From Xestospongia bergquistia (lineage: Eukaryota; Porifera; Demospongiae; Haplosclerida; Petrosiidae), in assembly GCA_963965975.1 (NCBI GenBank), contig OZ014411.1, positions 7,363,001-7,427,000 of the forward strand: a DNA stretch of 64,000 nucleotides, given 5' to 3'. A program made the position numbers and the translations under genes. Positions 1 through 64,000 of the stretch are shown here, piece by piece; the stretch's first letter is position 1, and every line of letters begins with the position of its first letter. The notes beneath the pieces were generated by a model. The model had not been told where the DNA came from. It made no database searches and saw only the letters and a list, made by a program, of their open reading frames with translations.

Positions 1-318
1 CGTCTGTCATCCACTTTCTTATACTTATCATTATAATTTAATGTTTTAATTGAAACTTTATAATTATTGTTAATAGATGTGACGTCTGTGTTCACTCAAT
101 GTGTTTCACTTATACTCTACATTAAGTTTACTCATAAATTTGGTATGATATTAATGGGTATCATAACAAAAATTATGGTGACTCACTTGAAACCCATTTC
201 CCTTAGCAAGATGTGGAGGGTTGACCTCTGACCTTGAAAGAGGTTATCCTCTTTAAAAAAACAAGCAACTTGGCAAGTGTCACATGTTCTTTTGTCTGAT
301 AGAGGTAGTAAATTTTCA
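1..318. other. AT-rich sequence, nothing recognised
   Basis: No open frame, RNA gene or repeat that I can name is visible here on either strand. It flanks the degraded transposase-like fragment to the right. Confidence 0.4.
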
Positions 319-566
319 TCTGATGGCTTCACAATCACAATCATCAACTAACAGGAGTCTGGAGAGTCTGTATCTCTTTGTTGGAGTTGATAAAGCAGCT
401 CCACCAATGTCAACTTTCTCTTTCCTGTAACCTGGTACATGAAAGTCCTGTGGCATCAGAGGTTTGTTTCAGAGATCCTTGAGTCCGTTTACACCTGCCG
501 AGTTCCTTATAATAGTCATAGACATTCGCAACACCCTCCTTTTTTGTGATGTCAGTCTCTTTCCCT
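319..566 (-). pseudogene. Fragment of a transposase-like protein
   Basis: On the minus strand a short frame reads VYDYYKELGRCKRTQGSLKQ and continues to TSDATGLS. After a one-base frame change it goes on with LSTPTKRYRLSRLLLVDDCD and CEAIR. This resembles the N-terminal part of a repeated animal protein family in which a helix-turn-helix-like segment (VYDYF...ATGxS) is followed by a basic TPxKxR stretch and a (L/V)DDFDxxAIR motif. I recall the pattern but not a family name. The frame change and the small size suggest a dead piece of a repeated gene. Its upstream part is mixed up with a 49-bp tandem duplication. Confidence 0.3.
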
Positions 567-658
567 TTGGCATCTTCACAAATACGAGAGATAATGTGGT
601 GTCTTTGTTTTCCCTTTGGCATCTTCACAAACACGAGAGATAACGTAGTGTGTTTGCA
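561..658. repeat. 49-bp tandem duplication, two units
   Basis: Two adjacent 49-bp units (561-609 and 610-658) share TTCCCTTTGGCATCTTCACA and the following CGAGAGATAA with few differences. The duplication overlaps the N-terminal side of the transposase-like fragment on the minus strand and repeats the peptide CEDAKGKE in altered form. Confidence 0.75.
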
Positions 659-1774
659 TGACATGCACATGATTAATAATGAATAAAATTAAAACTTACT
701 TTAGCGCTAACTGCTTATAATAGGAGGGGAAATACCCAACCTTACATTCCATGCATAAAACACCTCTTTTTAATGAACAGCTCTTCTCAACTTGGACAGA
801 GTATAATAATCATATAATCATATATCAACTCTTAAATAATTTCAAATCCTCTGGCTACATAGTTGACTTTGTGACCATTGACATTAGAACAGAAGCTGCT
901 TCATCTAAATATATGGTACAGACATGCTATATAACTCATCCTATCTGTGCTACCATCTATTCCAAAGTCTCTTTTTATCTGTTTACTAGACTTAACAGCA
1001 TTTATTGTCAGCTTGGCCGATCATACCTGGTCTTTGTGGGACCCCCCCTAAAACTCTGTTTAATTTTCTGTTTGTTAAACAGCATTATGTGTAGCTCTTC
1101 AGAATTTTGCCTGCTAAATGCTGTACAGACTTAGCTGTTCTCGGATTATAACAAAACTTTCTTTTTAAACAAAAACACGAGAACACACTACTCAAAACTC
1201 ATGACAACTTATATATAAAACAGTATAGAATGTTTTAGAACACAAAAAGCACATGGGCTAAACACCAAAAAAAACTAGTTTTAACAGATCTAAACCACAA
1301 TATGATGATCAAAAAGGTGATAATTAGTAATATACAATCAACACAACAAACATTAAATCAAATTGAATATTGAGCACAAACAAACGCTATGATATGTTGT
1401 TAAATTTTTGATTCTTTGATGGCATAATTCAAAAAATATATATTCACATGTATTTTTGCAAGGTTTTGTACCTTTTCATTGCGTACATGCTTTTATAAAT
1501 TTTAAATAATTGCTTTTCAAGTAGTTGAGTCTTCTGTTTGATCATATCCCTTTTTATAAAAAATTCTTGACACAAACTTATATTATTCTGTGAAAGGTTT
1601 AATATTTTAGTTTTGTTTATTTTACTGTAACCAAGTTCTGTTATTATAAGTACTTGGTTATCTTAGCTTTGAGATTTGCTCTTTAATACCTTTTCCTGTT
1701 TTGTTTACATTGTTATATAATAACTATTTTATTAAGACATTGGGTATAATGCATGGATGTATTAAAATCATTTG
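659..1774. other. AT-rich non-coding stretch
   Basis: Apart from the first copy of a diverged direct repeat (about 800-1015) there is no convincing coding signal. The 127-codon open frame starting at 751 has no recognisable motif and lies over the repeat, so I do not treat it as a gene. Confidence 0.45.
800..1015 (+). repeat. Diverged direct repeat, left copy
   Basis: This stretch matches 5345-5550 in the same orientation. Shared blocks include CCTCTGGCTACATAGTTGAC, then a GTGACCATTGA core, and TTTACTAGACTTAACAGCAT. The two copies differ by many substitutions and small indels. They flank the piggyBac/Penelope complex but are too far from its ends to be target duplications, so they are probably two copies of an old interspersed repeat. 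Confidence 0.7.
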
Positions 1775-2090
1775 ACAATATTATTTTTGTTACCCAACAC
1801 CATTGTGCCCTCGTTCTTAATGATAACATGAACATTTGCTCTAGCTTTAATTAACGTATCAGCTACAGTTAGTACAGTGTAGGAATTACAAATCATATAA
1901 TATTGCAATATACAAAGCTGATAACATTGCTACAATTTCTAGACTCTTGGCAAACAATGACCTCGGTATTTGAAACACAAGCACTTTCATGAATCATCAA
2001 CTTGATGATGGATTAGTTATGGCATGAACATTGGCTCCATCTTTGATTAACATTTCAAATGCACTATAGGAATTAGAAATCAAATAATCT
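1775..2090 (-). pseudogene. Ankyrin-repeat-like relic, two decayed units
   Basis: Two related segments on the minus strand translate to FEMLIKDGANVHAITN (about 2010-2070) and ADTLIKARANVHVIIKNEGT (about 1795-1880). Both resemble the second helix and loop of an ankyrin repeat (xLLxxGAdvnaxd). Stops between them and the absence of the first-helix TPLH motif show decay. Sponge genomes carry many ankyrin genes, so a dead fragment is plausible. Similarity by chance cannot be excluded. Confidence 0.3.
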
Positions 2091-2095
2091 TGCAA

Positions 2096-2640
2096 TCAGC
2101 TACTCTTGGAATGTGTGCTAGCTGGTATCATTATTCCAATTTCTAGTTTGTTTTTGCCAAGGGTTGGCTTTATTTGATATTTGCACTCATTTTTACAATG
2201 CAATTTAATTGAAAGTTTGTTTCTTGATGATTTGTAAGTATGCACATATAGGAAATTACTTCCTGTCACAATACAAGTACCAACAGCATCTGTCCCTTTA
2301 GCCAACAGATCTGTATAAAGAAGTAGCCTGACCTTGAACAACTTATCATCTTTGTGATCACATTGAATACTGTTATCATTCTTATGAAAGAAACAAAGAA
2401 TTTGCTTGAATCTGTTTCGAGTGAGTATAGTACGAAACCAAGGATGCTCTAATAGTGGGTTTGTTGACCAATACATATGTAATTCAGGTATATTGACAAC
2501 ACCCATAGCTATATTTATTCCTAAAAACCCTAGCATTTCTTCCAAACTAACATCTCTCCATGGTGTTTTTGGACATTTTTCTGAAGCATAAACTTTCTGA
2601 GCATAAACATTTTGTTTGTTCCACAAAAAGGTTTATCAAC
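2096..2640 (-). pseudogene. piggyBac transposase, displaced middle block
   Basis: The minus strand encodes LWNKQNVYAQK, then TPWRDVSLEEMLGFLGINIA, MGVVNIPELHMYWSTNPLL and RNRFKQILCFFHKND. This is the conserved region that in piggyBac transposases follows the acidic N-terminus and precedes the catalytic core (W.dvt..El..flGi.i.MG....p....YWs). Here it lies downstream of the C-proximal catalytic block, so element order has been permuted. Near 2280-2330 the frame drifts into LLAKGTDAVGTCIVTG, possibly a trace of the LL..G....GTvR part of another copy. Not functional. Confidence 0.7.
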
Positions 2641-3083
2641 TATTTAGATCAACCCCACCTATGTATCTATTGTAGCCCTCAATCATCACAGGTTTAGTGA
2701 TACCTTCAACACCACTGTGAGCTCTTCTTGTTCGCCTCCATTTGACTAACATATCATCATTGTGAAATGTAGACAGCATACTAACCATCCTCTTGTTCAT
2801 CCACTTCAAACATATGATCTCTCCATTGTTGATTTGTTTGATTTATATACTTCACCTATAAGTTATGTTACAGTTATGCATTTTACATTGTATTCTATGG
2901 ACCTTTTGCTGGCTTTTCTGACTTGAACTTGTCTGTGAGACCTTTCCTGTCACACCTAACTGTGCCACAGGCTTCAAAGTCATGGCTGTGAAGGTCTGAG
3001 AAGAGTGTAGGAGAGGTATAAAAATTGTCCACATAAATATGGAACCCTTTATTATTTAGGTCTGATATGAGAGACATCACCAC
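2640..3083 (-). pseudogene. piggyBac transposase, C-proximal catalytic block
   Basis: Reading on the minus strand gives GFHIYVDNFYTSPTLFSDLH followed by ACGTVRCDRKGL. This is the piggyBac signature around a catalytic Asp (vDNFYTSp.L...L......GTvR.nRkg). Further down, in another frame, come MVSMLSTFHNDDM and KPVMIEGYNRYIGGVDLN, matching the LST.H ... KP..i..YN..MGGVD end of the DDE core. A frame change between 2895 and 2840 breaks it. It joins the middle block directly after GGVDLN. Confidence 0.75.
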
Positions 3084-3099
3084 ATTATAAATATATGTA

Positions 3100-4370
3100 T
3101 ATTTATAATTATACTGAAGTATCTAAGTCTGTTGAAGAGTGCTCGATGGTGTTTAGACAGAGCGGGTTAGAACAGAATTAAAGGACAAAAGAACAGAGCT
3201 CTCGCTGTGTTTCTGTTACTCCGAGTTTCACGCGTTATGCGATCGTCAGACAGCTGGATACTACTCTATTTACAGGCTGGTTATATAGCATCGAGGTGTT
3301 AACTATGTCCTATCCCTAGAGAAATGTGCTAAATAGTACTTGTTTTCGTGTTGGCATTTTGAGACGAGTTCGGATCTTTTATTCAGGGTGGTGGTTTTGT
3401 CGGCGTTGATGATAGAGAGCTTTTCCGTTAGGCAAAGGTTGCACCGCTTTGTTGTGTTGGAGTAGGCTTGTGCCCTTCGGTTTATTGACCAGGTAATTTT
3501 GAATTCCTCACCTTCTTTCTTCAATTGCCAAACATACTTCGATAGTTCCGTGCTATTTCCGTATTTCTCGTGCCTAATTGATTGCATGTGGTTGGAATAT
3601 CTCTGCTTGAAGGCGTGTTCGGTTAGGCCAATGTACACCTTTTTCTCATTTCTTCTCATGTTTTCGACTTCTGCGTTGTAGATGATGTTATTGGACTGGC
3701 ATTCGCCGTTTAGTGGGCATAGGTCTTTTTTTGGCAGTTGCAGGGTTTCTGCGTGGGCGTGCTGGTGTCTTTTGAGACCTCATTATTGTGTGCCTTGATG
3801 ATGTTGGCTAGGTTTGGCATGCAGCTGTAGCTGACCTTAACAGTGTTTTTGTTGAATATTTTGTGTAGCCTTGAGTTTTCCAGGAAATGCTTGGCGATCA
3901 GCTTTAGGAATTTTTGGCCTACGTTCGTTGATACGTTTTTGCTGAATGGTGGGTTGAACCATATGATGTTGCGCTGTCGGTTACGTTTGCTCTTTTTTGG
4001 TTGCTCGTCGCTGTAATGTAGGTTTTCCGAGTCTCCGCAGGATTTGAGTGCATCTACATAGAGGGGAGCAGCTTGGTTGAAGATTTCTTTGTCATGCGAG
4101 ATGTCGGAGATGCATCTGCTGATCGAATCTGGCAGGTTCTTGATGATGTTAGGTGGGTGGTTAGGCTGCTTGTGGATGTAGACTGGTTTGTCGTTCGGCT
4201 TTCTATAAGGGTAATACTTACCATTGTTCAAGTTTAGGGTGATGTCAAGAAAATTTACAACTTTTAGGTTGGCTTGGATGGTGATTCTGAGGCCAGTCTC
4301 TTTGAAGATCTTAGTTATATCCTTTGAAGATCTTAGTTATATCCTTTTTAATAATATATTAATATTATAA
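3100..4370 (-). mobile_element. Penelope-like retroelement, 5'-truncated
   Basis: The minus strand carries the C-terminal part of a reverse transcriptase (about 3710-4330: LRITIQANLKVVNFLDITLN, then PYRKPNDKPVYIHKQPNHPP, IIWFNPPFSKNV and NTVKVSYSCMPN). It is followed by a GIY-YIG-like endonuclease region (3303-3690: KVYIGLTEHAFKQRYSNHM, HEKYGNSTELSKYVWQLK). RT followed by GIY-YIG is the layout of Penelope-like elements. The N-terminal RT portion is absent. About 200 bp of non-coding tail follow to 3100. It sits inside the piggyBac remnant and is therefore younger than that copy. The element is incomplete and dead. Confidence 0.75.
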
Positions 4371-4377
4371 ATATACA

Positions 4378-5079
4378 TTATAATATATAATTATAAATGG
4401 GGAGTAAATACAATGGCAAACAACTGAGAGGATCAACGACACCAATAGCTGAGCTGCCAACTCCTGGTGGATTTTGAGGATTGAATTGACAGGCTCTTGC
4501 TTGTACGCCATCAGGTATATCCTCCCATTTCACTTCCTTTTTTCTACTTGAGGTAGATCTTACTGTCCTCAAACATTTCGACTTCTTTCTTTCCTTCCTT
4601 TGAGTGATGCTTCTTTTGCACTTGACAAGAGTAGATATGTCAGGAAGTTCCATGTCAGAGTCTTCAGAAAAAATATCTGTCAATAAACTAGTATTTGTAG
4701 AAGTATTTCCAGATAATGTTTCAGGCAAATAAAAACTATCATCTGTTATATCACTTTCTCTAGTGACAGCATCTAAAATGTAAACAAAATTTGTTATATT
4801 ACTTAAATTTCAAACAAGTTGAAATATATTGAAGACATGTAGTACTTACCATTAGAATGTAGCTGTGTGTCTGTCAACAATAACGAATTGCTTTCACATG
4901 GTAATGGTAAAGCATTATTAGATGACGTGGTAGGCATATTCTTCACCAGTACCTTCATCCATAAAATCACACCTCAAAGAGAGATCTAGTTCATGGTCAC
5001 TGCTCTCAGTAAAGTCTTCCTCTTCAAGAAATTGGTCAATTAACTCCACTACATGGTCAGCTCTTAAACTTTTCGCCAT
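4378..5079 (-). pseudogene. piggyBac transposase, N-terminal exons
   Basis: Exon 1 (4850-5079) starts MAKSLRADHVVELIDQFLEE, an acidic N-terminus typical of piggyBac transposases, and ends at a consensus donor (AATG|GTAAGT). A small frame change lies near 4936. After a 77-bp intron, exon 2 (4378-4772) continues in phase through DSDMELPDISTLV, a basic cluster (KRSITQRKERKKSK) and VKWEDIPDG...FNPQNPPGV, the W...F.P..PPG motif found before the middle block. The Penelope-like insertion follows at once. The preserved splice signals suggest the copy was once active. Confidence 0.6.
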
Positions 5080-5344
5080 TTTTTAAAAACATGTGGTCAT
5101 TTTATTTAACTCCTTATTAACTAATTAATTCATTGATACAATACCATAAATTCTAAAAAGAAGTTTCTTAAAACATTTTGAAACGTTTTGTGGTCAGTAC
5201 AGACCCCACTGGACAGCAAAGGGATAAGACAGATAGTTTTTGAAACAAGAAGTTCACAGACTGACAATAAACTGATTATTGATTATTGTCTGTCCATTGT
5301 CCATTACAAAGAACATATCAGAAGAAGCAAAAATGAGCTAATAA

Positions 5345-5550
5345 TTGTATAATCATTTATCAACTTCTCTTAAACCATCTTGACTCCTCTGGCTACATAG
5401 TTGACCTTGTGACCATTGAGATTAGAACACAAGCTGCTCCATCTAAAATTCTAAATGTATGGTACAGAAATGCTATATAAGTCTTGCTAGTTATGCTACA
5501 GTCTATTCAAAGTTGCTTTTTATCTGTTTACTAGACTTAACAGCATTTAT
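5345..5550 (+). repeat. Diverged direct repeat, right copy
   Basis: Partner of the repeat at 800-1015, same orientation. It shares CCTCTGGCTACATAGTTGAC, GTGACCATTGA and TTTACTAGACTTAACAGCAT. Nothing in it reads as a conserved protein. Confidence 0.7.
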
Positions 5551-5961
5551 TGTCATAGGAGTTTATATGTGTTGTAACCTGGCCGAGATAGGTTCAACAT
5601 ATAATAATAAATATAAAGAATAAAGAGAGAGATTCAACTTGTACAAAACTCAACAGAGAACTAAACTCAAAAACGTGCTCACACAATACATACATGTGCT
5701 CAACTGGAATATTCTGGAATACATAAATATTCATACATTATTACCATATTCACAATTATCACAATATGATACAATGCCTGTTTTTTTTCTTTTTTGTTTT
5801 GCCTAAATAGTTGGTCCAATTAAATGAAGCTTTAAAAATTAAGCTTGTCCTCCTCCAATAATCATTTGTATGTGATTACTGTTGTATAGCAATATAAAGG
5901 ATATAAAATGTATACATTTACAATATTAATGTTATTTATTATATATTTCTCTTTTATTCAG
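5551..5961. other. AT-rich non-coding, probable intron
   Basis: No coding signal. The stretch ends in a pyrimidine-rich acceptor (CTCTTTTATTCAG) that opens the first visible exon of the following gene, so it is most simply the 3' end of an intron whose upstream exons lie before the mobile-element region or outside the window. Confidence 0.5.
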
Positions 5962-8900
5962 GTGTCCATCAGATATTAGAATGTCTCGAGATGCTAGTCC
6001 TAGAGTAATGGGATCTAAAGTACTTGGAGGAGTTGATCAGGTCAGTTCCATTGTGTGGTACATTTGTACCTATAACTAACACATGTAACAGACTATTCTT
6101 TTACAATTATAGATTGAACATAATTCTATATACATGTTATAAATTTAATGTGTGTGACTACTGGTTGATGTAGCATTATTTACTTTATATAAGAGTCTTT
6201 AAAAGGGAGAAATCTAAAAATATAGTAGCTATGTAAAGTCTTTTACTTAATTGAATGTATTATTTGGCTAAAGAACAAAATATTTAGAACATTGCTGCAA
6301 GGATAACATTTTCTGCTGCCTCCTAACAATGTTGAAAGGCTGTTATAATTTCACTGTCATTCTCTAATTCATCTTTGTCATTGTTACTGTCAGCTCAATG
6401 CTATACTAATTAGAAACAAAACTTGTACAAGTCTCAATTGATCACATTAATCTTAATTGTGAGGTACTACTTGATCTAATTGTAGTGTGACTGATGCCTG
6501 TGGCCAGGATGTAGTTCCTTTAATGATTCCTTGATTGCCTCATACAAATCTTTACTTTGTAGCTATTCCTTCTTGATCTATTCATGTTACAACTCTTGTT
6601 AACTGTCCTGATCTCATCTTAAATGAATTTTAGCTTTAACAAAATATAATGTTGTCATTACATAATAAACATTAATTTCTATTCCTACATTTAACACATA
6701 GGCACTACTACACTTACAATGCAATGTTGGCAAATATCAAAATCTCTCTTTTTTTACTGATATGTATTAAGATTATTAATTAATATGTTGCAAACATATA
6801 GTATTAAAAATTGTGACTTGAACAAAAATGTAAATTAATAACAATGACCAACAAATAAAATGTTAGCTTAATTTCATACTGTAGGTGGTACTACGTGAGA
6901 GTCTATCAGGAGCTAGTCGTGATGACATCCAGTTTCCTGAAGACTCAGAAACATGGCCATGGTTATTACAACTACAACATTTAGAGAGTATACAATTGTT
7001 ACTTTTAGGTAGTGATATTCAGGTAAGCTGTCAAGTTGTTGACAACTATTATCAGTGTTATTGTGGTTGCTATATTTTGATCGAAACAACTTTAGGCAAT
7101 CCTCAATACCCAAAACTACTTTCATCTACCACTAGTTTAGTTTTCCATCACTAGTCTTCATTTTGTTAATAACACTGTTAAATTTCAACGTGAACTTATT
7201 CTGTACATTGCAAGTTAGTCTCTTTTTCAGATCCAGCTACTCCATTTGGAGGAAGATCTGATAGACTGTTTTACATCTTGAAGAGTAAGCTCTGTAATAT
7301 GATTAGTCCACACAAACTTGTTACTAGTTACTGTTGCTACATGATAGAAGTCAGTAATTGTCTGGTCATGTACATACTCTAATTTATGTAGTCTATTATT
7401 TTGTATAGAGTTTAAGTAAACATTGTTTCCTTAGTTCCTTATATCTCAATAATCAGACGGTTTGTGGAAACCACTGATCCTATAGGTTTTCTTATTAGTA
7501 ATATACCACTGTAATAGAATCTACCAAAATAGTCTGTAATTGGCTCTAAATATAGGTGATATAAAAGGTGGCAGTCTCTATGGTATTTATGAACCAAGAG
7601 GAAAAGACGTGGGCTTTATAAAGATCACTGAAACTTAGTTATATAACTGACTTCTATCATATAACAATGTTAGCTAATGTAGCAATTTGTTTATGTGCAC
7701 TATCAACACTAATAATAAGAGGAACTTGCTCTTTGAGATGCAATTGAGCAATCTAGTGAGACGACTAATTTAGGCTTTAGTTTTTTCATATGCATTGACT
7801 TCAAGTAAATTTCTGCAATCCTAGTTTTTTTGTTGTCATCTTAAACAAAGATTCAAAGATTGTATTCTATAGTTAGCATAGCTTTTAGAGCATTTCAAAA
7901 TGCTCTGATTGTGCTAATATTATGATACTACAGTTTGTTACATTACTTGGTATTATCTACAGTAATAATCATAAAACATATGTCCATGTGTAGGTTTATG
8001 AGTATCAAGGCATAGACCTCTCATCAGTTCTCTAAGTGATTTATAAACCATCAATGGAGAAATCTGATTCATTAATTGACTACATACATTATATTTATAG
8101 AACCTTATAGTTATTTTTTGTTGATTTTGTCATAAATACAACATGCCTTTAGGTACATGCTCATTGCGTGGTCATTGTTCTTTCTGTTTATCACTTTAGG
8201 AGTTGATAATGGATCTTCAACTAGCTCGTAAACTTCTTGATGATGTCTTAACACATCCAACTAGTGAAGATCATCGAACTGTCTTTATTAGTCACATAAA
8301 TGCTGACTGGATTGGTAAGACATTTTTTTACTGTCTGTATATAATGTCCGTGGAGAATGAATGGGACATCATTTGTGTCAAAATTGGAAATTATCATTAT
8401 ATATTAAATAAGTCATTTTATTAAATAACTCTTGATTTACTTCTTCTTTATTTAATTAATCATACATTATTTACTAAATCATAAATTATTTACTAAATCA
8501 CAAGTTATTTAACAAATAATGAGCATTAAAAAGTAAATCATAACATGTTAACTGTACCATTGACCACATTCAATCTTGACACAAATGGTGCCAGATAAGA
8601 ATGACACTGTGTGAATTTTCTTTTCATTTTTTGTTATAGCTCAACTTCTCCTTGTTTTGGGATTCCTTCCTCAGGGCCACACCCTCTTTCTTCTTGATGA
8701 GTATCTCAACCTTTCTTTCCTTGGTGCTGCAATAACATTTCTTCAAGGGGTGGAGCTAGCAGTCACTAGATCTATTATTGAAACAACATGGTAACTTTGG
8801 AAGAAATACCCTTGCTAATGTATGATGAAGCAACAGTTTAATTGATAATGTTGACTTGTCTATTGCTATCTATCAAACTATTTACATGTACATATTTCAT

Positions 8901-10403
8901 AGTGTCATGTTATTTTAGTATATTTGTGCTAAGACCATATTCTCTAATTAACTTCATGCTTCAACTCCTATCTTTCTCTCTCTAGTGGTGAGGAGGATGA
9001 AGATACTGAAGAGGATGATGTGATGGAAATGGAAGGAATACCTCTAGAGGAACAAGTTGATGGGAGTGCCATATCTGTATTTAGACCACCAGTTTTTGAG
9101 GGGGGGTCTCAAGGAGAGAGTACTGCCTCAGAATCAACATCTATGCCTCAATATTGTAGGAGTATATCAGGAGTTGTAGAAGAATTACCTAATTCAAGTA
9201 AACAGAAGATTACTATAGCATTTACAAATCTGTTCATATGTTGTTTTTTTGGTTAGTGGACACACCAATGGGATCACAAGGTTCTGGTGTATGGACTATG
9301 AGTACACAGAGTTCACAGGTGAGGGTAATATATGTGCTTCTTTAATAAGCTTTAAATTAAGGCTAGATGAGAGTATTAATATGAACATTATCCCAACATT
9401 TGAGAGTTTTAGTAGACCACATTATTAAGTTAAATGTGTATAATCATGTGTTATTGATTCTCTTATGATTGAAGTCAAAGTTCCGTAATGTGGAAATACA
9501 TTCAATTAGCTATGGAAGTTTGAATTTACCGAATATTCTATTCTCTCAGGATGAAGTACCTGAAAGTCTTCAACTAATTCACGACTGGTCAGCTGACTTC
9601 TCTCGTGATCATAAACTCATTGAATTAGCCACACCTCTTCAAGTTTTGACACCCAAACAGTACAAGGCTGCCTCTGAGTTCTGTAAAATGTCTGGATTGC
9701 TTTGTAGCTATGGTCTATATCAAGTGAGAACAGAATTGTACTAAGTTCATGTTATAATTACCTTGACTGTCTTATATCTATGGAAGATTATTGGTATTAG
9801 TGTTATGCTTCCAATATATATTAATGAAGTCTTAAAATAATATTGTAAATTGTGACATGATAAGTATTGAAATTTATTGTCTTGTTTCTGTTAGCACATA
9901 ATTACTGATGTATATGAGAAACGTTTATGCTTTCCTTTGTAGGTAGTTTGTCATGATCAACTTGCTGTTTATTGTCGAGGAAATACCACCTCTTTTTCTG
10001 CAAGAATTGTTCATGCCAATAATGAGCAAAGTAAGTTTACCTTGTTGATTGTTTGAATATTCAAGTATCTCTATGATATCACAACACAATATACAGTATG
10101 TACTGATTGTCTGCCATTCAGTGTTGTGTGTATGTGAGGGCAAATTATAATAGATTATGTGTGTGTGTGTGTCTTTCTGTCTCTTACTGAGCAGTTATGA
10201 TTCTTGTAGTCCTTTATAAATTTCATCTCTTGTGTGAGCAAATCAAATAATCTTAATTATGAAGTATTTGTTATTGTTGTTTCTTATTTATTGTAGATGT
10301 TATTAAGGCATATATATCTACATGGTGTTTCTCAGGGACTGAAGAATGGTCACTCATCCTTGATAAGTTATCCAAAGACATGGCACAATATCTTCAACAA
10401 TGA
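5962..10403 (+). CDS. Unidentified multi-exon gene, 3' part (374 codons visible)
   Basis: Nine exons join with the frame kept: 5962-6040, 6885-7022, 8200-8314, 8640-8790, 8986-9197, 9257-9318, 9550-9723, 9943-10030 and 10297-10403 (TGA). Every junction is GT-AG. The protein runs from CPSDIRMSRDASPRVMGSKV through LQLARKLLDDVLTHP and AQLLLVLGFLPQGHTLFLLD, then a very acidic segment (GEEDEDTEEDDVMEMEG) and a Ser/Thr-rich loop. It ends with a compact block (KLIELATPLQVLTPKQY, VVCHDQLAVYCRGNTTSFSA, WSLILDKLSKDMAQYLQQ). No signal peptide or membrane segment is visible, so it is probably intracellular. I do not recognise the family. Low-complexity middle plus ordered ends suggests the C-terminus of a large scaffold-like protein. 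For the exon at 9550 I chose the strong TTCTATTCTCTCAG acceptor; a weaker one at 9475 would add 25 codons in frame. The 5' end is not visible. Confidence 0.75.
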
Positions 10404-10880
10404 CTTATATTTTTGTTGATATTAATATCAGTACATTATTTTTCAAAGTCATTTTCACAAAAGGTTATTTTACTTGCACCAATGAATGACTCAGTATAAT
10501 GTAGGTAACGATTATAACTTTTCTTTCATTTTAATTTATTACATTATAATATTTGTCTATAACAGGATATGAGATGTTGTCAACATGACTCTCTCCAGTT
10601 TCACTATGGATTTTACTTTAATAATTTATTATACATTACATTTTTAATCAGTATATTTTCTAATCAATAATTCAATGTAAACTATGAAATTGCAATCTGA
10701 CTGTCACTAATTCATGATTCTTTACACATTAATGTGACATAGTAAGGACTGTCAGTACTTAATACTACAGAGAGTGCTTTAATAACAGTACCTCCAGAAC
10801 ATCGTGTGCATTTAGGTGATTCAATAGTTATAATAATGTGAGTTATTAATTATTCATTGCCTGCTGTAATTAACCCTGTT
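10404..10880. other. 3' flank of the unidentified gene
   Basis: AT-rich with no open frame of note. It should contain the 3' UTR and polyadenylation signal of the upstream gene; AT-rich context makes single AATAAA-like words uninformative. Confidence 0.4.
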
Positions 10881-10888
10881 GAAGTCAG
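10881..10888 (+). repeat. hAT target-site duplication, left
   Basis: GAAGTCAG precedes the left terminus TAGGGGTGGGCGATAT and is repeated exactly at 13535-13542 after the right terminus. Eight base pairs is the diagnostic length for the hAT superfamily. Confidence 0.9.
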
Positions 10889-10998
10889 TAGGGGTGGGCG
10901 ATATTGAATGTTTTTATTATTTGATACGATGTTATCGATAATATCGTGAATTATTGACAATATCGATAAAATTTCTATATGATATTTGACCACCCCTA
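10889..10998. repeat. Internal inverted terminus inside the hAT left end
   Basis: Within the left 110 bp the sequence TTTGACCACCCCTA (ending at 10998) mirrors the outer TAGGGGTGGGCGATAT, so the first 110 bp look like a miniature element with its own pair of inverted ends, or a duplicated terminus. The outer target duplication still belongs to the full 2.6-kb element. Confidence 0.5.
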
Positions 10999-11035
10999 CT
11001 AATTAAACATAATACTTTAATATTCAACAATCCAT

Positions 11036-13146
11036 CTAATCAATTTTGTTTTTGTTAAGAAAGAGCATCATGTCGACATTCTCTGCTGTCAGCGTACTTC
11101 TCATCGAGATCAGCTCCCCTGCCTTGCTGAACAGCCTTTCAGCTGGAACTGAAGTAGCCATGGTGCTCAAGTATCTTCGAGCACTTGGGACTAGTTTTGG
11201 GTATACATGAGCGTTATTCTTCCACCATTTGAGTGGACACTCTCACCCCTGGGAATAACTGGAGATCTTATAAATTGTTGCAGCTCAGTGTAGGCTGACG
11301 TACCCGTTCGCTGAGTGGCAACCTGGGTTACCTGTTCATCAAACATCTGCCATAAAAGGTTGGGTTCTGAGTGGTCCTGTGAGGTGGAGCTATGACTTGA
11401 GCTATGAGAAGGGGAGGTAGGCTGATTGGAACAGTTGCTGTTAGCTGGTTCAGTAAAAGCTTCAGATACAATTATTCTGACACCCTTTTCTGCCGCATCC
11501 CTATCAGCAAATGCCAACTTCTTAAATCTGGGGTCCAACAAAGTTGCCAAAGCAAGGAGCTTGTTGTCTTCCATCCCCAGAAACCATGCCCTCATTTCTG
11601 CTGTAAGATTGTCTGTCAGTGGCCATGTAGTTGCCTCACTTGCCTGTGTGGATAATAAACGCTGGGGGCATTTTGAAATTGGAACAATCTTGGAGGCAGA
11701 CGTGTAATTTTCACTCGATATACTCACAAGTGACAGCCTCAAAAGGAGCCAGGATTTTCACTACCTCTTGAAGTGTTGTGTTTTGATCCGTAGGTATCAT
11801 TAAGTCATTGCAGTCCAACAGACACAAGGTTGTCTTAATGGCTTCATGCTGTTCAAGATACCTCTCAGTCATGTAGTACGTCAAATTCCACCTTGTATCT
11901 ACCCGCTGGATCAACTTGTGATCTGGTATGTTGAGGTGGTTTTGGTTAAGGTGAAGGCAATCCATTACCTTTGAGCTATGGTGAAAAAAGCTCACGACCT
12001 TTTTATGCACTCAATTAGAGTGACAAGCTCCTGGTCACGACTGATTGAGGCAGCCACAATAAGATTTATTGTATGTGCCAGACAGGCCAGGTGGTTCCGC
12101 TGGTTAAGTCGTACAGCACGCTTGATGTTACTAGCACTCTCCGATATGCAGCAGTGCACCTTTTCTGTAATCCCCCTATGGTCAGTAATGTCCTTCATTG
12201 CCGTGGCAAGGTTTTCGGAGGTGTGGCTTGTTGTTAATTGGGTGGTATTGAGTACCATTGATTGGAGCTCCCAATCATCCTTGATATAATGGCATGTGAC
12301 CGTAATATACCCTTCTGTTGCTCATGACGTCCAACAGTCCGTGGATACCGAACAATGTGTTATCATTTCTAGCTCCTTTTTCAGCTCATTGCACTTTGAG
12401 CTATACAGCTGAGGCAGATGATCACGCATTATAGTATGACGGCTAAGGTGTGTATTTGTGGTCAATCACACGGAGAAACTGGTTGAAGCCTTTGTCTTCA
12501 ACAATGCTTGCAGGCTCTAGATCAGTGGTTATCATCTTCATAAGGGCCTTGTCAATTAGAACTTGTTTAAATGAATCCTCTGAAAAAGAAAGAAAACTAT
12601 GCTTATATACCTGATGATTATTGAATCATTCACATACTGGCATATCCTCTATTCCTTTCAATTGCCCCCTGTAGTGTTAGCTGGTCTGTTGGTAGTTCAG
12701 TGGGACGTTTTTTCGAAGGATTTTGCACCTCGCTTTGCTGGTGCTGTATGATCGCTGCATATTCACACTCGTGGTGTTTTTTTAAATGCTATAGGTGCAT
12801 TACATATGTGTAATTATATTAGTAATATTACTACATTAGTATAGTAATACTCAACGTCATCAAATTCGTAGTATTTCCAGATGTTTTTATTTTCTCCCCA
12901 CATTGATCACATGCAGCAATTTTATCATCTACTTTCCAAAGTGCACCCAAGCTAAACTTCTTTTTTTTTACTCGTAGATCTCAAGTTCGTCGTATCTCTG
13001 GCAACTAGTGTACCAGTACTAGCAGATGCTTCTGAGGTTAAGTTCAATGTGCCAGCTGCTGCAGTTTGAGATGAGGATGAACTGGGCTGAGTGGGCTCAG
13101 AATGTTGAAAGGAAACACCAGAGCTACTTGATGATGCAGAATCCAT
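11036..13146 (-). pseudogene. hAT transposase with BED zinc finger (broken)
   Basis: The minus strand reads, in order: a Ser-rich N-terminus (MDSASSSSSGVSFQ, ATG at 13146); a BED-type finger with CDQCGEKIKTSGNTTNLM whose HLKKHHECEYAAI half is separated by about 80 bp (12800-12880); KALMKMITTDLEPASIVEDK; a core with HCCISESASNIKRAV and LACLAHTINLIVAASISRDQ (11992-12258); VDTRWNLTYYMTERYLEQHE (11711-12010); LLALATLLDPRFKKLAF; and a C-terminal dimerisation block PLKWWKNNAHVYPKLV, ATSVPAERLFSKAGELIS, ENVDMMLFLN. That is a ZBED-like hAT transposase from end to end. Several frame changes and stops separate the blocks (around 12290-12480, 12000, 11720 and 11230), so no full protein is made. Confidence 0.85.
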
Positions 13147-13534
13147 ACCTCAGTAATTGTTCAGCTATTATTGTCAGTTTGTCACTATCAAAACAATTTG
13201 AACTCACACTGTCTCACAGTATAGTAATCTCTCTCAAACCGCAAGACTTTATGAGAATTATGACATTATGTTTTGATTAATTGATTTGGCGGTCCATCAA
13301 ATTATTAAATCAAAACATAAAAGTCTTGCAGCTGCAGCTCGCGCTTGCTCGTTAAAATTATTATTAAAATTAAATTATCATGGTTAATTAACAACAATAA
13401 TAGTTATTTAACTTTAATAAATGGGCATGGTTATCGTATCGAATTGCACATTTTATTAAGTTCTACATCGATTTCATATCGATACAGCAAATATCGATAA
13501 AATATCGATCAATTCGATATATCGCCCACCCCTA

Positions 13535-13542
13535 GAAGTCAG
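13535..13542 (+). repeat. hAT target-site duplication, right
   Basis: GAAGTCAG, identical to 10881-10888, directly after the right terminus CCCACCCCTA. Confidence 0.9.
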
Positions 13543-14084
13543 CGGTTACTCTGTGGCTAGTTCTATGATGATAGTCTCCTTTTAAATCGTCATACACTGA
13601 CCTCATTAAGTTATATTACTCAGTAAGTTTTATAAGTTTACTTTGGCCATACGTTTCATTACTTGTGCATCAGTGTGGTCAGTCTTACCGACTGGTAACT
13701 ATGATATATATATCTTCATCGTAGCAGTAGGTTTATTGTTGATAGTCACTTTTTATGTACTCTGCTAGTCAGTAAAGTGAACTTACTATTCAACAGTCAT
13801 AATTCAGTATTAATATTATAAAGTAGCTATTGACATTAGTAGCTGAAATTATTATTATTAAGAAATCAGTCTATAGGAGGTTATGTACTATAAGTGAAAG
13901 TCATCACTTCATTTTCTAGTCTCAAAAACTGTTACTCTATTTTGCATATACATGTATTATTTAAAATTACTTAATTGTGAAATACGGACTTGAAAACCAA
14001 ATAATAAGCTACATTGTAACATATTACTTACATTTTATAAATGTATATGTATTATAGCTTTTATTATATAGATATGACTATAAT
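13543..14084. other. Intergenic, no recognised feature
   Basis: AT-rich unique sequence between the hAT element and the duplicated block upstream of RTK1. I see no coding signal and no match to the upstream regions of the other RTK copies. Confidence 0.45.
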
Positions 14085-14826
14085 AATACTATTGTTATTG
14101 CTACCTGATGCCACAAAGCATATAGGTGTTAACAAGATCTTTGTTGTCTTTATTGCCACTGCTCTATTAATATGAATCATTGGCCTATTTATTAACACAG
14201 TAACTTTTATAAATGATATTTCACTCTTAAATGTGATTGGTTGTTTTAATGTTCTAATGATCACTTACATACACACCTTTGTAAAGTATTAATAACATCT
14301 GCTGAGTTTACTATAGAGTTGATAGTTCAACAAGTTATCTCTCAGAAAGGACAAACATAGCATGTAGGAATGTCCTGTTATAAATTCCATAGTGACAACC
14401 CTCACATATTGGTGCAGCAACCATGAAAATTCTTGTGTTTAACTGACAACACATGACTCATTGTCACGTGACACACGCATATATTACATTCCACTGATAT
14501 TTTATTAATTTCAATTTACCATCTTGAAATATATATTATATTATAATACACTCAGTAATGTCTTTTTGAATTATAAGTACATTGATATCAATAGAGGTAA
14601 GTTGTATTATATGAAAAGACGAATGAGTGATTCAGTGTTTATTTTTGGTAGCACTTCACTATAGAAATAATTAATAGTAATCATTATATTTTGAATCAGA
14701 ATGCGAATTAAATCTTATGATAATATACAGAATGTCGAGTATTAATTAATATTCTCATAGTCTTATTTTAGCTATTTTTCCTGTCCTTACAAAATACAGA
14801 CTGAGTAGCTAAATTCTTTTATATAA
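14085..14826 (+). promoter_or_regulatory. Upstream block of RTK1, shared with RTK2
   Basis: From about 14085 the sequence matches 24998 onward almost base for base up to the start codon. It is the left edge of the RTK1/RTK2 duplication. Within it the palindrome GTCACGTGAC (14463-14472, an E-box-like CACGTG core) recurs at 25376-25385 and, as GTCATGTGAT, at 54484-54493 before RTK4, each about 340-420 bp before the ATG. I infer promoter or proximal regulatory function from position and conservation; no TATA box can be singled out in this AT-rich DNA. A 66-codon minus-strand frame in both copies is most likely incidental. Confidence 0.5.
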
Positions 14827-17800
14827 ATGAAGGCCTATCTGTGGACTGTTCTTATATCAATATTTTTATTACAACTTACGAAGAGTGAAGGTAATTACTG
14901 TGTATAGTCTATTGTGTTATTTCAGTGCTGTTATTGTCAATACATACTTATATTAAGTTTTATAAATAAACTGCTGAGATTTCAGTTTTATGATACGCCA
15001 GATTTACGAACTGTTCTCATTCCTTATAGCTCAATGTACTGATGGTACATTAGATATTATTAATCAAGTTAATGCTGATCTCAAAGACAATGGACAACCC
15101 TTTATTTGTTCAGAAGACACATGGTTTCCTGTCTGTTCTATTGGCTTTGATATCGAAGAAGCACAAGCAGCATGTCGTCAACTTGGATTTGTAGATGGAA
15201 GTAAGTTATAATATTATAATAATAAAGTCTCCTATTACTACATGCATTTATTTCTAAATTGTGTGCTAACCAACGCTCACTAAAATTATAAATTTAAAAT
15301 CTCATTATTCAATTTGTTTTGCGGTTGAATATATATATAATGTGTGGTTTTAGTAAAATGACAAATTTCTAAATGGGACTAAAATAGTAATATATTATAC
15401 TACTGTACATATGTTAAAAGTATGGCTTCCCAGCTACTTTATTAAATGCTAAATATTGAGGTATAGTCAAATGATTTCTTTTAGTACATAGCTATTTCTT
15501 ATACTTGTGAGATCTGAGTATTATAGGAAGTGAGTCAAGTGACACAGCTTCAATTTCATGTATTCCAAACAATGAGATATAGTACATGTTTCTACTATAT
15601 AAATAAAACAAATTTGTTAAAACAAAACATTCAATAATCCATTGTCTAAATCAGTTGCATTCGATTAAAAGTAATAATTTGATGTTCTATTTAATATAGA
15701 TATCATTATTAGCATTATTACTATATTGTTAGTCTATATAGAGCCTTTATTGTCTTTTGTGTCCACATATGTTTATCTGTCTAGTAGCACTAAATGTACT
15801 ATTTGGTACTAATATGTATAATATACTCTTCCTTTTGAAAATGTTCTTATTTTTACAGATTTACTATCAGACACTGAACAACAAACTAATACAATTTTCC
15901 TTGACATTGTTTTTATTTGTAATGGCTATGAAGATCATCTCACTAATGGTGGATGTACTAATAGAACTGTTCATACATGTCCATCACAACAAGGAGGACA
16001 ACTACACTGTTATAATAGTAAGAATTATGAGCACTGATTTGTGACTTAATTTGTTGATTTTATAATTAGGCAGTAACTTTATTGATGCTTTATAGCACAT
16101 TCACTTTTTGTTGTGACTGCTAAGTATCGTCCAATAATCATTTTGGGGCACATGGTATCTATAATATCTACATTCTATGTAACATATATCATTTTGCAAT
16201 ATGTGCTTATATGTGACTTTTTAGAACATATGAAATTAAATTGCATCCTTTAACTGTCAATGCATGTATTAAGCAATGAACACTAACCCAAAGTGCTAGA
16301 AAGTAAGTGTGATGTATAATATGAATAGCTTCTCAGCAGCTTACTCCTCTTGCAGTTTTCAGCTTTCTATAACTGTTGTCTTCTTTTAAATACCTTAAAC
16401 TAAGTCTTGTTTTTCCTGTGCAATAAAAGTATGCCAAAATTTTAAATGTCATACATTGCTAAAATGTAACATTATACCTCATTCATTCATGGCCATTACA
16501 ATAAGTATATAACAATTCTCTTTAAAGGTTTTCTTTCATTTCTATCTGTTAATTTTCCTGGGCCAAAAAAGATATTTGATATTAGCACTGGGTCTACAAG
16601 TGCTCCTTTCAATCTTACTGTTGACATACCACTTGGTACTGATACAATAATGATTGGACATGTAAGTATACACTATAGACACATTATTTTACTTCTAATA
16701 TATATAGTATTTAAAGACTAAGACATTTGTTGTACTTTAATGTACAAGACAAGATAAGTTGCCATATGAAATTGTAGATACTATATATAATGTAGCACAC
16801 AGCATATTAATGCACAGAATGATAAGAATATCGACATAAAATAATATAAATGTGCAGCATTATACCCTCTTTATTAATCCATATTTTCTTTACTGTCTGA
16901 AAGATGATAATGATGAAATGTTTTATTTCTATTTCAGTTCTATGTTAATGGAATGGTTTCCTTTGGCCCTAATATTGTTGAGGATTTTTCATCTGTAAGA
17001 TTGGATGCTAACACGAACTATGACATTGTATTGCCATTCTTGGATACGTCAGGCGTACAAGAAAATGAAGTGTTGTATGGAGAACTACACTTGAGAGCTA
17101 ACCAAACCTTACAGTCACCTCTGTTTACAGTAGTTGACAGATATGTTCAAAGAAATCGAGGTAATGATGGAGTTAACTTTACTGGTCAAGTACTTTTCTT
17201 TGTGGAATCGTTCAGATATGTTAATGATGATGATGAGGTTTGTAATAAATTTAGCAATATTTACATCAGTATAGTTATTCAATAGAATCAACCTATTGAT
17301 AATTAGATTAATTATAGATGGTCATCATTAATAGTTATTAGAGTGTGATGCCAAATATGTGAAATAAATAAACAGACTTTACAGAAATGAGTACAGTGCC
17401 ACTGGCACAAAAGGATTTAATAAAACTGTCTTTTAGTATATTCAGTGTATATTTTAATTGTCCATGAAATAAATTTTTATTTTTGGCTTTTAGGAAATAG
17501 TATTTCAAGCTGTTATTATCAGTGATTACACAAAGACATTCACAATCTTTATATATAAGTGTGATCCTATAATAATACCAATTAATGCTATCATTGGGTA
17601 TAGTATTGCTAACTTTAGTTCTGAGATGTTTCGATATTCTGAGACACCATTCGCTGAACAAATGGCCTGTATTAATACTCAAGTTAATGTGGAGTACTAT
17701 AATTTGATGTATAGCCTGACTAAAAGAGTGCCAGGTATTTCCAATGTACACACACACACACACATATATATATAATGTATTTGTTGTTTTGAATCACAAT

Positions 17801-20800
17801 TACATTTCTGGAGTAGATAGTAAAAAGAAGAAGAGAAGCACTATGAAAATAGTAAAGAGACAAACAGGACCATGTGCTAGTGCTAACCTAACATTATCAA
17901 GCTGTTGTAAACCTTTCCAAGACCCCACTAGTTCATGTCGTGTTACTGTTAATAATGGTGATAGTTGTTACTGTGACTCACTGTGTTTTGAAAGAAATGA
18001 CTGTTGTAATGATGCTCCAGTTCAAATTCCTTGTGTTCCATGTAAGTACTGACATATTTTGTTTACAATCACATTTAGTATTGTCATCAGTATACCATAG
18101 TTATTTTTTCTTTAATGTCTTTAAGTATGTACAAGTGGTACAGTTAATCTAGCTGGTGACACTTATTATCCTCAAGGACCAGTTAGTATATGTCAAGATG
18201 GACTACCAAGGTAACATTTACTTCACAAAGTAACAGTATATATCTAACTAAGATTGATATCATAATATGTCATTTAATAATTTAGTCCATATCAAAACAT
18301 TAACAATGCACTTCATACTTGTACTTACTTAACAGGTTTATACAACAATCAGGTTCTAATTTTTCATTAATAAGTAAATCTGTAGTGTGTCAGCAAATAC
18401 TTGATCAGATTACAACAATTGGATCGGGTAAGTAATACAAAATCATTAATACTTATTAGTTATAGATTGTATGATGCTTATCACATACATACAAGTATCA
18501 AGTGTCACCTGTATGGCCTTCTTTTAATTACAGATTACGTAATGGTAGGAGTTCGTACACAGTCTTCCTTTTTAGTGGATCGAAGAGATATAAATTGTAC
18601 TGGAATTGAAAGGACAGTACAGAATTGTTCATACACAATGTTAAAATCTCATGACATTCTAAGTTCAATGGAAACACTTACTCTTGTTGATTGTAGAGGT
18701 AAGTTACATTGTAATGACATCATGTAAAAATATCCGTTGTTATTTACTTATTAAACAACATGTTATAATTTTACTTTTAAAACAACAAACCTTCAAGACT
18801 TTGTATATTACTGGATTAGGATAAACCTGTGTCTATCAGTCTTCATCATCCAAATAATGTGACATTCACACTTATGTGTGAAAATATATTTCTTAAAATG
18901 GCTTTGTCTATAAACTATAGCATTAGAGAAGTGACTAGTTTCTGAGTCTGAGGAATAAAGAAAAGGGAAGATATTGACCTAAGTTGTTGTTGGTTTGGAT
19001 ATCAAAATCCTTGTAATCTTGATAATTCCATCTAGCTAGAGGACTGAGCCTATTTATTAGGTCTGAGCCATTTTAAATACCATAAGCACTGATGCAGAAA
19101 TCTATGGCATTCTTTATATTGCCATGTTACAAACAAGCATGTTTCTTTCTTGAGTGACTATGTTTGGCAATATATCTGCTATATTAAGCAATATAACTAG
19201 CTATTAATGGCTTAATAGTTGAAGCAAAGTGAATCAGTTTGCAACATGCAGTAAATTGGACCTGTCAACAAGGTAGCACCACAGATGCCAGAAGTGGGAC
19301 ACTGGGCCTTAAGTCCTTGGCCCCACAATAAAAGGACTCCAAACTGCATCTCATCAAATGACATAGAAGCTGTTAAGGCCAATGCATATGTAAAATGTCA
19401 CATTTCGATTGTTCATGTTTTGATCTAAGTCTCACTTTTATATTTACGGTATTTATCTTGAACCATATGTGTTCAAATGCTTGTAAATTAATAGACCATA
19501 GGCATGTTAACATAGCACCATGTGTTATTCATACACTAATAGATGTTAATTAATAGAATATCCAAACATAGCTAAATATGTTGTGTGTAAGAAGTCACAT
19601 TTCATTGTCATGTTGTTGTTATTTCAACAACTACTTTACATAATAATTTAAAATAAGAGCAATATTAAATGATATATACATTGTATGTAAGAAGAAGTAT
19701 GTACATAAAGAATTGTGTGTAATCAAACAAAAAAGTCTTCAGTCTTTGAAATAAAATAACTTAGAAATGAAATGTTATTCCATCTTTATAAAACAATGTT
19801 ATGAACTTTACTAAATGTTAAAGCATCTTCCACCTTTTCCAGTAAGAAAATGAAAACTATGAAGGTATTATTTTTCCATATATTTGAACCCATTTCAAGT
19901 GGGCTTAAAAATTTTATTAGAGCTTCCAGGAGCATTTACCCATCATATAATAAAATACTAACTGCCCTTTAGTAGGAAAACAAAAATCAATGTTATTATT
20001 TTATTCTAAATTTATCAATCATGCCAATGAGCTCAAATATGACCTTTCCAAAGTTAATGATGTCAAAATATATCATTATATCTTGTTGATTGCAGAGATC
20101 AGTAACATTGCAATGACTTCACACATGCATGTCCAATGTTATATATTTAAAAAACAGCTAATATAAATATTTTTACTTTTCAAACCACTAAAATTGAAAT
20201 ACATGAATGAAGTCGACATGAATATGTGTGACATCTATCATTTAAGGCTTAGATGCACATCTACAACTTTTCCATAGATTTTATAGCAGCCAATGCTTCA
20301 AGCTGTATTAATGGTGCAATAAGACTAAATCCACTTAATGAGTCACTACTAGCACCTACTCAAGGATTAGTTGAAATCTGTATTGCTGGAAGATGGAACA
20401 GAACATGTTCATCTGATATTAGTAATGATGATGCTAGAGCTCTTTGTACAATAATGAGACTACCATCAAATGGTAAGATAATTCTGAAATAAAGTTATTT
20501 ACTATGTAGTTCAACTAAACATCTATTCACAATCATTTTTGTCTAACGTTGACCTTTGTTTTTCTGCCATGATTTTTCTTTTCTTCATGTACAAGTTACT
20601 CCAATAATACTTCCTATAAGTGTACTGAATATCTGCAATTATTTTGTTTATTGTTAAAAAGTTATATCTATATTACCTTTATGATCAAAGTATTATTGTA
20701 AAAGAACATTATTGTAATAAGAGCATTATAAAAATAAATCTATATAACTTTCTATTTGAAGTTTAACAAATTACACTTTAAGGAGCATGTCTATTTGATT

Positions 20801-23800
20801 TTAAAGCATATGGTTATGACAATTTGAAAATGATATGTGTTTATAACTACAAATATGTTTAGCATTGAGAATTTTATTCATTTCTAATTTATTTTATATC
20901 ATTACAAATCATTATATTTAAAGCTTAATCATAAATTCTACTTTTTTGTAGTTGTAGGTACAGCTTTAGTAGCCATGATGATCAGTTCAGGTATTACAAC
21001 ACTTCAATGTAATCCCAATATTGCCAGATCATTAAGAGATTGTAGAATACAACAAGGGACTTGTTCTGAACCTGTTGTTGCTGCAATTGCTTGTGGTAGC
21101 TCTGTTATTACTGGTGAGATGTAGTATACTTATATGACAAGCAGTATAGTACGTTTGTTGCTGTAAAATAACTATGAGACTATTCAACAAATTTAAGTAC
21201 TAAGCTATGAAAGACTAAATGTGTTCATTAAAATTAATATTGTTTTAGTTACCATCACATGAAATAGTTTGAAATAATATATCATTTATTATTGATTATT
21301 ATTATAGCAGTGCTCATTTCATTTATAGTATTTCCTGTTCTTTCTGTCACTCAAAGTGCTACCCCTACAGCTACTCAAAGTCAAATTAATAACAATGAGT
21401 CACCTGCTCTGTATATAGGGATTGGCGTATCACTAGGAGCATTAGTAATCTTTGTAACATTGATGTTGTTACTCATACTGATAATAATACGAAAAAAAAT
21501 GGCTACAAGAAAATTTCAGGGAAATGATTTCTGTAGTAAACAAATTGGTTCTTCATACAATCAATATCTTACTAATATAGCACAGTCTTCAACAGTTCTG
21601 TCAAGTAAGTCACTCACCAAATTAGATGCACACAAATGTACTAATGGTAAATTCTGACAGCAAAAATTAAATATTACTCATAAAAATTATAGATAAACAT
21701 TCTTTGTAGCAGGAATTTTTTGGTCTAAAATACTCTTTCATACTAAATCATTAACATTATTACATAGGTAATATGTTAACTGTTGTAAAAGAAGATTTCT
21801 TAGAAAACTTAGAATCATCAGGACTAATTATTCCTTACAGTCATCTCAGACTTTTCGACTGTGTGGGTCAAGGTATGTACTATACACACATGACAATCAG
21901 TTTGTATCACATTGTCTTACAGGAGAATTTGGTATTGTATATAAAGCTCATTTATTTAATAAACAGGGAATACCTACTGATGTAGCTGTCAAGACCCTTA
22001 AAGGTCAGTGAGGGAGTAGCAACAAAAAATAGTACAGCAAAAAATAAAAGTGCAGTCATTACATCATGATAAAAATGTATAAAAAAGTTATTTGAAGTAT
22101 ACAATTGTAACAAAGTTTGTTTTAATTTTATAGCAAATATAAGCATACAATGACAATATCTTATTTCTACTTATAGGTGCTTATTCTCAGGATGATGTCA
22201 ATGATTTATTAATTGAGAGTATTAAAATGAAACAACTGAATCACTTCAATGTAATGACACTTGAAGGAGTCTGTCTTGATGCTGGTCCTGCACCTTTTAT
22301 AGTACTTCCATATATGGCAGGTATATACATAAGTGAATGTGGTATTGCTATATACATTTAGGTTAGAAAAAGTAATGGATATATACAAGCTATACACTAT
22401 AGTCTCAGTTACTCTATGTATAGATACATCATTAATCATAATAGTGTTCAGTATGTAGGGATGGTAACAGAAACAATTTACAAATAGTCACCATATTTAA
22501 TCTATACATTATGATACTTTCAAATGACACCATAATAGAGTTATTAGGCTTATCTGAGCATGTAATTGCCATTATTGAGTATTTTCCCAACTATTAAGAT
22601 GTATAATTTTGTAATGAAATGTTTCTAAAGAGAAAAACTGGAAAGGAATGTATAAGTAAACACTATATAGTACAATGTCAATATAAACACTATATACTCT
22701 TTCACTGCCAAATATAGAAGACTGAATAATTATGTAAAAAGCTCATCATCTCATACTGACTTGCTACTTATGTAGGAAATTAAATATGAATTTATATGAT
22801 CATTCCTACCTTGTTTCTTTTCTTCTTGGCATTGTCATCCCTACATTTTACTCTTTCATTTTTTCAATATGTTTTTATTACTTGTATATATATATTTTAC
22901 ATGTATTGTATATTTTCTTATCACTAACACATTTAACTTCAAAATGCCCTCAAATGTTATATTTCATACATTTCACATTGCTTGTAAATAAATTTAAAAA
23001 CTTCAGGCAAGTTACTACTGTCTGTGTAGCTACAATCCAATAACTATAACAAATAAATTCAAAAAATATGAATGCAGTCTATACATAGGGTTAAACCAGT
23101 TACTTTAGATGCTCTATGCACATCATTCCAACAATAGATTTAAAATTCATTTAACTGGCAAAAATTTTAAGACCATGATATGTAATAGGTCAAAAGAAGA
23201 AAATCTTGTCTTACTTTTTTTAGGGGGAGATTTATTAAGTTATTTGAAGAGAAACAGGGATACTTTAGTAATACTATCTGATGAAGAAGATGTAAATATT
23301 ATAATAAAATGAACACATTGTGACTTTAATTCTTCCAACAATTTAGAAAGGAAATATTGAGATTCAACTACTGTCTATGTGTCTACAAATAGCTAAAGGT
23401 ATGGAATATATAGCTGAACAGAACCTTCTACACAGAGATTTAGCAGCAAGAAATTGCATGTAAGTTAATTCTTGCAATCAATGATCATCTTTATTTATAA
23501 TGTTGCTAAAATACATCAACATATAAATGTACTAACGAACAGATCACCATTCAACAATACTTACTTAGTAATCTGTCTTGTCTTTTTAAATGTTCTTGAT
23601 ATAGGATTGATTATCAAGGTATTATTAAGGTTTCAGACTTCGGACTTTCTAAAAGTTTGTATGAAAAGATGTACTTCAGACAAGATAAAAGTGATGGAAT
23701 CAATCTGCCTATCAAATGGATGGCAATTGAGAGTATTGATGATGGAATATTCTCAGAAAAGTCTGATGTGGTAAATTAGTTTAAGTTTTAAAACGTGTCA

Positions 23801-24336
23801 CTTAACTAATTAATATTATTTCTGGTACACTATTTAGTGGTCTTATGGAGTCACATGTTGGGAAATATTTAGTGGTGGGAAAATGCCATATGGAGGGTTT
23901 ACTCCAATGAGTTTGCTTAAATTGTTACAGGAAGGTTATCGTATGGATAAACCAAACAATGCAGCATGTTCAGAAAAAACGTAAGTTAACAAAATTAGCA
24001 TTAATTTATGACCATAATTGTAATCCTATTCACTATACAGTACTTAATAATTTCATTTTCCATTTTCTCTCTAACTATAGGTATCAATCAGTAATATTAC
24101 AATGTTGGAATAGTTCACCAGAAGAAAGACCTACTTTCTCAGAGTTGGTAGTTATTATTGATAACATGTTAACATCAATGGCTAACTATATCGACTTTAA
24201 TCAGTTCACGTTAGCAGTAGAAGAACAGAAAGGTTAAATCATATTTATATATAGTTTGTTTGTTATTGCAGCATTTTATTTATTTCACATTATAGAAAAA
24301 GTGAGCACCATTGATGAGGAATCATCTGAGATGTGA
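14827..24336 (+). CDS. RTK1: SRCR-NIDO-SMB-SRCR-SRCR receptor tyrosine kinase
   Basis: Single-pass receptor expected to bind an extracellular ligand and phosphorylate tyrosines inside the cell. Exons: 14827-14890, 15030-15200, 15859-16017, 16528-16661, 16938-17237, 17494-17734, 17817-18041, 18126-18210, 18336-18427, 18534-18698, 20278-20472, 20952-21113, 21329-21604, 21768-21872, 21923-22003, 22177-22320, 23224-23291, 23347-23459, 23605-23770, 23838-23980, 24081-24232 and 24296-24336; 1,093 residues, in frame throughout. Signal peptide 1-21 ([17 protein letters not shown]); SRCR 22-131 ([14 protein letters not shown]); NIDO-like 132-356 ([18 protein letters not shown]-type core); basic linker [13 protein letters not shown]; somatomedin-B to 431 ([14 protein letters not shown]); SRCR-like 432-545 and 546-664; Thr-rich stalk; membrane helix about 691-718; kinase about 785-1075 with GQGEFG (790-795), VAVK Lys815, HRDLAARN (918-925), DFG (938-940), activation-loop Tyr946/Tyr950 and [10 protein letters not shown]. 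If the last intron is kept the protein ends after QKG (TAA at 24235-24237), 1,081 residues. Confidence 0.92.
17748..17776. repeat. (CA)n(TA)n microsatellite in RTK1 intron 6
   Basis: A short dinucleotide run in the intron between the NIDO and somatomedin-B exons. The same place in RTK2 holds a longer run. Confidence 0.8.
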
Positions 24337-24997
24337 AAAGAAAAAAATTCAAATAATATTATTTTCATTGATCATTATTCTTTTGTATTTTATTATATTG
24401 TTGATTGTTTTTTTATTGGAATATCTTTTTGACACTCATACAATCAGCAAAAGTCATACTACATTAAATATCATAATTGGAACTAGAGGAAGTAAGATCA
24501 AACAAACTTCTAAAGTCAATATATGTCATCATCCTTCTGTATAGAGGTATTAAAGTGTATAAACTAATCTTATAATTATTGTAAGCATAATCCACAATAC
24601 ACTGTATGTCAGTTGTACAAAAATACAGCATAGTTTTTTTAATAATATTATTGTAACTCCGGTAAAATATTCACAGTTGATATCTTTTCTTTTTCTAACT
24701 AGATTACACAAATACAAAGTACATACATACATGTTGTGGTAACATGTTGTTGAGGAAGAGTAATCTATCTTACTGAATTATCTTTTTTTACTAAAAAGTT
24801 AATTAATTAATTTTTCATAATTTTAAAATGACTATAATACTGTAGTGTTGCTTATTTGACAATATATATGTTGTCTGATTATTGAATCAAATCAAGTTAA
24901 AATGAACACAAATTACACATTTATTATTTATTATCAGGCAGATGTTATATGTTAAGTGGATATTAGGTGATAGTATTGCCTATATAGGGATGGGCAC
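24337..24997. other. RTK1-RTK2 intergenic sequence
   Basis: AT-rich. The first part continues the RTK1 3' flank; the rest has no counterpart near the other copies. Near 24986 the words TAGGGATGGGCACGAT recall a hAT terminus, but there is no partner end. Shared RTK upstream sequence begins at about 24998. Confidence 0.45.
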
Positions 24998-25712
24998 GAT
25001 AATATTGTTATTACTACCTGATGCCACAAAGCATATAGGTGTTAACAAGATCTTTGTTGTCTTTATTGCCACTGCTCTATTAATATGAATCATTGGCCTA
25101 TTTATTAACACAGTAACTTTTATAAATGATATTTCACTCTTAAATGTTATTGGTTGTTTTAATGTTCTAATGATCACTTACATACACACCTTTGTAAAGT
25201 ATTAATAACATCTGCTGAATTTACTATAGAATTGATAGTTCAACAAGTTATCTCTCAGAAGGGACAAACATAGCATGTAGGAATGTCCTGTTATAAATTC
25301 CATAGTGACAACCCTCACATATTGGTGCAGCAACCATGAAAATTCTTGTGTTTAACTGACAACACATGACTCATTGTCACGTGACACACGTATATATTAC
25401 ATTCCTCTGATATTTTATTAATTTCAATTTACCATCTTCAAATATATATTATATTATAATACACTCAGTAATGTCTTTTTGAATTCTAAGTACATTGATA
25501 TCAATAGAGGTAAGTTGTATTATATTATATAGCACTTTTCTACAGAAATAATTAAATAGTAATTCATTAGATTTAGAATCAGAATGCGAATTATATAAAA
25601 ATAAGATAATATACAGGATGTCGAGTATTAATTAATATCGTCAATAGTCTTAGTTTAGCTATTTTTTTGTCCTTACAAAATACAGACTGAGTAGCTAAAT
25701 TCTTTTATATAA
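24998..25712 (+). promoter_or_regulatory. Upstream block of RTK2, copy of the RTK1 upstream block
   Basis: Nearly identical to 14085-14826, including GTCACGTGAC at 25376-25385. It differs mainly by a deletion of about 50 bp around 25530 and scattered substitutions. Inferred promoter region by position and conservation between duplicates. Confidence 0.5.
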
Positions 25713-28709
25713 ATGAAGGCCTATCTGTGGACTGTTCTTATATCAATATTTTTATTACAACTTACGAAGAGTGAAGGTAATTACTGTGTATAGTCCATTG
25801 TGTTATTTCAGTGCTGTTATTGTCAATACATACTTATATTAACTTTTATAAATAAACTGCTGAGATTTCAGTTTTATGATACGCCAGATTTACTAATTAA
25901 TTGAACTGTTTTCATTCCTTATAGCTCAATGTATTGATGGCACATTAGATATTATTAATCAAGTCAATTCTGATGTCAAAGACAATGGACAACTCTTTAT
26001 TTGTTCAGAAGACACATGGTTTCCTCTCTGTTCTATTGGCTTTAATATTGAAGAAGCACAAGCAGCATGTCGTCAACTTGGATTTGTAGATGGAAGTAAG
26101 TTATGTAATATTATAATAATAAAGTCTTCTATTACTACATACATTTATTTCTAAATTGTGTGCTAACCAACGCTCACTAAAATTATAAATTTAAAATCTC
26201 ATTATTCAATTTGTTTTGCCAATATTAAGCAAGCAATAAATACAGGTTGAATATATATATATAATGTGTGGTTTAGTCAATTGACAAATTTCTAAATGGG
26301 ACTAAAATATTAATTTGTGAATTTTATATGCTACTGTGCATATGTTAAGAGTATGGCTTCCCAGCTAGTTTATTAAATGCTAAATATTGAAGTATAGTCA
26401 AATGATTTCTTTTAGTACATAGCTATTTCTTATACTTGTGAGGTCTGAATATTATAGGAAGTGAGTCAAGTGACACAGCTCCAATTTCATGTATTCCAAA
26501 CAATGAGAAATAGTACATGTTTGCTACTATATAAATAAAACAAACTTTTTAAAACAAACATTCAATAATCCATTGTCTAAATCAGTTGCATTCAGTTAAA
26601 AGTAATAATTTGATGTTCTATTTAATATAGATATCATTATTAACATTATTACTATATTGTCAGTCTATATTTGAGCTTTTATCGTCTTTTTTATTGTCTT
26701 TTGTGTCCACATATGTTTATCTGTCTAGTAGCACTTAGATGTACTATTTGGTACTAATATGTATATTATACTCTTCATTTTTACAGATTTACTATCAAAC
26801 ACTGAAGAACAAACTAATACCATTTTCCTTGACATTGTTTTTACTTGTAATGGCTATGAAGATCATCTCACTAATGGTGGATGTACTAATGAAACTCGTC
26901 ATACATGTCCATCACAACAAGGAGGACAACTACACTGTTATAATAGTAAGAATTATGAGCACTGATTTGTGACTTAATTTGTTGATTTTATAATTAGGCA
27001 GTAACTTTATTGATGCTTTATAGCACATTCACTTTTTATTGTGCCTGCTAAGTATCATCCAATAATCATTTTGGGGCACATGGTATCTATAATATCTACA
27101 TTCTATGTAACATACATCTTTTTGCAATATGTGCTTATATGTGACTTTTTAGAACATATGAAATTAAATTGCATCCTTTAACTGTCAATGCATGTATTAA
27201 GCAATGACACTAACCAAAAGTGCTAGAAAGTAAGTGTGATGTATAATATGAATAGCTTCTCAGTAGCTTACTCCTCTTGCAGTTTTCAGCTTTCTATAAC
27301 TGTTGTCTTCTTTTAAATACCTTAAATTAAGTCTTGTTTTTCCTGTGCAATAAAAGTATGCCAAAATTTAAAGTAAAAGAATAATATAAAATCATTTAGT
27401 GTCATACATTGCTAAAATGTAACATTATACCTCATTCATTCATGGCCATTACAATAAGTATATAACAATTCTCTTTAAAGGTTTTCTTTCATTTCTATCT
27501 GTTAATTTTCCTGGGCCAAAAAAGATATTTGATATTAGCACTACATCTAGAAGTGCTCCTTTCAATCTTACTGTTGACATACCACTTGGTACTGATACAA
27601 TAATGATTGGACATGTAAGTATACACTATAGACACATTATTTTATTTCTAATATACAAAGTATTGAAAGACTAAGGTACTCATTGTATTTTAATATCTCT
27701 TAGGCGAGATAAGTTGCTATATGAAATTGTAGATACTGTATATAATGTAGCACACAGCATATTATTGCACAATATGAGAAGAACATCAACATAAAAATAA
27801 TATAAAAGTGTTGTGATTTTTTTATGTGCAGCATTACCCTCTTTATCAATGAATATTTTCTTTACTGTCTGAAAGATGATAATGATGAAATATTTTATTT
27901 TTATTTCAGTTCTATGTTAATGGAATGATTTCCTTTGGCCCTAATATTGTTAAGGATTTTTTATCTGTCATATTGGATGCTAACATTGCATATGACATAG
28001 TATTACCATTTTTGGATACGTCAGGCGTACAAGAAAATGAAGTGTTGTATGGAGAACTACACTTGAGAGCTAACCAAACCTTACAGTCACCTCTGTTTAC
28101 AGTAGTTGACAGATATGTTCAAAGAAATCGTGGTAATGATGGAGTTAACTTTACTGGTCAAGTACTTTTCTTTGTGGAATCGTTCAGATATGTTAATGAT
28201 GATGATGAGGTTTGTAATAAATGTAGCATCAGTATAGTTATTCAATTGAATCAACCTATTGATAATTAGATTAATTATAGATGGTCATTATTAATAGTTA
28301 TTAGAGTGTGATGCCAAATATGTGAAATAAATAAACAGGCTTTACAGAAATGAGTACAGTGCACTGGCACAAAAGGATTTAATAAAACTGTCTTTAAGTA
28401 TATTCAGTGTATATTTTAATGGTCCATGAAATTTATTTATATTTTTTGCTTTTAGGAAATAGTATTTCAAGCTATTATTGTCAGTGACTACACAAAGACA
28501 TTCACAATCTTTATATATAAGTGTGATCCTATAATAAGACCACTTAATGCTATCATTGGGTATAGTATTGCTAACTTTAGTTCTGAGATATTTCGATATT
28601 CTGAGACACCATTCACTGAACAAATGGCCTGTATTAATACTCAAGTTAATGTGGAGTACTATAATTTGATGTATAGCCTGACTAAAAGAGTGCCAGGTAT
28701 TTCCAATGT

Positions 28710-28747
<38 letters not shown>

Positions 28748-31700
28748 TTATAATGTATTTGTTGTTTTGAATCACAATTACATCTCTGGAGTAGACACTA
28801 AAAAGAAGAGAAGTACTATGAAAATAGTAAAGAGACAAACAGGACAATGTGCTAGAGCTAATCTAACATTATCAAGCTGTTGTAAACCTTTCCAAGACCC
28901 CACTAGTTCATGTCGTGTTTCTGATAATAATGGTGATAATTGTTACTGTGACTCACTGTGTTTTGAAAGAAATGACTGTTGTAATGATGCTCCAGTTCAA
29001 GTTCCTTGTGTTCCATGTAAGTACTGACATATTTTGTTTACAATCACATTTAGTATTGTCATCAGTATACCATAGTTACATGAGCTATTTTTTCTTTAAT
29101 GTCTTTAAGTATGTACAAGTGGTACAGTTAATCAAGCTGGTGACACTTACTATCCTCAAGGACCAGTTAGTATATGTCAAGATGGACTACCAAGGTAACA
29201 TTTACTTCACAAAGCAACAGTATATATCTAACTAAGACTGCTATCATAATACGTCATTCAATAATTTAGTCCACATCAAAACATTAACAATGAACTTTAT
29301 ACTTGTACTTACTTAACAGGTTTATACAACAATCAGGTTCTAATTTTTCATTAATAAGTAAATCTGTAGTGTGTCAGCAAATACTTGATCAGATTACAAC
29401 AATTGGATGGGGTAAGTAATACAAAATCATTAATACTTATTAGTTATAGATTGTATGATGCTTATTACATACATACAGTATCAAGTGTCACCTGTATGGC
29501 CTTCTTTTAATTACAGATTATGTAATAGTAGGAAATCGTACACAGTCTTCCTTTTTAGTGGATAGAAGAGATATAAATTGTACTGGAATTGAAAGGACAG
29601 TACAGAATTGTTCATACACAATGTTAAAATCTCATGCCATTCTAAGTTCAATGGAAGCACTTACTCTTGTTGATTGTAGAGGTCAGTTACATTGTAATGA
29701 CATCATGTAAGAATATCCATTGTTATTTACTTATTAAACAACATGTTATAATTTTACTTTTAAAACAACAAACCTTCAAGACTTTGTATATTACTGGATT
29801 AGGATAAACCTGTGTCTATCAGACTTCATCATCCAAATAATGTGACATTCACACTTATGTGTGAAAATATATTTCTTAAAATGGCTTTGTCTATAAACTA
29901 TAGCATTAGAGAAGTGACTAGTTTCTGAGTCTGAGGAATAAAGAAAAGGGAAGATATTGATCTAAGTTGTTGTTGGTTTGGATATCAAAATATTTATAAT
30001 CTTGATAATTCCATCTAGCTAGAGGACTGAGCCTATTTATTAGGTCTGAGCCATTTTAAATACCATAAGCACTGATGCAGAAATCTATGGCATTCTTTAC
30101 ATTGCCATGTTACAAACAAGCATGTTTCTTTCTTGAGTGACTATGTTTGGCAATACATCTGCTATATTAAGCAATATAACTAGCTATTAATGGCTTAATA
30201 GTTGAAACAAAGTGAACCAGTTTGCAACATGACAGCAAATTGGACCTGTCAACAAGGTAGCACCAAGGATGCCAGAAGTGGGACACTGGGCCTTAAGTCC
30301 TTGGCCCCACAATAAAAGGACTCCAAACTGCATCTCATCAAATGACATAGAAGCTGTTAAGGCCAATGCATATGTAAAATGTCACATTTTGATTGTTCGT
30401 GTTTTGATCTAAGTCTCACTTTTGCATTTACGGTAATTATCTTGAACCATATGTGTTCAAATGCTTGTAAATTAATAGACCATATAGGCATGTTAACATA
30501 GCACCATGTGTTATCCATACACTAATAGGTGTTAATTAATAGAATATCGCAACAAAGCTAATATGTTTTGTGTAAGAAGTCACATTTCATTGTCATGTTG
30601 TTGTTATTTCAACAACTACTTTACATAATATTTTAAAATAAGTGCAATATTAAATGATATATACATTGTATGTAAGAAGAAGTATGTACATAAAGAATTG
30701 TGTGTAATCAAACAAAAAAGTCTTCAGTCTTTGAAATAAAATAACTTAGAAATGAAATGTTATTCCATCTTTATAAAACAATGTTATGAACTTTACTAAA
30801 TGTTAAAGCATCTTCCATCTTTTCCAGAAATGAAAACTATGAAGGTAGTTATTTTTCCATATATTTGAACTCATTTCAAGTGGGCTTAAAAATTTTATTA
30901 GAGCTTCCAGGAGCATTTACCCATCATATAATAAAATACTAACTGCCCTTTAGTAGGAAAACAAAAATGAATGTTATTATTTTATTCTAAATTTATCAAT
31001 CATGCCAATGAGCTCAAATATGACCTTTCCAAAGTTAATGATGTCAAAATATATCATCATATCTTGTTGATTGCAGAGATCAGTAACATTGCAATGACTT
31101 CACGCATGCATGTCCAATGTTATATATTTAAAAAACAGCTAATATAAATATTTTTACTTTTCAAACCACTAAAATTGAAGAATTTGCAATATATGAATAA
31201 ATTTGACATGAATATGTGTGATATCTATCATTTAAAGCTTAGATGCACATCTACAACTTTTCCATAGATTTTATAGCAGCCAATGCTTCAAGCTGTATTA
31301 ATGGTGCAATAAGACTAAATCCACTTAACGAGTCACTACTAGCACCTACTCAAGGATTAGTTGAAATCTGTATTGCTGGAAGATGGAACAGAACATGTTC
31401 ATCTAATATTAGTAATGATGATGCTAGAGCTCTTTGTACAATAATGAGACTACCATCAAATGGTAAGATAATTCTGAAATAAAGTTATTTACTATGTAGT
31501 TCAACTAAACATCTATTCACAATCATTTTTGTCTAACGTTGACCTTTGTTTTTCTTCCATGATTTTTCTTTTCTTCATGTACAAGTTACTTCAATAATAC
31601 TTCCTATGAATGTACTGAATATCTGCAATTACTTTGTTTATTGTTAAAAAGTTATATCTATAATACCTTTATGATCAAAGTATTATTGTAAAAGAATATT

Positions 31701-34700
31701 TTGTAATAAGAGCATTATAAAAATAAATCTATATAACTTTCTATTTGAAGTTTAACAAATTACACTTTAGGAGCATGTCTATTTGATTTTAAAGCATATG
31801 GTTACGATAATTTGAAAATGATATGTGTTTATAACTACAAATATGTTTAGCATTGAGAATTTTATTCATTTCTAATTTATTTTATATCATTACAAATCAT
31901 TATATTTAAAGCTTAATCATAAATTCTACTTTTGTAGTTGTAGGTACAGCTTTAGTAGCCATGATGATCAGTTCAGGTATTACAACACTTCAATGTAATC
32001 CCAATATTGCCAGATCATTAAGAGATTGTAGAATACAACAAGGGACTTGTTCTGAACCTGTTGTTGCTGCAATTGCTTGTGGTAGCTCTGTTATTACTGG
32101 TGAGATGTAGTATACTTATATGACAAGCAGTATAGTACGTTTGTTGCTGTAAAATAACTACGAGACTATTCAACAAATTTAAGTACTAAGCTATAAAAGA
32201 CTAAATGTGTTCATTAAAATTAATATTGTTTTAGTTACCATCACATGAAATAGTTTGAAATAATATATCATTTATTATTGATTATTATTATAGCAGTGCT
32301 CATTTCATTTATAGTATTTCCTGTTCTTTCTGTCACTCAAAGTGCTACCCCTACAGCTACTCAAAGTCAAATTAATAACAATGAGTCACCTGCTCTGTAT
32401 ATAGGGATTGGTGTATCACTAGGAGCATTAGTAATCTTTGTAACATTGATGTTGTTACTCATACTGATAGTAATACGAAAAAAAATGGCTACAAGAAAAT
32501 TTCAGGGAAATGATTTCTGTAGTAAACAAATTGGTTCTTCATACAATCAATATCTTACTAATATAGCACAGTCTTCAACAGTTCTGTCAAGTAAGTCACT
32601 CACCAAATTAGATGCACACAGATGTACTAATGGTAAATTCTGACAGCAAAAATTAAATATTACTCATAAAAATTATAGATAAACATTCTTTGTAGTAGGA
32701 ATTTTTTGGTCTAAAATACTTTTTCATACTAAATCATTATCATTATTACATAGGTAATATGTTAACTGTTATAAAAGAAGATTTCTTAGAATCATCAGGA
32801 CTAATTATTCCTTACAGTCATCTCAAACTTTTAGACTGTGTGGGTCAAGGTATGTACTATAGACACATGACAATCAGTTTGTATCACATTGTCTTACAGG
32901 AGAATTTGGTATTGTATATAAAGCTCATTTATTTAATAAACAGGGAATACCTACTGATGTAGCTGTCAAGACCCTTAAAGGTCAGTGAGGGAGTAGCAAC
33001 AAAAAATAGTACAGCAAAAAATAAAAGTGCAGTCATTACATCATGATAAAAAATGTATAAAAAAGTCATTTGAAGTATACAATTGTAACAAAGTTTGTTT
33101 TAATTTTATAGCAAATATATGCATACAATGACAATATCTTATTTCTACTTATAGGTGCTTATTCTCAGGATGATGTCAATGATTTATTAATTGAGAGTAT
33201 TAAAATGAAACAACTGAATCACTTCAATGTAATGACACTTGAAGGAGTCTGTCTTGATGCTGGTCCTGCACCTTTTATAGTACTTCCATATATGGCAGGT
33301 ATATACATAAGTGAATGTGGTATTGCTATATACATTTAGGTTAGAAAAAGTAATGGCTATATACAAGCTATACACTATAGTCTCAGTTACTCTATGTATA
33401 GATACATCATTAATCATAATAGTCTTCAGTATGTAGGGATGGTAACAGAAACAAATAGTCACCATATTTAATCTATACATTATGATACTTTCAAATGACA
33501 CCATAATAGAGTTATTAGGCTTATCTGAGCATGTAATTGCCATTATTGAGTATTTTTCCAACTATTGAGATGTATAATTTTGTAATGAAATGTTTCTAAA
33601 GAGAAAAACTGGAAAGGAATGTATAAGTAAACATTATATAGTACAATGTCAATATAAACACTATATACTCTTTCACTGCCAAATATAAAAGACTGAATAA
33701 TTATGTAAAAAGCTCATCATCTCATACTGACTTGCTACTAATGTAGGAAATTTAATATGAATATATATGATCATTCCTACCTTGTTTCTTTTCTTCTTGG
33801 CATTGTCATCCCGACATTTTACTCTTTCATTTTTTCAATATGTTTTTATTACTTGTATACATATACTTTACATGTATTGTATATTTTCTTATCACTAACA
33901 CATTTAACTTTAAAATGCCCTCAAATGTTATATTTCATATATTTCACATTGCTTATAAATAAATTAAAAAACTTCAGGCAAGTTACTACTGTCTGTGTAG
34001 CTACAATCCAATAACTATAACATATAAATTCAAAAAATATGAATGCAGTTTATAAATAGGGTTAAACCAGTTACTTTAGATGCTCTATGCACATCATTCC
34101 AACAATAGATTTAAAATTCATTTAACTGGCAAAAATTTTAAGACCATGATATGTAATAGGTCAAAAGAAGAAAATCTTGTCTTACTTTTTTAGGGGGAGA
34201 TTTATTAAGTTATTTGAAGAGAAACAGGGCTACTTTAGTAATACTATCTGATGAAGAAGATGTAAATATTATAATAAAATGAACACATTGTGACTTTAAT
34301 TCTTCCAACAATTTAGAAAGGAAATATTGAGATTCAACTACTGTCTATGTGTCTACAAATAGCTAAAGGTATGGAATATATAGCTGAACAGAACCTTCTA
34401 CACAGAGATTTAGCAGCAAGAAATTGCATGTAAGTTAATTCTTGCAATCAATGATCATCTTTATTTATAATGTTGCTAAAATACATCAACATATAAATGT
34501 ACTAACGAACAGATCACCATTCAACAATACTTACTTAGTAATTGTTCTTGTCTTTTTAAATGTTCCTGATATAGGATTGATTATCAAGGTATTATTAAGG
34601 TTTCAGACTTCGGACTTTCTAAAAGTTTGTATGAAAAGATGTACTTCAGACAAGATAAAAGTGATGGAATCAAACTGCCTATCAAATGGATGGCAATTGA

Positions 34701-35306
34701 GAGTATTGATGATGGAATATTCTCAGAAAAGTCTGATGTGGTAAATTAGTTTAAGTTTTAAAACGTGTCACTTAACTAATTAATATTATTTCTGGTACAC
34801 TATTTAGTGGTCTTATGGAGTCACATGTTGGGAAATATTTAGTGGTGGGAAAATGCCATATGGAGGGTTTACTCCAATGAGTTTGCTTAAAATATTACAG
34901 GAAGGTTATCGTATGGATAAACCAAACAATGCAGCATGTTCAGAAAAAACGTAAGTTAACAAAATTAGCATTAATTTATGACCATAATTGTAATCCTATT
35001 TGCTATACAGTACTTAATGATTTAATTTTCCATTTTCTCTCTAACTATAGGTATGAATCTGTAATATTACAATGTTGGAATAGTTCACCAGAAGAAAGAC
35101 CTACTTTCTCAGAGTTGGTAGTTGTTATTGATAACATGTTAACATCAATGGCTAACTATATCGACTTTAATCAGTTCACGTTAGCAGTAGAAGAACAGAA
35201 AGGTTAAGTCATATTTATATATAATCTGTTTGTTATTGCCATATTTTATTTTTTCCACGTTATAGAAATAGTGAGTACCACTGATGAGGAATCAACTGAG
35301 TTTTGA
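25713..35306 (+). CDS. RTK2: closest paralogue of RTK1
   Basis: Same receptor layout and exon phases as RTK1. Exons: 25713-25776, 25925-26095, 26787-26945, 27481-27614, 27910-28209, 28456-28696, 28795-29016, 29110-29194, 29320-29411, 29517-29681, 31268-31462, 31938-32099, 32315-32590, 32754-32849, 32900-32980, 33155-33298, 34194-34261, 34317-34429, 34575-34740, 34808-34950, 35051-35202 and 35266-35306; 1,089 residues. Introns as well as exons are almost the same as in RTK1, so this is a recent duplication. Differences include one Lys fewer in the basic linker ([12 protein letters not shown]), loss of three codons before the kinase ([11 protein letters not shown] against [14 protein letters not shown]), and changes in the NIDO segment ([16 protein letters not shown]). 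P-loop, [15 protein letters not shown] and [10 protein letters not shown] are all present. Retaining the last intron would end the protein at TAA 35205-35207. Confidence 0.92.
28710..28749. repeat. (CA)n(TA)n microsatellite in RTK2 intron 6
   Basis: Longer version of the run at 17748-17776 in RTK1; it shows slippage since the duplication. Confidence 0.85.
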
Positions 35307-36360
35307 AAAGAAAAACCAAATAATATAATTTTATTGATCATTAGGCTATAGTTTTTACATTGTTCATTAACTTTTTATACAATAAGTAAAAAAACTGAAG
35401 CAACTGTTAGTAATAACACAAGCGTAGAATGCGGGAGTGGAAGTTATCAGTGGAACCAAATGAAGTAAGAACTATAAGTCTTTTTGATTTATATTCATAC
35501 TGTTGTAAAGTCTTTGTGGACTCAAGTACATTATGATATTCATGATTCTTTTCACAACATAATATTCTATCCAAAAAGGATATCAATGAACGGTACAGCA
35601 AATGCATATATAGAAAACAACAATTAGCATCAACTTTCATTTAAATTCGTGTATGTTCATCAAAGAAAGATTACTTAATTACTGATGAGTTTTTCTAGTT
35701 TACTACTTGCAGTTTGAGTACGCCATTGACTTAAAACAATGCTCAGCTCACGTATACAGCAAGAGAACCAGTTGTATTGAATGCACAGAGATGATAGAAT
35801 GATGTAGATTGTAAAGTAATTTAACTTTTACATCAATAATGAAATATTATGTTACTAAAGTGTTTCACCAGATGAGAAGACATAAATGATAATGGCTAAC
35901 TATATCTGATTCAAATAGTCTTTATCAATAGCAGAAGATGTCATAAAGACATCAATGACAAAGATAACAAGCTTTGTTATAAGTAAATCAATATAATATA
36001 ATATATTGTCATCATATAAGAATATTAATAATATTTACTATTTGGAAATATATATACTAGAGAGAGAAATGTAATTCCTATTCCTCCACTCATATTTTAC
36101 ACCGATTAGCTGCTCCTAACTTTAAATATATATAGAAGTTACTACAAATGCATTATATTTCGATTGATTTAATATGCCATATGTCAACAGATATGCATAA
36201 ATTATAATTGATGAAACAATAAATGGGTGAAATTTTTGACAATGTGATGAAATATTGAATATAACAGTCAATTGAATGTTGTCACATTCTATGTATGTAA
36301 TGCTTGAGTTTGTCAATATGAAATTCACCAAATTCTTAGTTGCATATTGTCTAATATGCA
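35307..36360. other. RTK2 downstream region, shared with RTK3 downstream
   Basis: Non-coding. From about 35640 to 36355 it matches the region after RTK3 (51690-51920 and 53236-54016) in the same order. RTK3's version has an extra 1.3 kb and a 255-bp inverted-repeat element. The match shows that RTK2 or RTK3 was duplicated together with downstream DNA. It contains a decayed kinase exon. Confidence 0.6.
35862..35941 (+). pseudogene. Relic of RTK kinase exon 21 (after RTK2)
   Basis: TTCACCAGATGAGA, AATGGCTAACTATATC, TTCAAATAGT and TAGCAGAAGATG follow in the order of exon 21 of the RTK genes (TTCACCAGATGAGAGACC ... AATGGCTAACTATAT ... TTCAATCAGTTCACATTAGC). The central 40 bp of the exon are missing and stops are present. 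It is a dead fragment of an additional RTK copy or of a former longer 3' duplication. Confidence 0.6.
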
Positions 36361-36472
36361 ACTAATATAAATATTTTTACTTTTCAAACCACTAAAATTG
36401 AAGAATTTGCAATATATGACCTTTCCAAAGTTAATGATGTCAAAATATATCATTATATCTTGTTGATTGCAA
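36361..36472 (+). repeat. Two pieces of RTK intron 10 in swapped order
   Basis: 36361-36417 is nearly identical to 31139-31195 and 36417-36472 to 31019-31074, both from intron 10 of RTK2 (also present in RTK1). In the intron the second piece lies before the first. The junction therefore records a local rearrangement or tandem duplication with deletion. Confidence 0.75.
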
Positions 36473-36829
36473 TGTATGAAATTAGTTACAGTATGACATA
36501 TACTTACTATCATTACTCTTAGAGTGTCCTCTAGTAGATACCTGTGAAGCTGTAGGCTGTTCTATTAATGTATGAAATTAATTACATTATGACATATGCT
36601 TACTATCATTACTCTTAGAGAGTCCTCTAGTAGATACCTGTGAAACTGTAGGCTGTTCTATTAATGTATGAAACTAATTACAGTATGACATATGCTTACT
36701 ACCATTACTCTTGGAGTGTCCTCTAGTAGATACCTGTGAAGCTGTAGGCTGTTCTATTAATGTATGAAATTAATACAGTATGACATATGCTTACTATCAT
36801 TACTCTTTGAGTGTCCCACTCCAGTAGAT
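36473..36829 (-). repeat. 96-bp minisatellite, 3.7 units
   Basis: Units begin at 36473, 36569, 36665 and 36761 with TGTATGAAA. On the minus strand each unit contains an AATAG acceptor, a 54- to 60-nt open segment and a GTAAG donor, so the units act as potential mini-exons of the transposase-like gene to the right (exons at 36508-36561, 36604-36657, 36700-36753 and 36795-36854). Confidence 0.85.
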
Positions 36830-39298
36830 GTTTTTTTAGTAGTGGTAGTTTTTTCTACAAAAAGAATCCATGTAACATAATTATTGTGATGATACATCTT
36901 AGATCCCGGAATCAGACAGAGGGTGAAATGATAAACCAGTGCCAATGGTAACTATAGTGCTTAATCATACTTTTTGACTGAGATTTTTGGTCCAGAGGTC
37001 GAAGCTCCCTGGACTGTCCTATGATTGTTTTGACCTACTTTTAATCTATCTTTTATATATATATATTATTATGTATGTCCACATATATATGTATGTTATT
37101 CACTACAGGTTGTATTGGAAGAATCAAAAGGAAGAATGCATTAATAAGTATAACGGTATAAATTATTGTTACTGTACCTTCTCCTCCTCCTTTTGTTGCT
37201 CCTTTAAAAACTGCATTGTTACTATCTATTATGTGAATGTATATGCACACAATAAAAACTAAAATGCGGACTCACTTTTTCCTCCTATCTTCCTTTGTCT
37301 TTCAGCTTGTCTTTGGGCTTTTTCCCCAGCTTCTTGTCTCTTCTTCTCTTCCTTTTCCATTAATATTCTACGATTCTCTTCACTTGGTAGCACTTTAGCA
37401 GATGTCTTTGGCTCTGTGGCAGGTATTTTGACAGTTGGCTGTTCACTGATGACTCTCCCTAAGACAGTAGTAGGTGTCAGTACTCTAATGGAGTCGTCTT
37501 CTTCATCTGAAGAAATCTGAGCGGAATGTTTTGAGCCAGAATGGTACATTTCCAACCATTTATTATATTTAGTATCAGTAGTCAAGTCGTACCCTTCTTC
37601 ATATCGTCTCTGAAAGCGTAATAGCTCTTCTTCAGTAAATTCTATTACAGAAGAGGTGGTCTTTTCTTTGAAAGGGCTATACAGTGGTATGAATGATATA
37701 CTATAACGACTAACTGATTTATACGGATTCTCAAATCAATAATTATAGCACTCTTCTCTCCACGATCTTTTTAATGCTGAAAAACACCCCCTGTCCAACG
37801 GTTGGGTAATATGGTTGAATGAGGGGGAAGACAAAACATTATGACTCCTTCCTCTGCAGCTCTGTTTATGACAATCGGAGAATAATGAGATGAATGTCCG
37901 TCGACAAGAAGTAAAAGAGGACGTACTGGTGGGGCATGCAATAGAAAGTGATGTTGATACCAAAGGTCAAACAATTCCGCATCAATCCATCCAAAAACCG
38001 TAAATTGAACCGGGTACTTCTCCTTCTGTCATTCCTGGTTTCAAAGTTTTCCAATTGAAGATTATAAAGGGTGGAATAACATAGCCTCCAGCACTATAGC
38101 AGGCGAGTACAGTAATCTGTGCTTTGTCACCACTGGATACATTGTATGGGTGCTTCTGTCCTTTAATGACTGTTACCTTTGGTGGTGCTGGGTCAAGTGG
38201 AAACCCAAGTCAAGGTTTCATTTAGAAAAATCGACAAGGGGGGGCAAAATAGTACTTAGAAAAAATTTAGGGGGGCGAAGGGACTGCGTGCGAAAGTGTG
38301 CCCTCTAGGGGAGTCTGGTGGCATGCCCCCCAGACAATTTTTGAATTTTAGACCCTCTGAGATCACTTCTGGCACATTTTCAGACCATTTGTGGTTTTCA
38401 AATGACATGATAAGATGACCATATTACTGGTGCTGATAAGACACTTAACACCTATAGACCCTGGTGCTGATAAGGCACTTAGGAGTAATTTAACACACAT
38501 AGACTATTGGGTCTACATTCTCCTTGTGTTTAGACTAAGGTTATCTTATGCTGTATCTTCCTTGTGTTGAGTTTCAGCTCTGTTTTCATTACATCCAATA
38601 CCCCTTGAAAAAAAGGCTAACCTAATTTCCAAGGGGGGGGCAAGACTCTGGTAAGGGGGGGCAAATGCCCCCCCTGCCCCCCCCCCTAAATGAAACCCTG
38701 CAAGTGGAAACCCAGACTCATCACAGTTAAAGATTTGACATGGTTTTTGTAACAAGTTGTTATCTTCCAGAGTTTGTTCAAGTAAGTCGAAATATTTGTT
38801 GAGGATATCAGGGGAGGTACATATAACACAGGCATGAGAAAGAGGTTCTGGTTTCCTGAGGCATATTTCTGAATGCCTTTTTCTAAAGGAATCCCACCAA
38901 CTATGACTAACAACTCCAGTATGACCTTTTCTAGTGACGGCATTTTGAACAAGTGTCATTATATCTTGCTTTGACCTAGGATAACCAATAGAGGCACAAT
39001 GCTTCAGAAAAGAAACAAGTTCTTCTTCTTCCGTGTCCGAAACAAGCCTTGGTGGGCCACTCCGAGCACCGAACAATACACGACCAGTCACACGATCATG
39101 CAATGTGCTCTTTGGCATACCATAAATTTCCACTGCCTCTCTAAGTGACATTTCATTGTTTTTTACTGCTTCATACGCCTTGTAGAGTCTCTCTTCTTTC
39201 CAGTTTTTATACTGAGAGGGTCTCAACGGTCCAGACTGAGAAGGAGCAGGTGCCGCAAGAACAGCTGATGAAAAAACTCTTTCCTTTAAAGACAGCAT
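36508..39298 (-). pseudogene. pogo/Tigger-type transposase gene with mini-exon tail
   Basis: The main exon (37276-39298, minus) starts MLSLKERVFSSAVLAAPAPS. It has a CENP-B/Psq-like helix-turn-helix (LREAVEIYGMPKSTLHDRVT), a second DNA-binding region (VSHSWWDSFRKRHSEICLRK) and a DDE_1 core: IFNCDESGFPL; ITVLACYSAGGYVIPPFIIF; RPLLLLVDGHSSHYSPIVIN; CLPPHSTILP. The tail is basic and charged (EENRRILMEKEEKKRQEAGE). The exon ends at AAAA|GTGAG, and four phase-1 mini-exons (36795-36854, 36700-36753, 36604-36657 and 36508-36561) continue the frame with repeated HSKSND. The core is broken by a 493-bp insertion after FPL and by frame changes near 37990 and 37800, so a full enzyme is not made. The left end of the transposon and the terminal exon are not identified. 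Confidence 0.75.
38194..38714. mobile_element. 493-bp insertion with 14-bp target duplication
   Basis: CAAGTGGAAACCCA occurs at 38194-38207 and again at 38701-38714. Removing 38208-38700 plus one copy restores the transposase frame across FPL/DPAPP. The insert has imperfect inverted ends (AAGGTTTCATTTAG near its left end, CTAAATGAAACCCT at its right) and G-rich/C-rich runs. It has no coding capacity, so it is a non-autonomous element. The superfamily is unclear because a 14-bp duplication is long for a typical inverted-repeat element. Confidence 0.7.
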
Positions 39299-39777
39299 CT
39301 TTCTATATACAAAAAGGTATTTTAAAAATATCAAACTAAAACTTTCTATACCTTTGTCAACAAGGCCACAACACGTGATGATGACCAGTGGGTGGAGGTG
39401 CTAACAGGATGCATCTTGCACTGACTCAGACTTTATCTCCTTTCTACTATAATTATACTTATAATATTATGATTTATAGATAGTGCAAAAACTATAGTTT
39501 ACATAGAAAGCAACTTTTTAATTAAAATCGAGTGACAAGGGAAAGATAATGGTGAAATACGAGCATGAAGTAATTTTTCCGAATATGGGCGTGTCCGAAA
39601 TGTTGCACAAAAGTTCTTCGTGGCCGAGAGAAACACAACAGCGACGGCTCTCATTTGCAATAATAAAGAAGATGACCATTGACTATAGCACGATGACACA
39701 ACCAGCACCTGTCGTTCACGAATTCACAGAAACGAGCGTCCGAATATACCTGTTGTCCGAATATACGTTGCATACTC
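39299..39777. other. 5' flank of the pogo-type gene
   Basis: GC content is a little higher than in the surroundings. TCCGAATAT occurs three times (about 39577, 39738 and 39756), as expected for subterminal binding sites near a transposon end. The right terminus is probably close to 39775, where sequence homologous to the RTK leader region begins. No matching left terminus was found. Confidence 0.4.
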
Positions 39778-39873
39778 TAATTAACCCTGTCAGGAAGACT
39801 AAATTTGTTAGTTTAGGCTATTTTGCTTGTCCTTCCAAAGTACAGACTGACTAGCTAAAGTCTTTTACATAAA
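39778..39873 (+). promoter_or_regulatory. Short leader region of RTK3
   Basis: Only about the last 95 bp before the ATG resemble the upstream blocks of the other copies (TTTAGGCTATTTT ... CAGACTGACTAGCTAAAG). The rest, including the CACGTG-like palindrome, has been replaced by transposon sequence. Confidence 0.45.
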
Positions 39874-42800
39874 ATGAAGACAGCTCTGTGGACTATTCTT
39901 GTATCAATACTTTTATCACATCTTAATAAGAATGAAGGTAAGTACTGTGTATAGCCCAATTGTGTTTTTAGTATTGTCACTGCTGAGTACCTTAGCGTGA
40001 GGCAAAGGTTACCTCCCAAAATGTCAACTTCTTAAACTGTTTCATTACTGTGTTAGAATTAGCTTTCAGATAATAACTTGGTAGTACACCTAGTAATTGA
40101 CCAAATGACAGCCCCTATAAATTTCGTTTCAAAATTTTAGCCTTATGGTCTTTGATGCTTTTTGGTGATACAATAAATAATTGCATGAACTAAGTTTATC
40201 AAGTCAGTCATTTCAGTATAGAAAGAAGCAGTTTACCAGTTTTAACAATTTTTATTCAGTTTATGATGAAATGCAACTTTTTTACTACTCACAAATGTGT
40301 AAGAGACTTTTTCTTATTGGAAGATACAGTATTTGACTATTAGAAAGGAAAGAATAATAAAGAAGTGATATGTTCAGATCAATTGTGCCCATCTAAGACC
40401 ACAAATGAGGATGACATTGTTAAAGATGTCTGAGTTCACAATCACATCCAAACTCTGTTAAAACAAAGTAAAAATGATGAAGATGAGTGCCAAGGAGTAA
40501 ATTAAAAGTGTTGTACATGGATATTCTAAAGGATATTGTATGGTGTTGAACTTTAAATTATTATAAATAAATTATAATGTAACAGACTAAACTATCTTTT
40601 TATAAATTTCTTGATAGTTGACATATTGAGAGTAGACATCTTGGGAGATGGTATTTTGGGAAGAGTTGGTATTATATGAGTTGATATAATGGGAATTGAC
40701 ATTCTGAGACCTAATTGAGGCAACTAATCTGAATAGTGCAGCAAAATGTCCTCTTAGTTTCTATATAGTTTCTATATATATTATATAGAAACTAAAGTGA
40801 GATTTTCATTTTTTTTACTTAAGCAATTACAATTGCAAGGACACTTACAAACATGGCAATCTGCCCCTAAAAGACACAACTAAAGCTTAACTTTCATCAT
40901 ATTAATGACACTGTAGGCATGAATATATAGTAAATGTAGGTGTCATAATATATAGTATCAGATATTAACACAAAACACACAAAGTGTGTTGGAAGGAAAC
41001 TCAACTTTTGTTATTGAGAGTAGGTAATAACCACTAAGTAGTATGATGTCATGCCCTTCAAACATAAGACACAGACAATGCCATGTACTCAAAGTAGATA
41101 AGGAGGAAAGTCATCATAACAAAGAGATGCTCACTGCATAAGGCAAGCCCTGTGTATCCACATATTGTTAGGAGTGAGATTTTCATTTTTTTTACTTAAG
41201 CAATTACAATTGCAAGGACACTTACAAACATGGCAATCTGCCCCTAAAAGACACAACTAAAGCTGAACTTTCATCATATTAATGACACTGTAAGCATGAA
41301 TATATAGTAAATGTAGGTGTCATAATATATAGTATCAGATATTAACACAAAACACACAAAGTGTGTTGGAAGGAAACTCAACTTTTGTTATTGAGAGTAA
41401 GTAATAACCACTAAGTAGTATGATGTCATGCCCTTCAAACATAAGGCACAGACAATGCCAGGTACTCAAAGTAGATAAGGAGAAAGTCATCATAACAAAG
41501 AGATGCTCACTGCATAAGGCAAGCCCTGTGTATCCACATATTGATAGGGTATAATTACATTAGGGTATAAGTTTAATTAATAAACCACTGACTTTGTAGC
41601 TTTATGATATGATAGATTTACCAATCAACTGAACTGTTTTCATTTCTTGTAGCTCAATGTACTGATGGTACATTAGATATTATTAATCAAGTTAATTCTG
41701 ATGTCAAAGACAATGGACAACTCTTTATTTGTTCAAATGACACATGGTTTCCTCTCTGTTCAACTATGTTTGATAGTTATGCAGCACAAGCAGCATGTCG
41801 TCAACTTGGATTTGTAGATGGAAGTATGTTATATAATATTATAATAAAAAAGTCTTATATGACTATAAACATTTTATTTGTTAATGGTATGCCAATCAAC
41901 AATTATAAATTGAAGATTTTATTATCCAATTTGTTTCGTGATATTAGGTAACTAACCATGCAGGTTGAAATGTAATGGATGTTTCAGCAAAATCACACAT
42001 TTCTAAATGGGACTAAACTAACCATATCTTTATTTTAATGCCAGCATTCATATGTTAATAGTATAGCTTCCCAACCAATTTATTAAAAGCCAAATAATGA
42101 AGGTATAGTCAAATTATTTCTTTTTTACATTGTCACTAGCTTCTTATACTTATGAGGTCTAAGTATTAATGGAAATGAGTCAAGTGACACAATTCCCATT
42201 ATATGTATTCTAAAAATAAGACATATCATATGTTTGGTACAATATAATTACTACAGTTTTGTTAAAATAAAATATTTAAGAATCCATTATCTAAAACAGT
42301 TTTATTAGCTTAGAAGCAGCAACTAGATTCTTTATTGATATAAAATCTTAACAATATTAATGTATCTTCAGTCAGTATTTTAGCATTTATTGCCTTCTGA
42401 GTCTATGTTTATCTAAGTAGTAGCACGTACATAGAAGTACTACTTTATATTATTATGTATATTATATTCTTCCTTTTAACAACATTATTTTTACAGATTT
42501 ACTATCAGCCACGATTCAACAAAATAATTTCATTTTTATTGACATTGTTTTCTTTTGTGATGGCTATGAAGATCATCTCACTAATGGTGGATGTAATAAT
42601 AGAACTGTTCATACATGTCCATCACAACAAGGAGGACAACTACACTGTTATAATAGTAAGAATTATGAGCAATGATTTGTGACTCAACTCATTGATTTTA
42701 ATTCTTTCAATAACTAGGGAGTTGCTTTATTGATTCTTTACAACACATTCACTTTTTATTGTGCCTGCTAAGTAGTCCAATATTATATAATATAATAATG

Positions 42801-45800
42801 CTCAAAGATTCTCACCAGCTTGCTTTTCTTACAGTTTCCAGCATTCTATATCTATAGTCTTCCGCAGACACTACTGAGTATGCAATTTGTCTAGCTCAAG
42901 TCATTTGATATACTGTGAAGTCAATATATATCAAAACAATTATACAATAGATTTTTTGTCAATTATATTCTTGTTAATTGTGAATTTGATAGCACAGCAT
43001 AAACTTAAATATAAATCTGTTTTGCAGCTTATATACTTTATATGTAATCTAAAAGATTTGTCAAGTCTTGTTTTTCCTGTGCAATAAATGTATGTCAAAG
43101 TTTCAAGTATAAGAATAAAAAGTAATCAGTGTCACAATTTTTGATAAAATGTAACATTAGCCCATTCATTTATAGCATATAACAATTCTCTTTAAAGGTT
43201 TTCTTTCATTTCTATCCATTGACTTTCCTGGGCCAAAAAAGATAATTGAAATTAGCACTGGATCCAGAAGTGCTCTGTTCAATCTTACTGTGGACATACC
43301 ACTTGGGACTCGTACAGTAATGATTGGACATGTAAGTATGCACTATAGACACATCATTTTATTTCTAGGATAAAAAGTATTGAAAGACTAAGGTATACAT
43401 ATTTATACTATCACTTAATTTACAAAGTTAAGATAAACTGTCTTATAAAACTGTAGATATTGTATATAATGTAGTACACAGTACTTTACTAAACAATATG
43501 AGAAGAACATCAATGTAAAAAAACACTGTAAAAAAGGGCACTTTTTTAATGTGCAACATTACAGTCAGTATTACTGTTTATTTCCTTTACTGTCTTATTG
43601 ATGATCGAGATAAAATGTTTTTCTATTTCAGTTCTATGATAATGGAATGATTTCCTTTGGTCCTGATATTATTGAGGATTTTTCATCTGTCAGATTGGAT
43701 GCTAGTATGAACTATGATATTGTATTGCCATTCTTGGATAAGTCAGACATGCAAGACCACGAAGTGTTCTGTGGAGAACTACACTTGAAAGCTGACCAAA
43801 AGTTATGGTCACCTCTGTTTACAGTAGTTGACAGATACGTTCAAACAAATGGTGGTAATGATGGAGTTAACTTTACTGGTCAAGTACTGTTCTTTGTGGA
43901 ATCGTTCAGATACGTTAATAATATTGAGGTTTGTATTAAATTTAGCAAAATTTATATTTGTATAGTTATTCAATTGAATCAACCTATTGATAATTACAGA
44001 TGGTTATCATTAATAAGTTATTAGAATGTGAGGCCAAATATGTGAAATAAATAAACAGGCTTTACAGAAGTGAATACAGTGCACTGGCACAAAAGGATTT
44101 AATAAAACTGTCTTTAAGTATATTCACTGTATGTTTTTAATGGTCCATGAATTTTTTTTATTTTTTGCTTTTAGGAAGTAGTATTTCAAGCTGTTATTAT
44201 CAGTGATTACACAAAGACATTCACAATCTTTATATATAAGTGTGATCCTATATTAATACCAATTAATGCTATCATTGGATATAGTATAGCTAACTTTAGT
44301 TCTGAGATATTTCGGTATTCAGAGACACCATTCACTCAACAAATGGCCTGTATTAATACTCAAGTTAATGTAGAATATTATAATTTGATGTACAGTCTAA
44401 CTGAAAAAGTGCCAGGTACCCCCGACTTATATATATTGTATACAACTTATATGTTCTTTTGAATGACTCTGTAATAGATACTAAAAAGAAGAAGAGAAGC
44501 ACTATGAAAATAGTAAAGAGACAAACAGGACCATGTGCTAGAGCTAATCTAACACTATCAAGTTGTTGTAAATCTTTTCATGACCCTACTAGTTCATGTC
44601 GTGTTACTGATAATAATGGTGAGGGTTGTTACTGTGACTCACTATGTTTTGAAAGAAATGACTGTTGTAATGATGCTCCAGTTCAAGCTCCTTGTGTTCC
44701 ATGTAAGTAATAATATACTAAATTATTTTGTTTACAATTACATTTAGTATTTTCATTGTTACACTCTAGTTACATGAAGTTTTTCCTTTGATATCTTACA
44801 GTATGTAAAAATGGAACAGTTAATCAAGCTGGTTATACTTACTATCCCAAAGGTCGAGTTAGTATATGTCAAGATGGACTGCCAAGGTAACATTTACTTC
44901 ACAAAGCAACAGTATATACATAACTAAGATTGATATCACAATACATCAGTCATCCATATCAAGCATTAACAATGCACTTTATACTTGTACTTACTCAACA
45001 GGTTTATACAACAATCAGGTTCTAGTATTTCATTAATAACTAAGTCTGTAGTGTGTCAACAAATAGTTGATCAGATTACAACAATTGGAAGGGGTAAGTA
45101 ATACAAAATCATTAATACTTATTAGTTATAGATTGTTTGATACTTATTACATACATACATATCAAATGTCACCTGTATGGCCTTCTTTAATTACAGGTTA
45201 TGTAATGGTAGGAGTTCGTACACAGTCTTCCTTTTTAGTGGATCGAACAGATATAAATTGTATTGGAATTGAAAGGAGAGTACAGAATTGTTCATATATA
45301 ATGTTAAAGTCTCATTCCATTCTAAGTTCAATGGACACACTTGCTCTTGTTGATTGTAGAGGTCAGTTACATTGTAACAACATTGTGTAAGCATATTCAT
45401 TGTTATTTACTTATTGAACAACATGTTATAATTTTACTTTTCAAATTATTAAAGTTTAAGACTTCTTATATTACTGGATTAGGAAGAAGGCCTTTGCATA
45501 TCAGTCTTTATCATCCTAATAATGTTACATTCACAACTATGTGTGAAACTGCATTTCTTGGTTAGCAAAATGTCTTTGTCCATAAGCTAGGGTGTGTGAC
45601 TACTTTCTGAGTCTGAGGAGTGAAGAAAAGGAAAGATTTCAATATAGTTGGTTTGAATATCAAAAATCTTTATAATCTTGAAAATTTATCTGATTAGAGG
45701 ACTGAGCCTAGCTATTTTTCAGTTCTGAGCCTTTTAAATACTATAATCACTGCTACAGAATCTATGGGATCCCTTACATAGCAATGCTACAAATAAGCAT

Positions 45801-48800
45801 GTTTTTTCTTGAATGAGCACTGCATTTGGCAATATATTTGCTATAATAACCAATATAACTAACTATTAATGGCTCAATAGGTGGAGCAAAGTTATAACCA
45901 GGTTATAACTTTGCTTTATTGACAGCAAATTGGTCAATAAAGAGGAATTTGGACCTCTCAACATGGTACCACCAGGGCTGCCGTAAGGGAGACAGCTGGG
46001 GCTTTTTGCTTGGGTCCCAAAATAAAGGGACTCCAGACTACAAACTACAACTCATCACATATCATGCATGTTAAGGGCAATGCAAAATGTCACATTTTGA
46101 TTGTTCATGTTTCTATCTAAGTCTCACTTTTTAATTTACAATATGTCTACATGAAACTAAAACATAGATACCCTCCAAAATATATGTCACTATTAAACAA
46201 GGTGCTCCATACACACCTTGTCTTAAAGTATCATATCTGTGATATCTGCCTTATCTATAGAGTTTATAGCAGCTAATGCTTCAAGCTGTATTAATGGTGC
46301 AATAAAACTAAATCCACTTAACAAGTCTACATCAGCTACTCAAGGATTAATTGAAATCTGTATTGCTGGAAGATGGAACAGAACATGTTCATCTAATATT
46401 AGTAATGATGATGCTAGAGCTCTTTGTACAATAATGAGACTACCATCAAATGGTAAGATAAATCTGAAATAAAATTATGTACTATGTAGTTAAACTAAAA
46501 GTCTGATCGCAATAATTTTCATCTAATTTTGACCTTTGTTTTTTGCCATGAATGTCTTTTCTTCAATTACAAGGTTTCCACCAAATATCTGCAATTAATT
46601 TGTTTTATGGTTACAAAGTTATAGCTAAATTACCTACAAAACCAAAGTCTTACTGTAAATTATAATAAGAGCATGTAAAACTATTATAATAAATTATTAG
46701 TTAAGTTTAGTAAATTCTACTTTTTTTTGCAGCTGTACGTACAACTTTAGTAGACATGATGATCAGTTCAGGCATTACATTACTTCAATGTAATCCCAAT
46801 ATTGCTAGATCATTAAGAGATTGTACAATAAAACAAGGGACATGTTCTGAGTCTGTTGTGGCTGCAATTGTTTGTGGTAGCTCTGTTATTACTGGTGAGC
46901 TGTAGTATATTTAGGTGATAAACAGTGTAGTAAGTTGTTTCTGTATAGGAAGTATTTAGAGTAGCAGGACCTCATGATGACAGAAAAAAATAGAAGAGAG
47001 AGGAGCATGAAGCTTCCATGCAAATAATCTATATACTTTTTCCTTTGCTAGTCCATGTTACTATTTTGTATATACACACTTGAGTAAGAACTGCTCAGGC
47101 CAGACGATTGACTGTGCAGTGAATGTTGTCTGAATTATAACTGATTGTGCAGGTTCACTCTACTGCTGCCTAAAATATTTCTAACTAACAAAATTGTCTT
47201 TTTTCTAAACTATGAAAACAGGCTATGGGTAACAAAATATATGAAGTACATAAAATAATCTTCTTTCACCAGTGACATATATGAGCCTCTTCCATAAGCA
47301 GCAGCAGCAGCAGCAGCAGAGCTAAGATAAACTATGGTTACATCTGTAGCACAGATATTTCTGATATGAAAAGGTTGAACAAATCTCCAGTCATTTAGCA
47401 GTGTGCTTGTCCAAAAAAAGTAAATTGACTAGCATGGTGAAAAGTAGACATTCCAATTATTTGAGCAGAATATTCATACTCCTCTCCCTTTATCAGTCAG
47501 TATCCTGAACTTAACCATAAGCCTTTTGGACAAGATTGAGTGCTAAATTAAACAATTAAATGTGTTCATTAAAATTAAATCCTTTAAGTTACCATCACAT
47601 GAAATAGTTTGAAATAATATGTCATTTATTATTGATTATAATTATACAATGCTCATTTCATCTATAGTATTTCCTGTCACTCAAAGTACCCCTACAGCAA
47701 CTCAAAGTGCTACCCCTACAGCTACTCCAAGTCAAATTAATAACAATGAGTCACCAGCTCTGTATATAGGGATTGGTGTATCACTAGGAGCATTAGTAAT
47801 CATTATAACACTGATACTGTTACTAACACTGTTGATAATACGAAAAAAAATGGTTAGAAGAAAAATTCAGGGAAATGATTTCTGTAGTAAACAAATTGGT
47901 TCTTCATACAATCAATATCTTACTAATATAGCACAGTCTTTAACAGCTCTGTCAAGTAAGTCACTCACCTAATTAGATGCACACAAATGTACTAATGGTA
48001 AATTCTGACAGCAAAAATTAAATATTACTCCTAAAAATTATAGATAAACATTCTTTGTAGCAGGAATTTTTTGGTCTAAAATACTCTTTCATACTAAATC
48101 ATTAACATTATTACATAGGTAATATGTTAACTGTTGTAAAAGAAGATTTCTTAGAAAACTTAGAATCATCAGGACTAATTATTCCTTACAGTCATCTCAG
48201 ACTTTTAGACTGTGTGGGTCAAGGTATGTACTATACACACATGACAATCAGTTTGTATCACATTGTCTTACAGGAGAATTTGGTATTGTATATAAAGCTT
48301 ATTTATTTAATAAACAGGGAATACCTACTGATGTAGCTGTCAAGACCCTTAAAGGTCAGTGAGGGAGTAGCAACAAAAAATAGTACAGCAAAAAATAAAA
48401 GTGCAGTCATTACATCATGATAAAAATGTATAAAAAAGTCATTTGAAGTATACAATTGTAACAAAGTTTGTTTTAATTTTATAGCAAATATAAGCATACA
48501 ATGACAATATCTTATTTCTACTTATAGGTGCTTATTCTCAGGATGATGTCAATGATTTATTAATTGAGAGTATTAAAATGAAACAACTTAATCACTTCAA
48601 TGTAATGACACTTAAAGGAGTCTGTCTTGATGCTGGTCCTGCACCTTTTATAGTACTTCCATATATGGCAGGTATATACATAAGTGAATGTGGTATTGCT
48701 ATATACATTTAGGTTAGAAAAAGTAATGGCTATATACAAGCTATACACTATAGTCCCAGTTACTCTATGTATAGATACATCATTAATCATAATAGTGTTC

Positions 48801-50637
48801 AGTATGTAGGGATGGTAACAGAAACAAATAGTCACCATATTTAATCTATACATTATGATACTTTCAAATGACACCATAATAGAGTTATTAGGCTTATCTG
48901 AGCATGTAATTGCCATTCTTGAGTATTTTCCCAACTATTGAGATGTATAATTTTATAATGAAATGTTTCTAAAGAGAAAAACTGGAAAGGAATGTATAAG
49001 TATACATTATATAGTACAATGTCAATATAAACACTATATACTCTTTTACTGCCAAATATAGAAAGAAGACTGAATAATTATATAAAAAGCTCATCATCTC
49101 ATACTGACTAGCTACTAATGTAGGAAATTTAATATGAATTTATATGATCATTCCTACCTTGTTTCTTTTCTTCTTGGCATTGTCATCCCGACATTTTACT
49201 CTTTCATTTTTTCAATATCTTTTTATTACTAGTGTGCATACACTTTACATTTATTGTATATTTTCTTGGTTTTGATTATCACTAATACATTTAACTTTAA
49301 AATGCCCTCAAATGTTATATGTCATATATTTCACATTACTTGTAAATAAATTAAAAGAACTTCAGGCAAGTTACTACTGTCTATATAGCTACAATCCAAT
49401 AACTAAAACATATAAATTCAAAAAATATGAATTCAATCTATGCATAGTGTTAAACCAGTTACTTTAGATGCTCTATGCACATTATTCCAACAATACATTT
49501 AAAATCATTTAAAAAAATTAAAGACCATGATATGTAATGGGTCAAAAGAAGAAAATTATTTCTTACTTTTTTAGGGGGAGATTTATTAAGTTATTTGAAG
49601 AGAAACAGGAATACTTTAGTAATACTATCTGATGAAGAAGATGTAAATATTATAATAAAATGAACACATTGTGACTTTAATTCTTCCAACAATTTAGAAA
49701 GAAAAAATTGAGATTCAACTACTGTCAATGTGTCTACAAATAGCTAAAGGTATGAAATATATAGCTGAACAGAACCTTGTACACAGAGATTTAGCAGCAA
49801 GAAATTGTATGTAAGTTAATTCTTGCAATCAATGATCATCTTTATTTATAATGTTGCTAAAATGCATCAACATATAAATTATTAATGAACAGATCACCAT
49901 TCAACAATATTTGCTTAGTAATCTGTCTTGTCTTTTTAAATGTTCTTGATATAGGATTGATTATCAAGGTATTATTAAGGTTTCAGACTTTGGACTTTCT
50001 AAAAGTTTGTATGAAAAGATGTACTTCAGACTGGATAAAAATGATGGGGTTAAACTGCCTATCAAATGGATGGCAATTGAGAGCATTGATAATGGAATAT
50101 TTTCAGAAAAGACTGATGTGGTAAACTAATTTTTAAAATGTATCACTTACATAATAAACATAATTTCTGGTATATTATTTAGTGGTCTTATGGAGTCACA
50201 TGTTGGGAAATATTTAGTAGTGGTAAGGTTCCATATGGAGGGTTTACTCCAATGAGTTTGCTTAAAATGTTACAAGAAGGGTATCGTATGGATAAACCAA
50301 ATAATGCAGCTTGCTCACAAAAAATGCACGTTAACACTTACTCTACAATGATTTATGATTTGCTTGTTGATCCTCTCTCTAAATATAGGTATGAATCAGT
50401 AATATTACACTGTTGGAGTAGTTCACCAGATGAGAGACCTACTTTCTCAGAGTTGGTAGTTATTATTGAAAACATGTTAACATCAATGGCTAACTATATT
50501 GACTTCAATCAGTTCACATTAGCAGTAGAAGAACAGAAAGGTTAATTCATATTTATACATAATTTGTTTGTTATTGCAATATTTTATTTTTTCACATTAT
50601 AGAAATAGTGAGCACCACCAAATCATCTGAGCTGTGA
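39874..50637 (+). CDS. RTK3: paralogue with an exonised kinase intron
   Basis: Exons: 39874-39937, 41653-41823, 42497-42655, 43198-43331, 43632-43928, 44175-44415, 44478-44702, 44802-44886, 45002-45093, 45197-45361, 46261-46452, 46733-46894, 47668-47955, 48119-48223, 48274-48354, 48528-48671, 49575-49642, 49698-49810, 49955-50120, 50183-50540 and 50603-50637; 1,114 residues. The layout is as in RTK1. The ectodomain is more diverged ([14 protein letters not shown] in NIDO, with an extra Cys) and the Thr-rich stalk is longer ([17 protein letters not shown]). Kinase motifs are intact ([21 protein letters not shown]). Exons 20 and 21 of the other copies are fused: the intron has shortened, lost its donor and reads in frame as about 21 residues ([20 protein letters not shown]) just before the YESVILHCW helix. 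Normal splicing there would shift the frame to a stop. Retaining the last intron ends the protein at TAA 50543-50545. Confidence 0.88.
40797..41547 (+). repeat. 377-bp tandem duplication in RTK3 intron 1
   Basis: Two adjacent units, 40797-41172 and 41174-41547, differ at only a few positions. Both start GTGAGATTTTCATTTTTTTT and end near TGTGTATCCACATATTG. The low divergence means a recent event. Just before the first unit lies an inverted repeat (AGTTTCTATATA ... TATATAGAAACT). No coding signal is present in the unit. Confidence 0.9.
45885..45915. repeat. Perfect 31-bp palindrome in RTK3 intron 10
   Basis: AGCAAAGTTATAACC and GGTTATAACTTTGCT are exact reverse complements around one central A. 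Other copies have only the left part (GAAGCAAAGTGAA...), so the palindrome arose in this copy, probably by template switching during replication. Confidence 0.85.
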
Positions 50638-51953
50638 AAAGAAAACTCAAATATTGTAATTTTCATTGATTATTAAACTTATACTTTATACATGACTTTT
50701 AATTGGAATGATTTATTAATATACAATCAGTAAAAGTCATTATACTATATAGGCTATAGCACATTGGTCACAATTGTAAAAGAATAGAACTGGAGGAAGT
50801 AGGATTTAACATGCAATAACATCAAAATGCTAATTTAGAATGTATTTGATAAGATCATTAGCTACTTATTTTCATGAAAAGTCTTAGGTTTATAGGTTGT
50901 CCTAAAAGTAAATTTGTTTCCTCTCATACTCAACACACAATTTAATAAAATACAAATGTAGTTTTACAATTAGTCTTGATATAGCAACAGTGTAATTAGC
51001 TGTAGTACAAAATTCAGTTTTAATATTATTTGGTGTTATGTGTATATGTTAGCTATATTCATTTCACATTTGTATGAACAGCCAAAACATGTTTTGCTAT
51101 CCTTTTGTGATAATACAATAGTTTACAATTATATACTAAATATTAAACAATAGAACTATGATGTTACAGAAGTGATATATAATTTATTACAACTTGCAGA
51201 TAGAGTGGTAATTCTTATTTTGATGAAAATCCACTGAAATTAAGTTACAGCATATATATATATATATATATATATAGATATATATATATTTATAATATGT
51301 ATGTATGCATGTATGCACATATGTATGTATTTATGTAAGCGTGTATATTTGTGTGTGCATGTGTGCTGGACTAAATTAACCATATTTTTATTTAGGCATG
51401 TCCTAGAGTGCATGATACAAAAGATATCTAGTTATGAATAAGTGTTTGTAGTTTGATTATTAAGATGTGTGTTGTAATAACTACATATATGTAAAACATA
51501 TAGTGAGTTTTATACAACATCTTTAGTGAACAACTCATGTGAAATAACAACCTTTGATCTTTTAGAGCTCATTAGTCATTGCATGTCTGCTGAATTTTTC
51601 ATCTATATACTTGTATCTATTTCTAAATTATCATTGCTTAACATCTATTTTATTTTTCTTTCAATCATGTATTATAGCTAAATTTTCATTTAAATTTGTG
51701 TATTATAGTCAAAGAAAGATTACTTAAGACAGATGAGTTTATGTAGTTTACTATTTGCAGTTTGAATATGCTGTTGACTTAAACTATGCTCAGCTCATGT
51801 ACAGTTAGGCAATATATGCTTTGAAATATTGACACTTCTCTGGAGGTAGATGCAAGAGAACCAGTTTTGTTGAATACACAGAGATGATAGAATGATATAA
51901 ATTTTAATGTAATTTAACTTTTCTTTTACTTAGTTTTATAAGGCAACTACTGG

Positions 51954-51992
<39 letters not shown>

Positions 51993-53268
51993 ACAATTCG
52001 ATACCAGTGGACATTATATTATGTGAGAATGTGTAAAAAAATAAATTTAATGTTATTGCACTCTCATGACATTACCTACAGACTGAAAGGTGAGTATATG
52101 TTGTGATACTTTTAAATGTGCTATGCATTAACACGCAATTCTTGCTGAGCCTGCATGGTGTTCAGTTGACGTTTGAATTAACCATCAGGTTATAGACACC
52201 TGCTCAGTTATTGTAACAGTAACAAACCTTAATTTCATTAGACAATGTTGGTGCACACTTTAATGCATAGTTTGAAAAAGTGGAGCTTTCTAAGTTTTCC
52301 TTCCACTGCATAAAATATTGCAGTACCTTTGATGCTTCATAGCAGACAACATCCATTAAGCTGTGTGGATAGACATTGAATGTCACAAATGTGACAGTTG
52401 AGTAAATAGTTTCATGAAGTAATCATAGATAGTGTATAGTCCTTTCCTGATGCATAACTTCATTTAATTTATAAAACAGCAAGAATTGGTTTAGTTGTGT
52501 GACTGTAACTGCACTAACTGTAATCACTTATAATTGTAGTAGCAATATCTTATGGAGGATATTATTGATAGTAAACATACAGAACTATTATTGATGCAGA
52601 ACCATTTAGTGTGATCATGTTTAGAATGAAATATACAAGGAATGCCTTTCCATTATTCTTACCTATCCACGCGAATGCTTGGTTTAATAATAATAAGTCA
52701 CGCATTCGCTCAAGCGTCCAAGCACAAGCGAAGAAGAGGTGAAATATTTTGCCTAACTTTCTCCGGCTAATAACATGTAAGGAATACGGCGAAACAAATC
52801 ATGTAGGTAGCCAGATTTCCTTCAAATTCATTGTTATATTGAAGAAAACATGAAATAAAATGTTAACAAAAGTCTTGGAAAGAACTTGTTCTCTATCTCT
52901 AAATTGCTTAATCTTATACAAAGTTATTTCTTGAGTTATGTAAAAATCTTAATAAGCTGCTGTTATTCTCATTTTGGCTCTTTTGAATGCATACACCTGC
53001 AAGTGATCATAGAACAGGTTACTAGAATTATTTGTCAAATTTGACTATGGCCACAACATGTTAGAATGATACAAGCAGTCTTTAATTAATTAATAACCTG
53101 AGTAACGTATACTAGCATTGATAAGAGTAATTCCTAGGTTAAAGTAATACAGTTAAGATGCTACAGAAAAAAACAGTAAAAGGAATTATAATCTTTGTAT
53201 AGACAGTTATGACAGTGTGCTTTTGTAAGAGTACATACATCATTAATAAAATATTATATCACTAAAGT
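50638..53268. other. RTK3-RTK4 intergenic region, first part
   Basis: Non-coding. It contains a (TA)n tract at 51251-51289 followed by ATGT-rich repeats, and a (TA)n(TG)n tract at 51953-51990. About 51690-51920 matches the RTK2 downstream region (35640-35830). About 51921-53235 is extra compared with that region, so it was inserted here or lost there. Within it the 60-codon minus-strand frame at 52204-52386 shows no known motif. Confidence 0.5.
51953..51990. repeat. (TA)n(TG)n microsatellite
   Basis: Compound dinucleotide repeat a little inside the 1.3 kb that is missing after RTK2. Confidence 0.85.
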
Positions 53269-53347
53269 GCTTCACCAGATGAGCAGACATAAATGATAAT
53301 GGCTAACTATAGCTAATTCAATCAGTCTTTATCATTAGCAGAAGATG
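53269..53347 (+). pseudogene. Relic of RTK kinase exon 21 (after RTK3)
   Basis: Counterpart of 35862-35941: TTCACCAGATGAGC, AATGGCTAACTATAG, TTCAATCAGTC and ATTAGCAGAAGATG in the order of kinase exon 21. It keeps TTCAATCAGT and ATTAGCAG better than the RTK2-side copy. It was already degraded before the two downstream regions separated. Confidence 0.6.
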
Positions 53348-53460
53348 TCATAAAGACATTAGTAACAAGGATAACAAGCTTTGTTATAAGTAAATCAATA
53401 TAATATAATATATTGTCATCATGTAAGAATATTAATAATATTTACTATTTGGAAATATAT

Positions 53461-53715
53461 GTGACCATAAATACGAAAATGGTACCTAACGCGCAAGTGA
53501 ATTTAGCTTGTGTAGAAACGGTTGCTACGCGTCCATCTTGAACAAAAAGTCAATATTATTTGGTATTCTTGAAGGTCAATCATTGTTCTCATTACATAAT
53601 GAATTTTAATAACTTCCTGTTTAAGATGGCTGCATAGCAACAATTTATACGCAAGCGTTCACTCAAAATTTGTTTGTACGTTAGGTACCATTTTCGTATT
53701 TAAAATTATGGTCAC
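53461..53715. mobile_element. 255-bp inverted-repeat miniature element (MITE)
   Basis: The left end GTGACCATAAATACGAAA then ATGGTACCTAACG is mirrored by CGTTAGGTACCAT and TTTCGTATTTAAAATTATGGTCAC on the right, so the terminal inverted repeats are about 31-35 bp. The matching site after RTK2 (about 36046-36064, GGAAATATATATACTAGAGA) is empty, which fixes the insertion boundaries. Flanking ATATAT on both sides is consistent with a short AT target duplication. No coding capacity. Confidence 0.88.
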
Positions 53716-54483
53716 ATATATAGAGAGAAAAGTAATTCCTATTCCTCCACTCATATTTTACACTGATTTACTGCTCCTAACTGTAAATATATATAAAAGT
53801 TACTACAAATGCATAATATTTTGATTGATTTAATATGCCATTATTGTCAACAGATATGCATAAATTATATTTGATTAAATAATAAATGAGTGAAGTTTTT
53901 GACAATGTGATGAAATATTGAATATAGCGGTCAATTGAACGTTGTCACATTCTATGTATGTAATGCTTGAGTTTGTCATTATGAAATTCACCAAATTCTT
54001 GGTTGCATATTGTCTACTCAATATAATGATGTAACTAAAACAATAACAAGCTAATGGCATCAGTGATAGCTACATACACATATCAAGTTACTTAAGGTGG
54101 GATTGATTTTAAAGAGGTGTCATCTACTATGAAGAGGTATCATATTTTGACCATTAATGGTATCGCAGGAAATAACACATGTTAATAATATGCAATGTGA
54201 TAGAGTTCAATGCTTTATTAAGAGATTACTTACCACAAGTGATAGCATCACACTTTAGAATTTCAGAAAGTGCTTAATTTAATTGCAAAACATTGAAATT
54301 AAGTAACATCATATATATATATATGTGTGTGTGTGTGTATTGGATGTCTTAAATGACATTACAGGAACTAAGACCTGACAACAGTATTGCCTACTCCAGG
54401 TTCACCTACTCAAATTTAATTACAATAGTACAGGTTTGCCTACAGATATCGTAATTCTAATTCTGACAACAACATGACTTGTT
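53716..54483. other. RTK3-RTK4 intergenic region, last part
   Basis: It matches the RTK2 downstream region until about 54016 and then becomes unique. It contains a (TA)n(TG)n tract at 54310-54340. No coding signal. Confidence 0.5.
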
Positions 54484-54902
54484 GTCATGTGATGCATATA
54501 TGTTACATTCTTTCAAAATTTTAATATTAATTTCAATTTACCACCTCAGATATATATCATCTATGTATAATTAATATATATATTATATATAACTAATAGG
54601 CTCAGCAATGTCTTTGGATTTTAAGTCTATTTATGTAATATAGAGGTCAGTTATATTACTTTTGTATGTTACATATAGAATAAGACTGAGAATGACTCAT
54701 TCTTTATGTGTAACAAGTCACTACAGAAACAAATATATAATACTGTATGACATTGCCATTTTTAAGAAACAGAAGAGAATTAAGTTAAGATAATGTAAGT
54801 GATACTATATATACAGGATGTCGAGTCATAATTAACTTCCGTCATTAAAATTCTAGTTTAGGCTATTTTCGTGCGACTAGCTAAAGTAGTTGATATAATA
54901 AT
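54484..54902 (+). promoter_or_regulatory. Upstream block of RTK4
   Basis: A diverged version of the RTK1/RTK2 upstream block: GTCATGTGAT (54484-54493) in place of GTCACGTGAC, then ATATGTTACATTC, AATTTCAATTTACCA, GATGTCGAGT and TTTAGGCTATTTT in the same order up to the ATG. Persistence of these words in the most diverged copy supports a regulatory role. Confidence 0.45.
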
Positions 54903-56695
54903 ATGAAGACATCTCTGTGGACTGTTCTTATTTCAATACTTTTATCACAACTTACAAAGAGTGAAGGTAATTACTGTGTACAGGCCATTGTTTATTTCAG
55001 TGTTGTTAATATTAATGTTATATTAATGTAATATTTAAATTAAATTTTATTCATGAACTACGCTATGATATGGTAGATTGCTATTAACTGAAGTGTTCTC
55101 ATTTCTTGTTCATCCTTGTAGCTCAATGTACTGATGGTACAATAGATATTATTAATCAAGTTAGTCCTAGTGTCAAAGACAATGGACAACTCTTTATTTG
55201 TTCAAATGACACATGGTTTCCTCTTTGTTCTACTGGCTTTGATAATGATGCAGCACAAGCAGCATGTCGTCAACTTGGATTTGTAGATGGAAGTAAGTTA
55301 TAATATTACTGGTTATGTAATATTATAGTTATATAGTCTCTTATGGTTTAAATGATTTATTTGTTAATGGTATGAACAATCAATGCTCATTACAATTATA
55401 AATTGAAGCTTTGATTATCCAATTTTTTTCTGATATTAAGTAACCAACAATATTTTGAAAGTTAAAAGCATGGTTTTAGAAAAATTGGCAAATATCTAAA
55501 TGGGACTAAACTAGGCATGTATTAATTTTATTATGCCGGTGTTCATATGTTAATAGTATGGCTTCCCAACAAATTTATTAAATGCCATATAATGGAGGTA
55601 TAGCCAAACAGTTTCTTTTATTACATAGTCACCTCCAACTTTTAAGTGTTACAGGAAAGGAGTCAAGTAACACAGCTCTTATTGCATGTATTTAAAAAAA
55701 TTATATGTTTGCACAAATTTGTTAAACACAAGTTCGTTAACATAAAATACAAATTGTCTAAATCAATTCCATTAGCTTGGTTATATTCTACTTCTTTATT
55801 ACTAAAAAATCATAGTTGACAATATTACTATACCTTCAACCTATATTGCCTTCTCAGTCCATATTTAACTATTGGCACATTGGCATACTACTTTATGCTT
55901 AATATGTTATAATGCTCTTCCTTTTAAACAACATTATTTTTACAGAGTTACAATCAGCCACTAATCAGCAAATTAATACCATTTTCATTGACATTGTCTT
56001 CTTTTGTAATGGCTATGAAGATCATCTCACTAATGGAGGATGTACTAATACAACTGTTCGTACATGTCCATCAGGACAAGGAGCACAACTGTACTGTTAT
56101 AATGGTAAGAACTATGAGCACTGATGCATAACTCAATTTGCTGATAATATTGTACTTAATTTTTTTGATTAACGAGTAAATCTGTTCATGCTTTTTCATT
56201 ACGCATGCCAGGCGGTCTATAAGTGTTTGGGGTCACATGGGCCCCAATTTATTGATATATATATATTACATGTCCACTTACACAATTTAAACGTATAGTT
56301 ATATATGACTTTTAAGAGCAATGAATTAAATTAAACAGCATCAGTTAACTGTCAACACATATAGCACTATGTATACCAGGATAGGTGTGATTAATAAAGC
56401 ACTCACTAACTTACTTCCATCATATTGCCGGCATTTCATAGCTATAGTCTTCCACAAATACTGCTATTAATTATGTAATGTTTGTTAGTCAGTGTTTAAT
56501 TGCAAGGTCAACATCTTTCAAATCGATTACACAGTGATTTTTCAATTATTCTCTTGATATTAATATGAATTTGATAATTAAGAATCTCTGTATACATCTA
56601 TTTTACACCCTATATACTTTATATTCCATATACAGCATTTGAATTTAAATATATAAAAAATATGAGTGTCACTTGCCTATTCATTTATGGTCGTT

Positions 56696-56748
<53 letters not shown>

Positions 56749-59700
56749 CATATCCTTTTATAGGTGTTCTCTCATTTCTATCTAATGATTTTCCTGGACC
56801 AAAAAAGCTATTTGAAATTAGCATTGGGTCTAGAAATGCTCTATTCAATCTTACTGTGAACATACCACTTGGGACTGGTACAGCAATGATTGGACATGTA
56901 AAACAACATAAAAGACTTATCATTTTACTACAAATATAAAGCATTTAATATAAAATACTCATTGTATTTTAAAATTAGTTATCTTACAAGGCATGATTTG
57001 TCAAAATAATACCACATAACAATCTTTCACACTAGAAAAAGTACATCGATGTAGAAACAATATGCTAAAAACATCATGAATCTTTAATATGCAATATTAC
57101 ATTATTAATACATATTTGCTATGCTGTCTAAGAAATGATGTGAGATGATAATTGACAAATGTTTTGTTTGTATTTCAGTTCTATGATATTGGAATGATTT
57201 CCTTTGGTCCTAATATTGTTGATGATTCATCATCTGTCAGATTGGATGCTAACATGACCTATGACATTGTGTTACCATTCTTGCATAAGCCCACCATTAA
57301 CAGACGACTAAATGGAGAGTTCAAAGGAGAGCTACACTTGAGAGCTAATCAAAACTTACAATCACCTCTGTTTACAGTAGTTGACAGATATGTTCAAACA
57401 AATGGTGGTAATGATGGAGTTAACTTTACTGGTGAAGTACTGTTCTTTGTGGAATGGAAGCAAGAAGATAATAATGAAGTTTGTACATAATTATATGTAA
57501 TAAAATTTACATGCATGTGTATAATTTTTTAATTGAATTAAACAAATGATATAACTAACATTTTACTTTACTTTTAGGAAATAGAATTTCAAGCTATTAT
57601 TATCAGTGACTACACAAAGACATTCACAATCTTTATATATGAGTGTGATCCTATGCTAAGACCAGTTACTGCTACCATTGGATATGGTATAGCTAACTTT
57701 AGTTCTGAGACATTTCGGTATTCAGAGACACCATTCACTCAACTAATGGCCTGTATTAATACTCAAGTTAATGTAGGATATTATAATTTGATGTACAGCC
57801 TGACTAAAAGAGTTCCAGGTACTCCCAACTTATATATATATTGTATACAACTTATATGTTCTTTTAAATGACTCTGTAGTAGACAATATAAAGAAGAGAA
57901 GCACTATAAAAATAGTAAAGAGACAAATAGGACCATGTGCTAGTGCTAACCTAACATTATCAAGCTGTTGTAAACCTTTCCAAGACCCCACTAGTTCATG
58001 TCGTGTTACTGATAATAATGGTGATAGTTGTTACTGTGACTCACTGTGTTTTGAAAGAAATGACTGTTGTAATGATGCTCCAGTTCAAGCTCCTTGTGTT
58101 CCATGTAATTAATATACTGACATATGTAGTTAGAATTACACTTAGTATTATCATCAGTTACATGAGCTATTTATTCTTTAATATCTTACAGTGTGTACAA
58201 GTGGCACAGTTAATCAAGCTGCTTATACTTATTATCCTCAAGGACCAGTTAGTATATGTCAAGATGGACTACCAAGGTAACATTTACTTCAAATAACAAC
58301 TGTATATATCTAACTAAGATTGATATCACAATACATCATTCAATAATTTAGTCCATATCAAAACATTAACAATGCACTTTATACTTGTACTTACTTAACA
58401 GGTTTATATGGCAACCAGGTTTTAATTTTTCATTAATAAGTAAAGCTGTAGTTTGTCAACAAATAGTTGATCAGATTATAACAACTGAATGGGGTAAGTT
58501 AAATAAAATGATTAATAGAAAGATTGTACAATGCTTATAACATCCAAAATCATTTACCATCAGTGTTGTTATCTTCTAATTGTAGATAAAGTGAAACTAA
58601 GAAATCGGACACAGCCTTCTTTTTTAGTGGATCGTAGTAACATAAATTGTATTGGAATTGAAAGGACAGTACAGAATTGTTCACATGCCACGTTAAAGTC
58701 TCACACCCTTTTAAATCCAGTCGACCCACTTGCTATTGTTGATTGCAGAGGTTAGTAACATTGCAATGACTTCATGTCATTATCTATTGTTAATACTTAT
58801 CAAAGCAAATGGAATTTTTTTACTGATCGATTTTTTTTACTTATCTAAAATAAAAGACTCTGTACATGTAACTAGATTGAGATAATTCTGTCCAATTAAT
58901 CTTTCATTGTCCTAATATGATATTCTTTTCCATATATATGTGGTGAAAACTGCATGCATTTGTTGGCAAAATAGGATTTGTCCATAAGATATAGTGTTAA
59001 GACAAATAACTACTTTCAGAGTCTGAGTTGTGAACTAAGGATATTGATTTTAAAAGGTGTTGGTTTGGATACTTAAAGAAATCTTATATTTTTTTAAAAA
59101 ATACATCTAGTTAGGATTGAGTCTAATTTTCAAACGTTAGCCATTTAATAATAGACGCTACTGCGGAAATCTTTGGCAGCTGTTCCTGAAATCTTTGCAG
59201 TTGCTGCAGAAATCTCTGGCAACCCTTACATTTCTATGATGCAAACGTGCTTCTTGAATGAGCACTACTTTTGGCATTTTTTACTATGACAGCTGATAGC
59301 TAAATAATCAAAGCAAAGTTTCCAGTGATGTGTAATGACAGCAAATTGATCAAAAAAGACATGTCAACATGATAGCACCAGGGCCACTAAGCTTTTTGCC
59401 CTGTGCCTCACAATAATAGGACTCCAGACTGTAACTCATCACAGGATATGGAAGTTGTTAAGGCCAATCATATGTAAATTGTCACATTTTGATTGTTTAT
59501 GTTTTTCTAAGTCTCACTTTTTAATTTATAATATATCAACTGAAAGTACTAGTCTAGAGCTGTTGAAACTATTCCAATCACTAATAGTGGGCCCAAATTT
59601 TTTATTGCTGCCTTCAGCTCCATGAAACATAGATGCTGTCACAAAAGCATTAATAGAGCTTAAATATTTTAGTGAACTTTTTAGTGGCTTTTGCCCTTTT

Positions 59701-62700
59701 GTAATGCCCTCTAACAGTAGACCTATTAAAATACCCACTGACCTTTTGTAGGAAGACAAAAACAATGTCATTTAGTAATCTTGCTTAAATATGATCACTT
59801 AGGATATTTTGTCATCCTAATACCCCTTCTAAAGGTCAAAATACAATTATATTACTAATAATTATGATTAAAATTATTATATCTGTGATATCTGCTTTAT
59901 CTATAGAGTTTATAGCAGTAGCTAATAATTCAAGATGCATTAATGGTGCAATAAGACTAAATCCACTTAATGAGTCACTACTAGCACCTACTCAAGGATT
60001 AGTTGAAATCTGTATTGCTGGAAGATGGAACAGAACATGTTCATCTAATATTAGTAATGATGATGCTAGAGCTCTTTGTACAATAATGGGACTACCATCA
60101 AATAGTAAGTTCATTTTGAAACAGAAATATGTACCATGTATTTCAATTAAAAGTCTGCTCACATTAATTTCTTCTAACTTTGGCATTTGTTTTTCTGCCA
60201 TGATTTTACCTTTTCTTCAATCACATTTTATTCCAATAGTACTTCCTCTGCATTGAAAATCTGCAAATATATATTATTTATATGTTTAAAAATTATACGT
60301 TTGTGACCAAAGTATTACTGTAAAACCATATTATTGTAATAAAGACATGATAAAAGTTATTTTAATAATCTACTAGATCAAATTTAACAAATTAGATTTT
60401 CGACGTCTATTTGCTCTTAAAGTGTTATATTATAAAAAGAAATAATCAGAAAATTGTACTAGTTTATAACTACAAGTACTTGTAGCATTGAGAGTTAATA
60501 TAATAATATTATTATCTAATAGATTTATATATATAATTACTAACCATTAAATTTATTGCTTAATACATATCCATCACTTCTACTATTTCTTCTTTGTAGT
60601 TGTAGGAACAGCTATAGCAGCCTTTATAGCTAGTTCTGGCATTACAACACTTCAATGTAATCCTTTTGTTGCCAGTTCATTAAGAGATTGTACAATACAA
60701 CAAGGGACTTGTTCTGAATCTGTTGTGGCTGCAATTGCTTGTGGTAGCTCTGTTATTACTGGTGAGCTGTAATATATTTTTGTGACAAGCAGTATAGTAA
60801 GTCTGTTATCTCATAAAGCATTTTAAGTAAAAGGAACTCATATTGACATAAAAAGTGAAAGAAATTGTCCTATGCTAGTCATATTACTATTTTTATATAC
60901 ACAATTGAGCAACATCTCACAAAAAGACTAACTGTAGTGAATGCTGGTTGTTTTACAGTACTTTTTCCAGGTTCATTCCACTGTAGCCTTAAATACAATT
61001 AATAAAACTATCCTTTCTACACCATAAATACAGTTTGTATAAAACAGAAGCACAAATAAAAAACTAGCATGGAAAAAAGTAGGCATTAGTACTAAACCTT
61101 CACACTTCTCTCCCCCTTCTAATTTTTCTGTCAAAGTGGTTTCTCCAAACTAACGATATATGAGCCTATTGATAAGATTGATGGTAGATTTAAAAGAGTG
61201 TTCAGTAAAGTTAGCATCCTTTAAGTTACATTAAATGAAATAGTTTAAATTAATATATTATTTATTATTTATTATCGATTGCAATACTAATTTCATTTAT
61301 AGTATTTCCTGTTCTTGATGTTACTCAAAGTGCTACCCCTACTGCTACTCCAAGTTTAAATGATAACAATCAGTTACATACTTTGTATATAGTGTTTGGT
61401 ATATCACTGGGTGCAGTAGTAATCTTTATAACATTGATACTGTTGCTCATACTAATAATAAAAATCCGGAAAAAAATTGCTAGAAGAACAATTCAGAGAA
61501 ATGATTTCTATAGAACACGAAATGGTTCATCATATGATCGATATGTTAATAATATAGCACTCTCTTCTACAATTTTATCAAGTAAGTTATCAAGATAAAA
61601 TTAGATGCACATGAATACATTAATGGAATAAATTCTGACTGCAAAATATGAACATTATTACTCGAAAAGTTATAGGTAAACATCCTTCTCTTGCAGAGGT
61701 TATTTTTTATGTAACTACTCCTTCCTGCTAACTCATTATCATTATTACATAGGGAATATGTCAACTATAGTAAAAGAAGATTTTTTAGAAAATTTAGAAT
61801 CATCAGGACTAATTATTCCTTACAGTCATCTCAGACTTTTAGACTGTGTAGGTCAAGGTATGTAACTGTACACACATGACAATCAATTATATTGTAATTT
61901 CATACAGGAGAATTTGGTCTGGTATATAAAGCTCATTTATTTGATGAACAAGGAATACCTACTGATGTAGCTGTCAAGACACTTAAAGGTCAGTAAGTGA
62001 GTAGCAACAAATAAAATAACTGCAAATGATAAGTATAGTCACGACATCATTATAAAATTGTATAATGAGAAATGATATTTGAAGTATACAAATTATTTGG
62101 CTTTAATTTAACACAGTTTGTTATTAACTTAATAAAAAATAGATATGCATATTCATATCAATAGCATATTTCAACTTATAGGTTTTTATTCTCAGGATGA
62201 TGTTGATGATTTATTAGTTGAAAGTCTTAAAATGAAACAACTGAATCACTCTAATGTAATGACACTTGAAGGAGTCTGTGTTGATGCTGGACCTGCACCT
62301 TTTATTGTACTTCCATACATGGCAGGTATGTGTTATTTTAGTTATGCTATATATATTCAGTTTAGTAAAGATTATGACTATATATGTAGCAGCTTTCAAA
62401 CTTATAGACTATAGTCCAGTTACTTCAAATTTTCATATAATTATACATATTGTTTACATTTATTGTATTTTATTTCATTGTTTTAATTATCACTAACGCA
62501 TATAACTTAACAATCACCTCAAATGATAAATTTTTTCATGTACAGCAGCTTAAAAATAATTTATATCTCAAATTTAATCCAAAAATATCAATAGAGGTCT
62601 GTATAGTTTAAACCAGCCACTTTAGACATCATATATGAACATCATTCTAGCATATAACTTAAAATTCATCTCACTAAAATTTTAGCAACCATCATTATAA

Positions 62701-63826
62701 TAATGAATCCAAAAAAAGATCATTTATAATTTATTTAGGAGGCAACTTGTTAAGTTATTTGAAGAGAAACCGGGATACCCTTTCTGATGAACAAGATGTA
62801 AAATAATCTAGTGAAAATCAACACATTGTGATTTTAATTCTTACAATAATTTAGAAAGAAAAAATTGAAATTCAACTACTGTCAATGTGTCTACAAATAG
62901 CTAAAGGTATGGAATATATAGCTGAACAAAACCTTCTACACAGAGATTTAGCAGCAAGAAATTGTATGTAAGTTCAATCTTGCAGTCAATGATCATCTTT
63001 ATTTATTCTGTTGCTAAAACACATCAACATATAAATGTACTAACGAACAGATCACCATTCAACAATACTTACTTAGTAATTGTTCTTGTCTTTTTAAATG
63101 TTCTTGATATAGGATTGATTATCAAGGTATTATTAAGGTTTCAGACTTCGGACTATCTAAAAGTTTGTATGAAAAGATGTACTTCAGACAGGATAAAAAT
63201 GATGGAGTTAAACTGCCTATCAAATGGATGGCAATTGAGAGTATTGATGATGGAATATTCTCAGAAAAAACTGATGTGGTAAATTAGTTTAAATTTTAAA
63301 ATATGTCACTAAACTAATTAACATTATTTCTGGTATATTATTTAGTGGTCTTATGGAGTGACATGTTGGGAAATATTTAGTGGTGGAAAGGTTCCATATG
63401 GAGGACTTACTCCAATGAGTCTGCTTAAAATGTTACAAGAAGGTTATCGTATGGATAAACCAAACAATACAGCATGCTCACAAAATACGTCAGTTATCAA
63501 AAAATAGAACTATTATATAACTGCAATAGTATTTTTTACTTAGTTTACAATGATTAATGATTTGATTCTCTATCCTCTCTTTACATAGGTATGAATCAGT
63601 AATGTTACAATGTTGGAATAGTTCACCTGATGAGAGACCTACCTTCTCAAATTTGGTGGCTACTATTGAGAACTTGTTAACATCAATGGCTAATTACATT
63701 GACTTCAATCAGTTCACATTAGAAATTGAAGAACAGAAAGGTTAAGTTATATTTACATGTTGTTTGATTATTTTCATAATGCAGAAAATAGCAGACAAAA
63801 CTGATAAGGGATCATCTAAGCTGTGA
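54903..63826 (+). CDS. RTK4: most diverged paralogue, complete
   Basis: Exons: 54903-54966, 55122-55292, 55946-56104, 56764-56897, 57179-57478, 57578-57818, 57883-58104, 58192-58276, 58402-58493, 58586-58750, 59907-60104, 60600-60761, 61303-61581, 61753-61857, 61908-61988, 62182-62325, 62739-62797, 62855-62967, 63113-63278, 63346-63488, 63589-63740 and 63792-63826; 1,089 residues, in frame at every junction. Same domains. The NIDO patch is very different ([18 protein letters not shown]), as are the second SRCR ([14 protein letters not shown]) and the linker ([13 protein letters not shown]). The membrane segment reads [20 protein letters not shown]. The kinase keeps [21 protein letters not shown] and [10 protein letters not shown] but lacks three residues after the hinge ([11 protein letters not shown]). 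For exon 22 the acceptor AAAATAG is needed to keep the frame ([11 protein letters not shown]). Retaining the last intron would give a stop at TAA 63743-63745. Confidence 0.9.
56697..56741. repeat. (AT)n microsatellite in RTK4 intron 3
   Basis: About 22 uninterrupted AT units directly before the NIDO exon acceptor; absent from the other copies. Confidence 0.9.
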
Positions 63827-64000
63827 AAAAAAGACTAAAATAATTTTTAAGTGATCATTAATTCATTGTATACCAATTATTACTTGATACTTGAAAAAAG
63901 AATAAAGAAAGTCTCTTGATTAGACCACAGCGAGGTTAAGCACTTTAGTGCATTTCGTTTTTATTGGAAGGTTCTTTAAGAAAAATTAGAAAAAGTCCTT
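63827..64000. other. RTK4 3' flank
   Basis: Non-coding, AT-rich. ATAAAGAAAG near 63902 may belong to a polyadenylation region. Whether another RTK copy follows cannot be seen. Confidence 0.4.

Follow-up and report, generated by a model that had tools for sequence, protein, structure and literature searches.

In the window, the whole 64-kb stretch of plausibly sponge-derived DNA analysed here, lie four predicted genes on the + strand, each with 22 exons and a product of 1084-1090 residues (Table 1). The first-pass annotation had placed them at 14827-63826 and traced each through 21-22 exons with the frame kept; the span is exact, with an ATG at 14827 and the final stop codon ending at 63826, and all four models indeed have 22 exons, with identical phases at the 21 introns. 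The frame is open throughout each model and closes with a single, terminal stop, free of internal stops and frameshifts. Splice sites were among the criteria by which the exon borders were placed manually, so the tally of AG acceptors (84/84) and GT donors (83/84) in the four models is not independent of that choice. The equal phases and open frames, together with the selection described below, are support that is independent of it.

For copy 1, an acceptor upstream of the one used for exon 13 was discarded, as it is missing from copies 3 and 4. The leader of the same copy falls below the hydropathy threshold of 1.6 and resembles a signal peptide by eye. Inspection by eye also shows that exon 11 of copy 4 could start one codon earlier, and that an upstream AG at its exon 22 would yield a different short tail.

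The one donor that departs from GT belongs to intron 20 of copy 3, the sole intron of the 84 that can be retained in frame; its retention leaves the frame open to the C-terminus and gives 1111 residues. The next GT donor (+4) and skipping of exon 20 were rejected as routes. Since these would give products of 1031 and 982 residues, respectively, GC-AG splicing from a weak donor, or retention, is preferred. The earlier description of four intact copies is thus borne out by the open frames in all four and qualified by this missing GT donor, and the architecture and near-intactness of the copies stand.

Table 1. Coordinates of the four genes, their modules and related features in the window
Feature	Position	Strand	Remarks
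Tandem duplication unit 1	14086-24416	+	94.7% identical to 24999-35378
Tandem duplication unit 2	24999-35378	+	blastn match to unit 1
Copy 1 (c1) gene	14827-24336	+	22 exons, 1090 aa
c1 exon 1, ATG and leader resembling a signal peptide	14827-14890	+	leader judged by eye
c1 exons 2-3, SRCR1	15030-16017	+	phase 1-1; Pfam E 1.1e-9
c1 exons 4-6, NIDO-like	16528-17734	+	phase 1-1; 23.1 bits against a cut-off of 25, E 8.3e-5
c1 exon 7, somatomedin-B-like plus a basic linker	17817-18041	+	phase 1-1; 25.0 bits, cut-off 23.1
c1 exons 8-10, SRCR2 (divergent)	18126-18698	+	phase 1-1; 22.9 bits against a cut-off of 26.1, E 1.1e-4
c1 exons 11-12, SRCR3	20287-21113	+	phase 1-1; E 1.9e-7
c1 exon 13, TM (helix inside aa 685-722) plus juxtamembrane stretch	21329-21604	+	acceptor common to 4/4 copies
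c1 tract 96-99% identical to c3, introns included	21541-22790	+	divergence comparison
c1 exons 14-22, tyrosine kinase followed by a short C-tail	21768-24336	+	model, Pfam, motifs
Copy 2 (c2) gene	25713-35306	+	22 exons, 1086 aa
c2 SRCR1	25925-26945	+	
c2 NIDO-like	27481-28696	+	
c2 SMB-like	28795-29016	+	
c2 SRCR2	29110-29681	+	
c2 SRCR3	31277-32099	+	
c2 TM	32315-32590	+	
c2 kinase	32754-35306	+	
Copy 3 (c3) gene	39874-50637	+	22 exons, 1090 aa
c3 SRCR1	41653-42655	+	
c3 NIDO-like	43198-44415	+	
c3 SMB-like	44478-44702	+	
c3 SRCR2	44802-45361	+	
c3 SRCR3	46270-46894	+	
c3 TM	47668-47955	+	
c3 kinase	48119-50637	+	
c3 intron 20	50326-50388	+	63 nt with a GC donor and no in-frame stop; retention would insert 21 codons
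Copy 4 (c4) gene	54903-63826	+	22 exons, 1084 aa
c4 SRCR1	55122-56104	+	
c4 NIDO-like	56764-57818	+	
c4 SMB-like	57883-58104	+	
c4 SRCR2	58192-58750	+	
c4 SRCR3	59919-60761	+	
c4 TM	61303-61581	+	
c4 kinase	61753-63826	+	

Extracellular modules

The predicted order SRCR-NIDO-SMB-SRCR-SRCR-TM-kinase is supported by the domain searches, unevenly across modules. Pfam cut-offs were 26.1 bits for SRCR, 25 for NIDO (PF06119) and 23.1 for Somatomedin B (SMB, PF01033), and isolated pieces were run for all five modules of copies 1 and 4 and for NIDO also of copies 2 and 3. In the whole proteins, SRCR scores 60.0-70.8 bits over three stretches in every copy, passing the superfamily cut-off. As isolated pieces of copies 1 and 4, SRCR1 (38.9 and 42.1 bits) and SRCR3 (31.7 and 36.2) lie above that value and SRCR2 (22.9 and 19.5, E 1e-4 to 1.2e-3) below it. 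The SMB module is below its cut-off in all four whole proteins (13.2-16.4 bits) and above it as an isolated piece (25.0 in copy 1, 23.3 in copy 4). NIDO stays under its gathering cut-off in all four copies, both in the whole proteins (17.6-19.7 bits) and as pieces (20.9-23.8 bits, E 5e-5 to 4e-4), and the module is therefore called NIDO-like. Among eight shuffled controls, four of the copy 1 NIDO piece and four of its SRCR2, none gave a family match at E 1 or below. Of the domains claimed in the first pass, Pfam thus recovers the kinase, SRCR1, SRCR3 and the isolated SMB, with NIDO and SRCR2 remaining below cut-off.

Each of the five extracellular modules is bordered in phase 1 on both sides, as exon shuffling would give. 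A phase-1 intron, 8, 12 and 8 residues past the cysteine of a CRQLG-like element in SRCR1, SRCR2 and SRCR3, respectively, is common to the three and ties SRCR2 to the other two. The SRCR region, with SRCR1 as the best stretch, matches the SRCR superfamily proteins CD163 (M130) and PIT54, with E values of 6e-10 to 8.4e-8 in the top six matches; neither protein is known to carry a kinase. The ectodomain profile found no relative in the prokaryotic and viral contigs searched, a result that, given their origin, says nothing about sponges.

Membrane helix and kinase

In all four proteins, the strongest hydrophobic segment lies within residues 683-723, with a 21-residue mean of 3.1-3.2, and separates the ectodomain from the kinase by a single membrane helix, as in a receptor tyrosine kinase (RTK). 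Weaker segments (up to 2.04) are found just N-terminal of it in each copy, and copy 4 has a further one at 596-617. The kinase domain is recognised by Pfam at E 4e-82 to 8e-81 in the whole proteins. The kinase motifs named in the first pass are present in all four spliced models; the catalytic motifs [21 protein letters not shown] and [10 protein letters not shown] do not vary among the copies, and the tyrosine-kinase-type set is complete, as expected of an RTK. Two activation-loop tyrosines (Y943 and Y947 in copy 1) are also invariant, the juxtamembrane tyrosines Y738 and Y741 (copy 1) are kept in all four, and so is the C-tail site NYIDF (Y1063 in copy 1), which resembles SHP2-type sites.

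By ranked scores in PDB sequence searches, the kinase appears nearest to Met (221 bits), Mer (216) and Ret (211) among the best 60 matches, one EGFR-labelled match aside. In the Met/Ron, TAM (Mer) and Ret families the ectodomains are built of Sema/PSI/IPT, Ig/FN3 and cadherin modules, respectively, none of which was matched by Pfam in the four proteins at E up to 1. The kinase profile gave one distant match in the prokaryotic contigs (27% identity, Clostridium-labelled contig L001) and none in the viral ones.

Divergence and duplication history

Exons diverge less than introns (0.087 against 0.182 for copies 1 and 3, 0.115 against 0.289 for copies 1 and 4, and 0.120 against 0.297 for copies 3 and 4), which indicates selective constraint on the exons. 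Where copy 4 is one of the pair (three pairs), dN/dS is roughly threefold higher in the ectodomain (0.64-0.69) than in the kinase (0.20-0.22), a contrast reached in 0 of 1000 permutations each. It does not extend to the other three pairs, being non-significant for copies 1 and 3 (144/1000) and copies 2 and 3 (65/1000) and reversed, on few changes, for copies 1 and 2 (903/1000). Since no module has a dN/dS interval lying above 1, diversifying selection is unsupported.

Copies 1 and 2 lie in tandem duplication units, and the tract of copy 1 at 21541-22790 looks like the product of gene conversion with copy 3. The 94.7% identity of the two units over 10.5 kb and their intron divergence of 3.2%, which high heterozygosity could also produce, would fit a misassembly that placed two alleles one after the other, leaving three genes only. 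Such an assembly duplication is unlikely, as the blastn match (E 1e-5) ends at 14086/24999 and 24416/35378, the flanks past these ends are not common to both units, and 35632-36353 downstream of copy 2 matches the sequence downstream of copy 3 instead. Slightly less probable still is that at least one copy is a recent pseudogene: the GC donor of copy 3 and the overall dN/dS of 0.69 between copies 1 and 2, again on few changes, point that way, but no model is interrupted, the exons are more constrained than the introns, and copy 3 reads through to its C-terminus even with intron 20 retained.

Proposed origin and function

The DNA itself shows the gene models and the order of their modules, a hydrophobic helix, a full set of catalytic motifs and exons under selective constraint. 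The four copies are quite probably paralogous single-pass RTKs of a lineage-specific family with a presumed recognition role, in which extracellular modules with phase-1 borders (SRCR, NIDO-like, SMB-like, SRCR, SRCR) were joined onto a Met/Mer-like kinase; tandem duplication gave rise to the copies, with gene conversion acting locally. The N-terminal SRCR/NIDO-like region would bind a surface, matrix or microbial ligand that clusters the receptors, upon which the kinases may cross-phosphorylate on the activation-loop tyrosines, and SH2 proteins would dock at the juxtamembrane and C-tail sites. The signalling output would be common to the copies, and ligand preference would differ among them.

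The first pass had proposed a recognition or adhesion receptor, a role that is still putative. NIDO and SMB are known as matrix or adhesion modules, and the kinase scores nearest Met and Mer; these features favour cell-matrix or cell-cell adhesion RTKs of a DDR- or Met-like kind as the main role, a plausible reading with somewhat less than an even chance, although modules alone do not fix function. Receptors acting mainly in microbial pattern recognition and signalling through their kinase are rather unlikely by comparison: the same two modules speak against them, and positive selection is not significant, but the ectodomain outpaces the kinase in the pairs with copy 4, one SRCR gene is induced by microbial molecules in A. 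aerophoba (PMC6208332), and more than 30 respond in juveniles of A. queenslandica (cited in PMC6208332). A more specific proposal, which we regard as doubtful, is a lineage-specific class of recognition RTKs whose variable ectodomain couples the detection of microbes or non-self directly to phosphotyrosine signalling, with tandem duplication diversifying the copies and gene conversion keeping the membrane-kinase junction alike.

Were these working immune or self/non-self receptors, they would exemplify how recognition could be linked to phosphotyrosine signalling in early animals. The four paralogues also offer a natural experiment in ectodomain divergence over a shared kinase, and their clean phase-1 borders illustrate a way of building a new ectodomain for an RTK.

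Comparison with known sponge systems

Scavenger-type modules wired directly to a tyrosine kinase are, to our knowledge, unusual outside sponges. The first pass knew of no described RTK class of this composition, and among the titles, abstracts and passages covered, a scope with most of the subscription literature outside it, none describing NIDO, SMB and SRCR together on a single RTK was found; genes combining SRCR and kinase are, however, already known from sponges (PMC10855680; PMC6208332). In one study, 14 sponge SRCR genes (9.03%) carry PK_Tyr_Ser-Thr, a tyrosine-kinase-type domain as in the four genes here, and 158 of 296 sponge SRCR genes lie in tandem arrays (PMC10855680). The main text never mentions NIDO, nidogen or somatomedin. 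The four genes may even be among those with a kinase domain counted there. A single sentence on Aplysina aerophoba and Dysidea avara likewise reports SRCR and a protein kinase in one gene, in a passage that gives no module order and a main text in which NIDO and somatomedin do not occur (PMC6208332). Since SRCR-kinase genes and tandem SRCR arrays have been reported, the novelty of the present family lies in the NIDO-SMB combination. Its joining with SRCR and a kinase may itself already have been drawn in a receptor figure for Halichondria panicea, the legend of which lists the symbols SR (SRCR), SO (somatomedin B-like), NIDO and TyrKc (tyrosine kinase), the types of domain described here (PMC8242945).

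Gene models and kinase domains

The window is AT-rich (31.1% G+C), self-comparison gives blocks repeated among four units, and HRDLAARN and KWMAIES occur at four places on the + strand. Exons were assembled by hand in unit 1 and then transferred to units 2-4. The four tandem SRCR-NIDO-SMB-SRCR-SRCR receptor tyrosine kinase (RTK) genes proposed in the first-pass annotation, here copies c1 to c4, are real and were well described there; each is modelled with 22 exons, and all 21 intron phases are identical across copies, with a single, terminal stop in 4/4. Over the 84 introns, acceptors are AG in 84 and donors GT in 83, a tally that is not an independent test, since splice sites were themselves a criterion when borders were chosen. 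The copies had also been called intact, which holds for the frame and the lone terminal stop but not for intron 20 of c3, the sole intron with a non-GT donor.

Features of the window, with coordinates counted from its start
Feature	Position	Strand	Remarks
c1 gene	14827-24336	+	22 exons, 1090 aa
c2 gene	25713-35306	+	22 exons, 1086 aa
c3 gene	39874-50637	+	22 exons, 1090 aa
c4 gene	54903-63826	+	22 exons, 1084 aa
c3 intron 20	50326-50388	+	GC donor, 63 nt
Exon 21 donors, c1-c4	24232, 35202, 50540, 63740		GTTAA
c1-c3 near-identical tract	c1 21541-22790, c3 about 47900-49140	+	exon 13 end to intron 16
Duplicated units	14086-24416, 24999-35378		94.7% identical
Downstream of c2 and c3	35632-36353, 51681-54016		piecewise match
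Tandem duplication, c3 intron 1	40796-41172, 41173-41548		377 bases, 98.1% identical
Exon 10 end with adjoining intron, and decayed copy, c1 intron 10	18682-18789, 20081-20191
The same, c2 intron 10	29665-29786, 31062-31186
DDE_Tnp_1_7 transposase fragment	2096-2626	-	E 9.2e-19
ORF between c2 and c3	38546-39334	-	HTH_psq, E 2.5e-7

Intron 20 is 100 nt long in c1, c2 and c4, and the shorter c3 form is the only one of the 84 introns that spans a whole number of codons and can be translated in frame without meeting a stop. Its retention is predicted to add 21 codons and to keep the C-terminus. It may be spliced as a GC-AG intron, or it may have turned from intron to exon only recently, as possible new exon sequence. 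All four copies have a GTTAA donor at exon 21, so that an unspliced intron 21 gives an immediate stop after EEQKG, and two alternative C-termini are possible by this route.

The glycine loop, the VAVK lysine, [11 protein letters not shown] and [10 protein letters not shown] are preserved in all four kinase domains; the annotation had likewise noted all kinase motifs. Against PDB sequences, a kinase profile scores Met at 221, Mer at 216, Ret at 211 and Ron, the macrophage-stimulating protein receptor, at 204 bits (best 60 of 225 matches), and single-sequence scores are almost level (Ret 208, Mer 207.5, Met 206; best 60 of 809). The EGFR-labelled chain 9p9u scores higher in both (311 and 314 bits; best 60 of 225 and 60 of 809), where 2 stretches in the first and 0 in the second pass by themselves, and is suspected of owing this to two kinase copies in one chain; leaving it aside, the kinase is by sequence score nearest to Met, Mer and Ret among the best 60 matches listed. 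Two activation-loop tyrosines (LYEKMYF) and the C-tail motif NYIDF are invariant, and the juxtamembrane SSYNQYLTN is common to c1-c3, with SSYDRYVNN in c4. By resemblance to SH2 motifs, the juxtamembrane and C-tail tyrosines are candidate docking sites.

Extracellular modules

In whole proteins of all four copies, Pfam detects PK_Tyr_Ser-Thr (E 4e-82 to 8e-81) and three SRCR stretches (E 1.3e-19 to 3e-16), while NIDO (17.6-19.7 bits, cut-off 25) and Somatomedin_B (SMB; 13.2-16.4 bits, cut-off 23.1) stay under their cut-offs. Modules were also scanned as isolated pieces, all five for c1 and c4 and only NIDO for c2 and c3. The claimed ectodomain is borne out by Pfam for the first and third SRCR modules (SRCR1, SRCR3), which pass as pieces, and for SMB, which barely passes, but SRCR2 (22.9 bits in c1, 19.5 in c4) and NIDO (23.1, 21.4, 23.8 and 20.9 bits in c1 to c4) fall below the cut-offs. 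None of eight shuffled controls matches any Pfam family at E up to 1. DUF6365 competes weakly for the NIDO-like region (E 0.014 to 0.31), as does DUF4992, at E of about 0.09, for the SMB piece. The NIDO match covers roughly profile positions 5-124 of 186 in the pieces, the last third being without match, and 46-171 in whole c4; because of the sub-cut-off scores and partial coverage, the module is called NIDO-like.

A phase-1 intron lies 8, 12 and 8 residues past the cysteine of a CRQLG-like element in SRCR1, SRCR2 and SRCR3, respectively, which we read as the same place and as separate support for SRCR2; the three introns do not fall in one column of the automatic alignment because loop length varies there. 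SRCR2 has one extra intron, of phase 2. The N-terminal leader, below the hydropathy threshold used, looks by eye like a putative signal peptide, and the basic stretch KKRST.KIVKRQ between NIDO and SMB, invariant save one variable position, could be a furin-like protease cleavage site.

Duplication and divergence

The match between the c1 and c2 units stops at their ends. Sequence downstream of c2 resembles that downstream of c3, which has extra sequence between the matching pieces. A tract of c1 is 96-99% identical to c3, introns included; upstream, identity falls to 90% and then 82%, and downstream windows of 92%, 92% and 96% give a gradual edge. Gene conversion would give such a tract, which joins c1/c2 and c3. 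Intron 1 of c3 carries a tandem duplication. The ORF between c2 and c3, with a weak Tc5 HTH match below cut-off, is probably a transposon fragment, and a transposase fragment lies near the window start.

Pairwise comparison of the copies; the six pairs have sequences in common and are not independent
Pair	Protein identity	Exon/intron divergence	Ectodomain/kinase dN/dS	Permutations
c1-c2	95.2%	0.025/0.032	0.63/1.28 (few changes)	903/1000
c1-c3	86.5%	0.087/0.182	0.49/0.34	144/1000
c1-c4	80.3%	0.115/0.289	0.69/0.22	0/1000
c2-c3	85.9%	0.092/0.180	0.53/0.32	65/1000
c2-c4	80.1%	0.117/0.288	0.67/0.21	0/1000
c3-c4	79.7%	0.120/0.297	0.64/0.20	0/1000

Overall dN/dS is 0.69 for c1-c2, the pair with reversed ectodomain and kinase values, and 0.48-0.49 for the remaining five. 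Among the five extracellular modules, dN/dS peaks at SRCR1 in 5/6 pairs (its values are 0.72-1.13 over all six), but all of the intervals include 1. We infer recognition RTKs with a kinase in common and an ectodomain that changes faster.

Module assembly and relation to known sponge receptors

Symmetry of 1-1 phases is a classical mark of exon shuffling. Phase-1 borders are found on SRCR1, NIDO-like, SMB, SRCR2, SRCR3 and the membrane exon, and introns within the kinase are of mixed phases. The decayed exon 10 copies in intron 10 of c1 and c2 (74-77% identity) are perhaps what is left of an SRCR exon that was lost or duplicated.

The annotation knew of no described RTK class of this kind; the sponge origin it assumed is plausible, also by general resemblance. 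Full-text literature searches found no described RTK combining NIDO, SMB and SRCR, and as far as they reach the full order up to the kinase seems undescribed, but SRCR receptors with a kinase, in tandem in sponges, are already known from the portions available of the sources: 14 sponge SRCR genes (9.03%) carry PK_Tyr_Ser-Thr and 158 of 296 lie in tandem (PMC10855680), and SRCR with protein kinases is mentioned for two sponges, along with SRCR genes that respond to microbes (PMC6208332). The full order may already be drawn in a figure of PMC8242945, whose legend names SR, SO (somatomedin B-like), NIDO and TyrKc, co-occurrence not being stated there; the same paper also mentions a group of tyrosine-kinase receptors in A. 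queenslandica that has been suggested to be specific to Porifera. Elsewhere, again in excerpt, SRCR domain counts range from 68 to 408 over seven sponges (PMC12465263), and RTK ectodomain shuffling and a sponge-specific Src family are discussed (PMC8662651). Whereas expanded sponge SRCR genes have three exons per SRCR domain in the available part of PMC10855680, SRCR1 here has two, SRCR2 three and SRCR3 two.
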